Made by a program: the position numbers and the translations under genes. A stretch of DNA of 64,000 nt from a virus, in the IMG/VR virus record IMGVR_UViG_3300028394_000055, positions 28,632 to 92,631 of that record; one strand, given 5' to 3'. This document shows, piece after piece, positions 1 through 64,000 of this stretch. Below the pieces are notes generated by a model. The model made no database searches. It was given only the letters and a program-made list of their open reading frames with translations, and was not told the DNA's origin. The stretch's first letter is position 1, and every line of letters begins with the position of its first letter.

Positions 1-1
1 T

Positions 2-529
2 AAAGCACTTACATCACTTGTTCGTAACTGTGTTAATATGTTTGGCTCGTGGAATGTTGGTATGGTTTGTACAAATCACACATACGCAAGTCAGGACATG
101 TTTGATCCAGATGATAAAATTTCAGGTGGTCAAGGCTTCATCTACGCTAGTTCTATTGTAGTTGCTATGCGTAAATTGAAACTAAAAACCGACGAAGATG
201 GTAATAAAACTACCACCGTAAATGGTATTCGTTCAGCCTGTAAGATTATGAAAACCCGCTATTCTAAACCTTTTGAATCAGTACAAGTTGAGATTCCATA
301 CTCAACAGGTATGAGTCCATTTAGTGGTTTAGTTGATTTGTTTGAAGCCAAAGGTAAGTTAAAGAAAGAAGGCAATAGTCTTGTTTATACAACCAAGGAT
401 GGCGAGATCATCAAGCAATTCCGCAAAGCATGGAATAGTAATGACAAAGACGGTTTAACCGTAATTATGGCTGAGTGGGATGATAGTATTATTATGCCTG
501 TAGAGGCAGTGGAAACAGAGGAAGCATAA
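2..529 (+). CDS. uvsX: UvsX/RecA-like recombinase, C-terminal part (5' end outside window)
   Basis: The frame is open from base 2, so the gene starts before the window; 175 residues of the C-terminal half are visible. The stretch around VGMVCTNHTYASQDMFDP and GGQGFIYASS matches T4-type UvsX, the RecA-fold ATPase that coats ssDNA and drives strand exchange in recombination-dependent replication. The Walker A region would lie upstream and cannot be seen. The tail is acidic (VEAVETEEA), as in many UvsX proteins. It is followed at one base by a small acidic gene and then UvsY, the usual recombination cluster. Confidence 0.9.
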   Translation, partial: KALTSLVRNCVNMFGSWNVGMVCTNHTYASQDMFDPDDKISGGQGFIYASSIVVAMRKLKLKTDEDGNKTTTVNGIRSACKIMKTRYSKPFESVQVEIPYSTGMSPFSGLVDLFEAKGKLKKEGNSLVYTTKDGEIIKQFRKAWNSNDKDGLTVIMAEWDDSIIMPVEAVETEEA

Positions 530-530
530 T

Positions 531-776
531 ATGGAAGAAGATCAAATTATCGGTGTATGGGACACTTTTAAGGACTATATCCCCGAGAAAAATCGTGAAA
601 CAGCAGCAACACATTTTGTAGATTTTCTAATTGCACAAGATGTAGAGTTGTCAGTTCTTGAGTCAGTTATGGGTTTTGATTCACATCTTGATTCTGCAAT
701 ACAACTTATTGTAGATGAATTCAATGAAGAAAATCAGATAGACGAAGACGATATTTACGACGAAGACGAGGAGTAA
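531..776 (+). CDS. Small acidic protein between uvsX and uvsY
   Basis: 81 residues, very acidic, ending in a D/E run (DEDDIYDEDEE). No catalytic motif is visible. It starts one base after uvsX and ends two bases before uvsY, so it is almost certainly co-translated with them. Function is unknown; a partner or modulator of the UvsX/UvsY filament is only a guess from position. Confidence 0.8.
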   Translation: MEEDQIIGVWDTFKDYIPEKNRETAATHFVDFLIAQDVELSVLESVMGFDSHLDSAIQLIVDEFNEENQIDEDDIYDEDEE

Positions 777-778
777 TT

Positions 779-1234
779 GTGAATTGGTACAGCAAAGTAA
801 GCAAAGATATTGCTCACTTGCCAGGCTGTATTGATTACTATTACCTTGAATTAGACTCAGCAAGAGCAGAGGTTAAAATCCACGGAAACGTGGAAAAATC
901 CTCTGCTGCTTTGCCTGGTATTGTTGCTCATCGATTTAATCAACTTCAAGAAATTGAAGGCATCTTAGAATATCTAAACATTGAACTACGCCGTCTGCGT
1001 TCCAAAACTTTTAAGAAATATTTGGAAAACTATCAACGTGCTCTCAGCAGTAGAGACGTGGAAAAGTATGTAGAAGGCGAAGCAGATGTGGTTGATATGG
1101 AAAAGATCATCAATGAGTTTGCACTACTACGCAATCAATGGCTAGGTATCATCAAGGGCTTAGATATCAAGCAATGGCAACTAAGTAATATTATCAAACT
1201 CCGAACAGCGGGTATGGAAGACGTTGTTATTTGA
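779..1234 (+). CDS. uvsY: UvsY-like recombination mediator
   Basis: 151 residues starting with GTG two bases after the previous stop. UvsY loads UvsX onto ssDNA coated by gp32. The central part, LEYLNIELRRLRSKTFKKYL and the following SSRDVEKYVEGE, and the C-terminal FALLRNQWLGIIKGLD, resemble UvsY of T4-like cyanophages; the helical, charged composition also fits. Slightly longer than T4 UvsY (137 aa). It closes the uvsX operon: a strong terminator begins at its stop codon. Confidence 0.8.
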   Translation: MNWYSKVSKDIAHLPGCIDYYYLELDSARAEVKIHGNVEKSSAALPGIVAHRFNQLQEIEGILEYLNIELRRLRSKTFKKYLENYQRALSSRDVEKYVEGEADVVDMEKIINEFALLRNQWLGIIKGLDIKQWQLSNIIKLRTAGMEDVVI

Positions 1235-1264
1235 CACAGAAGGACTTGAGTCCTTTTGTGTTTT
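1234..1264 (+). terminator. Rho-independent terminator after uvsY
   Basis: A 12-bp stem (ACACAGAAGGAC / GTCCTTTTGTGT, one G-T pair) with loop TTGA is followed by TTTT. The stem begins on the last base of the uvsY stop codon. A TATAAT-like sequence at about 1270-1275 lies just downstream and may start the next message. Confidence 0.8.
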
Positions 1265-1280
1265 GTAGTATAATAATTGT

Positions 1281-2453
1281 ATGTATATTGAAGATCTACT
1301 CCCAACTTTATATCTGTCAGTTAAAACCAATCGTTATGATTCAACATTGATACAGAGTTTCTACGAGCAGGTAAATTACAGAAATTTAGGTTTTACAGAA
1401 AAACAATCTGTCATAATGCTAAAAATTTCAAAAACATACAAGCAACAAATCAATGCCCATTTAGGCAAAGATATAACAGCATTGTTGGACAATCCAAAAT
1501 TTAAATTTAGTATCAGAACTATCAGTATGGTAAAACATATATCCACACATATTTCTGAAAGAATTATTAAAGTCAAGTTTCCTTATGAGGAAACACTTGT
1601 AAATGAGATTAAAAAAGTAAGAGGTGAGTTTTTACAAGCAGAATGGCAGTCCGATGACAAATTATGGATTTTTTCTCTGGAAGATAAAGTTATAAATTTC
1701 TTTTCATCTTGGATTGAAAATTATAATTTCACAGCCGATGACGAATTTAAAAATTTTATTATTCAAATTGAGGCCATAACTTCAAATATTGAAAAACATA
1801 TCCCCATGCTTATGTATGATGGCAAAAATACCAAATATTCCAACGTACATAGTAGTGTTCCGACGCTTACCAGTAACGATATTTTGACATCTATATTTGA
1901 AGCAAGACGTGCTGGCATTACTACATGGGATAATAATGTTAATAATGAATTGGATAATTGTAATAAAAATGAAATAGTCAAAAATTTCATAAAATCTGAC
2001 CCATCCGACAATTTTTCCATAAATTTGGAAGAAAATTCAATTTTAGATTTAAAATCAATTGTGAAAAATTTGTTGCCTTGTATTGTAACCGTGCCCGGTG
2101 GCAATGAATTAACTAAAATGCAACAGGCATTAGAATTATTAAAAGACATTGGTATTGAAAATCATGAAATTAGCGTTTTGTTCCGGTTACCCAGCGATAC
2201 TGGTGGAGATTTTAACAAATTTGTCAAAGAAGAAAAATTAAATTCTCCCATATCTGAAAAAACTAAAGTGGTAGTCCTTAGTGGAAAACTTCCTAAGACT
2301 ATATTTGATTCTGAATTGAAATTTAATTGTGTTTTAAACTTTAATTTTTACAATGTGCATTATACTCTTGCTAATTTCATGAAAAACAGGCATAATGTTA
2401 TTAACGTGTTAGCAGATAAAAAAACAAAGAGCCCGCAAATTGAGTACATGTAA
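1281..2453 (+). CDS. Protein of unknown function immediately upstream of uvsW
   Basis: 390 residues. Residues ~112-165 (IIKVKFPYEETLVNEIKKVR..., then ...KLWIFSL) resemble the HARP/UvsW-like N-terminal module of SF2 annealing helicases, but no Walker A or DEAD-type box is visible. The C-terminal third has alternating beta-strand and helix patterns (CIVTVPGGNEL, KVVVLSGKLP) like a RecA fold lacking its P-loop. The 3' end overlaps uvsW by 14 nt, implying coupled translation and perhaps a shared task. Could be a decayed helicase paralogue or a UvsW accessory factor. Confidence 0.75.
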   Translation: MYIEDLLPTLYLSVKTNRYDSTLIQSFYEQVNYRNLGFTEKQSVIMLKISKTYKQQINAHLGKDITALLDNPKFKFSIRTISMVKHISTHISERIIKVKFPYEETLVNEIKKVRGEFLQAEWQSDDKLWIFSLEDKVINFFSSWIENYNFTADDEFKNFIIQIEAITSNIEKHIPMLMYDGKNTKYSNVHSSVPTLTSNDILTSIFEARRAGITTWDNNVNNELDNCNKNEIVKNFIKSDPSDNFSINLEENSILDLKSIVKNLLPCIVTVPGGNELTKMQQALELLKDIGIENHEISVLFRLPSDTGGDFNKFVKEEKLNSPISEKTKVVVLSGKLPKTIFDSELKFNCVLNFNFYNVHYTLANFMKNRHNVINVLADKKTKSPQIEYM

Positions 2454-3894
2454 AGTTATTATTAAAGATGAAGTTAATGTTAAGATTGAAAATTTAGATC
2501 TCGACATTCGTAAGGCTCTGGTTAAAAAATTCAAGTACGAAGACCCTACTGCCCGCTTCAGACCCAGCTTCAAATTGGGTCGATGGGACGGTAGCATCAG
2601 TTTCTTTGGTCTTGGTGGATCGACTTATCTCAGTATGTTGGGTCCGGTGTTAGAGTACATTGAAAGTAAGAATTATTGCATTGAAGTTGAAGATCAACGT
2701 GTTCCAACTACCCTGGAATTTAGTGAGATTTTTGAGGATTTTTGGGGTGAAAAAACATGGCCTTTAGGACATCGTTTTGCAGGTCATCTTATTCGATTAC
2801 GAAATGACCAAGTTGATGTTATTAATAAGTTTTTAGAAAATCCTCAATGTCTCCAAGAAATTGCCACTGGTTTTGGTAAGACAATTACCACCGCAACTTT
2901 GGCGAAAATTTGTGAAAAATACGGTCGAACAATAACCATTGTTCCTAACAAAAGTCTAGTGGAACAAACTGAAGAAGACTTTGTTAACGTTGGTTTAGAC
3001 GTTGGTGTATACTACGGAGATAGAAAAAATCTCAACAAAACACATACAATCTGCACTTGGCAAAGTTTAAATATTTGGGATAAAAAAAGTAAAAATGATG
3101 ACGAAATTTTACAAATTTCTGAGTTTTTAGCAGACGTAAGAACTGTCATGGTTGATGAGGTACATATGGCCAAAGCCGATGTATTGAAGAAATTACTCAC
3201 ACAGAATCTAAGTCATGTGCCAATCCGTTGGGGGTTGACCGGAACTATTCCAAAAGCAGAACATGAGTATCAAGCATTACGTGCAAGCCTAGGAGAAGTG
3301 GTAAATGTGGTAAAAGCACATGAATTGCAAGAAGCGGGTATATTAAGCAATTGTCATGTGAATGTTGTACAAACAGCAGAGTGGAAAGAATTTGGAAGTT
3401 ATGCAGAAGAATTGAAATATCTTGTTACTGATAGCACAAGGATGACACATATCAGTAATATGATTCGTAATATTGCAGCATCGGGAAATACCTTAGTCTT
3501 GGTTAATAGAATTGACTCAGGTAAATTTATTATCGAACAAATACCAGAAGCGGTGTTTGTTTCAGGTCAGGTTAAAACTAAAGACAGGAAAGAAGAGTAT
3601 GATGAGATTAGAACAAGTGATAACAAGATTATTGTGGCGACTTTTGGTGTGGCCGCTGTGGGTATTAATATTCCTCGTATTTTTAATCTGGTTCTTTTGG
3701 AACCCGGAAAAAGCTTTGTTAGAGTTATACAATCGATTGGACGCGGTATTCGAAAAGCAGACGACAAAGACTTCGTACAGATCTGGGATATAACCGCAGC
3801 CAGCAAATACGCTAAAAGACACTTGACAGAAAGAAAGAGGTTTTATAAAGAAGCCAAATACCCATTTAACATTGAGAAAGTAAAATATATATAA
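2440..3894 (+). CDS. uvsW: UvsW-like SF2 DNA/RNA helicase
   Basis: 484 residues, close to T4 UvsW. Visible helicase motifs: I (ATGFGKT, ~142-148), II (DEVH, 239-242), III (GLTGT, 265-269) and VI (QSIGRGIRK, 431-439). The N-terminal region with FKLGRWDG is the UvsW substrate-recognition domain. UvsW remodels branched recombination intermediates and R-loops and helps switch from origin- to recombination-primed replication. The start appears to be TTG at 2440, since no in-frame ATG is nearby, and it overlaps the preceding gene. Confidence 0.92.
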   Translation: MSTCKVIIKDEVNVKIENLDLDIRKALVKKFKYEDPTARFRPSFKLGRWDGSISFFGLGGSTYLSMLGPVLEYIESKNYCIEVEDQRVPTTLEFSEIFEDFWGEKTWPLGHRFAGHLIRLRNDQVDVINKFLENPQCLQEIATGFGKTITTATLAKICEKYGRTITIVPNKSLVEQTEEDFVNVGLDVGVYYGDRKNLNKTHTICTWQSLNIWDKKSKNDDEILQISEFLADVRTVMVDEVHMAKADVLKKLLTQNLSHVPIRWGLTGTIPKAEHEYQALRASLGEVVNVVKAHELQEAGILSNCHVNVVQTAEWKEFGSYAEELKYLVTDSTRMTHISNMIRNIAASGNTLVLVNRIDSGKFIIEQIPEAVFVSGQVKTKDRKEEYDEIRTSDNKIIVATFGVAAVGINIPRIFNLVLLEPGKSFVRVIQSIGRGIRKADDKDFVQIWDITAASKYAKRHLTERKRFYKEAKYPFNIEKVKYI

Positions 3895-4397
3895 TGCAGA
3901 TCTTGACACTAAACAATGAGATATTTTATCTCAACGAACTACCAGAAGAAGTAGATGACGATTTGAGATTCGCAGTATTGGATAATAGTGATAGTAGTAA
4001 CCCGGACTATTTTTTTATTCCACTAATATTCCTTGAGTCATTTACTGGCCCAGCAGCAGTATTAAAAATAGGTAAACATGAACTTACTATGCCATTAGAT
4101 TGGTGTGCTATTGTTGGTGATCCCGAAGGACCTGATATGGAAGTGCTGCCATTAACTAGTTTAAATGATCGCGGTTTCAAAACATTCTGCTTTAATCCAT
4201 TAAGTAGCTTTAGACCCGAATTTCATGAGATTGATATCATCGATGTCTATCAAGATGTTAAATGGTATTTTCCAAAGATGAAACCGGGACAATTATTATG
4301 TACACCATTAGAGCCAGGCCCAAAACCTACCTGTGCATATTTTGTTAAAGAAGTTAGTCGTCAAAGTGAATTAGTGGATTATACAAGGTGCTGGTAA
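3894..4397 (+). CDS. Conserved T4-like phage protein downstream of uvsW
   Basis: 167 residues starting within the uvsW stop codon (TAATG overlap). Contains FFIPLIFLESF, MPLDWCAIVGDPEGPD and VLPLTSLNDRGF, a pattern I associate with a conserved protein next to uvsW in T4-like cyanophages. No enzymatic motif is evident. Function unknown; its position suggests a DNA-metabolism role. Confidence 0.8.
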   Translation: MQILTLNNEIFYLNELPEEVDDDLRFAVLDNSDSSNPDYFFIPLIFLESFTGPAAVLKIGKHELTMPLDWCAIVGDPEGPDMEVLPLTSLNDRGFKTFCFNPLSSFRPEFHEIDIIDVYQDVKWYFPKMKPGQLLCTPLEPGPKPTCAYFVKEVSRQSELVDYTRCW

Positions 4398-4398
4398 C

Positions 4399-4683
4399 AT
4401 GGGAAATCTTAAGCCTGGTGCTGTGTACACTTACACACAAAGAAATGGGATAACTTATGCAGAAGAATTCGGATCTAATGAAAATATTGCAGTAGGATGG
4501 AAATGGGATAACCGAACTAGTGACGGTAGACCACTGCACGATCATATAATGGATGATAAACTGTGGGGAGATATACGTAGAGAATCTAAGACCAATCCGG
4601 CTTTACATAATGCATTAGAACGTGTTAAAATAATATACTACCTAAGCAAAGATAAAGACAATATTAATCATCATCCGGTATAA
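4399..4683 (+). CDS. Small conserved hypothetical protein
   Basis: 94 residues, one base after the previous stop and two bases before the next start, so part of the same operon. Contains LKPGAVYTYTQRNG followed by VGWKWDNRTSDG, which suggests a small beta-rich fold. No recognised function. Confidence 0.75.
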   Translation: MGNLKPGAVYTYTQRNGITYAEEFGSNENIAVGWKWDNRTSDGRPLHDHIMDDKLWGDIRRESKTNPALHNALERVKIIYYLSKDKDNINHHPV

Positions 4684-4685
4684 TT

Positions 4686-5144
4686 ATGGCACTTGATATT
4701 AAGCGAGAACTTAAAGCAGTAGATCAAAAGACCTACAACTTTTATGATAATCTCACAGACGAAGAAAAGAAAGCATTTAGCCCTTATATCTTAATGAGAT
4801 ATACCGCTAGTGTACAGATGCCTGATAGGGACATACAAGAATGGTACGTTGAAATGACCAACGAAATGGTTAATAAAAATCACTGGGATCTTAGTAAGAA
4901 ACATAAAGCATTATTGTGGAAATTGTTTGCTGCAACTGGAACTGGAGTTAACTGCTATCACCCATATCTAGCAGCAGGAAAAAAAGAAAAAGCAAATAAG
5001 ATTGAACGACTATTATGCGAACTATATCCAGCAATGAAAATGAGTGATATTAAATTAATGGCTTCTATGATGGAGAAAAAAGACAAAGAAGAACTCTTTG
5101 ATAAAATGGGGTTTGATAAAAAGCAACGGAAAGACTACGAATGA
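4686..5144 (+). CDS. Conserved phage protein, possibly a gp62-like clamp-loader small subunit
   Basis: 152 residues, helical. The order of elements (SPYILMRYTASV, VEMTNEMVNKNHWDLSKK, HPYLAAGKKEKANKIERL, then a short helical tail MGFDKKQRKDYE) recalls the small clamp-loader subunit gp62 of T4-like cyanophages, but similarity is weak and no gp44 partner is in the window. The next gene overlaps the stop by four bases. The clamp-loader call is tentative. Confidence 0.75.
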   Translation: MALDIKRELKAVDQKTYNFYDNLTDEEKKAFSPYILMRYTASVQMPDRDIQEWYVEMTNEMVNKNHWDLSKKHKALLWKLFAATGTGVNCYHPYLAAGKKEKANKIERLLCELYPAMKMSDIKLMASMMEKKDKEELFDKMGFDKKQRKDYE

Positions 5145-5836
5145 TAGCATTGGTGGAACAACCATATACTTGCGTACATTGCGGTAAGAGTTTTATGAAA
5201 GATAAAACTCTAGTAGCGCATATGTGCGAACGTAAACGTCGTGCTCTACAAAAAGATGAGAAACGTGTCCAAGCGGGTTTCATGGCATTTAATCGCTTTT
5301 GGCAATTGACACAAAATGCCAAGAAATCTAAATCATATGACGACTTTGCTGACAGCAGTTACTATAATGCCTTTGTAAAATTTGGTAGTTTTATTAATAA
5401 TGTTAATCCATTATATCCAACTAAATTTGTAGATTATGTAATCAAAAGTGGCGTTAAATTGGACCACTGGTGCAGAGATGAAATGTATGAAAAATACCTA
5501 TTTGATATACTAAAAGTTGAACCAGTGGAAAGTGCTGTACAAAGAAGTCTACAAACTATGATGGAATGGGGTGACTCACATAATGCAAATTTTGCACATT
5601 ACTTTTCTTATGTTAGTCTAAACAAAGCGGTGCATGATATACTTAATGGTCATATTAGTTTTTGGATTATAATGAATAGCAATACAGGCAAAACAATGAT
5701 TGCCAACATGAGTGATGAACAATTGGTCATGATTGCTCCAGTATTTGATGTGCCATTTTGGATGAAGAAATTTAAACAAAGCCCGGCGGATGTTGCACTG
5801 GTAAAAGAAATATGTTCGGAGGCAGGAATAAAATGA
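5141..5836 (+). CDS. Zinc-finger protein of unknown function
   Basis: 231 residues with an N-terminal C2H2-like finger (CVHCGKSF...HMC, residues ~11-29) and a helical body. Probably binds nucleic acid or protein through the finger. Overlaps the upstream stop (ATGA) and the downstream start, so it is translationally coupled on both sides. Conserved in T4-like phages as far as I recognise it; biological role not known. Confidence 0.8.
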   Translation: MIALVEQPYTCVHCGKSFMKDKTLVAHMCERKRRALQKDEKRVQAGFMAFNRFWQLTQNAKKSKSYDDFADSSYYNAFVKFGSFINNVNPLYPTKFVDYVIKSGVKLDHWCRDEMYEKYLFDILKVEPVESAVQRSLQTMMEWGDSHNANFAHYFSYVSLNKAVHDILNGHISFWIIMNSNTGKTMIANMSDEQLVMIAPVFDVPFWMKKFKQSPADVALVKEICSEAGIK

Positions 5837-6222
5837 GTCAAGAAAATATTAAAAAATTTCTACAGTATCATCATATACAAGTTATTGATGATAACAAACG
5901 TGCCCATAAAATGACACGTATGCATGTGAAATATTTTAACAACCCTGCTGACTATAACGAATTAACAGCAATGAATGCTATGAATTTTGAAACTGAAAGA
6001 TTACTGACAGTGGAAATTGCAGAGAGTGAGTTAGAACGTATCGCAGATATCGAAGCAGAAGTTTTTAATAACTTACATGAGCGTGGTCATTATAGAATGT
6101 TTGAACATATGACTGAATTAAAAGAACGTGAAAAGTATATTAAGAACAAATATCCAGCAGTAAAGAAAGCCTACGAACATTATAGCCTACTGTTAAAACT
6201 AGCAGAGAGCGGCGAACTATGA
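5833..6222 (+). CDS. Small helical hypothetical protein
   Basis: 129 residues from ATG 5833, chosen because GGAGG lies 12 bases upstream at 5817-5821 and the start overlaps the previous stop. Highly helical and charged (EIAESELERIADIEAEVF, LKEREKYIKNKYPAV), likely coiled-coil. No recognised domain. Ends in an ATGA overlap with a small downstream gene. Confidence 0.75.
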   Translation: MSQENIKKFLQYHHIQVIDDNKRAHKMTRMHVKYFNNPADYNELTAMNAMNFETERLLTVEIAESELERIADIEAEVFNNLHERGHYRMFEHMTELKEREKYIKNKYPAVKKAYEHYSLLLKLAESGEL

Positions 6223-6392
6223 AAATACCAAAAGAAGGAAGTAGGTGGGCCACTATTACCGAAACATTTGTTGTACTACATACAATTGAATTAAACGGGC
6301 ATATGTGGATTCATTATAGACTAGAATCTAGTGATCGAGAATATAGTTGCTATGTGGAAAGTTTCTTAGAAAGATTTACACCCGTATTATGA
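6219..6392 (+). CDS. Small hypothetical protein, 57 aa
   Basis: 57 residues (begins MKIPKEGSRWATITETF, ends ERFTPVL). It sits exactly between two genes, overlapping the upstream stop by ATGA and the downstream dCMP deaminase start by four bases (TTATGA). Perfect operon packing is the main evidence that it is real. Predicted short beta-rich fold; function unknown. Confidence 0.7.
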   Translation: MKIPKEGSRWATITETFVVLHTIELNGHMWIHYRLESSDREYSCYVESFLERFTPVL

Positions 6393-6916
6393 AACAAAAG
6401 TTTATTGACCTATATATGGACTGGGCTACTCGTACTGCCCAACTTAGCCATGCCCGACGATTACAGGTAGGTGCGGTCATTGTCAAGGACGACAGTGTGA
6501 TCAGTTATGGATATAATGGTATGCCCGCAGGTTGGGATAACAACTGCGAGAATAAAGAATATATGGGCGGTAGTGCCGGTGGTTGGCTCGATCCTGAAGA
6601 GATTTACGAACAGTGGCCATTTGAAGAAACCGTAGTAGTCGCAAACGATAATGAAAGTTTTGAAACTACTCGTCGATATAAACTAAAAACTAAACCAGAG
6701 GTATTACATGCAGAATCTAATGCAATTGCAAAATTGGCGAAGTCTAATAACAGTGGGGCTGGGGCTGACTTATTTGTTACTCACGGTCCTTGCCTCGAGT
6801 GTGCCAAGCTCATTCATCAGTCAGGTATTAGTCGGGTATGGTATAGTAAAAACTATAGAGATGATGCGGGAATCAAATTCTTAGTCATGTCGGGTGTAAA
6901 GGTTGAACAAATATAA
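6389..6916 (+). CDS. dCMP deaminase
   Basis: 175 residues from ATG 6389. Converts dCMP to dUMP to supply thymidylate synthesis. The zinc and catalytic signature is intact: HAE at 107-109 and PCLEC at 134-138. The N-terminal RLQVGAVIVKDD and GYNGMPAGWDN are typical of phage dCMP deaminases. No thymidylate synthase is in this window. It lies in the replication operon, overlapping both neighbours. Confidence 0.93.
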   Translation: MKQKFIDLYMDWATRTAQLSHARRLQVGAVIVKDDSVISYGYNGMPAGWDNNCENKEYMGGSAGGWLDPEEIYEQWPFEETVVVANDNESFETTRRYKLKTKPEVLHAESNAIAKLAKSNNSGAGADLFVTHGPCLECAKLIHQSGISRVWYSKNYRDDAGIKFLVMSGVKVEQI

Positions 6917-7491
6917 TGGACATAGATATAGACTTTCCTGATAGAAAGAAAATACTTGATATAATCAAGCATATTCCAGCACGTCTCGAAGATGGAAAGA
7001 AACATAACACAGGTGTGTATTGTCACGAAATTCCTTACAACCCATTAACTGATACCGCCAGTATTGATTATAAATCTGCAGAGGAACGTGGATACTTTAA
7101 GATCGATTTCTTAAATGTTGGTGCTTATGTTGGTGTCCGAGATGAACTACATCTTACTCAATTACTTGACACAGAACCATTATGGGATTTACTATACGAG
7201 AAAGATGTATGTAATCAACTGTTCCATATTAATGGATATCACAATTTATTAAATGAATTGAGACCTAAAAGTATATTAGAACTAGCCATAGTCCTTGCCA
7301 TGATCAGACCTGGTAAGAAACATCTCATTCCAATATGCAAGGACAAGGGATTCCAATCCATCAATGATGAAATATGGATTAAAAGTGAAGATTCCTATTT
7401 CTTTAAGAAGGCTCATGCTGTTTCCTATGCTAGTGTTATTGTGGTACAGTTGAATCTAATATGTGAACAACTTAGTTACGGATATTCTTAG
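6916..7491 (+). CDS. DnaE (Pol III alpha)-derived mini protein
   Basis: 191 residues that line up, in order, with scattered DnaE segments: MDIDIDFPDRKKIL resembles the DnaE 'DIDxDF' strand, NQLFHINGYHNLLNELRPKS with the following MIRPGKK resembles 'GVFQxES...LKP...RPGP', and FFKKAHAVSYAS resembles 'FNKSHAxAYA'. The bulk of a polymerase (PHP, most of palm, OB fold) is absent, so it is unlikely to polymerise DNA. Possibly a structural or regulatory relic. Overlaps the deaminase stop, and converges on the minus-strand gene at 7472. Confidence 0.75.
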   Translation: MDIDIDFPDRKKILDIIKHIPARLEDGKKHNTGVYCHEIPYNPLTDTASIDYKSAEERGYFKIDFLNVGAYVGVRDELHLTQLLDTEPLWDLLYEKDVCNQLFHINGYHNLLNELRPKSILELAIVLAMIRPGKKHLIPICKDKGFQSINDEIWIKSEDSYFFKKAHAVSYASVIVVQLNLICEQLSYGYS

Positions 7492-7849
7492 GATTTCTGA
7501 CTAGTTGTATTGATTTTCTTTTTATTCTTTTCTCGGCAATTTCACGTAGATTAACTATGGGTCCAAACATTATTTCAACATCCTTACTGTTGAATGTCTT
7601 TATGTAACTTCTAAAAACTTGCATCTCCCTTTTTAAAAATATATTGATTGGTATTTTACGATTGCTTTCCCACCACCATACTTCACCTAATTCTAAAAAA
7701 GATTTACGCTGAGTTTCATTGATTATCATGGCCAAATCATACATGCTGGTCACATATTCATCACAATTGATAATGATACCCACATACTCTTTGTCGTTAG
7801 ACTTTAGGCATGATACAAAGGGAAAGTTGTCCTGAAACTGGTTACTCAT
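7472..7849 (-). CDS. Conserved hypothetical protein
   Basis: 125 residues on the minus strand, overlapping the 3' end of the DnaE-like gene by 20 nt in a tail-to-tail arrangement. Visible pattern FPFVSCLKSNDKEYVGIIIN and a basic C terminus (EKRIKRKSIQLVRNPKN). No catalytic motif. Possibly a small regulatory protein, as similar ORFs occur in T4-like phages. Confidence 0.7.
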   Translation of the reverse strand: MSNQFQDNFPFVSCLKSNDKEYVGIIINCDEYVTSMYDLAMIINETQRKSFLELGEVWWWESNRKIPINIFLKREMQVFRSYIKTFNSKDVEIMFGPIVNLREIAEKRIKRKSIQLVRNPKNIRN

Positions 7850-7858
7850 TAGGGTTTA

Positions 7859-7866
7859 AATAAATA
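7859..7866 (+). promoter_or_regulatory. T4-type late promoter box (AATAAATA)
   Basis: AATAAATA with only four bases (CATT) before ATG 7871 of a structural gene that has no Shine-Dalgarno. By analogy with T4 late promoters (TATAAATA), transcription would start at or next to the ATG. Confidence 0.5.
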
Positions 7867-7870
7867 CATT

Positions 7871-8704
7871 ATGCAAATTTTACCAATCTATTTATACGCA
7901 AACAAACTCGATGTAACACTAGATTTGGACGCTACAATCAGGGGAGTAAATCAGGTTATGTATCAACGAGACCTAACAATACAAAAAGGGATCAGAAATC
8001 AAATTAGGATCCAATTTAAAAATAGCGACCAAAAACGTGTGTCTGTTGCTACTACACAAACTGTTATCTTCAGTATGTTTGATGCTATAAATCAACGTAT
8101 GATGGTGGAGAAAGTACTGGAAGTATTACCTGAAACTACTAGCACTAAAGGTATGGCACTGCTTACCCTAGACGAAAGCGATACACTAGATTTAGATAAA
8201 TCCAGTTATACCTACAGCGTAAAATTGAGAACACTAGACGGAACTTATATTCCTGCTTATTCTAATACTTACTATGGTATGAATGGTACATTACATGTGG
8301 CTAATGATGTATTTCCTGTGTTGAAAGATAGTACTAAAATTACTAGTTTCCTTCCTACATATAATTCATCCACTCGTTTGTATGAATATAAAAGCGGAAA
8401 TATATATGCTAATTCAGAATATAACGGAAACTCCGGACTGCATACTGTTGCACTTTATATGACTGCATACAAAGGATTGGTGCTTATACAAGGCACTTTG
8501 GATAATAATCCAACTGATGATCGCAGTTACTATACTATCAACACCAAAGTATATGCTGGCTTTACTGGTATTGATCATGCTAACTTTAATGGCGTATATA
8601 CCTATATCCGAATTGTATACATCCCCGCTAAAGGACCTATTGACCCAAATAACGATAATCCTAATTTCTTCGGATCTTTTGACAAAGTACTATATAGAAG
8701 TTAA
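7871..8704 (+). CDS. Probable virion structural protein
   Basis: 277 residues, beta-rich. The N-terminal part (TIQKGIRNQIRIQFKN, later TVIFSMFDAINQRMMVEKVL) resembles the Ig-like N-terminal domain of baseplate upper/tail accessory proteins, followed by a Gly/Ser/Tyr-rich beta domain. It has its own late-type box rather than sharing the replication operon. Exact virion location unknown. Confidence 0.7.
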   Translation: MQILPIYLYANKLDVTLDLDATIRGVNQVMYQRDLTIQKGIRNQIRIQFKNSDQKRVSVATTQTVIFSMFDAINQRMMVEKVLEVLPETTSTKGMALLTLDESDTLDLDKSSYTYSVKLRTLDGTYIPAYSNTYYGMNGTLHVANDVFPVLKDSTKITSFLPTYNSSTRLYEYKSGNIYANSEYNGNSGLHTVALYMTAYKGLVLIQGTLDNNPTDDRSYYTINTKVYAGFTGIDHANFNGVYTYIRIVYIPAKGPIDPNNDNPNFFGSFDKVLYRS

Positions 8705-8712
8705 AATAGTGC

Positions 8713-9714
8713 ATGACTGAAATTCAGGCTGCACTACAGGCTCTACTACCACCTAATCGAAAACTTACATCCGGAGGCTGGGTAAGTTTTAATGCCGTCT
8801 GCTGCCATAATAGGGGCGATCGCCCAGATACTAAAAAACGTGGCGGCGTTCTATTCACCGATGAAGGATTTACTTATCATTGTTTCAACTGTGGATTTAA
8901 AGCAGGGTGGAGTCCGGGCAAACTACTCAGTGCCAATACTAAATCATTATTCAAATGGTGTGGTATGGGCGACTCTGATATAAGCCGATTGGGTTTGATA
9001 ACACTGAAGTTTAAAGAAGATCAACCCCAAACTAAAAAGGCATTAAATTTTGTACTAGAGGAACGACCATTGCCGGAAGGCGCCATGCTACTCAAAGAGT
9101 GGGCACTGGCAGTTTGGAAGCCCGGCGCCGAAGAAGACATGATTCGAGTGTTTGAATACCTAGTGAGCAGAGGTATGGATCTAGATTGGTATGATTGGAT
9201 GTGGACTCCTGCTCCTGGATACAAAGATCGATTGCTTATACCTTTCTATCAGGATGGCAAGGTGGTAGGATATACTGGTCGTAAGATCACTGAGGGTAAA
9301 CCTAAATATCTTACAGATAGTCAAAACGGCTACGTGTTTAACCTAGATAGACAGACCTATGATAGGTCATGTGTTATAGTAGTAGAAGGACAGTTTGATG
9401 CTATTGCTATAGATGGTGTGGCCATAATGACTAATGACCCTAACGAAACTCAATGCGCTAGATTAAATGCTTTGGGTAAACAAGTTATTGTGGTACCAGA
9501 TAGAGATCGCCCTGGCGCTAAACTAATAAAGGCAGCACTGGCAAATGGGTGGGATGTGAGCTTACCACCTTGGGAAGATGATATTAAAGACGTTGCTGAT
9601 GCTGTGAAGCGATATGGTAGAGTTTATACACTAACCACAATCTTACACTACCTCGAAACAAATAAGATAAAAATACAACTACTACAGAAAAAATTAGAGG
9701 CGCTAAATGAATAA
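8713..9714 (+). CDS. gp61: DNA primase (gp61 type)
   Basis: 333 residues. An N-terminal zinc-binding motif (Cys30-Cys31-His32 with Cys57-x2-Cys60) is followed by a TOPRIM domain with the conserved acidic residues in VIVVEGQFDAIA (Glu225) and VPDRDRPGA (~258-266). It makes RNA primers for lagging-strand synthesis with the gp41 helicase, whose gene overlaps its 3' end by 8 nt. Confidence 0.92.
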   Translation: MTEIQAALQALLPPNRKLTSGGWVSFNAVCCHNRGDRPDTKKRGGVLFTDEGFTYHCFNCGFKAGWSPGKLLSANTKSLFKWCGMGDSDISRLGLITLKFKEDQPQTKKALNFVLEERPLPEGAMLLKEWALAVWKPGAEEDMIRVFEYLVSRGMDLDWYDWMWTPAPGYKDRLLIPFYQDGKVVGYTGRKITEGKPKYLTDSQNGYVFNLDRQTYDRSCVIVVEGQFDAIAIDGVAIMTNDPNETQCARLNALGKQVIVVPDRDRPGAKLIKAALANGWDVSLPPWEDDIKDVADAVKRYGRVYTLTTILHYLETNKIKIQLLQKKLEALNE

Positions 9715-11191
9715 AAAAGAAAAACAACCAAAACCAAACTATAATGCAGAGATGCAGAAACTATATTTGGAAATGTTTATGTCAGATGCTGAAACTTTTG
9801 TACGCTGCCAAAATATCTTTGATCCATTGAATTTTGATCAACGCTTCCAGGATACAGCAGAATTCATTACCAAATACGTTGATGAATATAAGATCATGCC
9901 CGAGGTGGCAATTGTTAATGCAAGTTGTAGATCTGAACTGCAATCTATACAATTACCCAAAGAAAACTATGAATGGCTGATGGACGAGTTTGAAAACTTT
10001 AGTAGACATAAAGCACTTGAACGTGCCATCATTGAGAGTGCCGATCTGCTGGAAGCAGGTGACTATGGACCAGTTGAGAAACTGATCAAAGACGCTATAC
10101 AGATATCACTGAACAAGGATATGGGTACAGATTACTTTGAAGATCCAAGAGCACGACTTACTAAACTTAAAGACGGTAATGGTCAAATATCCACAGGTTG
10201 GCCCAGCATTGATCGCAAGTTGTATGGTGGATTCAATAGAGGTGAACTCAACATCTTCTGTGCAGGATCAGGTGGTGGTAAAAGTTTGTTTCTTGCAAAT
10301 TTAGGCGTGAACTGGGCACAACAAGGTCTTAATGTATTGTATCTAACTTTCGAATTGGCAGAAGGATTAGTATCAATGCGTATAGATAGCATGATGACAG
10401 GTATTGGTACTAGAGAGATCTTTAAAAGCCTTGACGAGGTTGAACTTAAAGTAAAAATACTAGGAAAAAAATCTGGTAACTTGCAAATCAAATATATGCC
10501 CAGTGGTAAGAACTGTAATGACATTAGGGCATATCTAAAAGAATATCAGGTTAAGAAAGGATGTAAACCTGACGTTATCTTAATTGACTATTTGGACTTG
10601 ATGATGCCATTATCAGTTAAAGTTAGTCCAAGTGATTTGTTTGTTAAAGACAAATATGTAAGTGAAGAGATTCGCAATCTAGCAATGGAAACACAATGTA
10701 TTACTGTTACTGCTAGTCAATTGAATCGTAGTGCTGTTGAAGAAATTGAGTTTGATCATAGTCATATCTCAGGGGGACTTAGTAAGATCATGACAGCGGA
10801 TAATGTGATCGGCATCTTTACAAGTAGAGCAATGAAAGAACGTGGACGTTATCAAATACAGTTTATGAAGACACGTAGTTCAAGCGGTGTTGGACAGAAA
10901 GTTGACTTGGAGTTTAATGTTGATACCCTACGCATTACTGATCTAGGTGAAGATAGCGATAGTATTAGTTTTAGTCAGGGCGGTGGACAATCTAATGCTA
11001 GCGGTGGTAGTTCTATGATGAATGGGTTTAAACGTACTAGTACAGTATCTACTTCAACTGAAGAACCAGTTAAATGGGAAAGGCCTACACCTGCTGAAGG
11101 GTGGAGTATCGATAAACCTAATCGAACTCCTATTAAGGTAGCCGGCGACATCCGCAGTATGCTTAGTTCTTTAAATAGCGAAAAGGACTAA
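9707..11191 (+). CDS. gp41: Replicative DnaB-type helicase (gp41 type)
   Basis: 494 residues. A helical N-terminal domain is followed by the RecA-like motor: Walker A AGSGGGKS (186-193), catalytic Glu in TFELAEG (~216) and Walker B DVILIDYLDLM (~289-299). It unwinds the fork 5'-3' and partners with the primase encoded just upstream. The C-terminal 90 residues are Ser/Thr/Gly-rich and probably disordered. Confidence 0.94.
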   Translation: MNKKEKQPKPNYNAEMQKLYLEMFMSDAETFVRCQNIFDPLNFDQRFQDTAEFITKYVDEYKIMPEVAIVNASCRSELQSIQLPKENYEWLMDEFENFSRHKALERAIIESADLLEAGDYGPVEKLIKDAIQISLNKDMGTDYFEDPRARLTKLKDGNGQISTGWPSIDRKLYGGFNRGELNIFCAGSGGGKSLFLANLGVNWAQQGLNVLYLTFELAEGLVSMRIDSMMTGIGTREIFKSLDEVELKVKILGKKSGNLQIKYMPSGKNCNDIRAYLKEYQVKKGCKPDVILIDYLDLMMPLSVKVSPSDLFVKDKYVSEEIRNLAMETQCITVTASQLNRSAVEEIEFDHSHISGGLSKIMTADNVIGIFTSRAMKERGRYQIQFMKTRSSSGVGQKVDLEFNVDTLRITDLGEDSDSISFSQGGGQSNASGGSSMMNGFKRTSTVSTSTEEPVKWERPTPAEGWSIDKPNRTPIKVAGDIRSMLSSLNSEKD

Positions 11192-11195
11192 CATA

Positions 11196-11993
11196 GTGAA
11201 AACATATGTGGTAAAATTCTGGGGAGGAGCAGGCGGTCATTTTATACAAGAACTTATATTATGTTGCGAAACTCAGACAGACAAAATTCTAGATTACCCA
11301 CAAGGTCATGCACATACATTTTTAGGTGAATGGATTAATGAAAATATAGAAAATGCTAAAGAAACCTCTGATCAGCAACAATTAAAAAAGAATAGTGATT
11401 ATGATTTTATTATTATTCACGGCGGAAACCCCGACCATATAAAACGTATATATAATAGAGATCCAAAAAATTTTAGCATGATTAGAGTAGTTGTAGAAAA
11501 TATACTTGATGTGGCTCTTTCCGAATATAATCATTTTTATAAGAATCAATATATAGAACCATATAATAAAGATTATGGACTATTTGAACATTATCAAAGA
11601 CTGGTAAAAAATAATGTAATTGATAAACAACAAGACTCGATTGAAATGCCCATATGGAAAGATATGTCTACAGACAATATAGTGCATATACTTAAAGAAA
11701 CAACGTTAAAAACATATAATAATAGAGATGATCTAATTAATAAAAAAAATCAATTTACAGAACTTAAAAAAGAAATAAGTTACGAAGAACTAACAATTAA
11801 AGAAATCATGTTTGGTAGTCCAAAAGTTTTAGAAATAATTTCAAAAGTGGTGGGTAAACCCATTACATCTGCTATGAAAATTAATTTTGACAGATATCAT
11901 AAAGCCCAGATTGAATTACATCAAATGTATCCCGCTTATACAATTTTGCGGGATACATTTGATCAGTGGAATCTAGAAATTAAAACCAACTAG
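11196..11993 (+). CDS. Glycine-loop family protein, sulfotransferase-like?
   Basis: 265 residues with an N-terminal strand-loop motif KFWGGAGGHFIQELI (7-21). The same pattern occurs in three more proteins of this window (14617, 15362 and 31179, minus strand). It is reminiscent of the phosphate-binding loop of sulfotransferases or P-loop kinases but lacks the GKS/T signature. The rest is helical and Asn/Lys-rich. Four bases after the helicase stop, so co-transcribed. Function unknown. Confidence 0.75.
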   Translation: MKTYVVKFWGGAGGHFIQELILCCETQTDKILDYPQGHAHTFLGEWINENIENAKETSDQQQLKKNSDYDFIIIHGGNPDHIKRIYNRDPKNFSMIRVVVENILDVALSEYNHFYKNQYIEPYNKDYGLFEHYQRLVKNNVIDKQQDSIEMPIWKDMSTDNIVHILKETTLKTYNNRDDLINKKNQFTELKKEISYEELTIKEIMFGSPKVLEIISKVVGKPITSAMKINFDRYHKAQIELHQMYPAYTILRDTFDQWNLEIKTN

Positions 11994-12540
11994 ATATTTG
12001 CTGTTTGCTTGAATCGGCAATGATCCTATGCCACTGATCCACTTCAGTTAACCCAAATACTATCTCAGGACTGGCAGGAATAAAACTCCAACTATGATTA
12101 ATGGTCCACGGATCTTCACCTAATATTTCACCCTCTATATGCCCGGGCAACCAACGTGTGAATCCCGCTACTGCCCTAAAATAAGTAGGACCTTCATTCT
12201 TACTAATGGCTGTTAATACTGATATATCACTACTGATTCCAATTTGATCCGTTATCTTATTTGTTGTGGGACTGAACCAATCTAATGTGTGTATGACGTG
12301 TATACGGTTGGTGCTTTCGTGTCCCCCATTATATAACGCTTGATCATTATCCGCTTGTAATCCCACATTCTTCATGACAGTATTAAATGTTATAGCATCT
12401 GAATAAGGCTTGTTGACCTGTAGTCCAATAGCACCCGAACTGTCGTGATCTATAACTAATATAGAACCCCTACGCAATGTAGACTCCATTCTTTTAGGAT
12501 GGGCCGCTAACAAATGCCCTTTGTAATTTTGCTCAATCAT
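11980..12540 (-). CDS. AlgH/YqgE (UPF0301, DUF179) family protein
   Basis: 186 residues. GHLLAAHPKRM...LRRGSILVIDH...GAIGLQVNKP, the mid-part NGGHESTNRIHVIHT, and AVAGFTRWLPGHIEGEI follow the YqgE/AlgH family from end to end. Family role is uncertain: a small single-domain protein linked genetically to transcription or envelope regulation in bacteria. Unexpected in a phage replication region. Ends 14 nt inside the upstream + gene; head-to-head with the nucleotidyltransferase at 12570 through a shared late-type promoter segment. Confidence 0.85.
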   Translation of the reverse strand: MIEQNYKGHLLAAHPKRMESTLRRGSILVIDHDSSGAIGLQVNKPYSDAITFNTVMKNVGLQADNDQALYNGGHESTNRIHVIHTLDWFSPTTNKITDQIGISSDISVLTAISKNEGPTYFRAVAGFTRWLPGHIEGEILGEDPWTINHSWSFIPASPEIVFGLTEVDQWHRIIADSSKQQISSWF

Positions 12541-12545
12541 ACAGA

Positions 12546-12562
12546 TATTTAACTGATAAATA
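12546..12562. promoter_or_regulatory. Divergent pair of late-type boxes
   Basis: GATAAATA on + (12555-12562) lies 7 bases before ATG 12570. GTTAAATA on minus (12553-12546) lies 5 bases before ATG 12540. Neither gene has a Shine-Dalgarno, so both messages may be leaderless. Confidence 0.5.
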
Positions 12563-12569
12563 ACTTGTT

Positions 12570-13259
12570 ATGACTATACTTGACTTTAAATTGGGATTTG
12601 AACCACATCAAACACTAAACACTAAATTGTGGAAAGGTGATCAACTACAACCCGAGATTGAATCAGCCTTGATTAAAGTGGCTAAAGACTTTAAGAAATT
12701 TATTGGCGTACCATTTGATGTGGTAGATGTACGTGTTACTGGTGGACAGGTCAGTTACTACTATACAGAACATAGCGATTTGGATCTGCATCTTATAGCA
12801 GATTATTCCTCTGTTACTTGCGATAGAGAAGCCGCTGAACTGTTTGATGCTAAACGATTACTATACAAAGCCAAATACGATGTTACAGTTAAAGGCATAC
12901 CCGTAGAACTATATGTGGAAGATCTGGATCATCCCGCTGTTAGTGCCGCTTATAGTGTGATGAAAAGAACTTGGATTACTCATCCAAAAAAAGATATCGG
13001 ACCCTTTGATGTTAACGAAATAGAACGTATGTCACATATATGGTCCACTGTGATAGGCTACAGTTTAGAGTCAAATAATGTCGAAACTGCTAAAAAAACT
13101 ATGAATTTATTACGTAAATTCCGTCATTTAGGCCTCAAATCAGGCGGAGAATATTCTACGGCTAATCTAGTATATAAAACACTACGTAACAGTGATCTTA
13201 TTCGTAATCTACAAAATTATATAGATCAAGCACATGATCATAATTTGAGCGTGAGATAG
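12570..13259 (+). CDS. Pol beta-type nucleotidyltransferase
   Basis: 229 residues. The motif VTGGQVSYYYTEHSDLDLHL (57-76) gives the minimal nucleotidyltransferase signature: helix turn plus DxD with Asp70 and Asp72. The third carboxylate is likely in VELYVED (~112-118). The C-terminal half is helical. Such proteins occur in T4-like phages; the substrate is unknown (RNA, protein or small molecule). Late-type box upstream. Confidence 0.85.
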   Translation: MTILDFKLGFEPHQTLNTKLWKGDQLQPEIESALIKVAKDFKKFIGVPFDVVDVRVTGGQVSYYYTEHSDLDLHLIADYSSVTCDREAAELFDAKRLLYKAKYDVTVKGIPVELYVEDLDHPAVSAAYSVMKRTWITHPKKDIGPFDVNEIERMSHIWSTVIGYSLESNNVETAKKTMNLLRKFRHLGLKSGGEYSTANLVYKTLRNSDLIRNLQNYIDQAHDHNLSVR

Positions 13260-13322
13260 ATTGAAGACGCTTACCTCGCGAAGCGAAAGCGCAAAAAAAT
13301 TATTCTAGGCTATTAAAACCCA

Positions 13323-13871
13323 CTATAATAGTTCAACTATAAGTCTACGTGTATTCATAGCATGATCTATCCTAGCCTGTAGATCCAATTGCAATTGCTC
13401 TATAGTAACATCCAAGGTTAATCCCACTTTGAAGGCTAATCCACCGGCAGCAGACCACGAATCACAATTATCCACCCTGTCATCAACTAATATATCATTG
13501 GGCTGACAATGCTTATATTTGTCCTCACTATAGGGACCAAAATGCACTGCTATATCGGGAAAATACTTTTTAACCCACTCGATCTTATCATAGAACGTCC
13601 AGGGCACATCATTGTTATGGGGTATAGCCGTTAAAAATAATAACTCCCAACCTAATCGGTCTCTATACTCTCGCGCTATATCCACTAATTCATTAGCACG
13701 GGACATTAGGGGTAAGTTTAAAAATATATGTGGATCACTACGTAACTTGTCCCAATCAACAGCATTATATCTTTGTTTTGGATCAAAACAATCATATCCT
13801 ATTACACGTACAGCGTTGGCCCGCCAATCCGCTACTACTCCATCCATGTCTAAATATATTGTATTGGTCAT
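13323..13871 (-). CDS. 5'(3')-deoxyribonucleotidase (HAD, NT5C-like)
   Basis: 182 residues. HAD motif I YLDMDGVVADW (Asp8 nucleophile, Asp10), and the late acidic motif NDILVDDRVDNC, match phage and mitochondrial 5'(3')-deoxyribonucleotidases, which dephosphorylate dNMPs. WELLFLTAIP is motif II. Starts inside the stop of the upstream paralogue gene (4-nt overlap), the last enzyme of a minus-strand block running from 15795 to 13323. Confidence 0.88.
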   Translation of the reverse strand: MTNTIYLDMDGVVADWRANAVRVIGYDCFDPKQRYNAVDWDKLRSDPHIFLNLPLMSRANELVDIAREYRDRLGWELLFLTAIPHNNDVPWTFYDKIEWVKKYFPDIAVHFGPYSEDKYKHCQPNDILVDDRVDNCDSWSAAGGLAFKVGLTLDVTIEQLQLDLQARIDHAMNTRRLIVELL

Positions 13872-14617
13872 ATTATTGATTCCATTGCCTTATTACGCTG
13901 ATCTACATATCTCTTATAATTATCTCTAACCTGTGGATCTACATGGCTAACTTGAGTATATTCAATCAGTTGATCCAATACTAGCCACGAATCTACCCCT
14001 ATAGGGGTGTATATGTCACTGTAATTGATTACTAGTTGATTGGGGGTGGATGTTCTATTATAATTGATAAACTTCCAATAATTTGGATCATTTAACATCC
14101 ATTTGTGTGTAAGTGCTACCATACGGCGACTTTCTTCACCACTGATATTGTCGATTGAACCTTTTAACCAATCAAAACCTATGGCCTCTAGATATATGCC
14201 CTTGAACTTATCTTCTGCACCACTGGTGAATTTATCCCAGGGCCAATCTCTATAATCTATTGATTGCTGGTCTACATATTTGTGTAAATTTAGAATTTTC
14301 TGCTCTCCAACTCTAAAGTCATCCACAATATTCTTTTGAAAATTATTGTAGGCAATTTCTTCTAAATCATCAGCATTGATGACTATTATTATATACTTTA
14401 TTTCGGGCCGAATTACTTCAGGCAATTGATGCCAACTGCGATACTTTGAACCAGTATAATAAAAAAAACTTCCTGGATTGTTATTTTGAAAATCATGAGC
14501 CGAATTGTTACTATATTCAACAGGTGCAGGGTCTACTAGTAATCCATATAATATGGTCATTATGAATCTACCACAAGAACCTGGTAAAAAATGAACACTA
14601 TATTGAAACTTGCTCAT
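13868..14617 (-). CDS. Glycine-loop family protein, tandem copy 2
   Basis: 249 residues. Begins SVHFLPGSCGRFIMTILYGL (7-26). Aligns throughout with the neighbouring gene at 14598: shared NNSAHDFQ...NP, KYIII, WMLNDP, DSWxxLDQL and a YVxQRN C terminus. A clear, diverged tandem duplication. The loop resembles a sulfotransferase-type phosphate-binding loop, but no assignment is safe. Overlaps the upstream gene by 20 nt. Confidence 0.8.
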   Translation of the reverse strand: MSKFQYSVHFLPGSCGRFIMTILYGLLVDPAPVEYSNNSAHDFQNNNPGSFFYYTGSKYRSWHQLPEVIRPEIKYIIIVINADDLEEIAYNNFQKNIVDDFRVGEQKILNLHKYVDQQSIDYRDWPWDKFTSGAEDKFKGIYLEAIGFDWLKGSIDNISGEESRRMVALTHKWMLNDPNYWKFINYNRTSTPNQLVINYSDIYTPIGVDSWLVLDQLIEYTQVSHVDPQVRDNYKRYVDQRNKAMESII

Positions 14618-15362
14618 GATGTTCTACTGCTTGATTACGCTGACTTACATATTGCCTATAATTACTTAACACTATTGGATTTACATCTTTAACTTGAGCA
14701 TACTTTACTAATTGATCTAATGCAATCCATGAATCACTGCCAGTTGCTCGAAATATATCACCATACTCAATAACTAATAAGTTTTTAGCAGTGATCTGTA
14801 TTGGATCTAAAAATGCATTAACTTTTGGATCATTTAACATCCATTCGTACATCTGCTCTTCCATTGCTTGTTGTTCATCTACTGTAAGATCATCTGTTGA
14901 GTTTTTAACCCACTTGATGCCTGTAGCCTCTTGATATAAATCACGAAATATCTTTAGTGCATTATTTTCATATCGTTCTATGTCCCAATTTGAATAATCT
15001 ATATTTTTATTGTTTAGATAGTTTTTTAAATTTTTTCTTTTCTTTTCAATATTTTGAACATTGTATATGATGTTTTTGTACATCATATTTCTGGCTATTT
15101 CTTTTAATAAACTGGAATTATAACTGATTATGATGTATTTGGTGTCAGGAGAAAAATTTTTGGGAAAATCATGCCAGGTGGCAATCCCTTCAACAAAATA
15201 ATAAAAACGATTTGGATTACAACTTTGAAAATCATGTGCTGAATTATGTGTGTATTTGATTTCTATCGGATCTCTTAATAAACCATCTAAGATGGTCATT
15301 ATAAATCTACCACTGGCCCCCGCTGGAAAATATACACTATACTTTACTTGTTGATTATTCAT
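14598..15362 (-). CDS. Glycine-loop family protein, tandem copy 1
   Basis: 254 residues. Begins KYSVYFPAGASGRFIMTILD (6-25). Paralogue of the adjacent downstream gene, with the same WMLNDP and DSWIALDQL motifs, and of more distant relatives at 11196 and 30382. Function unknown; the family looks like a nucleotide- or PAPS-type binding fold by loop only. Overlaps the GNAT-like gene by 8 nt. Confidence 0.8.
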   Translation of the reverse strand: MNNQQVKYSVYFPAGASGRFIMTILDGLLRDPIEIKYTHNSAHDFQSCNPNRFYYFVEGIATWHDFPKNFSPDTKYIIISYNSSLLKEIARNMMYKNIIYNVQNIEKKRKNLKNYLNNKNIDYSNWDIERYENNALKIFRDLYQEATGIKWVKNSTDDLTVDEQQAMEEQMYEWMLNDPKVNAFLDPIQITAKNLLVIEYGDIFRATGSDSWIALDQLVKYAQVKDVNPIVLSNYRQYVSQRNQAVEHHEQVSI

Positions 15363-15795
15363 AACTGTAATTTACACTGTCCTCATTGACGTTTAATACG
15401 CTGGCACCATTACGTAAATGAAATACTCGAGCCATCTCAGTGGGTGGACTTAATGTTACATACTTCTTTATATAACTCCTACTACTCTCTATGTGCCGTT
15501 TTGCCGCAACTATTAACTTCCTGCCTGCTCCTTGTTGATAACTCCATATGGTGTAGAACACTGCTACACTGGGCTTATACGATGCAAACTCTAATAACTC
15601 TTCTCGACTTCTGGGCACTGCGTCTCTATATAATACACATACTACTGCTGTGGGCTTACCATACTCATCACTGGCAACTATGATTTCACTGACTTCACTG
15701 ACCCGAAAATCAGCACTAATTTCCGGACGTACTGGATCATCCTTTATTAAGACTAATAATGGATCTGATAATGAATTGATGGTGTGTAATGACAT
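15355..15795 (-). CDS. GNAT-like acetyltransferase
   Basis: 146 residues. The segment VAVFYTIWSYQQGAGRKLIV followed by AAKRHIE matches the strand-loop-helix of GNAT motif A (acetyl-CoA pyrophosphate loop, QxxGAGRxL). It is followed by TLSPPTEMARVFHLRNGA, typical of the motif B end. Substrate unknown. First gene of the minus-strand block ending with the deoxyribonucleotidase. Confidence 0.7.
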   Translation of the reverse strand: MSLHTINSLSDPLLVLIKDDPVRPEISADFRVSEVSEIIVASDEYGKPTAVVCVLYRDAVPRSREELLEFASYKPSVAVFYTIWSYQQGAGRKLIVAAKRHIESSRSYIKKYVTLSPPTEMARVFHLRNGASVLNVNEDSVNYSYE

Positions 15796-15880
15796 AATAC
15801 ACGTACTTATCTAAATTGGTGGAAAAATGTGTATATATAGGTCAACAACTATATACACAGTGAATGATACATTGTATACT

Positions 15881-16111
15881 ATGTGTATGAACAATACAAA
15901 TAAAACTTTTATCAGTCTTACCAATAGTACTCCAGCACATAGAGGTAATCGAATTGCTATAGCTAACGAACTGGTGGTCACTGTACATAACGCTTTGGCT
16001 ACTAGAGAAGATGGATTGACCGAAATGGTTACTTATGTGTTTTGCCCTCCTCACGGTACTTGGGAAGTGAGCGAAACTTACGAAGAAGTTATGGCGCAAT
16101 TGACGACATAA
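15881..16111 (+). CDS. Small conserved phage protein
   Basis: 76 residues from ATG 15881; the frame is open to ATG 15827, but the upstream codons (CIYRSTTIYTVND) look unlike the rest, and ATG 15887 is also possible. Core pattern NKTFISLTNSTPAHRGNRIA and TYVFCPPHGTWEVSE. No catalytic motif. Two bases before a zinc-ribbon membrane protein gene. Confidence 0.65.
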   Translation: MCMNNTNKTFISLTNSTPAHRGNRIAIANELVVTVHNALATREDGLTEMVTYVFCPPHGTWEVSETYEEVMAQLTT

Positions 16112-16113
16112 CT

Positions 16114-16380
16114 ATGTCATTGTGCTATGCTTGTAGATCTACTATAGACAGTTTGGCTATACGTTGCCCTTACTGTACTAGTGAGGTGGCGGCATATTCA
16201 GGTAATCAACCTACAATATCAAAATTGATTACAATACCTAGACAAGTATCAAAAACAGAATTAACTTTCCAAACAATATCGGCTATTGTGATCGCTGCTG
16301 GAGTTTCATGGGTTTTCCACTCTTGGTATTGCTTTTGTATTTTGATCTTTATTATAGTGTGGATGAATTTAACAGAATAA
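16114..16380 (+). CDS. Zinc-ribbon membrane protein
   Basis: 88 residues from ATG 16114. An N-terminal CYAC...CPYC zinc ribbon (residues 4-22) is followed by a linker and a hydrophobic C-terminal region (ISAIVIAAGVSWVFHSWYCF and CILIFIIVWM) that could form one or two membrane segments. Double-zinc-ribbon/TM small proteins are common in phages; role unknown. Last gene of the AT-rich left region. Confidence 0.7.
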   Translation: MSLCYACRSTIDSLAIRCPYCTSEVAAYSGNQPTISKLITIPRQVSKTELTFQTISAIVIAAGVSWVFHSWYCFCILIFIIVWMNLTE

Positions 16381-16565
16381 CAGCCCGAGACCTATATAGC
16401 AATACAAAAAAATTGCCGCGCAAAATTTTAGAGAGTTGGAGATCTCGGCCCCTGGTGATCTAGTCTAACTCGACTTTTTTAGGGGGTGAAAATCGCTTGC
16501 TCAAACTTGCTTGCTAGGGCTTGCGGGCAGAGACACCACCTGGTGCCCCACCACCACCCCACCGG
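16381..16565. other. Intergenic junction with short repeats
   Basis: No gene seen. It marks the change from AT-rich + genes to the GC-rich minus array. It contains CCGAGA/TCTCGG and TTGC/GCAA short inverted repeats flanked by A/T runs, probably converging terminators. At 16495-16525 there are four or five CTTGC words (iteron-like). A CCACC-rich stretch precedes the minus-strand stop. Confidence 0.4.
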
Positions 16566-16835
16566 TCAGGCATCTTCAAGATCGAAAGTTTGCTCCGGTT
16601 GAGTCAATTCTGAATCACCGTAGACATCAAAGCCTTCAGCCTCCAGTTGATCGCAAGCCTCGTAGAATAGTTGTTGGACCATGCGTACCTTAGCGGCTAT
16701 CAGCGTGTCCTTCTTACGCTTACGCCCGCTACCTACCTTGTAGACTACAGCGTAGTGATCAGCGCAGTAACTACGACCCTCTAGTGCAGGATGTGTACAG
16801 CGTGGGCCTGAGCCTATGTATGTGCATGTAGTCAT
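16566..16835 (-). CDS. Small Cys/His-rich protein
   Basis: 89 residues. The N terminus CTYIGSGPRCTHPALEGRSY then CADH gives C-x7-C-x-H-x9-C-x2-H, a likely zinc site. A basic segment (GRKRKKD) and an acidic tail follow. Last gene of a three-gene unit with the AAA+ ATPase; its start overlaps the upstream stop (TAATG). Function unknown. Confidence 0.75.
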   Translation of the reverse strand: MTTCTYIGSGPRCTHPALEGRSYCADHYAVVYKVGSGRKRKKDTLIAAKVRMVQQLFYEACDQLEAEGFDVYGDSELTQPEQTFDLEDA

Positions 16836-17083
16836 TAGTCTTCCGTCCTTGCTTTGATTACCAGTTCGATCATGTCCTTGCGCTGTTCTTCAGTCATGTC
16901 CACCCACATCTCTACAGCAGTGGCCACACCGGACTCAACACCGTCTCGGTAGTGTAGTAGATTACTACACATCATCATAGCAAAGATACACCAGAACTCC
17001 CAGGTGTCTATGGTATGGCCCATGGCCACTAGGGCCAAGCCCAGTGTAGTGGCTATGGCCAATCGTTGTAGTGTTTCGTTCAT
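16835..17083 (-). CDS. Small membrane protein coupled to AAA+ ATPase
   Basis: 82 residues from ATG 17083, chosen because it overlaps the ATPase stop as TAATG. Two hydrophobic segments (~res 8-25 LAIATTLGLALVAMG and ~29-46 WEFWCIFAMMMCSNLL), then an amphipathic, charged tail (EEQRKDMIELVIKART). Tight coupling suggests it works with the ATPase, perhaps as a membrane anchor or target (inference). Confidence 0.75.
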   Translation of the reverse strand: MNETLQRLAIATTLGLALVAMGHTIDTWEFWCIFAMMMCSNLLHYRDGVESGVATAVEMWVDMTEEQRKDMIELVIKARTED

Positions 17084-17952
17084 TAGCGTTTCATACAAGT
17101 GGTCTTTACCATTGCGGTCCAGTTGTTGGGGAAGCCTTTGCGTAGGTCAGCGATCTTCAACACCATACGCAGGCTCAGTTCACGTAGACGATCTTGATTC
17201 TGTTCTACGAACTCAATCAGTTCGTCCTCTACACAGGGTTGGAACTCATAGCGTTCCAGCATCTGTCCTTGCTTGACCACTTGCCGGATACGTAGGATCT
17301 TCTCACGATTGGTATCCATTTGGAGATCAATGTAGTGGCAACGGCTTTCCAATGCATCCAAGTGATCGCGTAGTTTCTTTGATCGTACGTGTTCGAACTT
17401 GATGTTAGTGATAAAGATAGCAGCACCTTTGAACTCAAAGCGATCTGGGATACCTTCACTACGCAGGATGCGACTGTCAGTGTTCCAGCTGATGAACCTG
17501 CGACTACCGCTGTCCAAAGCACCCTTAAGGATGTTGAGGCTCAGGTCTTCCATAAGGATTGAGTCACAGTCGTCAAAGACCACAACGTTGCCTTCAGCGG
17601 CAAACTCATAGAGTTTAGAGTAGAGTCCGATGCTGGACATGGCACCCTTGACTACTTCGAACTTGGGTTTCTTCTCTGCTAGGATGTTGAACAGTTCGCT
17701 TTTTAGCAGGACCTTCTCAACGCCGAAGCTTTTGCCCACACCTGGAGGGCCACTGACAATCATAGCACGGATCTGTCCGTCTTTGACTGCCTTGGTCATC
17801 AGGTCCAGGATCTCAAAGCGTTCGCCCAGTCGTTGGTAGATCTGCTCGTCTGTTTCTTTAGCCACAGCGGCTTCGGTACGACGGATTGCATCTGTGTCGA
17901 ACTCTAGTACTGTAGCGCCTTTGCTGGGTTTCTGTGATGCTTTGGTTGCCAT
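17083..17952 (-). CDS. AAA+ ATPase
   Basis: 289 residues. Walker A GPPGVGKS (~68-75), Walker B VVVFDDCDS (~122-130), sensor 1 AAIFITN and a C-terminal helical lid. A single AAA+ module without nuclease or protease domain. Similar early AAA+ proteins occur in many lytic phages. It has its own promoter with a perfect dyad, and heads an operon with a membrane protein and a Zn protein. Target unknown. Confidence 0.88.
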   Translation of the reverse strand: MATKASQKPSKGATVLEFDTDAIRRTEAAVAKETDEQIYQRLGERFEILDLMTKAVKDGQIRAMIVSGPPGVGKSFGVEKVLLKSELFNILAEKKPKFEVVKGAMSSIGLYSKLYEFAAEGNVVVFDDCDSILMEDLSLNILKGALDSGSRRFISWNTDSRILRSEGIPDRFEFKGAAIFITNIKFEHVRSKKLRDHLDALESRCHYIDLQMDTNREKILRIRQVVKQGQMLERYEFQPCVEDELIEFVEQNQDRLRELSLRMVLKIADLRKGFPNNWTAMVKTTCMKR

Positions 17953-17978
17953 GTCTTGCCTTTCTGTTTAAAAGTGTT

Positions 17979-18007
17979 ATTGTAACAGGGAGTTGCCTCC
18001 CTGTCTA
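17979..18007 (-). promoter_or_regulatory. Sigma-70 promoter for the AAA+ unit
   Basis: TAGACA-17-TACAAT on the minus strand. The spacer is a perfect dyad, ACAGGGAG-GCAA-CTCCCTGT. RBS AAAGGCAAGAC before ATG 17952. Confidence 0.7.
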
Positions 18008-18010
18008 TGT

Positions 18011-18355
18011 TCAATCTGCCCGACCGCCTGCGTAGGCTGTGACACCCAGTCGTTCTTTCAAAATCTTTGCAGCCGCCGATGCACCTGCTTCTTTCACTGA
18101 CATGCTCTGGGTACCGTGACCACTTGGGTTCCACCATTGCAGGCCGCCACCGTAGGCTTTCTTAAAGCCTGCTTTGATCAATGCGCGGCCCAGTTTGGTT
18201 GAGCCTTTCTCGTAGACGTTAACCCAGGCAAAGCCGCAGTACCAATCTTCACCGTGTTTGGTGATGTAGTCCTGAGCGGCCTGGGCGGCGGCTTGTTGGG
18301 CTTCGCGGATAGCGTCGTTGACGATCTTCTGTACTTGAGTTGCTGTGAGTCCCAT
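18011..18355 (-). CDS. Conserved phage hypothetical protein
   Basis: 114 residues. An N-terminal Ala/Gln-rich helix (AIREAQQAAAQAAQDYI), then FAWVNVYEKGSTKLGRALIK and a C-terminal Ala-rich part. Seen as a small conserved early protein in diverse phages; no catalytic site. AAGGAG sits just upstream of ATG 18355 in the shared leader, and the gene has its own promoter. Confidence 0.8.
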   Translation of the reverse strand: MGLTATQVQKIVNDAIREAQQAAAQAAQDYITKHGEDWYCGFAWVNVYEKGSTKLGRALIKAGFKKAYGGGLQWWNPSGHGTQSMSVKEAGASAAAKILKERLGVTAYAGGRAD

Positions 18356-18382
18356 TTAGTGCTCCTTAGTGTGTAAGTAAGT

Positions 18383-18411
18383 ATTATAAGCGAGAACAGC
18401 ACACTTGTCAA
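18383..18411 (-). promoter_or_regulatory. Sigma-70 promoter with palindromic -35
   Basis: TTGACA-17-TATAAT. The -35 lies at the centre of a 21-bp perfect dyad (AGCACACTT-GAC-AAGTGTGCT, 18398-18418). The leader carries CTTACACACTAAGGAGC. Confidence 0.85.
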
Positions 18412-18429
18412 GTGTGCTAGTAATAACCC

Positions 18430-18600
18430 TTAGGCTGTCTGGGTCTCTACAAATTGCATAAGTTCCTCGTATGTAAGTTCGTATGCATTTGCAAGTTCCG
18501 CGTCCAATTCCTCAAAATTGTCCCCTAAATAGTTAATAGTTTGTACTAGGGACATTCCGCTGTCTTTTGCAAACTGTGCAACAATTACTAAGTGTTTCAT
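18430..18600 (-). CDS. Small acidic protein, 56 aa
   Basis: 56 residues (MKHLVIVAQFAKDSGMSL..., ending FVETQTA), helical and acidic. Start preceded by AGGAACACAT and its own promoter; those signals, not homology, make it credible. Function unknown; typical host-takeover peptide size. Confidence 0.7.
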   Translation of the reverse strand: MKHLVIVAQFAKDSGMSLVQTINYLGDNFEELDAELANAYELTYEELMQFVETQTA

Positions 18601-18626
18601 ATGTGTTCCTTTTTGTTTATGTGTGT

Positions 18627-18655
18627 ATTATAGCAGTTTAGTCTGCTGCTGTCAA
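18627..18655 (-). promoter_or_regulatory. Sigma-70 promoter
   Basis: TTGACA-17-TATAAT for the gene at 18600. The -35 and most of the spacer are inside the 3' coding end of the upstream gene (KDLTAAD). GCAG/CTGC dyad in the spacer. Confidence 0.85.
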
Positions 18656-18805
18656 GTCTTTTTGTGTAAAGTTAAACAGTTTGTTGTATGTAGCAACCAA
18701 CTCGTCGTCGGTCATTTTATAGCAAACACTATTTGTATCGTATTCCATTTTAATATTATACATCATTTGCCAACGTGTTAGTCCGTTACTTAATACTTTT
18801 CTCAT
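18638..18805 (-). CDS. Small hypothetical protein, 55 aa
   Basis: 55 residues (MRKVLSNGLTRWQMMYNIKM..., ending KDLTAAD). Contains LTRWQMMYNI and MTDDELVATYNKLF, the latter like a short helical domain. Own promoter and AAAGGAACATA RBS. Its last codons are also the -35 element of the next promoter. Function unknown. Confidence 0.7.
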   Translation of the reverse strand: MRKVLSNGLTRWQMMYNIKMEYDTNSVCYKMTDDELVATYNKLFNFTQKDLTAAD

Positions 18806-18830
18806 TATGTTCCTTTTTGTTTAAGTGTGT

Positions 18831-18859
18831 ATTATAACGCAAAAAAGCACATTTGTCAA
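18831..18859 (-). promoter_or_regulatory. Sigma-70 promoter overlaid on a terminator
   Basis: TTGACA-17-TATAAT. A 9-bp-arm dyad (AGCACATTT-GAC-AAATGTGCT, 18846-18866) followed by TTTTTT is both the -35 region and a plausible terminator for the upstream three-gene unit. Confidence 0.85.
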
Positions 18860-18891
18860 ATGTGCTGTTAATAACCCTGAGGGCAGTGTGG

Positions 18892-19062
18892 TTATTTCTT
18901 GGTCGTTGGAGCCTGCTGTATCTGCACACAGGTGCCTTTGAATTGCTGTTTCTGCAGGTCTTGTAGTGCGGCTTGACACACCGCCTGCTGTTCAAACTGC
19001 CCTATGTAGGTCACGCTGGGTGCTGTGGTTCCTATGCCGATGAGTGCTATTGCCCAGAACAT
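18892..19062 (-). CDS. Small exported or membrane-anchored protein
   Basis: 56 residues. A hydrophobic N terminus (MFWAIALIGIGTTAPSV) resembles a signal or anchor; the rest is Gln-rich with two cysteines (Cys29, Cys45), so a disulphide outside the cytoplasm is possible. Start overlaps the upstream region (TGATATG). Third gene of a unit of tiny membrane proteins; a spanin-like role is conceivable but unproven. Confidence 0.65.
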   Translation of the reverse strand: MFWAIALIGIGTTAPSVTYIGQFEQQAVCQAALQDLQKQQFKGTCVQIQQAPTTKK

Positions 19063-19063
19063 A

Positions 19064-19294
19064 TCAATCCTTCTTGGTTAGGGCGGCCTTGAACAGGGTG
19101 GCCTTGAACAGGATGCCGCATAGGAACTGGATGCCCCAAGCCTGTAGCCACGTGACTTCTTTAACGCCATCTACAGCACCTACCAAGCATCCATTCCACA
19201 GCATCATCACGGGCCAGGATAGCACAAAGGATAGGAACAGCAGGGTGGCAACGCCGACTACCATTGCGGTGAGTGCTACAATTACGTCTTTCAT
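19064..19294 (-). CDS. Small membrane protein
   Basis: 76 residues with two or three hydrophobic segments (VIVALTAMVVGVATLLFLSF, LSWPVMMLWNGCLVGAV, WLQAWGIQFLCGILF) and a short basic tail ending TKKD. Size and topology are compatible with a small holin or a host-envelope modifier. Middle gene of a three-gene unit, preceded by AGAGGTCAAT. Confidence 0.7.
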   Translation of the reverse strand: MKDVIVALTAMVVGVATLLFLSFVLSWPVMMLWNGCLVGAVDGVKEVTWLQAWGIQFLCGILFKATLFKAALTKKD

Positions 19295-19303
19295 ATTGAC
19301 CTC

Positions 19304-19405
19304 TTACAAAAATATGTACACGATGGCATAACCTACGGGCAACAGGCAAAGTGTTCCCACAGTTAGAACAATGGCAAAATCTAGTGTGTCTTTTAACAGT
19401 TGCAT
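19304..19405 (-). CDS. 33-aa single-pass membrane peptide
   Basis: 33 residues: MQLLKDTLDF then a hydrophobic helix (AIVLTVGTLCLLPVGYAIVY). RBS AGGAGATAGAG precedes ATG 19405, and a consensus promoter lies just upstream. First gene of the small-membrane-protein unit. Confidence 0.65.
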   Translation of the reverse strand: MQLLKDTLDFAIVLTVGTLCLLPVGYAIVYIFL

Positions 19406-19424
19406 CTCTATCTCCTAAAAATGT

Positions 19425-19453
19425 ATTATAACACTAAATGCGGAATTGGTCAA
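19425..19453 (-). promoter_or_regulatory. Sigma-70 promoter
   Basis: TTGACC-17-TATAAT. Both the -35 and much of the spacer lie in the 3' coding end of the upstream gene (19434-19652), whose stop falls within the spacer. Confidence 0.82.
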
Positions 19454-19652
19454 GCATTTCTTTTGCCTCATTGACCTCAGTGATCTCATCGGCAAAGGCC
19501 ATGATCATCAACTGGATCAGTGATCGGCACTCAAGACGTTCTGCCCGGGGCAGGGTAGCGATGAATGCTTCCACAGCATTGTATTCCTCCAAGGACCACA
19601 TGATGTCGCATAGGGCCTTTTGCTTGTGGGTTAGTCCAGTAATTAGTTTCAT
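19434..19652 (-). CDS. Small hypothetical protein
   Basis: 72 residues, helical: LTHKQKALCDIMWSLEEYNA, FIATLPRAERLECRSL, DEITEVNEAKEMLDQF. The pattern resembles small conserved phage early proteins; no catalytic motif. RBS AGGAGACGACG before ATG, own promoter. Confidence 0.75.
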   Translation of the reverse strand: MKLITGLTHKQKALCDIMWSLEEYNAVEAFIATLPRAERLECRSLIQLMIMAFADEITEVNEAKEMLDQFRI

Positions 19653-19671
19653 CGTCGTCTCCTAAAATTGT

Positions 19672-19700
19672 ATTATAGCAGGGTTCTAGGGTTCAGTCAA
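19672..19700 (-). promoter_or_regulatory. Sigma-70 promoter
   Basis: TTGACT-17-TATAAT for the gene at 19652. The upstream gene ends GTT GAC TGA, so its stop codon abuts and overlaps the -35. Confidence 0.82.
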
Positions 19701-19887
19701 CCGGTTTGAATGTCCGGCCTTTTAGGTCAAGTACCAAGGGTGTCTTGAACTTGAACACTTGGTTTGATCCTTGTGGCACGTAGGCCAAGGCACTTGCACT
19801 TCGTTCTCCGGGCTTGCCCTTGAAGATGTAGATGTGATTGCCACCTTGCCCATCGGGCCACCGGGTGGTCTCTTGTAGGACGATCAC
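19693..19887 (-). CDS. Small hypothetical protein
   Basis: 64 residues, beta-rich (NHIYIFKGKPGERSA, VFKFKTPLVLDLKGRTF). Starts inside the stop of the upstream gene (4-nt overlap), so the two form a unit. Function unknown. Confidence 0.72.
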   Translation of the reverse strand: MIVLQETTRWPDGQGGNHIYIFKGKPGERSASALAYVPQGSNQVFKFKTPLVLDLKGRTFKPVD

Positions 19888-20105
19888 AGGGCACCGGCCT
19901 TGCGGAACATGTCCATGAACGCCGTGTTGATCAAGTCCATCTCCTCTTGCTCTACGTAGAAGTCCGTGGTGGGATCGTAGTACATGCCTTCCTTGTTGTC
20001 GTAGTACAGAACACGACCTGAGAAGTTGAACGGACCTTCCAGTCCCTTGCGGGGACCATACTTGTCACGCATACGATCTACGGTGTCCATTACGCGATAT
20101 CCCAT
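19884..20105 (-). CDS. Small hypothetical protein
   Basis: 73 residues: MGYRVMDTVDRMRDKYGPRK, then RVLYYDNKEGMYYDPTTDFY and a C-terminal helix. No known motif. The shared leader with CTTACACACTAAGGAGC precedes ATG 20105. Confidence 0.75.
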   Translation of the reverse strand: MGYRVMDTVDRMRDKYGPRKGLEGPFNFSGRVLYYDNKEGMYYDPTTDFYVEQEEMDLINTAFMDMFRKAGAL

Positions 20106-20132
20106 GCTGTGCTCCTTAGTGTGTAAGTATGT

Positions 20133-20161
20133 ATTATAAGGTCAAACACCCACTATGTCAA
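20133..20161 (-). promoter_or_regulatory. Sigma-70 promoter
   Basis: TTGACA-17-TATAAT. The -35 is within the last codons of the upstream gene (DIVGV), whose TGA stop lies in the spacer. Confidence 0.85.
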
Positions 20162-20318
20162 CCAGTTCTTCCCAGGCTTCTTCGATGGTGTCAAAGCCGC
20201 AGACATCATAGGATCCATCGTAGAGTCGAACATAGAACTTGCCGTTGCCCGGACTGGCTTCTGTATCCAAGCCCGCTTCGCCCACGCTGGGGATAACTCG
20301 CATGGTCTGATCAGTCAT
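20142..20318 (-). CDS. Small hypothetical protein, 58 aa
   Basis: 58 residues from ATG 20318, chosen because it overlaps the stop of the upstream gene (ATGA). A longer open frame upstream merely shadows that gene. Pattern GKFYVRLYDGSYDVCGFDT followed by EEAWEELVDI, a small alpha/beta fold. Function unknown. Confidence 0.72.
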   Translation of the reverse strand: MTDQTMRVIPSVGEAGLDTEASPGNGKFYVRLYDGSYDVCGFDTIEEAWEELVDIVGV

Positions 20319-20674
20319 ACAGCCGCCTTGGCAAAGTAGCGATAGGGCAAGCCAACCAGGTAGCAGAGGAACTCGTCGTCCCCATTCGAACCTTCTGCCT
20401 CGTGGATCCAACGCAGGGCCATCTCACGGTCCTTAGCACCGCAGGCCATTACGGATTGGATCCGCATCTCAAAGGCGTGTGCGGCTTTTTCCTCTGCGGC
20501 CTTACGCAGGAGTTCATTGTCAGCGATGATGACCTGCAGACGATCCAAGTCTGCTTCAATCTCTGCTTCAGTGCAGAGGTCCAAGCGGATGTGACGTGGG
20601 CGGAAGCCGTGTGCGTCCTTGTACATATCCCAGAAGATGCTCTGTAGTTCTTCCATGCGGGTCATTGTTTCCAT
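20315..20674 (-). CDS. Conserved early phage protein
   Basis: 119 residues from ATG 20674, preceded by CTGGAGCACACT; the open frame extends further but crosses the promoter. Contains FWDMYKDAHGFRPRHIRLDL, a pattern found in many environmental phage early proteins, followed by a long charged helix. No enzyme motif. Confidence 0.8.
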   Translation of the reverse strand: METMTRMEELQSIFWDMYKDAHGFRPRHIRLDLCTEAEIEADLDRLQVIIADNELLRKAAEEKAAHAFEMRIQSVMACGAKDREMALRWIHEAEGSNGDDEFLCYLVGLPYRYFAKAAV

Positions 20675-20707
20675 AGTGTGCTCCAGTGTGTTGCTGTTCA
20701 TGTGTGT

Positions 20708-20736
20708 ATTATAGCAGGAAACAATGCCCTTGTCAA
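20708..20736 (-). promoter_or_regulatory. Sigma-70 promoter
   Basis: TTGACA-17-TATAAT for the unit starting at 20674, with leader ACACACATGAACAGCAACACACTGGAGC. Confidence 0.85.
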
Positions 20737-20747
20737 CCAAAGGGTCT

Positions 20748-20981
20748 TTACAGATTCTCACCAGAGACCGTATCAATGGCACCAGTGTAGACAGCAACGA
20801 CGCCGTTGCCTTCCTCAAGCCAGCCATTTATGTTCCAGACGTCACGATGTCGATTGTAGGATTCCACCCACATGAGTGCATCCTCACGGGTGTCGAACTC
20901 TTCCTCTCCGAGCACCTTGTGATCATTCACATGACCGGCATAGATAGGGTAGATTTGAACATTGTGTACGATTGCCATCAT
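20748..20981 (-). CDS. Small hypothetical protein with long structured leader
   Basis: 77 residues (MMAIVHNVQIYPIYAGHVND..., then EEFDTREDALMWVESYNRH, a pattern of small phage proteins with a C-terminal GAID). RBS CTGGAGCAC. Unlike its neighbours, the promoter lies ~230 bp upstream, and the interval folds as a structured RNA (see 20990-21197). Confidence 0.75.
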   Translation of the reverse strand: MMAIVHNVQIYPIYAGHVNDHKVLGEEEFDTREDALMWVESYNRHRDVWNINGWLEEGNGVVAVYTGAIDTVSGENL

Positions 20982-20989
20982 GTGCTCCA

Positions 20990-21197
20990 GTTAGGAAAAA
21001 GTTAGAGGAACTTTGCTGATCAATTCTGAGCTAGCTACTCTCAGATCAATCGCCGTCATTACTGCCTGCCTATTTCGTCTGCTTCTCCTTGCGGATTGCC
21101 ATCTTGTAAGTGGAGGAGTAGCCTGCTAAGGCGGGGCTCAAACCCATAATCCCATCACTCACCTAACGATGCAGGTAACCTCTAACTCTTTCCTAAC
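20990..21197 (-). ncRNA. Candidate structured RNA / leader element
   Basis: Arms 20990-21008 and 21179-21197 are complementary over 19 positions, with one G-U in the minus-strand RNA. Inside are at least three perfect short hairpins: 21026-21044 (CTGAG/CTCAG), 21121-21132 (GCCT/AGGC) and 21134-21145 (GGG/CCC), plus ACCT/AGGT at 21161-21176. A consensus promoter lies just upstream, and the RBS of the 20981 gene follows the closing helix directly. It could be a cis-regulatory leader, a processed small RNA or a mini inverted-repeat element. Only tiny ORFs are inside (10 and 22 codons). Confidence 0.55.
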
Positions 21198-21210
21198 TGT
21201 CTATGTGTGT

Positions 21211-21239
21211 ATTATAACGCACATAGACAGCCTTGTCAA
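21211..21239 (-). promoter_or_regulatory. Sigma-70 promoter with dyad around the -10
   Basis: TTGACA-17-TATAAT driving the structured RNA and the 20981 gene. An 11-bp perfect dyad (CTGTCTATGTG ... CACATAGACAG, 21197-21230) surrounds the -10, possibly an operator. Confidence 0.85.
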
Positions 21240-21242
21240 CCT

Positions 21243-21506
21243 TTATTTGTCACTGCCCCAATCTTTTTTCTCACCAAACGATTCATTGTCGTTGAAGCCT
21301 GCGGTGTAGGCTGTGATCTCAGCGGCAGTCATGTTCTCCAAGTCCACACGAGGTGTGGTGCTTGTGGCACCTTCAAAGTAGTGCGGATGATATCCACGAC
21401 CGTAGTAACTGTCGGCACTGCCCCGATCATAGGGGCCACCATGCCGTGGGTCATAGTTAGGTTGGCTGGTGTGGTTACCAGCCACTGCGTCCATATATGA
21501 GGCCAT
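21243..21506 (-). CDS. Small Tyr/Gly/His-rich protein
   Basis: 87 residues from ATG 21506 (RBS TAAGGAGCAGACA). The N-terminal half is low-complexity (HGGPYDRGSADSYYGRGYHP), then an acidic helix EITAYTAGFNDNESFGEKKD. Follows the 21717 gene by 10 nt, so probably the same unit. Function unknown. Confidence 0.7.
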   Translation of the reverse strand: MASYMDAVAGNHTSQPNYDPRHGGPYDRGSADSYYGRGYHPHYFEGATSTTPRVDLENMTAAEITAYTAGFNDNESFGEKKDWGSDK

Positions 21507-21516
21507 TGTCTGCTCC

Positions 21517-21717
21517 TTAGTAAGATTGGTGACTGTGACCAATGCGGTACATCACAGTGGGCACATTCTCTTCTGTGTCCGGTGTGTAAGGCTCTGGCAA
21601 CATGATCGTTGCGAATTCGCCATAGCAGTAATAACCGCTTTCGGTCACTACCAACTCTGCGTCGCCGGGCAAACGGCTCAATGCCTCTATCATCGCTGCT
21701 ACTGTTATTACTGTCAT
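21517..21717 (-). CDS. Small conserved phage protein
   Basis: 66 residues: MTVITVAAMIEALSRLPGDA followed by ELVVTESGYY. The 'aL..LpgDAElvv' pattern is shared by several small phage proteins (a similar motif begins the 27531 gene). Own promoter, RBS TAGGAGCAGAAG. Confidence 0.75.
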   Translation of the reverse strand: MTVITVAAMIEALSRLPGDAELVVTESGYYCYGEFATIMLPEPYTPDTEENVPTVMYRIGHSHQSY

Positions 21718-21753
21718 CTTCTGCTCCTAGTGTGTGTTGCTGTCTATGTGTGT

Positions 21754-21782
21754 ATTATAGCAGGATCCTAAGACCCTGTCAA
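21754..21782 (-). promoter_or_regulatory. Sigma-70 promoter
   Basis: TTGACA-17-TATAAT. The TGA stop of the upstream gene (21779-21781) lies inside the -35 hexamer (GGT TGA CA). Confidence 0.85.
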
Positions 21783-21988
21783 CCGGAAGTGTATTCTCTA
21801 ACCCACTCAAATTGGCTAGCCACCGCAAGGGCCGGCACCCACTTGAACTCAGAGCGCTTGCCATACATCTTGTCAAAGTCCAAGCAGACCAAGACCCAAC
21901 CTGGCTCAGGGCTGAAGCCCACGGTCTCTGCAGTCCGAACGATTTCAACGATCCTACCGTCTCTCATCTTTGCTACTTTGATCATCAT
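21779..21988 (-). CDS. Small hypothetical protein
   Basis: 69 residues from ATG 21988 (RBS AAGGAGCAC); the open frame continues upstream only through the promoter. Pattern VAKMRDGRIVEIVRTAETV, then PEPGWVLVCLDFDKMYGKRS, a small beta-rich fold. Function unknown. Confidence 0.72.
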   Translation of the reverse strand: MMIKVAKMRDGRIVEIVRTAETVGFSPEPGWVLVCLDFDKMYGKRSEFKWVPALAVASQFEWVREYTSG

Positions 21989-22012
21989 GTGCTCCTTGCT
22001 GTCTATGTGTGT

Positions 22013-22041
22013 ATTATAGCAGGTTTGGAGAACCCTGTCAA
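22013..22041 (-). promoter_or_regulatory. Sigma-70 promoter
   Basis: TTGACA-17-TATAAT with leader ACACACATAGACAGCAAGGAGC. The spacer has a near-perfect dyad (CAGG-GTT / AAA-CCTG). Confidence 0.85.
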
Positions 22042-22050
22042 CCTCTAAGG

Positions 22051-22401
22051 TTATCGGCAATCAATGTAAGCAGATTGGATCCATTGACCCCAAGGGTTAC
22101 GAACCCAACCACGCTGTTCAAAGGGCATGGTTCCAGGAGGGCATTGAACGAACCCTTGCGGTGCTTGTGGTTGAACATAGACTTGGGGTTGTTGTTGAAT
22201 TACAACAGGTTCCTGACGATTGGCATTAGCGATCGCTGCACCAAAGATGCCGCCGATGATCAAGGGCACTAGGACGTCTCCGCCGGTCTGAACTCGCTCA
22301 ACGATCACGGTGCGTGGCTGATGGCGGTATTCACGGTAGTAGTCTGCTTGAGCAGCACCGACTAAGGTTAATCCGATTGCAAGGGCGATGATCTGTTTCA
22401 T
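22051..22401 (-). CDS. Secreted glycine-zipper-like protein
   Basis: 116 residues with a clear signal peptide (MKQIIALAIGLTLVGAAQA, cleavage before DYYRE). The mature part has a hydrophobic Gly/Ala segment (VLVPLIIGGIFGAAIANAN) like glycine-zipper outer-membrane proteins, a Gln/Pro-rich linker and a C-terminal two-cysteine segment. Probably acts in the periplasm or outer membrane, perhaps in superinfection exclusion (inference). Atypical promoter leader. Confidence 0.8.
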   Translation of the reverse strand: MKQIIALAIGLTLVGAAQADYYREYRHQPRTVIVERVQTGGDVLVPLIIGGIFGAAIANANRQEPVVIQQQPQVYVQPQAPQGFVQCPPGTMPFEQRGWVRNPWGQWIQSAYIDCR

Positions 22402-22424
22402 AGTGTTCTCCGTTGTATGCTATT

Positions 22425-22453
22425 ATTATAGTCTCAAAGTATTTACCTGTCAA
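22425..22453 (-). promoter_or_regulatory. Sigma-70 promoter for the secreted protein
   Basis: TTGACA-17-TATAAT; RBS CGGAGAACACT before ATG 22401. The leader differs from the common CACACTAAGGAGC type. Confidence 0.85.
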
Positions 22454-22476
22454 CCTGTAGGGTCTTTCAAAAGAGG

Positions 22477-22579
22477 TTGACAACCATAGATGAACCCCGT
22501 ACACTTTGGGCATACGGGGTTCTGGGGGTTTGCCCGGGACACTACCCCCGGGACTTTTGTCCAGTACGCGATGCTGGAC
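22477..22579 (+). other. Hairpin-rich intergenic element with + strand promoter-like sequence
   Basis: On + there is TTGACA-17-TACACT (22477-22505). Three hairpins follow: AACCCCGTA/TACGGGGTT (22493-22521), a CCCGGG/CCCGGG or GGGGGT/ACCCCC stem (~22524-22551), and GTCCAG/CTGGAC (22559-22579). No ORF. It might be a small RNA on + strand or a terminator cluster for the minus gene at 22593. Confidence 0.4.
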
Positions 22580-22592
22580 TTCGGAGCGTTCT

Positions 22593-22868
22593 TTAGACTA
22601 GGCCAAGAGCCATTGCCCGGTAACCGGCTGCGATCAACTTGCGTGAAGGCTGTCCGATTACGTATTCTTTAACTTCTACGTGATTACCAGCGACACGAGT
22701 GTTACCGTACACTGCAAAGCCAGCAGCACGGATGCGGCTAACTTCAGCACTGATGTTCTTGATACCGAAACGCTTCTCTGCTTGGCTAGCGGTAACAGAC
22801 TCTCCGGACTTCAATGCGCTGAATAGTTTGTGGGTCTTGGTGCCCTGGTTGATGTTATAAGTTGTCAT
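22593..22868 (-). CDS. Helix-turn-helix protein (HTH_39-like)
   Basis: 91 residues. KTHKLFSALKSGESVTASQA, then EKRFGIKNISAEVSRIRAAG, forms a winged-helix-type HTH as in phage HTH_39 proteins; a basic, beta-rich C terminus follows. Likely a DNA-binding regulator. Promoter -10 is non-consensus (TAATAT), so expression may be weaker than that of its neighbours. Confidence 0.8.
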   Translation of the reverse strand: MTTYNINQGTKTHKLFSALKSGESVTASQAEKRFGIKNISAEVSRIRAAGFAVYGNTRVAGNHVEVKEYVIGQPSRKLIAAGYRAMALGLV

Positions 22869-22908
22869 TTGTTTTCCTTAATGTTATACTGTTCACACAG
22901 TTACAACA

Positions 22909-22937
22909 ATATTACATTAATCCTTGATCAATGTCAA
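22909..22937 (-). promoter_or_regulatory. Sigma-70 promoter
   Basis: TTGACA-17-TAATAT for the HTH gene. The -35 is in the last codons of the 22917 gene (LTLIKD). Confidence 0.75.
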
Positions 22938-23174
22938 TGTCCTTTGGAACTTCTTGGCTGGTTTCTTTTTGCCAAACTCTTGATCAGTGTAGAACTCAAT
23001 CAACCTACGCTGAATCATAGTCAGCAAGTCACCGTGCTCGTTGTCAATGATGAACCTAACAGGGCAATGAGCCCAAGACTTACGTGCTTGGAACTCTGCA
23101 AACCACTGTCGGTGTTGTTTGGATTGGGCGTCAAACACTACCCATTGTCTGCCATATAACGAAAGCCTACTCAT
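22917..23174 (-). CDS. Small conserved phage protein
   Basis: 85 residues: WVVFDAQSKQHRQWFAEFQA, SWAHCPVRFIID, MIQRRLIEFYTDQEF, and a basic KKKPAKKFQR region. Resembles small conserved phage proteins with a basic tail, perhaps nucleic-acid binding. No sigma-70 promoter directly upstream; it probably depends on read-through from the 23667 gene past the inverted repeat at 23190-23244. Confidence 0.75.
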   Translation of the reverse strand: MSRLSLYGRQWVVFDAQSKQHRQWFAEFQARKSWAHCPVRFIIDNEHGDLLTMIQRRLIEFYTDQEFGKKKPAKKFQRTLTLIKD

Positions 23175-23189
23175 TGTGTCTCCTAGTGT

Positions 23190-23244
23190 CTTAGTTAAAC
23201 AGAGTACTCATTTTCTTCGATGCCCGGCACTCTGTTTAACTAAG
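23190..23244 (-). repeat. 16-bp perfect inverted repeat in a 5' untranslated region
   Basis: CTTAGTTAAACAGAGT (23190-23205) and its exact complement (23229-23244) flank a 23-nt loop, located between two minus-strand genes and just before the RBS TAGGAGACACA of the 22917 gene. It lacks a T-run, so an RNase III site or attenuator is as likely as a terminator. Confidence 0.6.
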
Positions 23245-23277
23245 AGGGGCATATAGCCCCAATACCCCGCTATTAGA

Positions 23278-23667
23278 TTAGTAGGGTGCGTCTTCCATCT
23301 GGGCAACGATCGCTGCCTTGGAGACAGTGCTCTTAGGAGCGGCCTTGACCTTAGCCTTGATGGATTCCATCGTAGGTTTGGCCTTAGCAGCCTTAGGAGC
23401 CTTGGCGGGCTTAACGGCACGCTTGTCTACAGCCTCGAACAATGCTGCTTCAACTTCGGCATTGGTAACGCCGTTTTGAGTAGCGAAGTCAATGCTCATA
23501 AGATACGCAATGGCATCTTCTTTAGTCATTGGCTCTTTGAGCTCGATGATGTCAATGTCCTTGTGACCATTCTTGGCCAAGACCTTGACGCGAAGAGCAT
23601 CATTAGCGAAACGAACTTTGAACTCACCGTTGAGACGGGAAACACCTGCATGTGTAAAAACTGACAT
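23278..23667 (-). CDS. Conserved early protein with Ala/Lys/Pro-rich tail
   Basis: 129 residues from ATG 23667 (RBS AGAGGTTTATT). A folded N-terminal domain (EFKVRFANDALRVKVLAKNG) plus a helical segment, then a basic AKAPKAAKAK-type tail like histone H1 or nucleoid proteins. Possibly DNA- or RNA-binding. Strong promoter upstream with a perfect spacer dyad. Confidence 0.78.
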   Translation of the reverse strand: MSVFTHAGVSRLNGEFKVRFANDALRVKVLAKNGHKDIDIIELKEPMTKEDAIAYLMSIDFATQNGVTNAEVEAALFEAVDKRAVKPAKAPKAAKAKPTMESIKAKVKAAPKSTVSKAAIVAQMEDAPY

Positions 23668-23726
23668 AATAAACCTCTTTCTCTGTGTGTAAAAATATGG
23701 ATGCATAATTGCGTGTCCATATGTTA

Positions 23727-23755
23727 ATTATACAACGGTTATGGTCCGTTGTCAA
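23727..23755 (-). promoter_or_regulatory. Sigma-70 promoter
   Basis: TTGACA-17-TATAAT. The spacer dyad ACAACGG-ACCATAA-CCGTTGT is perfect over 7 bp. Confidence 0.85.
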
Positions 23756-23763
23756 CCATTATT

Positions 23764-23946
23764 TTAAGAATTTATTGTTTCGAATGGGCTCAGCTCCTCC
23801 TGTGGCGTATCTGCCACAAAGTTGCTTTCGATCCAACCATATACAATCTCTATAGGGCACTCTAATTGAACTGCAATGCTACGGGCACTGAACCCTGCAA
23901 TGTACATCTGCTCAATGTCGTATGATAGTTCGCTCATCTTACTCAT
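23764..23946 (-). CDS. Small HTH protein
   Basis: 60 residues from ATG 23946 (or ATG 23937, just after the previous stop). YDIEQMYIAGFSARSIAVQL and ECPIEIVYGWIES form a homeodomain-like/sigma-4-type helix-turn-helix. Likely a regulator of transcription. Third gene of the unit starting at 24615. Confidence 0.75.
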   Translation of the reverse strand: MSKMSELSYDIEQMYIAGFSARSIAVQLECPIEIVYGWIESNFVADTPQEELSPFETINS

Positions 23947-24151
23947 CGTAGGCCTCCTCGCCCATTTCGGTTACTGTTTCTTCAAACACCCGAACATCAA
24001 CGATGCGGGCTGTTTGATCTTCATTGCTAACACCTTCAAAGGCATCTCGGAAACTTTGGCACTCTGCCAAGAAGTTGAAAACATCTTGTCGATCCCAAGT
24101 GCCCGGCACTTCCAATACCTGTACCAGTTCTGTGCGTACTGTGACTTTCAT
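23939..24151 (-). CDS. Small conserved phage protein
   Basis: 70 residues, acidic: VRTELVQVLEVPGTWDRQDV, NFLAECQSFRDAFEGV, RIVDVRVFEETVTE. No motif. Overlaps the upstream gene by 4 nt and the downstream HTH gene. Confidence 0.75.
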   Translation of the reverse strand: MKVTVRTELVQVLEVPGTWDRQDVFNFLAECQSFRDAFEGVSNEDQTARIVDVRVFEETVTEMGEEAYDE

Positions 24152-24615
24152 GCTGTTTCCTTTTCTAATGCTTCTGTTAATAGTGTCAAACGCTTGCTCA
24201 AAGGCGTGCTTGTGTATGTGTCACCACAATACCAAACACCGTCCTTGATAATGTAGTAGTACTCAGCACCACAGCCGTCTGCTTGCTCCAGGAACTCTTC
24301 GAAGGTGTGTGCTACTTGGAACTCAGTACCAGTCTCGCCGCGGTCACGTGCGTAGAACGTGCAGTAGCCTGCTTCTTTGGCTGCTTCGTATGCCAACTTG
24401 TCTAATTCGCTAGTGTGTGGGCTGAACGGATGTGCTTCACCAATTACCCGGCCCAACGAACTCATGTCGCCTAATGCTACAAGGTTGTTGGCTCGAGCAC
24501 TGTCGTAATGCTCTTGGAGGATTGCTCCGTTGTGTGCGAGATAGCCATCCCAGTGGCAATAAACGCTTTTGACCTTGTCACCGTGCATGACTCCAATGCG
24601 TGATCGTGTTCCCAT
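24148..24615 (-). CDS. Conserved early phage protein (MGTRSRIGV family)
   Basis: 155 residues beginning MGTRSRIGVMHGDKVKSVYC, then HWDGYLAHNG. This N terminus is a recurrent signature of a phage hypothetical family. Residues around YCTFYARDRGETG and GCGAEYYYII complete a compact alpha/beta domain. Biochemical role unknown. Heads a three-gene unit ending with the HTH protein. Confidence 0.82.
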   Translation of the reverse strand: MGTRSRIGVMHGDKVKSVYCHWDGYLAHNGAILQEHYDSARANNLVALGDMSSLGRVIGEAHPFSPHTSELDKLAYEAAKEAGYCTFYARDRGETGTEFQVAHTFEEFLEQADGCGAEYYYIIKDGVWYCGDTYTSTPLSKRLTLLTEALEKETA

Positions 24616-24646
24616 AGTGTGCTCCAGTTAGTGTGTGTAAGTGTAT

Positions 24647-24675
24647 ATTATAACAGGGTTCTTAGGCCCTGTCAA
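24647..24675 (-). promoter_or_regulatory. Sigma-70 promoter
   Basis: TTGACA-17-TATAAT with spacer dyad ACAGGG-N8-CCCTGT; CTGGAGCACACT before ATG 24615. Confidence 0.85.
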
Positions 24676-24678
24676 CCA

Positions 24679-24888
24679 TTATTTGAAATAAACTACCAAA
24701 TTCCGTGTAGCAGTCTTTACGAATGCACAGTTGCCATCTACCGTGTGCTTGGGGTTGTTCATTACTTTATTGTATATAATTTTGACACTGCGAGCGCTTT
24801 GCTCGGGTGTAGTGTACTTGCCCTGGCACCCGCACATACAGCCGCGGTTGCCGCTATAAACTTCCTCTACGTTGGCTAGTGTAAACAT
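24679..24888 (-). CDS. Small conserved Cys-containing protein
   Basis: 69 residues. The motif VYSGNRGCMCGCQGKYTTPE is characteristic of a small phage protein family; the three cysteines (CxCxC) may bind a metal. The rest is a short alpha/beta unit. Own promoter and standard leader. Confidence 0.78.
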   Translation of the reverse strand: MFTLANVEEVYSGNRGCMCGCQGKYTTPEQSARSVKIIYNKVMNNPKHTVDGNCAFVKTATRNLVVYFK

Positions 24889-24914
24889 GAACGCTCCTTA
24901 GTGTGTAAGCATTA

Positions 24915-24943
24915 ATTATAACAAGGTTTTACCACTTTGTCAA
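24915..24943 (-). promoter_or_regulatory. Sigma-70 promoter
   Basis: TTGACA-17-TATAAT. The spacer is identical to that at 28689 and close to those at 26557 and 27798 (GTGGTAAAACC core). Confidence 0.85.
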
Positions 24944-24973
24944 CCAACCCTACACACCGTAGGGTCTTTGTTG

Positions 24974-25321
24974 TTAATCTACAACAACCAGTTGTCCGAA
25001 CTTAGCAGTCCAACTCTTGAGGAACTTTGGACCCACATCACATGACACATAGTCATTGCCCTGCATACCCTGCTCGCTATAACTGACATCCAAGCCCAAC
25101 TTGTGCTCGACTAGGAAGTTGGTCACATCTTCAAAGAACTGACCATCTGTGTAGATCAAACCGTCTTTGCGTGTATCCCAAGTCTCGGTGTTGAAGTAGA
25201 TACGCAGTTCGCCAAAGTCTAGTTCGTCACTGACATAGCCCAACTGCATATCAACGATCTCTACAGCCTTTCGGGCTCGACTCCAGTAGCCATCGCCTTT
25301 GGTGTTGAAAATTACTGTCAT
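24974..25321 (-). CDS. Conserved early protein
   Basis: 115 residues, acidic and beta-rich: ELRIYFNTETWDTRKDGLIY, DGQFFEDVTNFLVEHKLGLD, YSEQGMQGNDYVSCDVG. No catalytic motif. Own promoter, leader with AAGGAGCAGCA. Confidence 0.78.
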   Translation of the reverse strand: MTVIFNTKGDGYWSRARKAVEIVDMQLGYVSDELDFGELRIYFNTETWDTRKDGLIYTDGQFFEDVTNFLVEHKLGLDVSYSEQGMQGNDYVSCDVGPKFLKSWTAKFGQLVVVD

Positions 25322-25347
25322 TGCTGCTCCTTAGTGTGTAAGCATGT

Positions 25348-25376
25348 ATTATAGCACCAAATAGAAACCCTGTCAA
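25348..25376 (-). promoter_or_regulatory. Sigma-70 promoter
   Basis: TTGACA-17-TATAAT followed by ACATGCTTACACACTAAGGAGC. Confidence 0.85.
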
Positions 25377-25384
25377 CCGTAGGG

Positions 25385-25429
25385 TTATTTGGTTAGGATC
25401 TTGACCATCCACTCAATTGCATCACTCAT
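25385..25429 (-). CDS. Possible 14-aa coupled micro-ORF
   Basis: MSDAIEWMVKILTK overlaps the stop of the 25913 gene by 8 nt, in the same style as the other coupled genes here. An amphipathic helix could form. It could equally be chance, since it is very short. Confidence 0.25.
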   Translation of the reverse strand: MSDAIEWMVKILTK

Positions 25430-25913
25430 TTTCGTTCTCCTCTTCTTGCTCTGCTTCGTACTCTGCTACAGACTCGCTGATGCCAAAGGTCTCATCCAAG
25501 TCATCGGGTAGCAGGGCTTCGATCTCCTCGGCACTCATGTCACCATATTCATAGTAGTCATCATCACCGTTCTCCCACTTGCCGCAGAAGGCCATACCAG
25601 GTTCGTAGTAGTAGGCCAGTATCTTGAAGCCCTGCTCCATCAACTGCTCATAGGCACTAGTAGGGGGAGCCCAGGCACTATCAAAGTTGAACACAACACC
25701 ATTGGCATCCTGCTCTACCATGTGAGCATCTTCACCGCCCACATCCCACTTGGTGCCCCAGTTCTGGACACACCAATTGTAGTCCCACTCACCGTTGGGG
25801 AATGGTACGAACTCTTGTAAGAACCTGCCTGCTTGATAGGCCGTCTTAGCCCGCTCAATCATAGCAGGGTCGTTGTGGCTGATGTTCAGCGTGTTATTGC
25901 ACCAATTTGGCAT
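25422..25913 (-). CDS. Api92/YubB-like protein (DUF1281, ferredoxin-like fold)
   Basis: 163 residues. MPNWCNNTLNISHNDPAM and NWCVQNWGTKWDVGGEDAHM, followed by VVFNFDSAWAPP, match the Api92/YubB family found on phages and conjugative plasmids. Function is not established; presence on both kinds of mobile element suggests an anti-host role. The C terminus is highly acidic. Starts one base after the 26187 gene's stop. Confidence 0.85.
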   Translation of the reverse strand: MPNWCNNTLNISHNDPAMIERAKTAYQAGRFLQEFVPFPNGEWDYNWCVQNWGTKWDVGGEDAHMVEQDANGVVFNFDSAWAPPTSAYEQLMEQGFKILAYYYEPGMAFCGKWENGDDDYYEYGDMSAEEIEALLPDDLDETFGISESVAEYEAEQEEENENE

Positions 25914-25914
25914 G

Positions 25915-26187
25915 TTATTCTCCAGTGTAATATTCGTAAAAGGATTCTTTAACAGCGGGATCCAACCGGATCAACTCTGTTACACATTGATTCAAGTAGT
26001 CCTGCTTCTTACGCAGTTCTACACCACGTACCTCGCCATCACAGGTCAAGTTCTCTGGGCTTAGGTCTGCATCCAACGATTGGGCAACCCGCCGGCGACC
26101 TGAGGCACTCTGCACCTCAAACTGCTCACCTTTGAAGATAGCGTTCCAACGGTTCTTCTGCTCTACATAGGCTGTCAATGCTTTCAT
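25915..26187 (-). CDS. Small hypothetical protein
   Basis: 90 residues: LTAYVEQKNRWNAIFKGEQF, then SASGRRRVAQSLDADLSPEN and a helical C terminus. No motif. First gene of a two-gene unit with the Api92-like protein; standard leader and promoter. Confidence 0.75.
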   Translation of the reverse strand: MKALTAYVEQKNRWNAIFKGEQFEVQSASGRRRVAQSLDADLSPENLTCDGEVRGVELRKKQDYLNQCVTELIRLDPAVKESFYEYYTGE

Positions 26188-26213
26188 CTCTGCTCCTTAG
26201 TGTGTAAGTAAGT

Positions 26214-26242
26214 ATTATAGCAGGGGATTGCTCCCCTGTCAA
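26214..26242 (-). promoter_or_regulatory. Sigma-70 promoter with perfect spacer dyad
   Basis: TTGACA-17-TATAAT; spacer dyad CAGGGGA-GCAA-TCCCCTG. Confidence 0.85.
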
Positions 26243-26245
26243 CCA

Positions 26246-26530
26246 TTACATTGTGTGAAACAGTTCGCGACTCGGGTCGTTGCAGGTTCCCTGGCACTCA
26301 CGGCGGATCTCAACTTCCTTACCAGTCAAACAGTTCTTCACAGTCACAAGCTGGCGACCGTTGAATGCGGCAACCTGCTTGACGAACTCTTTCTGCTTGC
26401 GTTTGGGCAATAGGCGCAACATCTCCTGCGCCATCTGGTTGGTGTAGCCTGCTGTGAATGCGGCACCTTGCTCGCTGAACATGAGGTTCAGTTCTTCTTT
26501 GAGTGCAGTTTGATTGTCTGTGGTAAACAT
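26246..26530 (-). CDS. Small hypothetical protein
   Basis: 94 residues: QTALKEELNLMFSEQGAAFT, LRLLPKRKQKEFVKQVAAF, LVTVKNCLTGKEVEIRREC. A helical N terminus and a basic middle. Function unknown. Own promoter, standard leader. Confidence 0.75.
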   Translation of the reverse strand: MFTTDNQTALKEELNLMFSEQGAAFTAGYTNQMAQEMLRLLPKRKQKEFVKQVAAFNGRQLVTVKNCLTGKEVEIRRECQGTCNDPSRELFHTM

Positions 26531-26556
26531 GAGTGCTCCTTAGTGTGTAAGCAGTA

Positions 26557-26585
26557 ATTATAACAAGGTTTTACCAGTCTGTCAA
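26557..26585 (-). promoter_or_regulatory. Sigma-70 promoter
   Basis: TTGACA-17-TATAAT. The TGA stop of the upstream gene (26582-26584) is inside the -35 hexamer (GCT TGA CA). Confidence 0.85.
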
Positions 26586-26830
26586 GCCAGTGCTCGGAAT
26601 AACCCTACAGCCATTGTGGCTAATGCTGCAACGTTAACTGCCATCTGTGGCTTATTTGCCACACGTATGGTCCATGTCAAGAACAATATAGTTCCCACAG
26701 CAAAGGCCGCAATGTTCCAAACGTCCTTATGATAGGCACTGCCCATGGTGTTGAGTACGTGCCCTGCTGTGATAAAGAACGCCCCTGTCCATTGTAGTAC
26801 TTCGTCTTTGTTAATATTAAGCACAGGCAT
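26582..26830 (-). CDS. Small three-helix membrane protein
   Basis: 82 residues from ATG 26830, which overlaps the 27191 gene's end by 14 nt. Three hydrophobic segments (WTGAFFITAGHVLN, VWNIAAFAVGTILFLTWTI, VNVAALATMAVGLFRALA). Possible role in membrane modification of the host; unassigned. Its stop is embedded in the next promoter. Confidence 0.75.
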   Translation of the reverse strand: MPVLNINKDEVLQWTGAFFITAGHVLNTMGSAYHKDVWNIAAFAVGTILFLTWTIRVANKPQMAVNVAALATMAVGLFRALA

Positions 26831-27191
26831 TCTCTCGGTCAACCTGATCGCTTAACTCAGCAAACTTCTTGCTCATACGATATACTTGACTCTTAGCCTC
26901 AGTCATAGCCTCAGCAATGAAGTCCTCGGCAGTCCCGTCAGTAAGCACCTCACGGGCATCTTCGTATAAGCATCCGCCCAAATAGGCACTGCCAAGTTCG
27001 AGCCCTTCGACGAGTACACGTACCCGCAACATGAACCATTCGTAGGTCCCGTTGTCAATCTTACGGAGGATCTCGTCCATGTCGTCTGATTCGAAGTGAT
27101 CCCTGGGGTTAAAGTCTTCATAGGTCTTATCCACAATAACGGTGTAGCCGTCACGTTCAAACTCAGCGATTGTGTCGTAATATTGTGTCAT
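26817..27191 (-). CDS. Conserved early protein
   Basis: 124 residues: YYDTIAEFERDGYTVIVDKT, DNGTYEWFMLRVRVLVEGLE, GGCLYEDAREVLTDGTAEDF. The 'wFmlrVrv.veG.eLg..yLGgClYed' stretch is a recurrent phage early-protein pattern. Function unknown. One-base overlap with the 27478 gene's stop. Confidence 0.8.
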   Translation of the reverse strand: MTQYYDTIAEFERDGYTVIVDKTYEDFNPRDHFESDDMDEILRKIDNGTYEWFMLRVRVLVEGLELGSAYLGGCLYEDAREVLTDGTAEDFIAEAMTEAKSQVYRMSKKFAELSDQVDRENACA

Positions 27192-27478
27192 TATGCCAAT
27201 TCCTTTTCAACGATGGTGAGCATGTTAGCAGGCACTCTCCACATGCCAGTGGTTGTGCATACTGTGACAAACTTGATAGCGATCTTCATCACGGTGCCCT
27301 GCATAGTGCGGCCTGTCTTAGAACTAGTGAAACTGACCTCGTCGCCGTAGCGTAGGCTTCGTTTGGTGTTTTCACGCAGGCGTGCTTGTGCAAAGCGGAC
27401 AGCGTCCACAATGCTAACCAGTTGAGCGTTGGTAAAGCCACCCTGCAGGATCTCAGTGTTAATCTGCGTAATATTCAT
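27191..27478 (-). CDS. Small protein with SH3/KOW-like beta domain
   Basis: 95 residues. A helical N terminus (IVDAVRFAQARLRENTKRS), then LRYGDEVSFTSSKTGRTMQG and TVMKIAIKFVTV, a pattern like a KOW/SH3-type barrel that often binds nucleic acid. First gene of a three-gene unit (27478, 27191, 26830). Confidence 0.78.
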   Translation of the reverse strand: MNITQINTEILQGGFTNAQLVSIVDAVRFAQARLRENTKRSLRYGDEVSFTSSKTGRTMQGTVMKIAIKFVTVCTTTGMWRVPANMLTIVEKELA

Positions 27479-27505
27479 CTCATGCTCCTTAGTGTGTAAG
27501 TAAGT

Positions 27506-27534
27506 ATTATAACGCCGTTAGGCACTCTTGTCAA
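27506..27534 (-). promoter_or_regulatory. Sigma-70 promoter
   Basis: TTGACA-17-TATAAT. The upstream gene's TGA (27531-27533) is inside the -35 (GGT TGA CA). Leader CTTACACACTAAGGAGC. Confidence 0.85.
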
Positions 27535-27770
27535 CCTAAAACTATCACGCGGCGAGCACCTTCGAAGTCGCCTTCTTCTTCGTACATCTCGTCCTCGTCT
27601 AAGAGCCGGTCCATACGGTGATATTCACTGTACTTGACCATGCCCTCTAATACGCTGCCTACTTTGGGGGCAACCTCTGTGCGCCAGTGATCGCCATAGT
27701 TATAACTGAAGTGAACTTCAGCATTGGGATCTAAATCCATCAATTGCTCGATTAGTTGAAAGACTTGCAT
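27531..27770 (-). CDS. Small conserved phage protein
   Basis: 79 residues: MQVFQLIEQLMDLDPNAEVH, then FSYNYGDHWRTEVAPKVG and an acidic C terminus. The start resembles the common 'eLi..L..ldpda.V' phage motif. Own promoter and standard leader. Confidence 0.78.
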   Translation of the reverse strand: MQVFQLIEQLMDLDPNAEVHFSYNYGDHWRTEVAPKVGSVLEGMVKYSEYHRMDRLLDEDEMYEEEGDFEGARRVIVLG

Positions 27771-27797
27771 CTCATGCTCCTTAGTGTGTAAGCGTTA

Positions 27798-27826
27798 ATT
27801 ATACAATGGTTTTACCACTAGGTCAA
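27798..27826 (-). promoter_or_regulatory. Sigma-70 promoter
   Basis: TTGACC-17-TATAAT with the GTGGTAAAACC spacer core shared with three other promoters of the array. Confidence 0.82.
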
Positions 27827-27850
27827 CCAAAGACCCTACAATGCCTAGGG

Positions 27851-28066
27851 TTAATACTTGACCACGCGATCCACTTGTGTCAAGTAAGCCCATGAGTCAT
27901 CGTAGTCAATGCCCGGGAGTCCATTCTTGATATCCTCATCTACGCCCGTTACAGTAACAGTCTTTGGGCTACCCGTGCCAAAGTTATCACGCACACGCAC
28001 GATGGATCCCTCGCGAATGTCGCTGAGCATGACTCGCTTGAGAACTGTTGAGTATTGTGTAAACAT
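27851..28066 (-). CDS. Small beta-rich protein
   Basis: 71 residues: MLSDIREGSIVRVRDNFGTG, SPKTVTVTGVDEDI, GIDYDDSWAYLTQVDRVVKY, reading like a small SH3-type barrel. RBS AAGGAGCACTT. No promoter of its own between it and the 28290 gene, 11 nt upstream. Confidence 0.75.
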   Translation of the reverse strand: MFTQYSTVLKRVMLSDIREGSIVRVRDNFGTGSPKTVTVTGVDEDIKNGLPGIDYDDSWAYLTQVDRVVKY

Positions 28067-28077
28067 AAGTGCTCCTT

Positions 28078-28290
28078 TTAGCAGTCAGCGTCAAAGTCTG
28101 CCCACTCTTGGGCTTCATCGGGCTGACCGTCATCATCTTCTTCTTCGAAGCGCTCGCTCAACTCGTTGGCATCCAGCAGGTCTTCAACTTCGCTTTCGCT
28201 CATGAAACCCATGCACATGTCAACCACTTGCTCATGAGTGATCATACCCTGATCTAGCAAGTCGTATAGTCTCTCTCTGGCTTTAGTCAT
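28078..28290 (-). CDS. Small acidic protein
   Basis: 70 residues from ATG 28290 (leader AAGGAGCATGAG). MTKARERLYDLLDQGMITHE, then MGFMSESEVEDLLDANELSE, and a strongly acidic tail. Could be a DNA-mimic or protein inhibitor (inference from charge only). First of a two-gene unit. Confidence 0.75.
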   Translation of the reverse strand: MTKARERLYDLLDQGMITHEQVVDMCMGFMSESEVEDLLDANELSERFEEEDDDGQPDEAQEWADFDADC

Positions 28291-28317
28291 CTCATGCTCC
28301 TTAGTGTCTATGCGTGT

Positions 28318-28346
28318 ATTATAGCGGACATCCGCCACTATGTCAA
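28318..28346 (-). promoter_or_regulatory. Sigma-70 promoter
   Basis: TTGACA-17-TATAAT; perfect GCGGA-TG-TCCGC dyad next to the -10. The -35 encodes the last two residues (Leu-Thr) of the GIY-YIG gene, whose TAG follows. Confidence 0.85.
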
Positions 28347-28682
28347 GTCGCCGCGAATGTCCGTGTTCAGCGCAGGGTTAATCAAGCGACGCAGTTCAAC
28401 TTCCCGCTTGTGAGCAGCAGCCTTACCACGTATGATCTCATGCACACGAATCTCAATCTCGCTCTTGTCATTCAAAGAGCGCAAAGCCACGCACAGGGCC
28501 CAGTCCTTGTTCTCAGTCTTGGCACGATAGAAGTGCTTGGCTGCACGAGCACGAACTGACTTCAATACAGTGGTCTCTGTCTTAGCAGTGACACCAATGT
28601 AGTTGAGGCCGTTGACCACTAGTTCATACACTATGTGATTGCGGTCTACACGCTTCTTACGAGTAACAGTTTCTTTGTTCAT
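28338..28682 (-). CDS. GIY-YIG nuclease-like protein
   Basis: 114 residues from ATG 28682. Catalytic elements visible: VYEL...NYIGVT (19-32), a basic RARAAKHF (44-51), Glu in HKREVELRRL (~94-96) and Asn in INPALNTD. GIY-YIG nucleases cut DNA in homing, repair or restriction. Compact single domain, no attached DNA-binding region. ATG is only 6 bases after the -10 TATAAT, so the message is probably leaderless. Confidence 0.8.
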   Translation of the reverse strand: MNKETVTRKKRVDRNHIVYELVVNGLNYIGVTAKTETTVLKSVRARAAKHFYRAKTENKDWALCVALRSLNDKSEIEIRVHEIIRGKAAAHKREVELRRLINPALNTDIRGDLT

Positions 28683-28688
28683 GTATGT

Positions 28689-28717
28689 ATTATAACAAGG
28701 TTTTACCACTTTGTCAA
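28689..28717 (-). promoter_or_regulatory. Sigma-70 promoter for a leaderless gene
   Basis: TTGACA-17-TATAAT followed by ACATAC and then ATG 28682. No room for a Shine-Dalgarno. Confidence 0.85.
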
Positions 28718-28736
28718 TAACTTTCTTTCTGTAGGG

Positions 28737-28814
28737 TTATTCGTTGTTTTCCCACAACATGACCGGCACTCCTGTGAAACTTAACATAATGCCAAAAGAA
28801 AACCCTATTACCAC
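28737..28814 (-). CDS. Possible 25-aa membrane peptide
   Basis: Begins with GTG: VIGFSFGIMLSFTGVPVMLW, then ENNE. Hydrophobic and helix-like, but there is no clear RBS or promoter and the start is uncertain. Listed as a weak candidate. Confidence 0.25.
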   Translation of the reverse strand: MVIGFSFGIMLSFTGVPVMLWENNE

Positions 28815-28969
28815 AAGGGTCTTAGGGTCTCTTAGTCAGTACATTCAGCAAGTCTCTGTCGTACTGCCCGATCAGCTTGTTCCAATGTAGTCTCCTACAC
28901 GTGCCTTTACCACCGGATGTTTACGTGGTCACTGATTCAACTCCAGTAGCATATAGTCTATGACTGTAC

Positions 28970-29098
28970 TCAATACCGCTTATAGAACTCCCAGGCATCC
29001 GGCCCCTGTTCTAGGTCACTGTATCTATCCTGGCGTTTACGGTTTATATATACACTACCCACAGTGGAGTTATACTCTACGAGTACATGTCTTAGCAT
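28970..29098 (-). CDS. Small hypothetical protein, 42 aa
   Basis: 42 residues: MLRHVLVEYNSTVGSVYINR, then KRQDRYSDLEQGPDAWEFYK and RY. Composition is protein-like (amphipathic strand, charged turn, aromatic end). A sigma-70-like promoter is 10 bp upstream of the ATG. First transcribed unit of the minus array. Confidence 0.5.
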   Translation of the reverse strand: MLRHVLVEYNSTVGSVYINRKRQDRYSDLEQGPDAWEFYKRY

Positions 29099-29108
29099 AC
29101 ATGTATAT

Positions 29109-29137
29109 AGTATAACATACTCTCACACTTTGGACAA
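29109..29137 (-). promoter_or_regulatory. Sigma-70-like promoter
   Basis: TTGTCC-17-TATACT, weaker than the rest of the array, directly upstream of the 42-aa ORF. Confidence 0.55.
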
Positions 29138-29138
29138 C

Positions 29139-29518
29139 ACATGATCTCGTGTGTGTTGCACTAGTACAACATTGACTACACAGTAGTTATACACGTAGAT
29201 TACCGTGGCAGAATCGTCACGAAACGATGCAAAAACGGTCTAATTAGAGTGGAAATTGTCCCGATCTCCACCATTTTCACACTGAATCATAGTGATTTTT
29301 ATAGTGTTTTTAGAATGGAACAGGGTGGGGATGAGAGGCTATCGTAAGATACTCTACCATACTTTCACAGTAGTCTCACAGTGTTTTCATAGTGTAATAC
29401 CAAAGTAGATTTAGAGGCTATACCAAAGTAAATCTCAACCTTAGACTACGGTCCAGAGGACCCCTGAAGGGGAGGATCGACTTCTATATAGGTGTTTGTT
29501 TTGAGTGTCGGCCCCTAT
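29139..29518. other. Gene-free regulatory or origin-like segment
   Basis: No convincing ORF. Short repeats: TACCAAAGTA at about 29398 and 29423, GAGGCTAT at about 29337 and 29415, several CATAGTG/CACAGTG words at 29288-29396, a TTATACACG word at about 29188 (one base from a DnaA box), and a CCCCT/GGGG hairpin at about 29460. It separates the early array from the sugar operon; replication origin or control region are both possible. Confidence 0.4.
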
Positions 29519-29585
29519 AGCGGGGTATTTGGCACTAGGCCTACAGCGGGGTATTTGGCACTAGGCCTACAGCGGGGTATTTGGT
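29519..29585 (+). repeat. 26-bp tandem direct repeats
   Basis: Two exact copies of a 26-bp unit starting AGCGGGGTATTTGG (29519-29544, 29545-29570), then a 15-bp partial third copy (29571-29585). Another AGCGGGGTATT lies at ~29649. 26 is not a multiple of 3, which argues against coding. Iteron-like. Confidence 0.85.
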
Positions 29586-29592
29586 ATATAGT

Positions 29593-29627
29593 GTATATAC
29601 ACAGTGGTGATCACGCTGTGCATATAC
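29593..29627. repeat. Inverted repeat, operator- or terminator-like
   Basis: GTATATACACAG and CTGTGCATATAC are complementary at 11 of 12 positions, around an 11-bp centre containing TGATCA. It directly follows the tandem repeats. Confidence 0.7.
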
Positions 29628-29659
29628 TCAATTCAAAGAGTGTTCCAGCGGGGTATTCA

Positions 29660-29740
29660 TTACCAGTTAAGTCTATGGCATATATGGTAAGCAATGCCCA
29701 AGATGATCATAGGTCCGCTAATGGCGAGTAGTTCTAGCAT
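29660..29740 (-). CDS. 26-aa membrane peptide
   Basis: MLELLAISGPMIILGIAYHI then CHRLNW. One membrane helix with a basic end. A strong RBS (ATAAGGAGAATATAAC) precedes ATG 29740. Last gene of the minus-strand sugar operon, 29 nt after the oxygenase. Confidence 0.6.
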   Translation of the reverse strand: MLELLAISGPMIILGIAYHICHRLNW

Positions 29741-29769
29741 GTTATATTCTCCTTATATTCAAGTAGTAT

Positions 29770-30369
29770 TTAACGCCAAGGGGGTCCAGCCACCCAGCCC
29801 ACCAAACTTGCACGTTGTCCTGTAAGTAAGGGAGTAACGCGATGCATCTGGAAACTGGGGAATACATGTAAAGCGCCCTGTTCTCTGCCCGCTAGATGTG
29901 TTTCCTCATGTCCCAGCATCATTTCCAGATCGCATCCTGTATACAGTGTAGGGTCAGTCAGTTGTAGACTAAAGCTAAGTTTTCTATTGTGCATACCTTT
30001 GTAGTACCACATATCCACATGTGATTCATTAGCATCGTTAGGATGTAGATATTCTGTATATTGTAAGCATTCTATGTAGTCCAAATCGTATTTAAAAGCC
30101 TGTTCATTAACGGTCATTATTTGGTCAGTCAATCGTTTGTATATCCATTGTGTATCGATATTACCGCTATCAAACCAACGTATAGTACTTCTTCTTATAT
30201 TATTATCAATGCTATCAGTTCTACCCACACGGGCGGGTATTCTAGGATATTGTTCAGCCAGTTGTTGGATTGTTTGGCATTCCATTGGAGTAAACGCTGG
30301 ATTAAGGGTAACCCAGGGATTGTGGGTAGTTTGTTTAAGATACCATTGTGAGTGGAAGTAGTTGTTCAT
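29770..30369 (-). CDS. 2OG-Fe(II) oxygenase (prolyl-4-hydroxylase type)
   Basis: 199 residues from ATG 30369 (two codons inside a TTG-started frame). Iron and 2-oxoglutarate ligands visible: His117-x-Asp119 (ESHVDMWYY), His176 (FQMHRVTP) and Arg186. Uses Fe(II), O2 and 2-oxoglutarate to hydroxylate a protein or small molecule. In phages such enzymes may modify virion proteins or sugars; here it sits in a sugar operon. Confidence 0.85.
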   Translation of the reverse strand: MNNYFHSQWYLKQTTHNPWVTLNPAFTPMECQTIQQLAEQYPRIPARVGRTDSIDNNIRRSTIRWFDSGNIDTQWIYKRLTDQIMTVNEQAFKYDLDYIECLQYTEYLHPNDANESHVDMWYYKGMHNRKLSFSLQLTDPTLYTGCDLEMMLGHEETHLAGREQGALHVFPSFQMHRVTPLLTGQRASLVGWVAGPPWR

Positions 30370-30381
30370 AGTCAAGTGTGT

Positions 30382-31179
30382 TCAGTATCGTGAAAAAAAG
30401 CCCAGTGGAATACCGTTTGGAAACATAATCTGCGCTGAGCGCTCCGCGCTTGGTTCAGTATTTTTTAAAGTTATCAGCATTGATTTAGTAAGTTCAACGC
30501 CTGCACTAGTAGATTTTCTCCATTCAAGTAACGTATCAGTATGGAAATCTACCTCGGGTATATCAGTAAACCTACTCAATTTAGATATAATAATAGAGGG
30601 ATTCAGTGTAAACATTTCTTTCCAAGTAACATTAATGGAGTTATCATCTGTTACAAAGGTTGAAGAGTCAAACAAGTAGTTATTAAATCTAAAGTGACCT
30701 GCCCAAATTTTTATCAATTTTCCGGGTGGAGTATTAAGTAAATCCATTGATTGGTCAAATCGTTGAGCATGTTCATTTTCGTCAAGTCCCCATTTGCCCA
30801 ACAAGACCAATCCCAAACAAACGCAATCTGTTTGATCAAAGGTAATATTAATAACTTTAGGATATCTAGTTCTAAGTATGTTCAAATTTACATTTTCCGA
30901 GCAAACAAAGTAAGGTGGTTGGGTAATACCTATCAAATCAGGGGAATGCACCAGTTCTACTATGCCCTCCATTTGATTTTTAAAGGGCATCCATGGCCAA
31001 AAAGGTTTTTCGTGCAGCCTATATTCTCTTTTACTGTAATGGCAGTTACCGTGTCGACTGAATTCAAATCCATCTTGAGATTTAGTTTTAGCCTGTGTAA
31101 GCCATGAAGCAAGGAAATTACCCCCTGTGCCTCCTAAAAACCTCACGGGTATAAATTCAAATTTTATCTCCTGTGTCAT
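30382..31179 (-). CDS. Glycine-loop family protein in sugar operon
   Basis: 265 residues. IPVRFLGGTGGNFLASWLTQ (11-30) is the same loop motif as in the genes at 11196, 13868 and 14598. Later parts (VINITFDQTDCVCLGLVLLG, LSRFTDIPEVDF) resemble sulfotransferase-like proteins. Possibly transfers a sulfo or other activated group to a glycan (inference). Overlaps the 31157 gene by 23 nt. Confidence 0.75.
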   Translation of the reverse strand: MTQEIKFEFIPVRFLGGTGGNFLASWLTQAKTKSQDGFEFSRHGNCHYSKREYRLHEKPFWPWMPFKNQMEGIVELVHSPDLIGITQPPYFVCSENVNLNILRTRYPKVINITFDQTDCVCLGLVLLGKWGLDENEHAQRFDQSMDLLNTPPGKLIKIWAGHFRFNNYLFDSSTFVTDDNSINVTWKEMFTLNPSIIISKLSRFTDIPEVDFHTDTLLEWRKSTSAGVELTKSMLITLKNTEPSAERSAQIMFPNGIPLGFFSRY

Positions 31180-31549
31180 GATATTTCTCTTCTATAATAG
31201 CACTACCGCAAATCAAATTAATCTCATATTTAATTGTGGCTCTTGCATCGTTTTTCAAGTATACATTTCGAGCAGCATCTATAAAGGCTTGATCAAAGCA
31301 GGCCTTATGTTCACACGCACGTTTGTAGTTCTCTATATGCCACAGTTCTAAATTAGTGGTGTATAGTTCTTGTTCTTTGTATTTAATTTCTGTTGGCAGG
31401 GTTAGTTGTTCGTATATAAGGGCAAGTTCTTCTCGTTCTTTGCGTACATTGGCCAATTTAAATGGATTAATGACTTCTTTGAGTTTAATATCTAGGATAG
31501 TGATCTTATCGATCAGTTCGCCTACAGATATTGGAGCAAACACTATCAT
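31157..31549 (-). CDS. DUF6165 family protein
   Basis: 130 residues: APISVGELIDKITILDIKLK, LTLPTEIKYKEQELY, LWHIENYKRACE. Matches a small helical family found beside LPS/glycan genes in bacteria and marine phages. Biochemical role unknown. Start overlaps the glycosyltransferase stop (ATGA-type). Confidence 0.8.
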   Translation of the reverse strand: MIVFAPISVGELIDKITILDIKLKEVINPFKLANVRKEREELALIYEQLTLPTEIKYKEQELYTTNLELWHIENYKRACEHKACFDQAFIDAARNVYLKNDARATIKYEINLICGSAIIEEKYHDTGDKI

Positions 31550-32304
31550 CCCGGAGTACCCACTGTCTTATGCTGTGCTGGTAGTGTGGGATTAGCGAGC
31601 CAAGTCCACTGTGTGCCAAACACTGGTTGCCAATTCAAGTGGTGTAATGGTATAAAGTATTTGTCTTCGCCCAATTTCAGTTGATCTGTCATATTAGCAA
31701 ACACCGAATTAGTCATAATAATGCTCTGAGCGCCTTCGATGATCTTAATCCAATCAAATATGTAGCCATCATCGTCGATATTAACTATATCCCAGCCCTC
31801 GGGTACTGTGCTAGTGTCAAATGGTGCTGTAAAAGCAGAGGATTTCAAGTGTGTGACCACATAGTTAGGGTTTTTAACCTTACGATCGTAAAGTGCTTGT
31901 TCTCTCTCTGAGTCACGTTTAATACATTCGTTCAAGCGCCATTTCTCTAAGAATGGAACACCTGCCTGTACATATTTGTATTGATCAAACGTGGTAAATT
32001 GGAAGAAGGGTTCGTTTGAGAATTCAGGGTGGCCAGTTAGGGCATTGTATAAGCAGATAATCTCATCGCATTTAAAGTTCTTCAGACGTTCCAAGGGTAT
32101 ATCGTAGAAGAATGGGCCAGCATCAGCAGGAATAGGAATCCATTTAACCCAAGGAGCATAGTGTTTCATTTGTTCAACCCAAACATCTGTAATGGGCCAA
32201 TGGATATCGTATCCTTGTTCTTGATAGTGTAGGGCTATGGGTAGGGCAATAATAATATCACCCAGGCCTCTACTCTGTATAATTCCTAATCTTTTATTTG
32301 CCAT
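31546..32304 (-). CDS. Glycosyltransferase (GT9/ADP-heptose-transferase-like)
   Basis: 252 residues. The N terminus RLGIIQSRGLGDIIIALPIA matches the GT-B start of GT9-type enzymes (RxxGLGDxI). The C-terminal half has the second Rossmann-like domain with GAQSIIMTNSVFANMTDQL as the donor site. Probably transfers an activated sugar to a glycan. Overlaps gmd by 11 nt. Confidence 0.75.
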   Translation of the reverse strand: MANKRLGIIQSRGLGDIIIALPIALHYQEQGYDIHWPITDVWVEQMKHYAPWVKWIPIPADAGPFFYDIPLERLKNFKCDEIICLYNALTGHPEFSNEPFFQFTTFDQYKYVQAGVPFLEKWRLNECIKRDSEREQALYDRKVKNPNYVVTHLKSSAFTAPFDTSTVPEGWDIVNIDDDGYIFDWIKIIEGAQSIIMTNSVFANMTDQLKLGEDKYFIPLHHLNWQPVFGTQWTWLANPTLPAQHKTVGTPG

Positions 32305-33322
32305 TTTGAGCGTTCCAATCGTTTGTACACATATCGTTAACTAGAGTTTCTAGTGTATGTTTAGGAGTCCAACCCATTTTTGTACGGGCTTTAGTACTAT
32401 CACCTAGTAGTGTATTAACATCAGCAGGTCTATAGAATTCTGGGTTAACTTTATATATGGTGTTGCCTGTATTGAGATCAATGCCTATTTCGTCTGTGCC
32501 CTGTCCTTGCCATTGTAAGTTCATACCATGCCATTTAGCCACAAGTTCGCAGAATTCGCGGACGCTATGTTGTTTACCGGTGCTGAGGATATAGTCATCG
32601 GGTTTATCTTGTTGTAGCATAAGCCACATGCCATTGACAAAGTCTTCAGCATGGCCCCAATCTCTAAGGGCATCAATGTTACCTAGTTCAACGCAAGGTT
32701 GTAGGCCAGCACGTACACGGGCCACACCCAGGGTGATCTTACGTGTAACAAATGTTTCGCCTCTACGTGGGCTTTCGTGATTGAATAGTATACCTGAGCA
32801 GCCGTATAGGCCATAACTTTCTCTATAGTTAACAGTAATCCAATGTCCAAACAGTTTGGCTACCCCATAAGGGCTACGTGGGTAGAATGCAGTAGTTTCC
32901 TTTTGTGGAACTTCCTGCACCTGTCCAAACATCTCACTAGTACTTGCTTGATAGAATTTAACATTTTTCTTTTTGTTCAGTGTACGTATAGCTTCAAGCA
33001 TACGTAGCACCCCTATAGCATTTGATTCTGCTGTAAGACTGGGTAGAGCAAAACTCACATGTACATGGCTTTGGGCTGCTAAATTATATACTTCATCGGG
33101 TTGAGTTTCTAATAGCACATTCATAATATTACCAGAATCGGTAACATCGCCATAGTGTAGTTTTAGTCTATGTCGTATATGTTGTATATTGGGCATAACA
33201 TCCCAATTAGTTGTTTTACGCACCATACCGTAGACATCGTATCCTTTATTCAGTAGTAGTTCTGCCAAATAGGATCCGTCTTGTCCGGTAATACCTGTTA
33301 TCAATGCTGATTTGTTTGTCAT
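32294..33322 (-). CDS. gmd: GDP-mannose 4,6-dehydratase
   Basis: 342 residues from ATG 33322 (RBS AAAGGTG). NAD(P)-binding TGITGQDGSYLAELL at the N terminus; active-site Ser/Thr-Glu in STSEMFG (128-134) and YxxxK at Tyr152-Lys156 (PYGVAK). Makes GDP-4-keto-6-deoxymannose, precursor of GDP-fucose, GDP-rhamnose or perosamine. First gene of a six-gene minus operon with its own promoter. Confidence 0.95.
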   Translation of the reverse strand: MTNKSALITGITGQDGSYLAELLLNKGYDVYGMVRKTTNWDVMPNIQHIRHRLKLHYGDVTDSGNIMNVLLETQPDEVYNLAAQSHVHVSFALPSLTAESNAIGVLRMLEAIRTLNKKKNVKFYQASTSEMFGQVQEVPQKETTAFYPRSPYGVAKLFGHWITVNYRESYGLYGCSGILFNHESPRRGETFVTRKITLGVARVRAGLQPCVELGNIDALRDWGHAEDFVNGMWLMLQQDKPDDYILSTGKQHSVREFCELVAKWHGMNLQWQGQGTDEIGIDLNTGNTIYKVNPEFYRPADVNTLLGDSTKARTKMGWTPKHTLETLVNDMCTNDWNAQNGK

Positions 33323-33347
33323 AGTCACCTTTGTGTGAGATTGTTTT

Positions 33348-33376
33348 ATTATATACGTATTTAATGTTTAAGTCAA
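33348..33376 (-). promoter_or_regulatory. Sigma-70 promoter for the gmd operon
   Basis: TTGACT-17-TATAAT on minus, 25 nt before the gmd ATG. Confidence 0.75.
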
Positions 33377-33395
33377 TGTTATCAAAAGGATATTG

Positions 33396-33403
33396 ACTAA
33401 ATA
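33396..33403 (+). promoter_or_regulatory. T4-type late promoter box (ACTAAATA)
   Basis: ACTAAATA 23 bases upstream of ATG 33427, first gene of the structural block; divergent from the gmd promoter. Confidence 0.45.
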
Positions 33404-33426
33404 TTATATTAATAATATCATACATC

Positions 33427-34224
33427 ATGACTGTAACTACATTAACCACCATCAATTCTAATGATTATAATACTGATGTCAATCTAATAGAGGATATACT
33501 AGGGTTAGGTGAAAACGGTTGGGGATTGCCGTTAATATCGTCAAACCCCACCCCATCAGGTAGAAAAATATATGCCTCTAGTTATAACAATTTACTCAAA
33601 GATATAAACGTAGCGCATTTACATATAACCAACGCCTCTAGTAGCACCGTTGCCGCTACAAGTTCTACAACTATTAGAGCCAACTACACCAATGAATTAT
33701 CCGATATAGTAAATTGGTTGTATGATGACACTAGGAGATATACATGTCATCCACAGCAATATTTTCGAATCAACAAAGCGGGTGGTGGAACCACTTCTAC
33801 ACTCATTGCTTCATCGGCTACTAGTATTAGGACATACTCATGGGGTGCCAATGATACCACACAAATATCGCATGAAGTAACATGTAGATTTCGTAGTAGA
33901 TTAGCGGCTCGATACTATTTCAATCAAGGTAATTATCTATCTTGGTCGCCGTTTTATACAACTGGATTTATAAATGATCTTGATGCCGAGTGGGCTACTT
34001 TTATTGATTATCTAGCAGTAAACGGTGTTGTACATTATGGACGAGAAGAATATATAACCGGAGACAGCCTTGTAGAATACACTAGCGGAACACTATATGT
34101 TAGTGTATATGCCAACCGATCCGATGATGAAGCCGCAGTGGATTTCAAAATACTTTATGGTAATGTCGCAACTCCAAATTTATTAATAACTCCAGCAGTC
34201 GGAGTTTACAACATAATATTATAA
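33427..34224 (+). CDS. Probable virion structural protein
   Basis: 265 residues, beta-rich and Thr/Ser/Asn-rich (SSSTVAATSSTTIRANYTNE). VNWLYDDTRRYTCHP and FRSRLAARYYFNQGNYLSWS suggest a fibre or baseplate adaptor domain. No signal peptide. One base before the Hint-domain gene and probably co-expressed. Assigned by composition and position. Confidence 0.7.
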   Translation: MTVTTLTTINSNDYNTDVNLIEDILGLGENGWGLPLISSNPTPSGRKIYASSYNNLLKDINVAHLHITNASSSTVAATSSTTIRANYTNELSDIVNWLYDDTRRYTCHPQQYFRINKAGGGTTSTLIASSATSIRTYSWGANDTTQISHEVTCRFRSRLAARYYFNQGNYLSWSPFYTTGFINDLDAEWATFIDYLAVNGVVHYGREEYITGDSLVEYTSGTLYVSVYANRSDDEAAVDFKILYGNVATPNLLITPAVGVYNIIL

Positions 34225-34225
34225 T

Positions 34226-36223
34226 ATGTCTACACCAGCAACCCCAATCACATTCACATTACATAATAATAGTACAAGTAGCATTGCTATACGTAGTATA
34301 AGTTATGTTGATGCTGCCGAAATTCAACATGTATCAGATTATACAGGTATAGGTGGCACCTCCGGAGACACTCGGGGAGATACAATTGTAAGACATACAA
34401 AGTTGTATGAGTATGGTGACTATCTGCAAAAGAATTTTGTAAGAGACACAAAACCTGCAAGTGCAAGATATACCACAATGACTGGTGTGACATTGACAGT
34501 TGAAAGCGTATTAAACATACAACCGGGTTGGATTGCTTCGGGAAATGGATTAACTGGAAGATCAGTTGTAACAGTAACCCCACCTACCACTTTAACACTT
34601 GATGGCACATATTCTAGTCCGCCCCCTCCTACAATTGGTGGAACTGTTACTTTTTCTACAACTACCAAGGCTATTATAGTAAACAATTCCACTAATCTAG
34701 GATTAGGTTGGAAAATTATAGGTAATGGTTATGAATTAGCAGACAATGCAATAATCACATCTATAAATGGTAGCACATTAGAAGTTAATGTGTTATCAGG
34801 AACTAATTCGGTAGTAGGAAGTCCCTTTACCTTTTCATCTTCAACAAATTATCTAACACTCAATAACAATACAAGTCTTGAAACCGGATTTAGTGCAAAA
34901 AACAATGGTTATAATGATACACAAAATATAATATCTGTTTTAATAGATGGTAAAACAGTTCAAATGAGTGCACCTCCTGGTAGTCTTCCTACAGTGGGTA
35001 ATCCTATTACGTTCACATCTAATGCAAATCTAGTTGTAATACCAGCCTACAGTGAAGTTACTTTCTCAATCAATTATACAAGTGGTGGACCAGTAGGTAC
35101 AAACTATTATTCAGCGATAACCATAAATGCTACTCAGTTGCCATCCACTCCATTAGTGGGTCATATAGATAATTATGTAAATATAGCAACTCCTGCTGCA
35201 CCCCCTCCTGCACCAGGCTCACCAACTACAACATACACAACAACATATACCGGTGGTGGACAAGGTGGTAATCGTCAAACTTACGTAACAACCACTTATG
35301 GTTATGCAGACGGCTCTACACTCTCCATTACAACTAATGAAAATGGTACTATAACATCACAAAGTTCAACAAATGCCGACCCAGGCAGCGAAGGCGATCC
35401 GGGTGCTGGCACAGTAACTACTAGTGTTACAAGTAACCCCAATGCCAGTAGTCCTTCGGGGGAGTGTTTTGATCCAATGGCGCTAGTTACTATGCATGAT
35501 GGATCAAAAAAACATATTAAAGATATTATGGTTGGTGACTTATTAATGAATCAACAGGGAACATCCAATGAAGTGCTTGGTATTGTTACGCCAAAGTTAA
35601 AGAGTAGTTTAATGTATTCTTTTAACAAGCATTGGGCATTTGTATCAGAGTCACATCCTATATTAACAACCACTGGTTGGGCAGCATTTAACCCCAACAG
35701 TTGGGCAGTAGAAGAAGAATTTGTGGGTAAGTTATCTAAAATAGAAATAGGTACAGAAATTATAACTCAAGATGGAACTGAATTAGTCACTGAGATCAAA
35801 GGGCATGTATTACCAGAATATTATACCATATACAATTTGATATTAGGTGGTGATCACACGTACATTGTTGAAGATTGTATAGTGCATAACAAGAAAGGTA
35901 TTGTATGCACAGCAATGAATGATCATTATGGTTTTGGTTCGTTCCGTAATCGTGTATGGTTAAAATATGCAGAAAAGAATTTAACCAAAGCGCATGAAGT
36001 AGGATATCATACAATCTTTTTACCTTTAGTTAATTATGGATTCAAACAAGGTAATGGCATCACAAATCGAATAGTTAGGAACATATTAGAGCATATAGCA
36101 AGACATCGCAGCACAGACATACGGGCAGAAATGCGAGGATTAAAACGAGATGCCCTCGGAAGAGCATATAGATTCATACTTGAACCTTTGTGTTGTCTAG
36201 TTGGTAAATTAAAAGGATATTAA
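34226..36223 (+). CDS. Virion protein with C-terminal Hint (intein-like) domain
   Basis: 665 residues. Residues 1-~330 are repeated beta modules (three ~60-70-aa units with 'vNn.T.l..Gw...GnG'). A Pro/Thr/Gly linker follows (~331-410). A Hint domain spans Cys414-Asn555: block A CFDPMALVTMHDGSKKHIKD, block B SESHPILTTTGW, block G HTYIVEDCIVHN. The residue after His554-Asn555 is Lys, so canonical splicing is not expected; cleavage or ligation as in bacterial intein-like domains is more likely. A 110-aa tail (Lys556-Tyr665) follows. Confidence 0.85.
   Translation: MSTPATPITFTLHNNSTSSIAIRSISYVDAAEIQHVSDYTGIGGTSGDTRGDTIVRHTKLYEYGDYLQKNFVRDTKPASARYTTMTGVTLTVESVLNIQPGWIASGNGLTGRSVVTVTPPTTLTLDGTYSSPPPPTIGGTVTFSTTTKAIIVNNSTNLGLGWKIIGNGYELADNAIITSINGSTLEVNVLSGTNSVVGSPFTFSSSTNYLTLNNNTSLETGFSAKNNGYNDTQNIISVLIDGKTVQMSAPPGSLPTVGNPITFTSNANLVVIPAYSEVTFSINYTSGGPVGTNYYSAITINATQLPSTPLVGHIDNYVNIATPAAPPPAPGSPTTTYTTTYTGGGQGGNRQTYVTTTYGYADGSTLSITTNENGTITSQSSTNADPGSEGDPGAGTVTTSVTSNPNASSPSGECFDPMALVTMHDGSKKHIKDIMVGDLLMNQQGTSNEVLGIVTPKLKSSLMYSFNKHWAFVSESHPILTTTGWAAFNPNSWAVEEEFVGKLSKIEIGTEIITQDGTELVTEIKGHVLPEYYTIYNLILGGDHTYIVEDCIVHNKKGIVCTAMNDHYGFGSFRNRVWLKYAEKNLTKAHEVGYHTIFLPLVNYGFKQGNGITNRIVRNILEHIARHRSTDIRAEMRGLKRDALGRAYRFILEPLCCLVGKLKGY
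35465..35890 (+). other. Hint/BIL domain coding segment
   Basis: Encodes Cys414 to Asn555 (142 residues, within the usual size of bacterial intein-like domains). N-terminal Cys, block B His and C-terminal His-Asn are all present; the +1 residue is Lys rather than Cys/Ser/Thr. No homing endonuclease insertion. Confidence 0.8.
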
Positions 36224-36229
36224 TAAATT

Positions 36230-37696
36230 ATGGCAACCTCATTTGATGTTAATTTAAACATAGGAAGCCAGATTGGTTATACTCTTCCAGGCAATCCAAA
36301 ATTATTAGGATATGCTCCAGATATACAAACAACAGCAACTCTCAATGGAGAATTAATTCCTTATAGTGGTGTTAATTCTCTTCAAAAATCACCTCTGCTA
36401 GTAATCTCTGCTTCACCTACAGCAGATAATATTCCGTTAGATGATTTTATTATGAGTACCTATCAAACTAGTACATATCAAACACTGTATTTGAAAAACA
36501 AAGGTAACGCAGTATTGACCATCACTGATGTTATAATGACCTACAGTGATGGTATAGAAGCAGTATTCCGTGCTGGTGCTACAACTTTGCCAATAACTAT
36601 ACAGCCTGGGAGTCAAACAAATGTTTCAGGTGCTTATTATGCTTTTGACTCCGGTATATATGATAACTTTTTTGTATTTCAATCAAATAGTATCAGTGGT
36701 TACGAAAAAGTCCGAACACATCAAATTGTATTAGACACACAAAACTTTAGAACAATTCCTTTAAATTTTAGTACCAGTACTAATAAAATAGGACAAGTCG
36801 TAACTCAAACTTATAAATTAATACCTATTTTTAATAATATAGAATATCCAGATAGTGTTATTACTGTAGATGGTTCAATAAGTGGAAACGGTGCTTGGTA
36901 TATAGTGACTACCGGTACTAATTCTATAACAATAGCATTTGATTCTAATCAAGTTAATAATATTAACGGTGTTTATTCTGCTGATTTAACAATACTTGCT
37001 AATGGGGCAACTCATAAAGCCATCAATACTGCAACAGTAGTGATAGATCATGACAAAAATAAAAATCTTAGCAACTGGATGAGTCCAGCAAGCCATTATA
37101 ATAGCATTATAGGTGTAAGTTATGACCTTGAAGATGATGTGCGAATTCTTACAGTAGGTGTGGGCATGGGCGGGGATGGAGTTCCTATATATGGAGATGG
37201 TGGAAGTTTATATGCTAATGTAAACAATCTCGGACTAGGTAGTGGTGATGCTCGTCAACCATACACATTTTGGTCTAAAGTATATCGCATTCCATTTACC
37301 GGAGCAGCACAAATTTATAACAGCAGTGACTATGTGATAAAAACTACTACAGCATCAGATTATAGCAGTTATTTTGGTGAAAATCACGCACCTGGATCTA
37401 TGTTTATAGTTGAAGATGATGGATATGGCTCACTCAAAATTGAACTTAATCATTTAAAAGAGTTTTACGATGAATATATTGATGATACTGTAAAAACGAC
37501 ATTAATCAATCTAACTAGAGCATTCTATTATTATTCTAATGTAGATAGATTAGGTAGATATGAACCTTTACCAGTGGAATATTCTGCACCTATAGTAACA
37601 AACACTGCTACTACTAATTTGTTTATTGGATTTAATTATAATACCAGAGATAAACTAGCCTACGTTAACTCATCTATTGTAGAATTACCGATCTAA
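36230..37696 (+). CDS. Probable virion structural protein with Ig-like domains
   Basis: 488 residues. Beta-sandwich-like repeats (TLYLKNKGNAVLTITDVIMT, TNSITIAFDSNQVNNINGVY), then a distinct Gly/Tyr-rich C-terminal domain (VGVGMGGDGVPIYGDGGSLY). Similar layout to large tail or fibre-associated proteins of T4-like marine phages. Follows the Hint-domain gene by 6 nt. Confidence 0.75.
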   Translation: MATSFDVNLNIGSQIGYTLPGNPKLLGYAPDIQTTATLNGELIPYSGVNSLQKSPLLVISASPTADNIPLDDFIMSTYQTSTYQTLYLKNKGNAVLTITDVIMTYSDGIEAVFRAGATTLPITIQPGSQTNVSGAYYAFDSGIYDNFFVFQSNSISGYEKVRTHQIVLDTQNFRTIPLNFSTSTNKIGQVVTQTYKLIPIFNNIEYPDSVITVDGSISGNGAWYIVTTGTNSITIAFDSNQVNNINGVYSADLTILANGATHKAINTATVVIDHDKNKNLSNWMSPASHYNSIIGVSYDLEDDVRILTVGVGMGGDGVPIYGDGGSLYANVNNLGLGSGDARQPYTFWSKVYRIPFTGAAQIYNSSDYVIKTTTASDYSSYFGENHAPGSMFIVEDDGYGSLKIELNHLKEFYDEYIDDTVKTTLINLTRAFYYYSNVDRLGRYEPLPVEYSAPIVTNTATTNLFIGFNYNTRDKLAYVNSSIVELPI

Positions 37697-37711
37697 TTTT
37701 AAAAAGATAAT

Positions 37712-37736
37712 TATATACTATGATAATTAGTATATA
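37712..37736 (+). repeat. Hairpin overlapping a start codon
   Basis: TATATACTA (37712-37720) and its exact complement (37728-37736) flank the loop TGATAAT. The 3' arm ends on the A of ATG 37736. No Shine-Dalgarno is visible, so the hairpin could control translation or end the upstream message. Confidence 0.6.
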
Positions 37737-39232
37737 TGATAATAGCCCTTGCATGGAGTAAAAATCCCGATATAGACAAACTAATGACGTTTGAAGATGA
37801 TCCCTTTGGGGAATTTGAACCCGAGCCATGGGACAGCCGTTATCAATTAGTTTGGTATATTGATCCTAGATTTAATCCATTACCTGATAAAGTTTGGGCT
37901 GTCAGTTGCAAACCCATTGGCAGACCTATTGAAGGTGTTAAAGATATGGGTTATCTTGTTCCAAAAGTTAATATTGAATACAACAATGAACTACCGGACC
38001 TGGGTGTTGACTTTGATAAATGTTGTCCTGCCTTTTGGGAACTTGAAAATGAAATAGCATGGGAACTTGACCCTGCATGTACATTGGATGAAAGAATATG
38101 GGTAGTAAGAATGTCGCCTGCCTATAGAAAACCCAAAAACTGGGTATGGTATGGTACAATAACTCCTGAATATCATGTAGAGTATAATCCCAAATTACCT
38201 GTAATGGATTATGATGTAGATTATGTTATACCATATCACGATTTTACATTTGAACACGTATGGATGCTTGATCGTAAACACTTACAACATGATGAAGATG
38301 ACATATGGGCATTTAAAATTTGTGTAACACCCGACATAGAAGGTAGTAAAAACATAGACTATATAAGTCCTATACATACTGTAGAATATAATCCAGAGTT
38401 GCCTAAATTCAATTTAGATATTGATTATGTTATACCATGGTATGATTTATCATATAGCCATGTATGGAATGTTGCTGGGGAGGAGAAGATATGGGCCATA
38501 GCATTGTCAACCACTAATCCTTCTGTAGGTATTAAAGAAATGCCCAATATAATTCCTGCATTATCTGACAACTTGGATGTAATTTTTATAAGTTATTATG
38601 AACTTAATGCAGAAAAAAATTGGCAACGAGTATTAAAAAAAGCACCTTGGGCTAAACGTATAAATGGAGTTAAAGGTATATTCGAAGCGCATAAAGCAGC
38701 AGCCAAAATATCGTCAACTGATATGTTTTACATAGTAGATGGAGATGCATATCTAGTAGATGATTGGGAATTTAATTTTCAACCTGGCGTATTTGATCGA
38801 AACTGTGCTTACGTATGGAGTAGTCGAAATCCTGTTAATAGTTTGACTTATGCTCACGGTGGTGTTAAACTGTTTAATAAGAATATTCTTATGAGTAAAA
38901 AGAAGTGGACAACTCTCGATATGTTCACTGGTATAATGCCAAAAATAAAAGTAGAAGAAAAAATTAGTTGTTTTACAAATTTCAACGTGGATGAGTTTTC
39001 GACATGGCGAAGTGCATTTAGAGAATGTACTAAACTCTATAAAAATAATCAAATGAGTAAAATCAACGAATGGTTAAGATCAAATACTAAGAAAAAATTT
39101 GGTAGTTATGCAGTGTTAGGTGCGGTCAATGCCTGCCAATATGCTAAAGAATTTTTAAATGATAATGATGCATTGTTGATGATCAATGACTACGATTGGT
39201 TGAAAGAATATTTTAATAAAATGAAAGCGTGA
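37736..39232 (+). CDS. Repeat protein fused to glycosyltransferase-like domain
   Basis: 498 residues. The first ~280 residues are four imperfect repeats of 60-70 aa, each with a core like VEYNPELPKFNLDIDYVIPW and a conserved HVW/KIWA segment. The last ~220 residues resemble a glycosyltransferase: DVIFISYYELNAEKNWQRVL and a DxD-type MFYIVDGDAYLVDDW. The repeats may bind the acceptor or virion. Opens the decoration island. Confidence 0.8.
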   Translation: MIIALAWSKNPDIDKLMTFEDDPFGEFEPEPWDSRYQLVWYIDPRFNPLPDKVWAVSCKPIGRPIEGVKDMGYLVPKVNIEYNNELPDLGVDFDKCCPAFWELENEIAWELDPACTLDERIWVVRMSPAYRKPKNWVWYGTITPEYHVEYNPKLPVMDYDVDYVIPYHDFTFEHVWMLDRKHLQHDEDDIWAFKICVTPDIEGSKNIDYISPIHTVEYNPELPKFNLDIDYVIPWYDLSYSHVWNVAGEEKIWAIALSTTNPSVGIKEMPNIIPALSDNLDVIFISYYELNAEKNWQRVLKKAPWAKRINGVKGIFEAHKAAAKISSTDMFYIVDGDAYLVDDWEFNFQPGVFDRNCAYVWSSRNPVNSLTYAHGGVKLFNKNILMSKKKWTTLDMFTGIMPKIKVEEKISCFTNFNVDEFSTWRSAFRECTKLYKNNQMSKINEWLRSNTKKKFGSYAVLGAVNACQYAKEFLNDNDALLMINDYDWLKEYFNKMKA

Positions 39233-39236
39233 TAAA

Positions 39237-40619
39237 ATGTCAGAGCCACAAAATGTTAGGATTAAAAAAATAATTCCTATTATAAATGCAATAAGCCCTA
39301 CCTTTTGTTTGGCTAAATGGCACCACGTAACTTTATATCTACAAACCGGAGAGACACATAGTTGTTATCATCCTACTCCACATAAAATTGATTTAGATGA
39401 ACTTGAAAACAATCCAAGTGCATTACACAATACATCTCATAAAAAATTAGAGCGTAAAGAAATGTTAGAAGGTATAGAAACTAAAGGATGTCAATATTGT
39501 TGGAATATTGAGGATATGGGAACTGATTACATAAGTGATAGACATATACGTAATGCCAGCATTTTTACAGAAGAAAGATTTAAGAATGTAGTGGATGGTC
39601 CATGGAATCAAAATGTAAATCCAGAATATGTTGAGATTAGTTTTGGCAATGAGTGCAATTTTAAATGTGGATATTGTCATCCTAAAGCCAGCAGCAGATT
39701 TTATAATGAAATAAAAGAATACGGTCCTGTTACTAAAGTAAAAAATCATCGATGTGATATTGATTGGATGGATTTGTATGAAAGAGAAGAATTTAATCCT
39801 TATGTAGATGCTTGGTGGGAATGGTGGCCTGAAATGCGTAAAACGTTAAACATTTTACGTATTACAGGAGGTGAACCTCTCATGCATAAAAGCACATGGA
39901 GACTATTAGATAGTTTAAAAGTAGACCCTATGCCTGCTCTCGAATTAAACATTAACAGTAATCTAGGAGTTAAATCTAAATTAGTTGATAAGATGATTAC
40001 TAATATTAACACACTTATTGACAACAATGGTATAAAACAATTTAAATTGTTTACCAGCATCGACACTTGGGGACCTAGAGCAGAATATATTCGAACAGGG
40101 TTGGATTTAACATTATGGGAAAGTAATTTAGATAGATATTTAAAATCTACTGGAAACCCTATTAGTTTCATGATTACTTTTAATATATTGTCAGTTACAA
40201 CTTTTAAAGAGTTGCTATCTAAAATTTTAGAATGGCGATCTATATATAATCAATACAATAAGACTAGTCAATTTCAAATGATTACATTTGACACACCATA
40301 TTTGAAAGAACCATTGCAGTATGACATGAACATTTTACCTAAAGAAGAATTTATGCCTTATATGTTAGATTCTTTAAAATTTATGGAAGAGAATACAGAT
40401 AGTTCAAATGTTAATAAATTTTCTCAAGTTGAATTTGAAAAATTTAGAAGAGTAGTTGACTATATGCAAACTACTGATTACGGACAAGATAAAATAAATG
40501 AAGGTCGCAAAGATTTCTATCATTGGTTTATAGAGATTGATAAAAGAAGGGGAACTGACTTCCTATTAACATTTCCTGAGATGGGAGATTTTTTAAAAGA
40601 TATAAAAAATGATATTTAA
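39237..40619 (+). CDS. Radical SAM enzyme, twitch/SPASM-like
   Basis: 460 residues. The [4Fe-4S] motif is Cys140-x3-Cys144-x2-Cys147 (CNFKCGYC), and the SAM motif GGEP is at 211-214. Additional cysteines Cys43, Cys85 and Cys88 lie N-terminal and might hold an auxiliary cluster. Reaction unknown; such phage enzymes sit with sugar-modification genes. Needs Fe-S clusters, which the phage's own Isc-type genes could help supply. Confidence 0.88.
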   Translation: MSEPQNVRIKKIIPIINAISPTFCLAKWHHVTLYLQTGETHSCYHPTPHKIDLDELENNPSALHNTSHKKLERKEMLEGIETKGCQYCWNIEDMGTDYISDRHIRNASIFTEERFKNVVDGPWNQNVNPEYVEISFGNECNFKCGYCHPKASSRFYNEIKEYGPVTKVKNHRCDIDWMDLYEREEFNPYVDAWWEWWPEMRKTLNILRITGGEPLMHKSTWRLLDSLKVDPMPALELNINSNLGVKSKLVDKMITNINTLIDNNGIKQFKLFTSIDTWGPRAEYIRTGLDLTLWESNLDRYLKSTGNPISFMITFNILSVTTFKELLSKILEWRSIYNQYNKTSQFQMITFDTPYLKEPLQYDMNILPKEEFMPYMLDSLKFMEENTDSSNVNKFSQVEFEKFRRVVDYMQTTDYGQDKINEGRKDFYHWFIEIDKRRGTDFLLTFPEMGDFLKDIKNDI

Positions 40620-41802
40620 TGAAAATTGGTATCATAAACTTTTTAGTCAAGGACATCAGCAACCTTCTAAATCAATAATGCAAGAATATTCTTTTGAAGT
40701 AAGTATACTGTCAAAATCGTTAGAAAATAATAAGAATTATTGGTATGTAGAGTTTCATGGACCCAATGAATTAGAACTATTACCTACGATAGTCCCTGGA
40801 TCTATATTAAACTTGCTGAGAAGTAAAAAACTTAATTTGTTACTAGGAAATTCAAATGAGTCCTTCCATTCTATAATAGAACAAATTTATAAAATAGCAA
40901 TAGACCATTTAAAAATACCAGAAGAATGTATTACACTGGTCTCCGGATCTGCAGATATATTATCAGAAATTAAAAATGTGTCTACATCATATAATAGACA
41001 AGAGATTAAAGCAATTTGGTCTTCAATATTTGAGGCTCGATTAAGAGAATATATAGATTATAGACCTAATTTAAATATCAAACTACAAAATAAAAATTAT
41101 AATAAAAAATTTTTAAATTTTAATCGTCGATGGAGATTACATAGGCCGTTATTTGTTGCTTTGATGTTTTCTAAGAATTTGTTAGATTTAGGTTATATTA
41201 GTTTGGCTAATAGTGATGACAATAAAAACTGGAACAACGTTTGGGAAGAGTTAATAAAATTTAATTCATTGCCATATAACAAAACATGCCCAAACATAAC
41301 ACATTTATTAGAAACAAATAAAGATAAAATATTAGAACTCCCAGAAATGTATTTAGATACAGATGAATTAGTAGATAATAAATTTCTTCCTGATACTTCT
41401 TCTGATGTGTATTACACTAATAGTTATTTTAGTATAATAAGTGAAACTAATTTTTATACTTCATTTGATCATTATGAAAAAGGGCGATTCCTTACTGAAA
41501 AGATATTTAAATCTGTTTATTACAAGCATCCTTTTATATTAATATCTACACCAGGTAGCCTTAATTTTTTTAAATCTTTAGGTTATAAAACGTTTGGAGA
41601 ATTTATTAACGAAGATTATGACAATGAGTGTGATGATTACAAAAGAATAATAATGATATTACATGAAGTTGAAAGATTATCAAAATTAAACAATGATCAA
41701 CTTAAAGAATTCATAGAATATGCTCAATCTATATGCGAGTATAACTATCAACATCTTGCTAACAAGAATTACAAAAATAATTTTATTAAATTATTGAATT
41801 AA
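40609..41802 (+). CDS. Putative glycosyltransferase, SEK family member 1
   Basis: 397 residues. Shared family signature: NFNRRWRLHRPLFVALMFSK in the middle, and FLTEKIFKSVYYKHPFILIS...LGYKTFGEFINEDYD near the C terminus. The latter recalls fucosyltransferase-type (GT10-like) donor sites. Overlaps the radical SAM gene by 11 nt. Enzyme class is inferred. Confidence 0.75.
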   Translation: MIFNENWYHKLFSQGHQQPSKSIMQEYSFEVSILSKSLENNKNYWYVEFHGPNELELLPTIVPGSILNLLRSKKLNLLLGNSNESFHSIIEQIYKIAIDHLKIPEECITLVSGSADILSEIKNVSTSYNRQEIKAIWSSIFEARLREYIDYRPNLNIKLQNKNYNKKFLNFNRRWRLHRPLFVALMFSKNLLDLGYISLANSDDNKNWNNVWEELIKFNSLPYNKTCPNITHLLETNKDKILELPEMYLDTDELVDNKFLPDTSSDVYYTNSYFSIISETNFYTSFDHYEKGRFLTEKIFKSVYYKHPFILISTPGSLNFFKSLGYKTFGEFINEDYDNECDDYKRIIMILHEVERLSKLNNDQLKEFIEYAQSICEYNYQHLANKNYKNNFIKLLN

Positions 41803-42963
41803 TTTTTTTATTTTTAATATTATTTCTAATATTTGAACAATCAAGTATTCGTCATTAAACACTCTATTTCGATTATAACTCAGTAGTTCAGAGTTTTTAT
41901 ATCTCCATTCTATCTGTTGATCCCTAGTTAGCGATTTTAAGTAACTTACTACATCAGACGCACTTACTAACAATTTTTGATATCTTAAAATGTCATCTGG
42001 TTCATCATCGAAACTTAAATCAAAATATGATTCGTAAGTTTTAAATCCTATTAATGGTAATCGTTTGTTAATTCCTTTTTGTCCCCATATTATCATTGGC
42101 TGAAAATTAAACATAGGTTTTAATATTTTTTCAGAATAAAACAAAGAAGTTTCATTTTGATTTACGCACAGTGTTTCGTTTACAATACTAAATGCCGTTG
42201 AAAAGTGTAGATCTGATAAATGACCAGTTGGATTATTAATATGAAATGTATCACCATCTGCAAAGAATGGTAGTTTTTTTTTAAAATTATTAAAATCGTC
42301 AATTGTAACGTTCAATCTTTCTAATAAAAACGGAGAAGGTTGAAAATCATCAAGTTTATCTTGACTTACAATACATTCATCAAATATATCTGATCTGCTT
42401 AACATAAAGTGTCCCCAAACTCGATGTTCTCGATTTCTTCTAGACAAACTAAGCACTAATTTTTTAAATTTTTTATAACATAAATTTTTTGAAGTTACTA
42501 TATCTTCTGCATCAAATATATGCATCTCGTTAATATTTTGAAACATCATACTTAACAAAAATATAGGAGTTACGTTAATATCTGTTTTAAATTTAACTGT
42601 TTCTAGGTTTCCTGTTAACAAAAATATTTTTTTTGGATTTATATTGTATATTCTACAACTACTTTCAAATGACTTTGATAATATTTCTATCTCTTCACTA
42701 TATCCTTCAAATGTTCTATCAAAAAACATTACAGTATTTTTATCATTTGCTAGTCTGTCAATAGTATCTTTATCAAAATATTGAAATAGATCAATCTCGG
42801 GCGTTAAGTTTTGTCCATAACCTATTAATATGTTGAAGTATGATACATTTTCCAACTCTTCTAAAAGCAACGTGGGAAATCTACTGTTTAAATATCTAGT
42901 AAATGTTGTACCGGTTTCTCGAATATAATCATTTTCGATTACTTTAGCAAATATATGTTCCAT
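41791..42963 (-). CDS. Putative glycosyltransferase, SEK family member 2
   Basis: 390 residues from ATG 42963; the frame extends to ATG 42987, but that lies upstream of the late-type box GATAAATA (42975-42968). Family motifs: LSLSRRNREHRVWGHFMLSR and FYSEKILKPMFNFQPMIIWG, then IGFKTYESYFDLSFDDE. The only minus-strand gene of the island; tail-to-tail overlap of 12 nt with member 1. Confidence 0.75.
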   Translation of the reverse strand: MEHIFAKVIENDYIRETGTTFTRYLNSRFPTLLLEELENVSYFNILIGYGQNLTPEIDLFQYFDKDTIDRLANDKNTVMFFDRTFEGYSEEIEILSKSFESSCRIYNINPKKIFLLTGNLETVKFKTDINVTPIFLLSMMFQNINEMHIFDAEDIVTSKNLCYKKFKKLVLSLSRRNREHRVWGHFMLSRSDIFDECIVSQDKLDDFQPSPFLLERLNVTIDDFNNFKKKLPFFADGDTFHINNPTGHLSDLHFSTAFSIVNETLCVNQNETSLFYSEKILKPMFNFQPMIIWGQKGINKRLPLIGFKTYESYFDLSFDDEPDDILRYQKLLVSASDVVSYLKSLTRDQQIEWRYKNSELLSYNRNRVFNDEYLIVQILEIILKIKKLIQ

Positions 42964-42967
42964 GAGG

Positions 42968-42984
42968 TATTTATCGAATAAATA
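42968..42984. promoter_or_regulatory. Divergent pair of late-type boxes
   Basis: GTATTTATCGAATAAATAC is a near palindrome giving AATAAATA on + (42977-42984, 8 nt before ATG 42993) and GATAAATA on minus (42975-42968, 4 nt before ATG 42963). Confidence 0.55.
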
Positions 42985-42992
42985 CATACATA

Positions 42993-44333
42993 ATGAATTT
43001 TATTAACTACAAGTTTGAAACTTTTAATTGTACTCCAACTGATCGAATATCTGAAGCCTTGTTTGGGAGACGTCTAGCAAATTTCTTAAAATACAATGTT
43101 ATAAAAAACTCAGGTGGTAACCCTACATATAGATCTTCCCATTTGGTTGAAAGTTTTTTCTTTTATGACGAGAATAATACTACGGATTTAGATAGGGGAG
43201 CAGCCTTTCCTGTAGAATCTGACGTACCGTTAAACTATATTATTTCGTTAGGGGTAGCAGATGCACCTAATGATTGGGCAGGTAAAAGAATAAAATGGCC
43301 GCCATCTGTTTTTAAATTACTTAATCCTACATATCTACAAGATCTACAAAACAAAAAGGCTTTATTCTTAATAGATCAATCATTGGAAGGCTATCACAAA
43401 ACTTGGTTGTGGGAATGGTTCCATGAGGAATGTAGCAAATATCAAATTGATCCATCTGCAATTATTTACGCAACTGGAAATCAAGCAGCATCAGATGATT
43501 ACAACACGTGGCATGAAATAAATGCTGGCAATTCAAAAAAACTTAAAATTATTCCTTCCATAGCACTGTCAATGCCTGTTTATAAACATTATCAAATATA
43601 TAATTTTGATATTAAATTTACAGAATTATTATCTCATAAAAAAGAAAACATTCAAAACATTTCACTATACGATTGTATTAATTTTAAGTTTAGAACACAA
43701 CGTATTATAAATTTTTTACATTTAATAAATGAAAATTTAATAGATGATGGCAAAATAAGCATAGGATCTCTATTAGAAGTTTTTCATAAACGTCATTTAT
43801 CTGTAACAGAATATAATTTGCCATCTGATATAATTTTTAAAATACCTGATAAAGAAAATTGGATAGCAGGAGACCCTAACACTCAAAAGTTCGGCGATCT
43901 CATCGCTAGAATATTAAAAGATGTTTATGCAAATACATGGGTATCTTTAGTAACAGAGTCATCATTTTTTAAAGAAGAAAATACAGTTTTTATTAGCGAA
44001 AAAACTTTTAAACCTATTGCATGTATGCAACCATTTATTATATTAGGTAGTAAAGGTACACTGAAATATTTAAGAAAACTTGGATATAAGACATTTGATG
44101 GATTTATCGACGAATCATATGATGACTGTGAAGATGTAGATAGATTTGCTGCTATTATTAAATCATTAAAACAAATAAAAAATATTTCAGATAAAGTTGC
44201 ATGGTATGAATCTATGCAAGAGATATTAGAACATAATCACAAACTATTCTTATCAATAGGCACATCAAAATCTATCGAACATTTGGAAGTTATTAAATAC
44301 TATAACAACTATTTTAAGGAATCACATGTTTAA
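42993..44333 (+). CDS. Putative glycosyltransferase, SEK family member 3
   Basis: 446 residues, the longest member. C-terminal signature FISEKTFKPIACMQPFIILG, then LGYKTFDGFIDESYDD. The central RR/HR motif is weaker (FKFRTQRIINFLHLI). The N-terminal part differs from the others, suggesting a different acceptor. Followed at an 8-nt overlap by an SGNH hydrolase. Confidence 0.75.
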   Translation: MNFINYKFETFNCTPTDRISEALFGRRLANFLKYNVIKNSGGNPTYRSSHLVESFFFYDENNTTDLDRGAAFPVESDVPLNYIISLGVADAPNDWAGKRIKWPPSVFKLLNPTYLQDLQNKKALFLIDQSLEGYHKTWLWEWFHEECSKYQIDPSAIIYATGNQAASDDYNTWHEINAGNSKKLKIIPSIALSMPVYKHYQIYNFDIKFTELLSHKKENIQNISLYDCINFKFRTQRIINFLHLINENLIDDGKISIGSLLEVFHKRHLSVTEYNLPSDIIFKIPDKENWIAGDPNTQKFGDLIARILKDVYANTWVSLVTESSFFKEENTVFISEKTFKPIACMQPFIILGSKGTLKYLRKLGYKTFDGFIDESYDDCEDVDRFAAIIKSLKQIKNISDKVAWYESMQEILEHNHKLFLSIGTSKSIEHLEVIKYYNNYFKESHV

Positions 44334-45210
44334 TGATCTTGCAGACACTATCAATACAGGCGATAATGTTATTATTGCCTTAGGAGATAGTTTTACCCAA
44401 GGAGTAGGGGCTTACAGTTTACAATCTTGGGAAGATTCACTTAGAATTGGAAAAGGAAATGAGTTCAATCTCTCAGCAACTTATTTTCGAAAAGAACAAC
44501 ATAACAATAATTGGGCAGCACAACTAAGAAACAAATATTTTCCTGATTACAAAGTTTGGAATTTAGGAATTAATGGTACAGGCAATCGGGGAACAATAAA
44601 AGAATTATATTTAAATCCTTTACCAAAAAAATTAGGAAATGTTATAGTAATATTAATGGCAACAGGACTTGAAAGGTTTGATTTTCTTAAAAAAAGTAAA
44701 GAAACTGGTGGGCTTTATAATCATCAAAAATGGCAAACAATATGGCCTGTTGAAAGTAATCGAGGTGAAATCTCTGTCATAGAAACAGCATATCAAAATT
44801 TGTTGTATTCAAAAAGAATAATAGCCACCGAATTTTTAATGAATGTTGCTGAGGCTCAACATGTATGTAAAGCACGAGATTATAAATTTTTGTTTGGATC
44901 TGCATTCGATGATCGTGTGAATAAAGAAATATTAACCAGATTGTTAGATGATGATCACGCTTATATAGATATAGTTAACTGGAATGACTTTGTAAAACCA
45001 GAAGATGATCCTGCCTTTATGGAAATGTTGATAAGATTAGAAGGCGATCCTAGATTTAATGATTTTTTTGAATTTCAAAATAAAAAAATAATAGACACTA
45101 TGAAAATGCCATTAAGATACATAACACCATGTATGCATTGGACTATTGAAGGTCAATCGGTAGTTGCTGATGTTTTATATAAAGAAATAAAAAAAAGAAG
45201 AATAGCATGA
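44326..45210 (+). CDS. SGNH/GDSL-type hydrolase 1
   Basis: 294 residues. Block I VIIALGDSFTQGVGAYSL holds the nucleophile Ser; block III-like GINGTGNRG; the C-terminal CMHWTIEGQSVVAD probably gives the catalytic His. SGNH enzymes act as esterases or, on glycans, as O-acetyl or other acyl hydrolases/transferases. Overlaps genes on both sides. Confidence 0.8.
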   Translation: MFNDLADTINTGDNVIIALGDSFTQGVGAYSLQSWEDSLRIGKGNEFNLSATYFRKEQHNNNWAAQLRNKYFPDYKVWNLGINGTGNRGTIKELYLNPLPKKLGNVIVILMATGLERFDFLKKSKETGGLYNHQKWQTIWPVESNRGEISVIETAYQNLLYSKRIIATEFLMNVAEAQHVCKARDYKFLFGSAFDDRVNKEILTRLLDDDHAYIDIVNWNDFVKPEDDPAFMEMLIRLEGDPRFNDFFEFQNKKIIDTMKMPLRYITPCMHWTIEGQSVVADVLYKEIKKRRIA

Positions 45211-46208
45211 AAATATTTGTTACTGGAATTGCAGGATTCTTAGGAAGTCATCTAGCAGAAAGAATGCTTTCACTAGGCCATACTGTTAGTGGAAATGATT
45301 CGTTAGTTGGGGGCTATTTGCATAATATCCCTAAAGATGCAGAATTTTTTAAAATTGATTGCTGTGATATGCAATCAATGATTAAAGCAATGAAAAGCAG
45401 TGACATTGTAATTCATACCGCTGCCACTGCTCATGAAGGTTTAAGTATATTCAGCCCTGCATTCATCACTCGTAATATATATGAAGCAAGTATATCTACA
45501 ATTTCAGCCGCTATTCAATCTAATGTAAAACGATTTGTATTTTGTAGCAGTATGGCTAGATATGGTAATCAACAAGGGCCATTCACAGAAGACATGCAGC
45601 CAACAGGTATTGATCCATACGGCATTGCCAAAGTTGCTGTTGAGAATACATTAAAAGTATTATGTTCTACACATGGAATGGAATGGAATGTAGCAGTTCC
45701 GCATAATATTGTTGGTCCACGGCAAAGATATGATGATCCATTTAGAAATGTAATAAGCATTATGATTAATCGTAATTTACAAGGCAAACCTGCTATTGTT
45801 TATGGTGATGGCTTGCAAACTCGTTGTTTTTCTTATATAGATGATTGTATTCAATGTTTAGAAAAAATAGCACTTGATCCCAATATAAAATTTGAAACGA
45901 TTAATATTGGTCCAGATGAAGGCGAAATTACTATTAAAGAAATGGCAGAACTAGTTGCAGAAGAATGCAATATGACATTACCTTTAATATATATGCCTGA
46001 TAGACCCTGTGAAGTAAAACATGCAACTTGTTCTTCAAATAAAGCAAGACAGTTGCTTAATTATAAAACAAATACAGATTTAAAAACTGCAATTAAATAT
46101 ACTGTAGAATATATAAAAAAACACGGGATCAAAGAGTTTGATTATAATTTTCCATTAGAGATAATAAACAACCAAACACCTAAAACATGGAGTGAAAGAT
46201 TAATATGA
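45207..46208 (+). CDS. NAD-dependent sugar epimerase/dehydratase
   Basis: 333 residues, extended SDR. Rossmann motif GIAGFLG (7-13); catalytic Ser in VFCSSMARYG and Tyr138-x3-Lys142 (YGIAK). Closest in style to UDP-glucose/GlcNAc 4-epimerases. Makes a nucleotide sugar for the island's transferases. Overlaps both neighbours by 4 nt. Confidence 0.88.
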   Translation: MKIFVTGIAGFLGSHLAERMLSLGHTVSGNDSLVGGYLHNIPKDAEFFKIDCCDMQSMIKAMKSSDIVIHTAATAHEGLSIFSPAFITRNIYEASISTISAAIQSNVKRFVFCSSMARYGNQQGPFTEDMQPTGIDPYGIAKVAVENTLKVLCSTHGMEWNVAVPHNIVGPRQRYDDPFRNVISIMINRNLQGKPAIVYGDGLQTRCFSYIDDCIQCLEKIALDPNIKFETINIGPDEGEITIKEMAELVAEECNMTLPLIYMPDRPCEVKHATCSSNKARQLLNYKTNTDLKTAIKYTVEYIKKHGIKEFDYNFPLEIINNQTPKTWSERLI

Positions 46209-46876
46209 GTAGCGATAAACCACATCTAGTTTTAAATTGGATCTTTGATGTTCCAAATTATAAACTTTTTATACAAATTGCAGATGATTTAGAATATGAG
46301 GCAGTCGAAGGTGGCTGTTTAGGATTTATCAAAACGTACAAGGGAGTAGTATCTCATGTATCTTTATTGGATTGGCAAGAAAAAGAGAAATTTTGGATAA
46401 GTGAACATTATGGACATATCTATGGTTATTTTCAACCAGCACATCGAGTAAAAAAACATCCTAAGTGGGGCTGGGATCAAGTTTGTGCAAATGGATTAGG
46501 GCCGGATGGAGAATATCTTGATCACATGCAACGTATGCAAATATTACTAGAAGGAAATGATATGGCATACGTATGGGGCGGCCAAAAGATTCCGTTGTTT
46601 TTGACTCCAGATAAGGGTTTAACTATATATAAACGTATTCCTACAAGAGATGTAAATTATCCTGAAGAAATGATGAAAGATCCTGAAGTTTTTTGGCCGG
46701 AATGGCCGCAGGCTTGTTTAATGCAACCTCGAACAAAAGGTCCTAGACTTAGCAGTTATGCAGAATTGAAAGAAAATGGAGCACCTTCGAATATAATTAA
46801 CAAATGTGCGGCAGGACTTTGGGATGCTCCACCATTTCCTGAATTACAAAAGTGGTACATATACCCAACTAAGTAA
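46205..46876 (+). CDS. Unknown protein of the decoration island
   Basis: 223 residues, Trp/Pro/Tyr-rich: VLNWIFDVPNYKLFIQIADD, EHYGHIYGYFQPAHRVKKHP, GLTIYKRIPTRDVNYPEEMM. No domain recognised. Translationally coupled to the epimerase (ATGA overlap), so probably part of the same pathway. Confidence 0.7.
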   Translation: MSSDKPHLVLNWIFDVPNYKLFIQIADDLEYEAVEGGCLGFIKTYKGVVSHVSLLDWQEKEKFWISEHYGHIYGYFQPAHRVKKHPKWGWDQVCANGLGPDGEYLDHMQRMQILLEGNDMAYVWGGQKIPLFLTPDKGLTIYKRIPTRDVNYPEEMMKDPEVFWPEWPQACLMQPRTKGPRLSSYAELKENGAPSNIINKCAAGLWDAPPFPELQKWYIYPTK

Positions 46877-46877
46877 T

Positions 46878-47690
46878 ATGTATATGAATAAAATAGATTT
46901 TAAAAAATATAAAAGATTCTTTGCATTTGGATGCAGTTTTACTGATTATCACTGGCCAACTTGGGCAAATATTATATCTCAAGAAATACCAAATTCAACT
47001 GTCTTTGGGAAATCTGGCGCAGGAAATTTCTTTATATATCAATCTTTGATTGAGGCAAATATAAGATATAAATTGAATAAAGACGATCTAATTATGGTTA
47101 TGTTTTCAAATGTAACAAGAGAAGATAGATTTATGCGTAGTCGCGGAACTTGGGTAACTCCTGGGAACCTATTTCATCAAAGCGAATATGATGAAAATTT
47201 TATGAAAAACTTATTTTGTCATCACGGATATTTAATGAGAGATTTAAATCTTGTCTATGGTTGTAAAAATATTTTAAATAGTATAGGTTGTGAATATGAA
47301 TTAATGTCTATTGTTCCATTTAATAGTTTAAAGAGTGATGGAGATATGATGGACGATATTGACTATCTTTTAAATTTTCACAAAGATACTATATCTCAAA
47401 TTAAACCTAGTGTACTTGAAGTATTATTTAATAATGATTGGAACACTAGATTGCCTAGACCCAAATATAAAGTTAATTGGACTGACGATCTTTTTGTAGA
47501 TAATCATCCTACCACATTAGAGCATTTTGAATATTTGCAATTGATATTTCCTGAAACAGAATTTTCACAACATACAATAGAGTACGTTAAAAAATATAAT
47601 CAATTAATTTTTGATAAAGATTTTAGTGACGACACATCAAAACACGATAAAAAATTAAGCAGTCGATTGGGCGTAACATATTATGAATAG
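46878..47690 (+). CDS. SGNH hydrolase-like protein 2
   Basis: 270 residues from ATG 46878. FFAFGCSFTDYHWPTWANII carries the block I Ser, VFGKSGAGNFF is block II/III, and DNHPTTLEHFEYL is block V with the Asp-His dyad. Likely acyl hydrolase or acyltransferase on a sugar. One base after the previous gene, 8-nt overlap with the next. Confidence 0.78.
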   Translation: MYMNKIDFKKYKRFFAFGCSFTDYHWPTWANIISQEIPNSTVFGKSGAGNFFIYQSLIEANIRYKLNKDDLIMVMFSNVTREDRFMRSRGTWVTPGNLFHQSEYDENFMKNLFCHHGYLMRDLNLVYGCKNILNSIGCEYELMSIVPFNSLKSDGDMMDDIDYLLNFHKDTISQIKPSVLEVLFNNDWNTRLPRPKYKVNWTDDLFVDNHPTTLEHFEYLQLIFPETEFSQHTIEYVKKYNQLIFDKDFSDDTSKHDKKLSSRLGVTYYE

Positions 47691-48948
47691 AATTTTACAA
47701 GTATTAGATATAGCATCTATTACATATGATGAAAAAATATATAATGGAACAGCAGTAAATGATAAAAACGAACCATTCTGGGTAGAATTTGCAAGGCCGC
47801 ATTTTAATGAAATAGGAGTAGATTTAAAATTACTAACTTTAAATGAAATTGACAAAAGCAAAAACTGGATTATAAATCTTGATATTAAAGCATGGGAATG
47901 GTATCCCTGTAACGAAGTATTTGAATCATTAGGTACAGAAATATTAAATGAAATAAAATATGGTAATGCTTATATAATACTTAATCACCAATGTGAATCA
48001 CAAACTAATCGATTTTTTATTAATCTTTATCAAAAGGCAGGGAAAGGATTCCCTTTCCCTTTTAATAAAATAATGTATATGGTAGGTGCTGCTGACGCAG
48101 AAAGAGAATATAGGATTTTTGTTAAAGAAAATGATATTCCTAAAGAAAATCAAATTAGGATTTTATATACTCACCATGTATACAAGCGTTTTCACTCTGA
48201 TGTACAGAGGTATGAGATAGATTATTTCAATAATAAAAACAAAACTCTTAAAAAAGAGAAAAAGTTTTTATCTTTGAATCGTAGAGGACATGATCATAGG
48301 ATACTATTAGTATCTTCACTTGTATCTGCTAATTTAATGGAGCATGGTTATGTAAGTTTAGGACTGTATCCAGATGATTTACCTTTAGCAGATCATCAAA
48401 TATTTTATCTAACTAAAGACGAAATTAATATGGGATATATTAAAGAAAGTTTTGATACCATTAGAGACCAAGTACCGTTAAGAGTTGATTCGTCTAATTT
48501 AAAAGTTAACTTATTTGGAACAACTTCTTTGCCAATGGATTTCTATCAACAGAGTTGTTTTAGTTTAGTATCGAGTACATGTGGAATACAACGTCAGGAA
48601 AAATCTGTGGGATTTACCGAAAAAGAAGTTAAGCCTATACTTGCTCGTCACCCTTTTATCATATATAATTTATCAGGTGCGCTGGAACATCTTAAAAGTA
48701 TGGGATTTTTAACTTTTGAACGCTGGTTTGACGAAAGTTATGATTTAGAAACTAATGACAGAAGACGTTTGGAAAAAATAATAAAAGAGGTAGCAAGATT
48801 GAGTGCAATATCATTTGAAGATTGGGAAATAATGTTAGAAGAGATGAAACCAGTGCTTGATCATAATCACAATCGTATGGTAAAATATACCACAGAGCAT
48901 TGTTATTTTAATAGTGATCTAAAAAAATTATTATATTATGTCTCTTAA
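47683..48948 (+). CDS. Putative glycosyltransferase, SEK family member 4
   Basis: 421 residues. FLSLNRRGHDHRILLVSSLV in the centre and FTEKEVKPILARHPFIIYNL, then MGFLTFERWFDESYD. The family motifs are best conserved here. Preceded and followed by overlapping genes. Confidence 0.75.
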   Translation: MNRILQVLDIASITYDEKIYNGTAVNDKNEPFWVEFARPHFNEIGVDLKLLTLNEIDKSKNWIINLDIKAWEWYPCNEVFESLGTEILNEIKYGNAYIILNHQCESQTNRFFINLYQKAGKGFPFPFNKIMYMVGAADAEREYRIFVKENDIPKENQIRILYTHHVYKRFHSDVQRYEIDYFNNKNKTLKKEKKFLSLNRRGHDHRILLVSSLVSANLMEHGYVSLGLYPDDLPLADHQIFYLTKDEINMGYIKESFDTIRDQVPLRVDSSNLKVNLFGTTSLPMDFYQQSCFSLVSSTCGIQRQEKSVGFTEKEVKPILARHPFIIYNLSGALEHLKSMGFLTFERWFDESYDLETNDRRRLEKIIKEVARLSAISFEDWEIMLEEMKPVLDHNHNRMVKYTTEHCYFNSDLKKLLYYVS

Positions 48949-50863
48949 ATTGATTAGTCTTATACAACCAAATTTTCAGCAAGGACCGAAAGAGTTTAAT
49001 GCTCACTATCTGCCCTATAGCGTGGGCGTATTATGGAGTTATGTTCAAACGTTTCCTAAAGTAAACAAAAATTTTAAATTAGACAAATTAATATGGCTGC
49101 GGAGTGATCTTGAAAAAACATTAGATTCATTAAAGAACAGCGAAATATTTGCGTTCAGTACATACATATGGAATAAAAATTACAATTATACACTAGCCAA
49201 GCGGTTAAAAGAAAATAATCCTAATTGTTTTATTATATTTGGCGGTCCAGAACTTCCTATAACTAAACGTGATATGTTTAAACGTTATCCTTTTATTGAT
49301 GTTGTAGTAAAAGGAGAAGGAGAAATTACCTTCAAAAATCTACTAGAACATCTAGCAGATGGAACTCCATTTGAAAATGTTACAGGTCTTGTCATTAACA
49401 AAAATGGCAAAGCATATGATACGGGTAATTCTGAAAGAATAAACGCATTAGAAGATATTCCTAGTCCTTACTTAACAGGAGTATTTGATAACTTAATAGC
49501 AGATACTACAGGTGTAGAATGGAATGCTACATTAGAAACAAATAGGGGATGTCCATATGCTTGTACATTTTGTGATTGGGGAAGCCTTACATATAATAAA
49601 GTTAAGAAGTTTGACATGCAACGTGTCTTTGATGAATTAGAATGGATAGGTAAAAACAAATGCGGATTTGTTAGTATAACCGATGCTAACTTTGGCATGT
49701 TTATTGATAGGGATAATGCCATTGCAGATAAGTTATTAGAAGTGCAGGCAAAATACGGTTACCCATATACATTTAGTGTAGCCTGGGCAAAAAATCAAAA
49801 AGCAGAAGTATTTGATATTGTATTCAAATTAATTAAAAGTCCTAAATTCAATCAAGGTCTAACCGTTAGTGTTCAAAGTATGGATCTAGATGTATTAGAA
49901 AACATTAAACGTAAAAACTTAGATCAACATAAAATTTCAGATATATTTAAATTATGTGACAAACATAATGTGCCAGTCTATACCGAAGTTATACTAGGGT
50001 TGCCTGGCGAAACCAAAAACAGTTGGCAACAAAACTTTTGGAAGTTGTTTGATGCGGGCAATCACACAGGTGTAACCATATTACAAGCACAGATGTTAGA
50101 AAATGCAGAAATGAATTTACTTCAAAGAAAACTCTACGGAATAAAAAGTGTGCCTGTGTACGATTATATGAGCGGTAGTTATAATTATGATGAACTACAA
50201 GAATCAGTAGAAGTAGTCATTGCTACAAAAGATTTGCCTTTTGAAGATATGCTGGATAGTCACATGTTTTCTTGGTACATCAATACATTTCATATAAATG
50301 GACTCACAACATATATAAGTAGATTTTTAAATAAACAAAAAGGTATAAGTTATGAAGAGTTTTATGATAAATTGTATGATTATTTAAAATTAGATCTTTG
50401 GTTTATTAAAGAACGTGATGAAGTAAGAATGTATTACAAAAATTGGATGACAGATGGTCGCATCAACCATCCTAATATTAGTAACATCGAAGTACACGGT
50501 TGGAATATTGTACATCGTGCAACATTAAACTTGCATGCCGATAGAAAATATGATACAGTATTTAGAATAGTTGAAAAATTTGTAAAAGAATCATTTAACT
50601 TAGATTTAGAATTAGCAGATCAGTTAATTAAATTTCAAAAGTTTTTTGTTATTGACTATGATAAGATTGATCATTACCCGATGGATTTATCTTTTGACTA
50701 TGATTTTTTGGGGTATGTACAAGAAGACACAGAATTAGTTATTCCCACTACGTATGCATTTGAATTTTTTGAAGATAAAAATATAACAATTGAACGATTT
50801 TTAGAAAACATTTATTTTAGTAGACGAAGGAATTTTGGTAAAGCATGTATAACAAAAAAGTAA
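48938..50863 (+). CDS. B12-binding-type radical SAM enzyme
   Basis: 641 residues. The N-terminal segment LKENNPNCFIIFGGPELPIT to VVVKGEGEITFKNLLEHLAD follows the cobalamin-binding-type fold. The radical SAM motif Cys205-x3-Cys209-x2-Cys212 (CPYACTFC) comes next, then EVILGLPGET. The usual B12-ligand DxHxxG motif is not evident, so cobalamin use is uncertain. Such enzymes often methylate unactivated carbons. C-terminal ~200 residues unrecognised. Confidence 0.88.
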   Translation: MSLKLISLIQPNFQQGPKEFNAHYLPYSVGVLWSYVQTFPKVNKNFKLDKLIWLRSDLEKTLDSLKNSEIFAFSTYIWNKNYNYTLAKRLKENNPNCFIIFGGPELPITKRDMFKRYPFIDVVVKGEGEITFKNLLEHLADGTPFENVTGLVINKNGKAYDTGNSERINALEDIPSPYLTGVFDNLIADTTGVEWNATLETNRGCPYACTFCDWGSLTYNKVKKFDMQRVFDELEWIGKNKCGFVSITDANFGMFIDRDNAIADKLLEVQAKYGYPYTFSVAWAKNQKAEVFDIVFKLIKSPKFNQGLTVSVQSMDLDVLENIKRKNLDQHKISDIFKLCDKHNVPVYTEVILGLPGETKNSWQQNFWKLFDAGNHTGVTILQAQMLENAEMNLLQRKLYGIKSVPVYDYMSGSYNYDELQESVEVVIATKDLPFEDMLDSHMFSWYINTFHINGLTTYISRFLNKQKGISYEEFYDKLYDYLKLDLWFIKERDEVRMYYKNWMTDGRINHPNISNIEVHGWNIVHRATLNLHADRKYDTVFRIVEKFVKESFNLDLELADQLIKFQKFFVIDYDKIDHYPMDLSFDYDFLGYVQEDTELVIPTTYAFEFFEDKNITIERFLENIYFSRRRNFGKACITKK

Positions 50864-51825
50864 TTAATTATCACATTTGGTCTGAAAGTATATTTGATAA
50901 TATATTAAAAGATATAAAAACACATAAGCCTGATGTTATCAACATATGGGCTGCAGAAGAACATGAAGTTTTTTTGGCTTGGTCAGATAATAACAGCGAG
51001 CCATATAAAAGTATTTTTATAGAAAATAATATAGAAGTAAATTATCTATTTGGAACTTTTGAAATAGATTGGTATCTTAATCGATATCATTTTCCTGAAC
51101 ATAATATTAATGTTCATTTATGGCCAACTTATTATCTATCATTTACTTATCAGTCAATGCTGTCTAATAACTTGGTGTTAACCCCTCCTAATTCTAATTT
51201 TTCTTATCCTATTATATCGTTAAACAATCGTCCTCATAGACATAGATGCCATATGATGGATATGTTAGCAAAATATGATTTAATTGAGGGTAATGCTATA
51301 TCATGGCATAACGATTTAGACACATGCCCGCATGAATGGAAATATTGGAATCCACATAAAATGATCTTATCAGATGAATTTGTTACTAAACCTTCATCAT
51401 ATCCGCCGCCATCTCAGTGGAATGAATCTTTTTTGCATGTTATATCAGAATGCAGTATTCGAAATTTGTATGTTTCAGAAAAAACATGGATGGCTATACT
51501 GGGTAGAAAATTATTCATTGCTCAATCAAAGCATGGATTCCATAAAGGATTAAAAAATTTAGGATTTCAATTATATGATGAGTTGTTTGACTATAGTTTT
51601 GATAGTATTATCGATGATAACGATAGATGTGAAGCAGTAATACAACAAGCAAAAAATTTAATATCAAAAGGCAATTTTAATAAAGTATATAGTGATTTGC
51701 AAGATAAAATTAATTATAATGCAAAACATGCACTTGAACTAGCAACAACTAATAAAGTACCTGATATTGTAAAAAAATACGATTTTCATCATTATGATTT
51801 TGTGGAAAGGATAACAAAAATATGA
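50845..51825 (+). CDS. Putative glycosyltransferase, SEK family member 5
   Basis: 326 residues. SLNNRPHRHRCHMMDMLAKY and YVSEKTWMAILGRKLFIAQS, then LGFQLYDELFDYSFD, align with the family though more diverged and shorter at the N terminus. Overlaps the radical SAM gene by 19 nt. Confidence 0.72.
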   Translation: MYNKKVINYHIWSESIFDNILKDIKTHKPDVINIWAAEEHEVFLAWSDNNSEPYKSIFIENNIEVNYLFGTFEIDWYLNRYHFPEHNINVHLWPTYYLSFTYQSMLSNNLVLTPPNSNFSYPIISLNNRPHRHRCHMMDMLAKYDLIEGNAISWHNDLDTCPHEWKYWNPHKMILSDEFVTKPSSYPPPSQWNESFLHVISECSIRNLYVSEKTWMAILGRKLFIAQSKHGFHKGLKNLGFQLYDELFDYSFDSIIDDNDRCEAVIQQAKNLISKGNFNKVYSDLQDKINYNAKHALELATTNKVPDIVKKYDFHHYDFVERITKI

Positions 51826-53123
51826 AAACAAAAGTTTCAATGATAGGACTAGGCAAATTAGGATTGCCTTGTGCTGAAGTAATGGCAGAACACTACGAGG
51901 TATCGGGATATGATATTTCTTTAGTAGACCCTACATTTCTTGTATCAGTTAAAAAATCAATAGAAGATGCAGTGTTAGGCCGTGATATTATTTTTGTAGC
52001 AGTACCAACTCCTCACGATCCACAGTATAGCGGCAGCACTCCTATTGCAGATATGTCACCTATGGATTTTGATTATAGTATTGTTCAAAATGTATTAACT
52101 GAAATTAATCAATATGTTAATAAAAATCAACTAGTGGTATTAATTAGTACAGTTCTTCCAGGCACAGTAAGATCACACTTACGTCCGTGTATTACTAATG
52201 CACGTTTCATTTATAATCCTTATCTTATTGCAATGGGTAGTGTAAAATGGGATATGGTCAATCCTGAATGTTTAATCATAGGAACAGACGATGGATCAAA
52301 GACAGGTGATGCAAAATTATTAATTGATTTTTATGCCCCCCTAATGAAAAATTCTCCTACAATCAATATTGGAACATGGGATGAAGCAGAAGCAATTAAA
52401 ATTTTCTACAACACTTTTATCAGTGCTAAAATTGGTTTAGTTAATATGATACAAGATGTGGCTGAAAAGAATGGTAATATTAATGTAGATGTTGTTACAG
52501 ATGCATTAAAGGCTGCTACTCAACGTATTACCGGTCCTAGATATTTAACAGCAGGAATGGGTGATGCAGGTGCTTGCCATCCTAGAGATAATATTGCATT
52601 AAGATATTTGGCTGAACGATTAGATTTGGGCTATGATTTATTTCATGCAATTATGCACAGTAGGGATCAACAAGCCAAAAATATGGCAAAAAGATTAGTA
52701 GGATTAGCAAAGGAGCATAACCTTCCAATTGTTATTCATGGGAGAGCATATAAACCTTATGTAGAATACACTATAGGTAGTTATAGCGAATTAGTAGGAC
52801 ATTTTATTCAATCAGAAGGTATGGAAGTGTCTTATGCAGATCCGCTAACACACGATGTATGGAAAAGCGGTGCTGCTGTTATATTAATGGCACATAATCC
52901 TGCTATAACATACTTAGGTACAGGTGTTAATATTAAACCAAATCAATTTTATTTTAATATAGAAGTAGGTAGTGTTATATTAGATCCTTGGAGGACTATA
53001 AGTGACATGACAGGGATAACTGTTATTCATTATGGTAATACACGACCCAAAAATAACATTAATTCTAAACTAAAAGAAAAATTAAAAGAACTTAGTAATC
53101 GTGATCCATTTATATACAAATGA
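51822..53123 (+). CDS. UDP-glucose/ManNAc 6-dehydrogenase family
   Basis: 433 residues. NAD-binding GLGKLGLP (9-16), substrate/hinge region VLPGTVRSHL, and the catalytic Cys252 in the GMGDAGACHPRD loop, equivalent to the classical GGSCFPKD. Oxidises the C6 alcohol of a nucleotide sugar to a uronic acid. Which nucleotide sugar is used cannot be told. Confidence 0.87.
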   Translation: MKTKVSMIGLGKLGLPCAEVMAEHYEVSGYDISLVDPTFLVSVKKSIEDAVLGRDIIFVAVPTPHDPQYSGSTPIADMSPMDFDYSIVQNVLTEINQYVNKNQLVVLISTVLPGTVRSHLRPCITNARFIYNPYLIAMGSVKWDMVNPECLIIGTDDGSKTGDAKLLIDFYAPLMKNSPTINIGTWDEAEAIKIFYNTFISAKIGLVNMIQDVAEKNGNINVDVVTDALKAATQRITGPRYLTAGMGDAGACHPRDNIALRYLAERLDLGYDLFHAIMHSRDQQAKNMAKRLVGLAKEHNLPIVIHGRAYKPYVEYTIGSYSELVGHFIQSEGMEVSYADPLTHDVWKSGAAVILMAHNPAITYLGTGVNIKPNQFYFNIEVGSVILDPWRTISDMTGITVIHYGNTRPKNNINSKLKEKLKELSNRDPFIYK

Positions 53124-54592
53124 TTGTTTGGGGAATTAGTGCTAACAGTCACGATGCCGCAGTTAGTGTGTGGCACGATAAAGATCTACGGTTCGCTGCT
53201 CATAGTGAAAGATACAGTGGTATAAAGAACGACGGTGATCTATGTCCTGGAATAATTGAAGAAGCCGGTCAACATGGACAACCTGATCTTATAGTATGGT
53301 ATGAAGATCCTCTATTAAAAACTGCAAGACAACTTAAAGCGGGACAAGGGAATAAAGAACAAGAGAATAATATAAAAGATTATCTTGCCAAATACAATAT
53401 TACTCAAAAAATACATTTTGGAAAACATCATCACAGCCATGCCGCCGCCGGCTATTATACCAGTGGATTTACTGATGCAGCAGTTGTAGTTATTGATAGC
53501 ATAGGCGAGTTTGAAACTCTTACGTTATGGCACGGTCAGGGCAATGACCTAAAGAAAATATACACACAAGAATATCCTAACAGTGTTGGCCTCTGGTTTA
53601 GTGCTATGACACAGCGTTGTGGTTTAAAACCCAATGAGGAAGAATATATATTAATGGGTATGGCTGCTTATGGAGATTCAAATAGACTTAAAGCAGATAT
53701 ATACAAAGATTTCTTTAAAACAATAAACGGTCCTTCAATCTCATTCAAACAAAATCTACATAAAGGATGCTTAGAATGGAGAATAGATTTAATTAAAGAA
53801 CAAGACACATTTGATATAGCAGCAGCAACTCAACAGATATATACAGAATTGTTACAAGGCATCAGTACCTGGGCACGTAGAAATATACCTAGTAGCAATC
53901 TCATACTTATGGGGGGGTGTGCTCTTAATTGTGTGGCTAATAGTACTATAACAGGTGACTGGGATAATATATGGATAATGCCTAATCCTGGTGATGCAGG
54001 TAGTGCAGTTGGCGCAGTAGCAGGTTACTTTGGTGAACATATCAATTGGCCTGGCGCATATCTTGGTACAGATATAGGTACAATATATCCAGTGGAAGAA
54101 ACTATTGATATTCTAAAAAAGAATAAGATTGTAGGTGTTGCAAGCGGACGTGCAGAATATGGGCCTAGAGCATTAGGACATCGTAGTTTACTTGCTGATC
54201 CGAGAGGTTCAACAATTAAAGATATAGTTAATGCTATTAAACGTAGACAGCAGTTTAGGCCATTTGCACCTGCTATATTAGAAGAACACGTACATGAATA
54301 TTTTGAGATGCCTAAGGGCATTACCGCCAGTCCTTATATGCAATTTGTTGCCCGTTGCACTAAACCTGATGAGTTCCCTGCTATTATACACAAGGATGGA
54401 ACTAGCAGAGTACAAACTGTAAGTAAAACGGATAGTCCCGGATTTAGAAAGTTGTTAGAGAATTGGTATCAAGAAACGGGATGTCCTATGTTGCTCAACA
54501 CTAGTTTAAACATAAAAGGTAAACCTATGGTTAACACCAGTGATGATGCTAATCAATTCTATCTTCAATATAATGTTCCGGTAGTCACCTAA
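53120..54592 (+). CDS. O-carbamoyltransferase (NodU/CmcH/TobZ family)
   Basis: 490 residues. The metal/ATP site HHHSHAAAGYYTSGF (103-117), GGCALNCVANS, GRAEYGPRALGHRSLLADPR and FRPFAPAILEE are all present: the Kae1-like plus C-terminal domains of the family. It adds a carbamoyl group from carbamoyl phosphate and ATP to a hydroxyl of a sugar or small molecule. Overlaps the dehydrogenase by 4 nt. Confidence 0.92.
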   Translation: MIVWGISANSHDAAVSVWHDKDLRFAAHSERYSGIKNDGDLCPGIIEEAGQHGQPDLIVWYEDPLLKTARQLKAGQGNKEQENNIKDYLAKYNITQKIHFGKHHHSHAAAGYYTSGFTDAAVVVIDSIGEFETLTLWHGQGNDLKKIYTQEYPNSVGLWFSAMTQRCGLKPNEEEYILMGMAAYGDSNRLKADIYKDFFKTINGPSISFKQNLHKGCLEWRIDLIKEQDTFDIAAATQQIYTELLQGISTWARRNIPSSNLILMGGCALNCVANSTITGDWDNIWIMPNPGDAGSAVGAVAGYFGEHINWPGAYLGTDIGTIYPVEETIDILKKNKIVGVASGRAEYGPRALGHRSLLADPRGSTIKDIVNAIKRRQQFRPFAPAILEEHVHEYFEMPKGITASPYMQFVARCTKPDEFPAIIHKDGTSRVQTVSKTDSPGFRKLLENWYQETGCPMLLNTSLNIKGKPMVNTSDDANQFYLQYNVPVVT

Positions 54593-55143
54593 TGAAAATA
54601 GATAAAGATGCATTTAGCAGTGGGCAGATTGGTAGCAAGATTTGGCTTTGTGAACAGTTAGAATTATTATTTGATAAAGTAGATTCTATATGGATTTATG
54701 GTGGCTGGTATGGTATAACTGCATTTTTACTGCAATCTAGAGGTAATATCAATATATCAAACATACGTAGTTACGATATAAATCCTTCATTCGAAGAAGT
54801 TGCTGATATAATCAATGAAAATTGGGTATATCAAAATTGGAAATTTAAAGCATATACCGAGGATTGTTCTGCACTTATTCCTAAAAAAAATACACCAGAC
54901 TTAATAATTAATACAAGTACTGAACATTTCAAAACAATGGATTGGTGGAACAATATACCCAAAGGTACATACATTGCAATACAAGGCAATGATATGCCAC
55001 ATACTGATCATGTTGTTTATTCAACATCGTTAGATGACTTCTGCCACGCTTATCCATTAGATGATCTATTGTATAAAGGCGAATTGAAATTTTCTTATCC
55101 CGACTGGAGTTTTACCAGATTTATGCAAATTGGCATAAAATAG
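54592..55143 (+). CDS. SAM-dependent methyltransferase-like protein
   Basis: 183 residues. A degenerate motif I (IWIYGGWYGITAFLL), the acidic SYDINPS strand, and NTSTEHF fit a class I methyltransferase. A phage family of this type is common. Shares one base with the carbamoyltransferase. Probably the last enzyme of the island. Confidence 0.72.
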   Translation: MKIDKDAFSSGQIGSKIWLCEQLELLFDKVDSIWIYGGWYGITAFLLQSRGNINISNIRSYDINPSFEEVADIINENWVYQNWKFKAYTEDCSALIPKKNTPDLIINTSTEHFKTMDWWNNIPKGTYIAIQGNDMPHTDHVVYSTSLDDFCHAYPLDDLLYKGELKFSYPDWSFTRFMQIGIK

Positions 55144-55144
55144 A

Positions 55145-55173
55145 TTGACATCATTAAAGTAATAGTTTATACT
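55145..55173 (+). promoter_or_regulatory. Sigma-70 promoter for the endolysin
   Basis: TTGACA-17-TATACT on +, followed by leader and a strong AAAAGGAGG RBS before ATG 55221. Confidence 0.75.
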
Positions 55174-55220
55174 AGTTGATTATTGATAACTACTAAACCG
55201 CTAACGAAAAGGAGGTCTAT

Positions 55221-55787
55221 ATGACTACTATTGCGCTAGACAGGGAACAGACTGGTACATCGGCTGCTAAGATTGTTAACATCACGTTAATGATTGTTGC
55301 ATTGCTCGGTAGTATAATGCTGCTAAATTGGGCAGTAACAGACAAATTTTCCCGAATTGGAGTAACCCAAACATCACAGGTTACTGCCGAAATGCGAGAA
55401 CGACAATTAGGTTGTCTTGCTAAAAATATATATCACGAAGCAGGCAGCGAACCATTTGAAGGTAAGGTTGCTGTGGCTCAAGTGACTATGAATCGTGTTG
55501 CCAGCAGCCAATTCCCTGGAGATGTCTGCAAGGTAATTTATCAAAAGAACTTGTTCTACGAACGGGTTGTTTGCCAATTCTCTTGGGTATGCGATAGAGA
55601 AGTATCATTTAGGCCTACCAACCGTGCCAACTATAATGAAAGCATGATTGCGGCCCAAAAGGTTCTGCTAGAAGACTATCGTTTGCCTAGTTTGAAAAAT
55701 GCACTTTACTATCATGCGGATTATGTAAATCCACGTTGGAATAAAGAGCAAGTGGCTAAAATTGGACATCATATTTTTTACAAGTAA
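55221..55787 (+). CDS. Endolysin, SleB-type cell-wall hydrolase with N-terminal anchor
   Basis: 188 residues. A single hydrophobic helix (~18-39, KIVNITLMIVALLGSIMLLN) then a Hydrolase_2 domain: CLAKNIYHEAGSEPFEGKVA (likely catalytic Glu73) and CQFSWVCDRE. The uncleaved-looking anchor suggests a SAR (signal-arrest-release) endolysin. The best RBS of the region. Confidence 0.88.
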   Translation: MTTIALDREQTGTSAAKIVNITLMIVALLGSIMLLNWAVTDKFSRIGVTQTSQVTAEMRERQLGCLAKNIYHEAGSEPFEGKVAVAQVTMNRVASSQFPGDVCKVIYQKNLFYERVVCQFSWVCDREVSFRPTNRANYNESMIAAQKVLLEDYRLPSLKNALYYHADYVNPRWNKEQVAKIGHHIFYK

Positions 55788-55796
55788 GGAAACAAA

Positions 55797-56123
55797 ATGA
55801 AATCAGCATTTTTGAACATAGTTGGACATATCCCTAATAATATCTACGTTTTTTTACATGAGCATTTGGGTAGAATCAGCGCCCATACCTTAGGATGGAT
55901 TACTATTATTCTATTGCATTTTGCCAGTATTCCTACACTATTGGCGGTACTAATGGCGCAGAGTGATAAACTACCTCCTGTGGACTTAATGATATTTGTT
56001 TGGGCAGGATTGATCACATTGTTCTTTAAAAGTCTAATTGAGCGCAACTTCTTATATATTGCTACCATCTGTATGGGATTTGCTGCTCAAACTTTGATTA
56101 TGGGATTGATTCTTTTTAAGTAA
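55797..56123 (+). CDS. Membrane protein next to endolysin, holin candidate
   Basis: 108 residues with three hydrophobic segments (HTLGWITIILLHFASIPTLL, DLMIFVWAGLITLFFKSLI, NFLYIATICMGFAAQTLIMG). Position 9 nt after the endolysin and its topology suggest a holin or pinholin-like role; not proven. RBS AAGGAAACAAA. Confidence 0.75.
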   Translation: MKSAFLNIVGHIPNNIYVFLHEHLGRISAHTLGWITIILLHFASIPTLLAVLMAQSDKLPPVDLMIFVWAGLITLFFKSLIERNFLYIATICMGFAAQTLIMGLILFK

Positions 56124-56129
56124 TAAATA
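56122..56129 (+). promoter_or_regulatory. T4-type late promoter box
   Basis: AATAAATA four bases before ATG 56134, overlapping the stop of the membrane-protein gene. Confidence 0.5.
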
Positions 56130-56133
56130 CTTG

Positions 56134-56385
56134 ATGCGAATATTAGAACTACTTACTGAAAAAACAATAGCAGCCCCTACTGCTAGTCAATGCTCAATTG
56201 GACAGGCACGTTTGAGCAATGTGCGTTATTCACAATGTGTAAGTCACGGTTTATTGAAACATGATAGTGATCATACAGCGGGAACAGGTAAGCAAGGAAA
56301 AGCAGGATCCGGAGTTAAACTTAAAGGTAAAAAATCTAAAAGTACCATCCACGGTGGACCTGTTAAAGATTACGACGGCAAATAA
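56134..56385 (+). CDS. Small basic protein
   Basis: 83 residues from ATG 56134. Cys/Ser-containing N-terminal half (ASQCSIGQARLSNVRYSQCV) and a Gly/Lys-rich basic tail (GKQGKAGSGVKLKGKKSKS). Might be DNA- or capsid-associated. Late-type box, three bases before the third SGNH gene. Confidence 0.65.
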   Translation: MRILELLTEKTIAAPTASQCSIGQARLSNVRYSQCVSHGLLKHDSDHTAGTGKQGKAGSGVKLKGKKSKSTIHGGPVKDYDGK

Positions 56386-56388
56386 ATT

Positions 56389-57330
56389 ATGAAATGGTTT
56401 AAATATAATTATTCTTTACCAGAAAATTATAGAAGATGTGAATTATGGTTAAATGATGATAATATTAATCCACCATGGTTCAATTACAGGCCACCATTTA
56501 CAGAATTGCACATTAAATCCGGTAGTAAAACTCTTTTAATTGTTGCAGGCGAGTCTTGGACGTACGGTGAATCTTTACCTGGTATTGCTGGTGGTACCAG
56601 TTATAATTTGTTTACACAATTAGAATATTGTTGGGGACCTCAAATTGGAAATATGTTAGGCATTGATGTACTGCAATATGCTAGGGCAGGTTGCAGCAAT
56701 GCCTACATTACGCTTGAATTGGAACGTTTAGTAAAATATGCAATTGATTTAAATATTTACGATCAACATTTAGTATGTTGCCAAATGACCGATGATAGTA
56801 GAGAATTTATAGGACCTGATCATTTAAATTGGGGAGACAAACATCCTCTAAAATCAATAATAAATCTAACACCTAGAAGAGAATTTAAAGATTGGTTGTG
56901 TGAATATGATAATGTTTTTTTTAACATAGTTGATTCGATAATTGATTATGCAAAAGATAAAATAGCAGTAGATGCTACATTATTTAGAAATTTAACAAGA
57001 GTCTCCACTAGCATGATTCCAAGAAATTTTAGAATTATTCCCGACACCTGGATTGAATATAGTGCAAAACTAGATAATGTTAATAATTTAAAAAGTCCTA
57101 ATACATGGACTGTTGCAAAAGATTTAGAACATGGTCCAAATTTAAGAAACATTATAATGTCTGATGAATGGGCAATGGAGCAATTAAAGTTAGTTGAAAT
57201 GTCTGTAAATTATATACAGGGAAAAATAGTACCTACACAATTACACAACAACCATCCCTCGAGACTTGGACATAAAAAATGGGCAGATCATTTGATTAAT
57301 CAGTCAAGTTGGGAAAAATTTGGCAAATGA
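56389..57330 (+). CDS. SGNH hydrolase-like protein 3
   Basis: 313 residues. LLIVAGESWTYGESLPG with block I Ser, YARAGCSNAYITLELERLV as block II/III, and NNHPSRLGHKKWADHLI as block V. Related in layout to the SGNH protein at 46878 though separated from the island by the lysis genes. Its stop overlaps the IscA-like start (ATGA). Confidence 0.78.
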   Translation: MKWFKYNYSLPENYRRCELWLNDDNINPPWFNYRPPFTELHIKSGSKTLLIVAGESWTYGESLPGIAGGTSYNLFTQLEYCWGPQIGNMLGIDVLQYARAGCSNAYITLELERLVKYAIDLNIYDQHLVCCQMTDDSREFIGPDHLNWGDKHPLKSIINLTPRREFKDWLCEYDNVFFNIVDSIIDYAKDKIAVDATLFRNLTRVSTSMIPRNFRIIPDTWIEYSAKLDNVNNLKSPNTWTVAKDLEHGPNLRNIIMSDEWAMEQLKLVEMSVNYIQGKIVPTQLHNNHPSRLGHKKWADHLINQSSWEKFGK

Positions 57331-57653
57331 TCACATTAACTGAACAAGCATCAAGCAAAGTCAAGCAACAATTAATCAAACGTGGCAAGGGAATAGGACT
57401 TAGTGTTGGCGTTCGAACTACAGGTTGCTCAGGACTAGCCTATGTGTTAGAATATATAGACCATGCACCAGTTACTCGTGATTGGTTTAAGTATGATAGC
57501 CACGGTGTAACAGTTTGGGTAAATGGGAGAGATTCGGTTTACCTAAACGGTCTTGAAATAGACTGGAAAAGACAAGGTCTCAACGAAGGCTTTGACTTTA
57601 ACAACCCACAAGAACGTGATCGATGTGGATGCGGAGAAAGTTTTAGGATTTAA
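57327..57653 (+). CDS. iscA: A-type Fe-S carrier, IscA-like
   Basis: 108 residues from ATG 57327. The three conserved cysteines are present: Cys34 in TTGCSG and Cys100/Cys102 in CGCGESF. A-type proteins pass Fe-S clusters to apo-enzymes. Length equals bacterial IscA. First of three consecutive Fe-S genes; one base separates it from iscU. Confidence 0.92.
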   Translation: MITLTEQASSKVKQQLIKRGKGIGLSVGVRTTGCSGLAYVLEYIDHAPVTRDWFKYDSHGVTVWVNGRDSVYLNGLEIDWKRQGLNEGFDFNNPQERDRCGCGESFRI

Positions 57654-57654
57654 T

Positions 57655-58035
57655 ATGGCATATTCAAATAGTGTAATTGATCATTATGAAAACCCTCGCA
57701 ATGTAGGTAAGTTTGATATAGATGATACTATAGGTACTGGTATGGTTGGAGCCCCTGCATGTGGAGATGTAATGCGATTACAAATAAAAGTAAAAGATGG
57801 GATCATCACAGATGCGAGATTTAAAACATACGGATGCGGATCAGCGATTGCCAGCTCCAGCCTTGTCACAGAATGGGTCAAGGGAAAAACGCTTGACCAA
57901 GCGGGAACGATTACTAATTCAAGAATTGCTGAAGAACTTGCCCTCCCACCGGTTAAAATACATTGTAGCATACTTGCAGAAGATGCTATAAAAGCAGCCG
58001 TTGAAGATTATAGGAGTAAACATGAACCAAATTGA
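57655..58035 (+). CDS. iscU: Fe-S cluster scaffold IscU
   Basis: 126 residues from ATG 57655. All cluster ligands are intact (Cys36, Asp38, Cys61, Cys104), as is the HscA-recognition motif LPPVK (97-101). Long stretches ([47 protein letters not shown]) are nearly the same as in proteobacterial IscU, pointing to recent capture from a host. No cysteine desulfurase, HscA/B or ferredoxin follows, so it must use host partners. Confidence 0.96.
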
Positions 58036-58351
58036 AGTTACTGATTCGGCAATACTTAAAATTGCAGACATACTTGCTGAAGAAAACAATCCTCAATTGA
58101 TGTTACGTACTTTTGTACAGGGTGGCGGATGCAGTGGATTCAGTTATGGATTTACACTTGATGAAATACAAAATGAAGATGATTTTGTAATTAAAAAACC
58201 CGGTATGACTATATTGATAGATGCCATGAGTATGCAATATCTACAAGGTGCTGAAATAGATTATAAAGAAGAGGATATGGGATCTAATTTTATAATTAAA
58301 AATCCTAATGCTCAAAGCACATGCGGATGTGGATCTAGTTTTTCTGTTTAA
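58022..58351 (+). CDS. erpA: A-type Fe-S carrier, ErpA-like
   Basis: 109 residues from ATG 58022, overlapping iscU by 14 nt. Cys37 in [11 protein letters not shown] and Cys101/Cys103 in [24 protein letters not shown] is diagnostic for ErpA-type carriers. Probably delivers clusters to final targets. Tail-to-tail with the minus gene at 58348. Confidence 0.92.
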
Positions 58352-58686
58352 TCGTCTGGATTAAAGGTTTCTACGGCTTCTTTTAGTAATTCAATGTGAG
58401 TAAGATTTATATATCTATCGTCTAACTCATAGAATTTTTCAGCACCCGATTCCGAGTCTTCTATACCTAGCATTTCCATAAGTTCAATATATGTGATATC
58501 TTCATCACGTAGTTGGCTTACCCATATGCAGGTTAAAAACATGCACATAAAAACTACTCTGTCGTCATCAACTTCGTTTTCATTGCACCATCTTTCTGTT
58601 ATTTCAAGATAGTGTGCTATATCTTCAAGTCGATCCTGTAATTGAGCAATCCATTCTTTTGTGTTTTCTCTAGACCAGTAAGTCAC
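58348..58686 (-). CDS. Small acidic helical protein
   Basis: 112 residues: [55 protein letters not shown]. Acidic, mostly helical. Conserved hypothetical in T4-like phages as far as I can tell. Overlaps erpA's stop by 4 nt on the opposite strand. Confidence 0.7.
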
Positions 58687-58711
58687 AATAGTTATAGTCC
58701 TATATTTTATT

Positions 58712-58719
58712 TATAAATA
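58712..58719 (+). promoter_or_regulatory. T4-type late promoter box (exact TATAAATA)
   Basis: TATAAATA, the T4 consensus, 5 bases before ATG 58725. Confidence 0.6.
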
Positions 58720-58724
58720 TTCGT

Positions 58725-58829
58725 ATGCACACAGATCATATTGACGAACATCTATTAAAAGTTACAAAGTACTTATTTAAAGATATTAATTCATCATGTA
58801 ATCTCGATGTGAGGAAATTAAAAAAATGA
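58725..58829 (+). CDS. Small protein, 34 aa
   Basis: 34 residues (MHTDHIDEHLLKVTKYLFKD, then INSSCNLDVRKLKK). ATGA overlap with the beta-hydroxylase gene and a perfect late box upstream support it. Likely a short helix; may serve mainly to couple translation. Confidence 0.55.
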   Translation: MHTDHIDEHLLKVTKYLFKDINSSCNLDVRKLKK

Positions 58830-59626
58830 AAGATGATCAACTAACTCCTTTATTACAAAATTATTTTACAGAAGCACTCGGAGAATTAGATCCAAATTAT
58901 GATCCAATCACAGATAATATTCCACAAGGTATATACCGTAGACACGAAATACCAATTGCTGACTATTTAATGAATTTTAAAGAAACATTAACAACAGAAT
59001 TTTTAAAAGGATATAATTCTTTAGAAGAAGCAATTAACGCAGAAGGTATTAATACCTTAGAAAATAGATCAGAGTTTTCCACTGACGATCAAAAAATTGA
59101 TAATACTCATGAACTAATTAGAACAAAAACAAACAAAACTGAATCAGTCTCAAATGTTAAGGGTTGGAAAAATGTAGGATTCAAATATCAGCATCCAACA
59201 GCCGGTATTGATTATTTTTGTGATTTGTCTTACAGAAAAAAATATCCTACAGCATATAAATTAGTAGAAGAGTTTGGTGATGATTGTCCTATTGCTAATT
59301 ATTCTTATATAGCACCTCAAACTATATTGCATAGACATGTCGGTCCAGAAAATCAAAGTGGTGAATTCATAAGAATACACATACCTCTAATAATTCCAGA
59401 AGGTGATATATTTCTCGAAGTAAATGGTGAAGAAGTTGATTGGAGCGACATATTTGCATTTGATAATCAACTAGCCCATAGTGCTCATAACCTAAGTAAT
59501 GAACATAGATTAATATTTTTAATTGATATAAGAAGAAGTAGGATAGGTATGCCGCCCGGCCAAAAGTTTAATAAAGATAGATTTTTATACTCTTTATTAA
59601 AACCATTTGTCAGAAAACATCAATGA
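58826..59626 (+). CDS. Aspartyl/asparaginyl beta-hydroxylase-like 2OG oxygenase
   Basis: 266 residues. The C-terminal domain shows the family pattern: QTILHRHVGP (His169/His171), IRIHIPLIIP, and FDNQLAHSAHNLSNEHRLIF (His218, Arg228). Hydroxylates Asp/Asn or related residues in proteins. The first ~110 residues are unrecognised. Late-type box upstream. Confidence 0.85.
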   Translation: MKDDQLTPLLQNYFTEALGELDPNYDPITDNIPQGIYRRHEIPIADYLMNFKETLTTEFLKGYNSLEEAINAEGINTLENRSEFSTDDQKIDNTHELIRTKTNKTESVSNVKGWKNVGFKYQHPTAGIDYFCDLSYRKKYPTAYKLVEEFGDDCPIANYSYIAPQTILHRHVGPENQSGEFIRIHIPLIIPEGDIFLEVNGEEVDWSDIFAFDNQLAHSAHNLSNEHRLIFLIDIRRSRIGMPPGQKFNKDRFLYSLLKPFVRKHQ

Positions 59627-59641
59627 ATTTTAAAATTTCAC

Positions 59642-59670
59642 TTGACACATGTGGTAAAATCCAGTATAAT
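59642..59670 (+). promoter_or_regulatory. Sigma-70 promoter for DNA ligase
   Basis: TTGACA-17-TATAAT on +; RBS AGAGGAACT before ATG 59703. The spacer contains the same GTGGTAAAA(T)CC core as several minus-array promoters. Confidence 0.85.
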
Positions 59671-59702
59671 TACTATATTATAGCAAATATCACAGAGGAA
59701 CT

Positions 59703-61016
59703 ATGAGCAATTGCGATAGTATTATTCGAATTTTAGAAGACCATCCTAGCCGCCTTAACAAAGAAGGCATTTTGGAAGCAGAAGCCAAAAGTGATAATCA
59801 GGAATTGTTTGAAGGTATGCGTATGGCCTTAGACAGTCTCTATACCTTCGGTGTAAAGAAAATACCTACACATGGCGGCCCTGATGGGCAAGGGTTACCT
59901 TGGATTGCGTTTAAAGAATTAGCACATTTGCTAGCCACTAGACAACTTACCGGGCATGATGCTCGAGATGCAATTGAACTAGCATTATCTACAAGTACAC
60001 AAAAACAATGGAATGATTGGTATCGTCGTATTCTTATTAAAGACCTACGTTGTGGCCTAAGTGAAAAAACTGTAAACAAAGTACTCAAGACATTCTCTGA
60101 AATTAAATCTGTTCCTGTGTTTGAATGTATGTTAGCGCACGATGGTGCTAATCATGAAAAGAAGATTACAGGTAAGAAACTACTAGAACCTAAACTAGAC
60201 GGTGTGCGTGTAATTACCGTAATCAATGCTGAAAATAAGACAGCAGTAATGTATAGCCGTAATGGTACAATTTTAGAAAATTTTGGACATATCAGCAAAG
60301 CAATTGAAGCAAACATTGATATGTTTGACCGTAGTATGGTCCTTGATGGAGAAATGATTAGTAGCAGTTTCCAAGAATTAATGAAACAAGTACATCGTAA
60401 AAGTGATGTTCAAAGTCAAGATGCTCGTTTGATGTTGTTTGATATTATACCACTTAGCGAGTTTCAGCGCGGTGAGAGCATGTTAGGTCAAAAACGTCGT
60501 AGTAATCTATTACGCACAATGAAGGCTGTGTTTGATAAAGTTGATAGTATTGATATCATTCCACAAATAGAAATTGATTTAGATAGTTATGTTGGTGAAT
60601 TAGAATTTAAGCAATACAACAAAGATGCTATTGAAGCAGGCTTTGAAGGTATTATGATTAAAGATGTCGGCGCACCTTACCAATGCAAGCGGAGCACTAG
60701 TTGGCTCAAAATGAAACCATTTATTGAAGTAAGTTTGGAGGTCACAAATGTTGAAGAGGGCACTGGTAAGAATGTGGGACGATTGGGAGCTCTTGTTTGT
60801 TCCGGCGTCGACGATGGTAGGGATGTACGAGTCAATGTTGGTAGCGGTTTTAGTGACTCTGATCGAACTGAGTTTTGGAATAACCGCGATAGTCTTGCTG
60901 GTCAAGTTGTGGAAGTAAGAGCAGATGCTGTTACACAAAATCAAGACGGTACTTATAGCCTACGTTTTCCGCGCTTTCTCCGTTTCCGTGGTTTTATGGC
61001 TGGCGAGAAGATTTAA
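59703..61016 (+). CDS. gp30: ATP-dependent DNA ligase (gp30 type)
   Basis: 437 residues. Nucleotidyltransferase motif I KLDGVR with adenylated Lys164, motif III VLDGEMI, motif IV EGIMIKD and motif V SWLKMKP; then the OB-fold domain. Seals nicks in phage DNA. First gene of a + operon with IF-1. Confidence 0.94.
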   Translation: MSNCDSIIRILEDHPSRLNKEGILEAEAKSDNQELFEGMRMALDSLYTFGVKKIPTHGGPDGQGLPWIAFKELAHLLATRQLTGHDARDAIELALSTSTQKQWNDWYRRILIKDLRCGLSEKTVNKVLKTFSEIKSVPVFECMLAHDGANHEKKITGKKLLEPKLDGVRVITVINAENKTAVMYSRNGTILENFGHISKAIEANIDMFDRSMVLDGEMISSSFQELMKQVHRKSDVQSQDARLMLFDIIPLSEFQRGESMLGQKRRSNLLRTMKAVFDKVDSIDIIPQIEIDLDSYVGELEFKQYNKDAIEAGFEGIMIKDVGAPYQCKRSTSWLKMKPFIEVSLEVTNVEEGTGKNVGRLGALVCSGVDDGRDVRVNVGSGFSDSDRTEFWNNRDSLAGQVVEVRADAVTQNQDGTYSLRFPRFLRFRGFMAGEKI

Positions 61017-61017
61017 T

Positions 61018-61260
61018 ATGGAAAAAGACGCAGTAAAATCTATCATGTATGGTGGTATCAACGAACTAATGAATAATAGAGATTATTATCATCGAAGTCC
61101 TGTTGGTTCCAAATATAGTACCTGGACTGAAAAAGGTATGGCAGTATTAATGGAACACACACTTGAAATGACTCAGCGTATACAAGATGCTGAAGACAAG
61201 GCATTAGACAAACGTGCCAAAGAATTGGTAATTAAAGGTTTAAAAGGAGAGAAAGTTTAA
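61018..61260 (+). CDS. Small conserved hypothetical protein
   Basis: 80 residues from ATG 61018, one base after the ligase stop. Helical: [40 protein letters not shown]. Conserved next to DNA genes in T4-like phages, role unknown. Confidence 0.75.
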
Positions 61261-61262
61261 TC

Positions 61263-61481
61263 GTGGCTAAAGAAGATTTAATCACTTCTGACGGAGTGGT
61301 AGAGGAAGTATTACCTAACGCAATGTTTAGGGTAAAAATGGCCCAAGGGCCAGTGGTATTAGGACACATCTCGGGCAAGATGCGTCAGAACAAGATTCAA
61401 ATTTTAGCAGGTGATCGTGTTAAAATTGAAATGAGTCCGTATGATCTATCAAAATGTAGAATAACTTATCGTGAGAGATAA
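61263..61481 (+). CDS. infA: Translation initiation factor IF-1
   Basis: 72 residues, GTG start preceded by [57 protein letters not shown] and the [14 protein letters not shown] end match bacterial IF-1 over the full length (72 aa, same as E. coli). IF-1 occupies the ribosomal A site during initiation. Probably alters initiation on phage mRNAs, perhaps those lacking a leader (inference). Confidence 0.95.
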
Positions 61482-61484
61482 AAA

Positions 61485-61506
61485 AATAGCACCCTAAGGT
61501 GCTATT
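61485..61506. terminator. Bidirectional terminator
   Basis: 9-bp perfect stem AATAGCACC/GGTGCTATT with loop CTAA, flanked by A-run and T-rich sequence. Serves IF-1 (+) and HNH (-). Confidence 0.85.
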
Positions 61507-61508
61507 CT

Positions 61509-62018
61509 TTATTCTAAGTATGCCGCCCAACTTGGGTGACGCAGATCAAACTTCATCTTCTTCCGCTTATCTACTAATTGGAAGTATGTAGGCTTGAATG
61601 GCTTAACTTTTGGAACAATACGTTTGTCATTACCCTTACTAGCATTACATTTGGCACAACTACAGACACAGTTCTCGTAAGTAGTCTTACCACCGTGACT
61701 AGTTGGCAATACATGATCCAACGTTGCAGTCTTGCCAGTTACATCAACTCCACAGTATTGGCATTTGAACAAGTCACGCAGGAATACATTCTGTTTGCTA
61801 AAACGCACAGAAGTTTTCTTCTTTTGGTATTCCTTTAAGATCATAACAGCGGGTACTCGGGTTTCCCAAGTTGCACTATGTACAATCCAGTCGTCATACC
61901 ATTCTAGAACCGTGGCCTTATCCGATACTAGGTATCGTATGGATTCTTCCCACGGAATTACGCTCAGTGGAAGTACAGAAATTGGTGCTGCGTCAGCATT
62001 TAAAATTAGGCAAGTCAT
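61509..62018 (-). CDS. HNH endonuclease
   Basis: 169 residues. Zinc CQYC...CAKC ribbon around the HNH core TATLDHVLPTSHGGKTTYEN with CVCSCAKCNASKGN. Full-length HNH_5-type protein, common in bacteria and phages; may act in packaging, recombination or as a homing enzyme. Its ATG is 8 nt after an AATAAATA box on minus (62034-62027). Confidence 0.88.
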   Translation of the reverse strand: MTCLILNADAAPISVLPLSVIPWEESIRYLVSDKATVLEWYDDWIVHSATWETRVPAVMILKEYQKKKTSVRFSKQNVFLRDLFKCQYCGVDVTGKTATLDHVLPTSHGGKTTYENCVCSCAKCNASKGNDKRIVPKVKPFKPTYFQLVDKRKKMKFDLRHPSWAAYLE

Positions 62019-62080
62019 GATAACAATATTTATTGTAATAAAACAGTACTATTATAACATTATTATACCAAACAAGCAAC

Positions 62081-62359
62081 CTAAATTTTTATATCACTGC
62101 TTACTGGTAAATTCCAAATCTTTCTACGTTCGACACCTTTTTGTTGAGCAAATCGTTTTGGATCACAATTGCTACAAACATGAAAGTAATCATTGTTAAG
62201 ACGCCTATGATCCATAGTTCCTTTTTCTCGTTCAAACAAGGATTGACAGCAGTCGCATTGAATAACGACAACAGTTTTAGATCTACTATAAGGGTGTGAC
62301 TTTTTTAGTTTACTATATCTTTGGTAATGTAAAGTAATTTTTTTAGTTTCAATGATCAT
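62081..62359 (-). CDS. Zinc-finger phage protein
   Basis: 92 residues. A CDCC...CSNC pair (residues ~35-64) forms a zinc site; MDHRRLNNDYFHVCSNCDPK and RFAQQKGVERRKIWNL recur in T4-like phages. Possibly an HNH-related relic. TGTAAATA lies 4 nt before ATG 62359 on minus, a late-type box. Confidence 0.72.
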   Translation of the reverse strand: MIIETKKITLHYQRYSKLKKSHPYSRSKTVVVIQCDCCQSLFEREKGTMDHRRLNNDYFHVCSNCDPKRFAQQKGVERRKIWNLPVSSDIKI

Positions 62360-62391
62360 AACTTATTTACATTCGGATTATAAAAATCCAA

Positions 62392-62399
62392 ACTAAATA
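62392..62399 (+). promoter_or_regulatory. T4-type late promoter box (ACTAAATA)
   Basis: 34 bases before ATG 62434 of the tail-fibre gene, which has an AAGGATC RBS. Confidence 0.45.
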
Positions 62400-62433
62400 G
62401 CATTATAGATTTAAAATTAACAAGGATCTAGCA

Positions 62434-64000
62434 ATGACTATTCAAATTATAAACACAGGGTCGGGCGCCAACTCGAGAGATGGTGATAGTATACGTTCTG
62501 CGTTTAACAAAGTCAATATTAATTTTTTAGAATTAACATCATACCTTAGTACACTAAGCAGTTTTACCACAGCAACATCATTAGTTAAAATTAGCGCGGT
62601 ACCACCTCAATATCCAGAGATTGGAATGTTGTGGTATGATGACTTTGGTGGAAGAACTTACATTTATTATGATGATTCATGGATAGATACTAGTCCAGCA
62701 ATTCCTGCGGCAGGGTACGTTGGGAGCCAAGGATTTCGTGGATTTACTGGTAGTCGAGGTGCCGGCTTTACAGGTAGTAGCGGATATTGTGGTTCAGTAG
62801 GTTACACTGGATCAACTGGTACACAAGGTGAGTTTGGATTTACCGGTAGTCGAGGTGCTGGATTTACGGGATCAACTGGTACTCAAGGTGAGTTTGGATT
62901 CACCGGTAGTCGGGGTGATGGTTATACAGGTTCAACTGGTACTCAAGGTGGAACCGGGTTTACTGGTAGTAGCGGATATTGGGGTTCTGTTGGGTATACT
63001 GGTAGCACAGGTACACAAGGTGAGGTTGGTTTTACTGGTTCAACAGGTACACAAGGTGAGGTTGGTTTTACTGGTTCAACAGGCACACAAGGTATTACTG
63101 GTTATACTGGTAGCAAAGGAACAGACGGTACTAGTGTAACAATTCTAGGTAGTTCGCCAACACTTGTAGATTTACCAGGTTATCCAACTAGTTATACAGG
63201 ACATATAGGTGATGGATATCTAACACTAGATAATGGATATTTAAATATATGGGAGGGCGTTTCCTGGATTCCTGTAGGTCGAATTATTGGATATACAGGA
63301 AGTCAAGGAGCAGGTTATACAGGTAGCACTGGTACACAGGGTGTGCGGGGATTTATAGGTAGTCGAGGTCCAGGTGCTGATCAAAATTTAGACACTACTA
63401 GTAGCGTCACATTTTTATCTGTCAATCTTAGTCCTTTGCATGACCCCGGTGTTCCTGGATTAGGAGGAATTACGTTAAGCAGTACAAATACAGATAATTT
63501 TTACGTAATAGGAACAAATTCACTTAGTACAACTACATTGCTGTCAATTCAAGGTGGCAACATAAAAATTGGCAGATTTGCTGGGTTTACTGCCTCTGCC
63601 AATACTGCATCTATTGCAATTGGACTATCTGCAGGAAGAATTTCTCAACAAGATGAAGCAATTGCTATAGGATTTCGATCGGGCTCGCAATATCAAGGTA
63701 GCCGTAGTATTTCTATTGGAAAAAATAGTGCTCTTTTATATCAAGGAGATCAATCAATTGCTATCGGTGAAGATGCGGGTCAATTTAATCAAGGTCCGTT
63801 AACAATTGCATTAGGATGGACTGCTGGAAATTATTTACAAAATACCGGAAGTATAGCAATTGGTGCTTTTGCAGGAAATATAGGCCAAGGTACTGATGCT
63901 GTGGCATTTGGTTCAACCGCAGGCATGATGTATCAAGGACCGTCATCAGTAGCTGTTGGAAATGCCGCCGGCCAAAGATATCAAGGTATAAGTTCTGTAT
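62434..64000 (+). CDS. Tail-fibre protein with collagen-like and YadA-like repeats (3' end outside window)
   Basis: 522 codons open to the window end. An N-terminal domain with YPEIGMLWYDDFGGRTYIYY is typical of fibre-attachment ends. Residues ~98-230 and ~285-312 are Gly-X-Y-like repeats rich in GFTGS/GYTGS/GTQG, with Thr rather than Pro. From ~380 there are ~20-residue repeats of the type SIAIGxxAGxxxQG, as in YadA/trimeric autotransporter head domains. Probably a trimeric host-recognition fibre. Confidence 0.88.
   Translation, partial: MTIQIINTGSGANSRDGDSIRSAFNKVNINFLELTSYLSTLSSFTTATSLVKISAVPPQYPEIGMLWYDDFGGRTYIYYDDSWIDTSPAIPAAGYVGSQGFRGFTGSRGAGFTGSSGYCGSVGYTGSTGTQGEFGFTGSRGAGFTGSTGTQGEFGFTGSRGDGYTGSTGTQGGTGFTGSSGYWGSVGYTGSTGTQGEVGFTGSTGTQGEVGFTGSTGTQGITGYTGSKGTDGTSVTILGSSPTLVDLPGYPTSYTGHIGDGYLTLDNGYLNIWEGVSWIPVGRIIGYTGSQGAGYTGSTGTQGVRGFIGSRGPGADQNLDTTSSVTFLSVNLSPLHDPGVPGLGGITLSSTNTDNFYVIGTNSLSTTTLLSIQGGNIKIGRFAGFTASANTASIAIGLSAGRISQQDEAIAIGFRSGSQYQGSRSISIGKNSALLYQGDQSIAIGEDAGQFNQGPLTIALGWTAGNYLQNTGSIAIGAFAGNIGQGTDAVAFGSTAGMMYQGPSSVAVGNAAGQRYQGISSV

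Follow-up and report, generated by a model that had tools for sequence, protein, structure and literature searches.

The analysed window comprises 64,000 nucleotides (positions 28,632 to 92,631) of the IMG/VR record IMGVR_UViG_3300028394_000055, a 92.6-kb fragment of the genome of a jumbo myophage whose terminase is 52% identical to those of the Pseudomonas phages PA5oct and Paride and which encodes T4-like replication proteins. Between positions 37736 and 55143 it harbours a tightly packed island of 16 ORFs, confirming the existence, the place and all named genes of the 17-kb glycan decoration island proposed in a preliminary description of this DNA. Adjacent ORFs are spaced by +5 to -19 nt with the exception of one nominal 71-nt overlap, which disappears if the start of SGNH2 is placed at the ATG near 46884. 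The minus-strand orientation of one glycosyltransferase-like gene (GTa2r, 41791-42987) had gone unmentioned in that description. That these genes are not chance frames follows from their length of hundreds of codons on DNA of 31% GC and from a gene order which recurs in other phages. The shared core order is repeat-GT, rSAM1, GTa3, SGNH1, epimerase, inverted GTa2r, rSAM_B12 and UGDH, the encoded proteins being 47-73% identical across these phages except for the repeat-GT (29-42%).

The island begins 39 nt downstream of, and on the same strand as, the last of three virion-type genes which immediately precede it. The first of them, fib1 (33427-34224, plus strand), encodes a small virion or fibre protein of the FIBs family, to which it is assigned since it aligns with FIBs and clusters with the FIBs neighbours; it is found only in those sister records which contain the island. 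It is followed by a gene (34226-36223, plus strand) for a fibre-like protein which ends in a self-processing Hint domain, identified by a Pfam Hom_end_hint match of 7e-6 which lies under the gathering score; the sister record G016 encodes a relative whose C-terminus is likewise Hint-like. The third gene, fib2 (36230-37696, plus strand), specifies a fibre-like protein with homologues in the same position in G016 (43% identity) and G001 (30%), and with no match in G014 or G020. We consider the products of fib1 and fib2 candidate acceptors of the modification discussed below.

The first gene of the island (37736-39232, plus strand) encodes the repeat-GT, in which N-terminal repeats precede a GT-A-like C-terminal domain with a DxD motif whose Asp68 and Asp70 are invariant in the alignment of its homologues. 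The gene previously described as a repeat-glycosyltransferase fusion is present, but its assignment is weaker than had been stated: there is no family match, the modelled C-domain yields no Foldseek match at an E-value below 0.001, and the model hints at a GT-A/nucleotidyltransferase fold without establishing it. Bacterial homologues of the repeat-GT in Photorhabdus, Micromonospora and Salinispora adjoin glycosyltransferase-like genes. Alignment supports the homology of the five further glycosyltransferase-like paralogues, namely GTa1 (40609-41802), GTa3 (42993-44333), GTa4 (47683-48948) and GTa5 (50845-51825) on the plus strand and GTa2r on the minus strand, an inverted orientation also seen in the loci L015, L018 and L019. 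A Glu336-Lys337 pair is invariant in all five. The model of GTa3 (pTM 0.85) comprises two Rossmann-like domains, as is characteristic of the GT-B fold, and its Foldseek matches in the PDB, with E-values of 2e-4 to 9e-4 and probabilities of 0.99-1.00, belong without exception to one GT-B enzyme family, at TM-scores of only 0.3-0.4. The conserved EK and R motif resembles that of GT10 fucosyltransferases, with which the GTa proteins share the GT-B fold. Structural matches of GTa3 to Helicobacter pylori FucT (GT10; rank 19, E 0.013) and to GT10-like proteins of viruses (E 6.5e-4 to 1.3e-3) are, however, weak, and there is no Pfam match. A sequence search of the PDB with GTa and repeat-GT profiles returned no match or chance matches only, the GTa proteins matching none of the solved structures at the sequence level.

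Both radical SAM enzymes of the preliminary description are supported by profiles. The product of rSAM1 (39237-40619, plus strand) belongs to the N-terminal-twitch family N_Twi_rSAM (NF033640; 314 bits against a cut-off of 170), which it covers from position 1 to 397 of 398. It contains a CX3CX2C motif (Cys140, Cys144 and Cys147) as well as the N-terminal auxiliary-cluster cysteines Cys24, Cys43, Cys85 and Cys88. We found no account of what the twitch radical SAM enzymes of phages do. The second enzyme, rSAM_B12 (48938-50863, plus strand), exceeds the Pfam cut-offs for both Radical_SAM and B12-binding and has homologues of 67-69% identity in L015, L018 and L019. With respect to C-methylation of the glycan, its architecture fits and the protein is probably a C-methyltransferase, to judge from its sequence, but it scores far under the cut-off of the KedN5-type methylcobalamin C-methyltransferases (NF033712; 262 versus 700 bits, E 7e-78).

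Several enzymes may prepare or tailor the sugars. The SDR sugar-nucleotide epimerase (45207-46208, plus strand) is well established, as its Pfam match (PF01370, 1.6e-43) agrees with its nearest solved structures, which are UDP-glucose 4-epimerases. Likewise, as far as enzymes are concerned, carbamoylation has good support in an O-carbamoyltransferase of the TobZ/NovN/GdmN type (53120-54592, plus strand) whose two Carbam_trans domains (PF16861 and PF02543) score 126 and 184 bits against cut-offs of 24 and 27, with NovN matched at 8e-55. The UDP-glucose-dehydrogenase-like enzyme (UGDH; 51822-53123, plus strand) belongs to the nucleotide-sugar dehydrogenase family, and its catalytic residues Cys252, Lys193, Asn197 and Asp256 are invariant in the five phage homologues aligned. 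In all five, however, the NPEFLAEG motif of human UGDH reads NPYLIAMG, which replaces both catalytic glutamates (human Glu161, required for thioester hydrolysis, and Glu165). We therefore reject an ordinary uronic-acid dehydrogenase, and the proposed uronic acid within the glycan becomes doubtful; on a more speculative reading, a relative devoid of the hydrolytic glutamates may instead hand the sugar thioester to another acceptor with no uronic acid being released. Acylation rests on two SGNH genes which are present but weakly assigned. SGNH1 (44326-45210, plus strand), a GDSL/SGNH-like esterase or acyltransferase which is kept in related loci, matches Lipase_GDSL at 1e-4, just under the Pfam cut-off. 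SGNH2 (46806-47690, plus strand, true start probably near 46884) was recognised by inspection from its GCSFT motif and has no Pfam match; SGNH2-like proteins are present in repeat-GT loci. Both could be esterases or O-acetyltransferases. The last gene (54592-55143, plus strand) encodes the putative methyltransferase, a conserved neighbour family present in 25 of 80 repeat-GT loci, yet matching no profile in Pfam, PHROGs or NCBIfam. A 223-residue protein (46205-46876, plus strand) matches no recognised family and has no homologue in the repeat-GT loci.

Upstream of the fibre genes, a divergent operon on the minus strand (29770-33328) encodes a 2OG oxygenase, an uncharacterised protein, a DUF6165 protein, a GT9-like enzyme and a GDP-mannose 4,6-dehydratase (GMD). 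GMD is solidly assigned (TIGR01472, 488 bits against a cut-off of 415) and the 2OG oxygenase matches phrog_61, while the GT9-like assignment originates from sequence inspection. The operon is a possible sugar supply, but it is not tied to the island: no GMD orthologue exists in G001 or G016, two sister records with the island, and a GT9-like gene is present in the island-less sister G020. We therefore rejected it as a part of the island.

Comparison with sister records, which had been suggested as a check, reveals that fib1, fib2 and the island occur together in three of them (G000, G001 and G016). In two others, the 354-kb record G020 and G014, a fragment for which absence calls are accordingly limited, fib1 and fib2 are unmatched, and neither record has the repeat-GT, the GTa genes or an island in front of the cell-wall-hydrolase gene. 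The association extends far beyond these relatives. Among 80 repeat-GT loci from IMG/VR, fibre genes lie upstream on the same strand in 37 of the 45 testable ones (24 of 30 once the repeat-GT proteins are collapsed at 70% identity), and 62 of the 80 contain twitch-domain radical SAM genes. In the reverse direction, where the analysis covered the 80 top-scoring hits out of at least 496, the 6 kb that follow the gene of the small fibre protein contain u116, GT8-like, u198 and repeat-GT genes in all 63 testable loci (25 clusters at 60% identity), a proportion inflated by ascertainment as the FIBs alignment was made from repeat-GT-derived loci; 52 of these 63 also possess a twitch radical SAM gene. 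In 80 helicase-centred control loci of equal total length, the fibre, GT8-like and repeat-GT families do not occur at all (0/80). Many uncultured phages of freshwater and marine origin share this package of fibre and enzyme genes. No named phage matched the island in a near-identity search, and neither rSAM1, GTa3, repeat-GT, u116 nor the small fibre protein is matched in a collection of 50,697 isolate phage records (E 1e-5).

None of the island proteins looks membrane-spanning; the island and the 80 related loci are devoid of polytopic proteins, among them any flippase, polymerase or initiating transferase, and not one of the 1132 neighbour proteins of the latter contains four or more candidate transmembrane segments. 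Scans for sigma-70 and T4-late promoters gave nothing above chance and hence no signal of late expression. No RNA families or tRNAs were found, and no alternative genetic code yielded convincingly long frames for the region from 16 to 29 kb.

We favour the fibre as the most likely acceptor, as had been suspected from the outset, because the enzymes are inherited together with fibre genes and almost obligately linked to them, and because membrane export machinery is missing. DNA, then named as an alternative, finds no support. We assign a probability of roughly 0.6 to the island being an exchangeable modification cassette for virion fibres. The acceptor, the order of the sugars and the benefit to the phage are what we infer. 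While virions assemble in the cytoplasm of the host, sugars would be added one by one by the repeat-GT and the five GT-B enzymes, directly to residues of a fibre protein and with no lipid carrier involved. The epimerase and the altered dehydrogenase would tailor the sugar donors, the B12/radical SAM enzyme would C-methylate, the carbamoyltransferase O-carbamoylate, and the SGNH enzymes attach or trim acyl groups, while the twitch radical SAM enzyme might modify either a sugar or the fibre peptide. Gene exchange within the variable half of the island would then alter the glycan, which would probably change adsorption or conceal the fibre from host-surface enzymes.

The main rival is that the island remodels host lipopolysaccharide or capsule in the course of infection, blocking superinfection or the adsorption of progeny to debris, with its sugars entering the lipid-linked export of the host. 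Pathways for O-antigen or capsule, too, often include GMD, epimerases and O-carbamoyltransferases. Moreover, adjacency to fibre genes could merely reflect a shared role in host recognition, as this rival likewise predicts, and cytosolic glycosyltransferases of O-antigen pathways can also be free of membrane segments and use the export of the host. Published accounts interpret the islands of pelagimyophages (PMC7029224) and the carbamoyltransferase-containing clusters of jumbo cyanophages (PMC7824862) in terms of host-surface modification. Surface conversion does not, however, require the joint inheritance of fibre genes and enzymes, and a polytopic protein is missing from the island and the 80 related loci; we hold it to be unlikely. 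Less probable still is that the product is a diffusible glycoside or a RiPP-like modified peptide directed against competitors, the fibre neighbourhood being incidental. Although twitch radical SAM, B12/radical SAM and TobZ/NovN-type carbamoyltransferase are typical of natural-product clusters, the bacterial repeat-GT homologues neighbour glycosyltransferase-like genes, and a secondary metabolite was proposed for S-SSM6a (PMC7824862), we recognised neither an exporter nor a conserved short precursor gene, and the fibre linkage is far above that of the control loci. Attachment of sugars to phage DNA bases as a protection against restriction, reminiscent of the glycosylated hydroxymethylcytosine of T4-like phages and in line with the T4-like replication proteins, was rejected as highly improbable, since the enzymes travel with fibres rather than replication genes and no thymidylate-synthase-family (hydroxymethylase-type) gene exists in G000, G001 and G010, all of them fragments, the sole one among the records searched being that of G003.

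The closest known counterparts of the island include the host recognition cluster (HRC) which, in T4-like SAR11 phages, is located between VrlC and gp14 and which in pelagimyophages and cyanomyophages has been read as modifying the host O-antigen (PMC7029224). As there, a large variable island with several glycosyltransferases adjoins tail-fibre genes, and radical SAM cassettes are gained between related genomes (PMC7029224); the present island, too, is variable, adjoins fibre genes and carries glycosyltransferases together with radical SAM cassettes. It differs in residing in a PA5oct/Paride-related phage and in its near-obligate unit of fibre, u116, GT8-like, u198 and repeat-GT across IMG/VR. 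Clusters for the modification of capsular polysaccharide or for secondary metabolites in jumbo phages such as S-SSM6a likewise contain carbamoyltransferases, methylases, 2OG oxygenases and paralogous glycosyltransferases, but their description mentions no radical SAM enzyme, thus no pair of twitch radical SAM and repeat-GT, and proposes another acceptor (PMC7824862). A process similar in outline is that of the chlorovirus PBCV-1, which supplies glycosyltransferases, methylation and a GDP-mannose dehydratase itself and with them glycosylates its virion protein independently of the pathway of its host; the structure of the glycan has been solved (PMC4691112). The virus belongs, however, to another virus realm, uses other enzymes and modifies the capsid rather than a fibre.

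Host choice is set by fibre genes, whose variation is usually viewed as sequence variation. If fibres are indeed modified, host range and evasion could be changed by enzyme swaps with the fibre itself left unchanged, and glycans would form a hidden part of the virion surface. This reading also proposes a substrate for the twitch radical SAM enzymes of phages, and since the fibre-enzyme unit is compact, linked and recurrent, the question is testable. A tentative and, in our estimation, doubtful extension would be that a widespread class of uncultured phages matures receptor-binding fibres post-translationally by means of twitch radical SAM and dedicated glycosyltransferases, with small fibre protein, u116, GT8-like, u198 and repeat-GT as an obligate unit, and that radical SAM sets, with as many as ten genes in a locus, are swapped, so that host recognition would be varied through the chemistry of the fibre and not through its sequence.

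Many radical SAM genes within one genome are also known from the T4-like marine phage TARA_ERS488813_N000010, whose 12 such genes were read through Fe-S metabolism and, in the part of the account considered here, are not linked to fibres (PMC5332604).

The interval 37736-55143, which the preliminary description had read as a tightly packed 17-kb gene island, is filled by 16 open reading frames spaced by +5 to -19 nt; one nominal overlap of 71 nt is removed by an internal ATG, and only the gene at 41791-42987 is inverted. Both the predicted gene content and the tight packing stand, as judged from sequence. The GC content of 31.1%, compared to 36-37% on most flanks, and a third-position GC of 0.205 versus 0.294 in core genes fit a cassette of different origin. 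Directly upstream, on the same strand, are three fibre-like genes. The product of the middle one (34226-36223) has towards its C-terminus a Hint (intein/hedgehog-type) domain, after which another domain follows, and the sister record G016 encodes a relative whose C-terminus is likewise Hint-like; self-processing of a virion fibre via this domain is possible. Just beyond the island, at 56389-57330, a third SGNH-like protein is recognisable by inspection.

Most enzymes named in the preliminary description are confirmed. The radical SAM enzyme rSAM1 (39237-40619) matches the N_Twi_rSAM profile in full with every expected cysteine present, while the second one, rSAM_B12 (48938-50863), combines a B12-binding with a radical SAM domain and resembles KedN5 proteins, scoring under the cut-off of that family. 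The O-carbamoyltransferase (53120-54592) is matched in both domains and to NovN at 8e-55, and the epimerase, compared with solved structures, resembles UDP-glucose 4-epimerases. The five glycosyltransferase-like paralogues (GTa) align as one family with a predicted GT-B fold (pTM 0.85). The best PDB matches of the GTa model are GT-B trehalose-phosphate synthases, with a H. pylori fucosyltransferase lower in the list; among viral models it matches about 22 uncharacterised proteins, nearly all from uncultured Caudovirales, as well as GT10-like proteins of giant viruses. One viral match of 788 aa, annotated as UDP-glucose/GDP-mannose dehydrogenase, is possibly a fusion of a GTa-type enzyme and a dehydrogenase. 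Genes for the two proposed SGNH hydrolases and the methyltransferase (54592-55143) are present, their family identity being tentative given profile matches that are weak or lacking. Similarly, the proposed repeat-glycosyltransferase fusion (repeat-GT, 37736-39232) shows a DxD motif invariant in its family alignment, while its model yields only weak matches, to sugar nucleotidyltransferases and GT-A enzymes. Bacterial homologues of repeat-GT adjoin genes that read from sequence as glycosyltransferase-like in Photorhabdus (loci L118, L119, L120), Micromonospora (L123) and Salinispora (L129), possibly representing natural-product glycosylation clusters. Apparent single-ORF fusions of repeat-GT and a twitch radical SAM enzyme occur in loci L036 and L116.

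The nucleotide-sugar dehydrogenase (51822-53123) belongs to the UGDH-like family as proposed, and the Cys, Lys, Asn and Asp needed for catalysis are conserved in it. Yet the NPEFLAEG motif of human UGDH reads NPYLIAMG in all five aligned phage homologues (window, L003, L005, L026, L027), so that Y and M stand in place of both catalytic glutamates. In UGDH the first of these, E161, drives thioester hydrolysis; since it is replaced, formation of the previously suggested uronic acid should not be assumed, and the family possibly catalyses a new reaction.

A search with a single island enzyme recovers the others. Loci found with GTa3 have the order repeat-GT, rSAM1, GTa3, SGNH1, epimerase, inverted GTa2r, rSAM_B12, joined by the UGDH-like gene in L026 and L027, at 47-73% protein identity except for repeat-GT (29-42%). 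In record G011 the same module comes after three tail-fibre genes, and the 303-kb record G003 (L006, L022) contains 17 N_Twi_rSAM matches. By inspection, PP-loop-ATPase-like and PLP-enzyme-like genes neighbour the latter, and one G003 island lies near a Ser/Thr-rich protein of at least 4062 aa.

The comparison with sister phages called for by the preliminary description shows that fibres and enzymes are gained and lost jointly. In G000, G001 and G016 islands of differing content lie between the fibre region and a conserved cell-wall hydrolase: that of G001 holds two rSAM1, five GTa, rSAM_B12, the UGDH-like gene and the methyltransferase, that of G016 two rSAM1, the methyltransferase and the carbamoyltransferase without GTa. 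All three retain repeat-GT and the fibre gene fib2. In G014, the closest record by its flanks (77-83%), and in the 354-kb G020, searches for repeat-GT, GTa, fib1 and fib2 found none of them.

A repeat-GT profile gave at least 583 matches in IMG/VR, of which the best 80 loci were read. These typically start with one or more fibre genes, a small fibre protein (FIBs, the family to which fib1 of the window belongs), u116, two GT8-like genes, u198 and two repeat-GT genes, followed by a variable stretch of radical SAM, GTa, epimerase, SGNH, carbamoyl, methyl or hydroxylase genes; 62 of these loci contain N_Twi_rSAM proteins, 206 in all, and a single locus can hold as many as ten. Fibre genes lie upstream in 37 of the 45 loci with enough upstream sequence, and in 24 of 30 after collapse at 70% identity. 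Conversely, among 80 loci fetched as best matches to FIBs, all 63 with enough downstream sequence carry u116, GT8-like, u198 and repeat-GT within 6 kb downstream on the same strand, a proportion to be read with the caveat that the FIBs alignment was built from repeat-GT loci and only best matches were read. These loci form 25 clusters at 60% identity, and 52 of the 63 also contain a radical SAM gene. In 80 helicase-centred control loci of equal length there were no fibre, GT8-like or repeat-GT members, three rSAM1 and one GTa. The fibre/enzyme unit is recurrent; the window's own copy has no u116, GT8-like or u198 gene between fibre and repeat-GT. These three names were coined here; a Pfam search with the proteins gave no match. 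The small conserved u116 (L096:6487-6837) and u198 (L076:5078-5668), encoded between fibre and glycosyltransferase genes, are candidates for a chaperone or specificity factor.

Such linkage would be the pattern expected of an acceptor-enzyme pair, and we infer that the island products are sugars on the fibre, the acceptor favoured by the preliminary description; the order of enzymatic steps and the benefit to the phage belong to the same inference. Conversion of the host surface, the published reading of similar islands (PMC7029224, PMC7824862), is the main rival, though a less likely one. No polytopic membrane protein is apparent in the island or among the 1132 proteins around repeat-GT, so that a flippase, a polymerase and an initiating transferase are lacking; moreover, the enzymes are linked with fibres. 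The Ser/Thr content of fibre and small fibre proteins (0.20-0.24 versus 0.13 overall) would suit O-glycosylation of the fibre, yet it is common in fibres.

Precedents exist for variable islands beside fibre genes that combine glycosyltransferases with radical SAM cassettes (PMC7029224), for sugar clusters of jumbo phages (PMC7824862), for phages with multiple radical SAM genes (PMC5332604) and for chloroviruses that encode the glycosylation of their own virions (PMC4691112). To judge by literature and sequence collections, what is new is a near-obligate unit of fibre, repeat-GT and GT8-like genes, its association with twitch radical SAM enzymes, which extends to the apparent single-ORF fusions, and the lack of the unit in isolate phage genomes (no match at E 1e-5).

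The window comprises bases 28632-92631 of a linear IMG/VR virus record of 92,631 bases. This record is, to judge by its genes, a fragment of a jumbo myophage, because the large terminase encoded upstream shares 52% identity with those of the Pseudomonas jumbo phages PA5oct, MIJ3 and Paride, because it contains genes for tail sheath, terminase, T4-like helicase, primase, DnaB and ligase, and because relatives fetched by DnaB (77-86% identity) reach record lengths of 221-355 kb. Motifs that match the T4-late type exactly number 3 in the window, fewer than the 10 expected by chance. A 14-kb stretch at 15800-29700 has 47% GC versus 36% elsewhere, and open reading frames of at least 100 aa cover only 44% of it; tRNA and Rfam searches there gave no match, and none of the alternative genetic codes tried helps. 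A similar stretch lies near the same place in the sisters G001 (L020 1-10000) and G020 (L238). Finally, a palindromic TATAAATA pair is present at 58708-58719.
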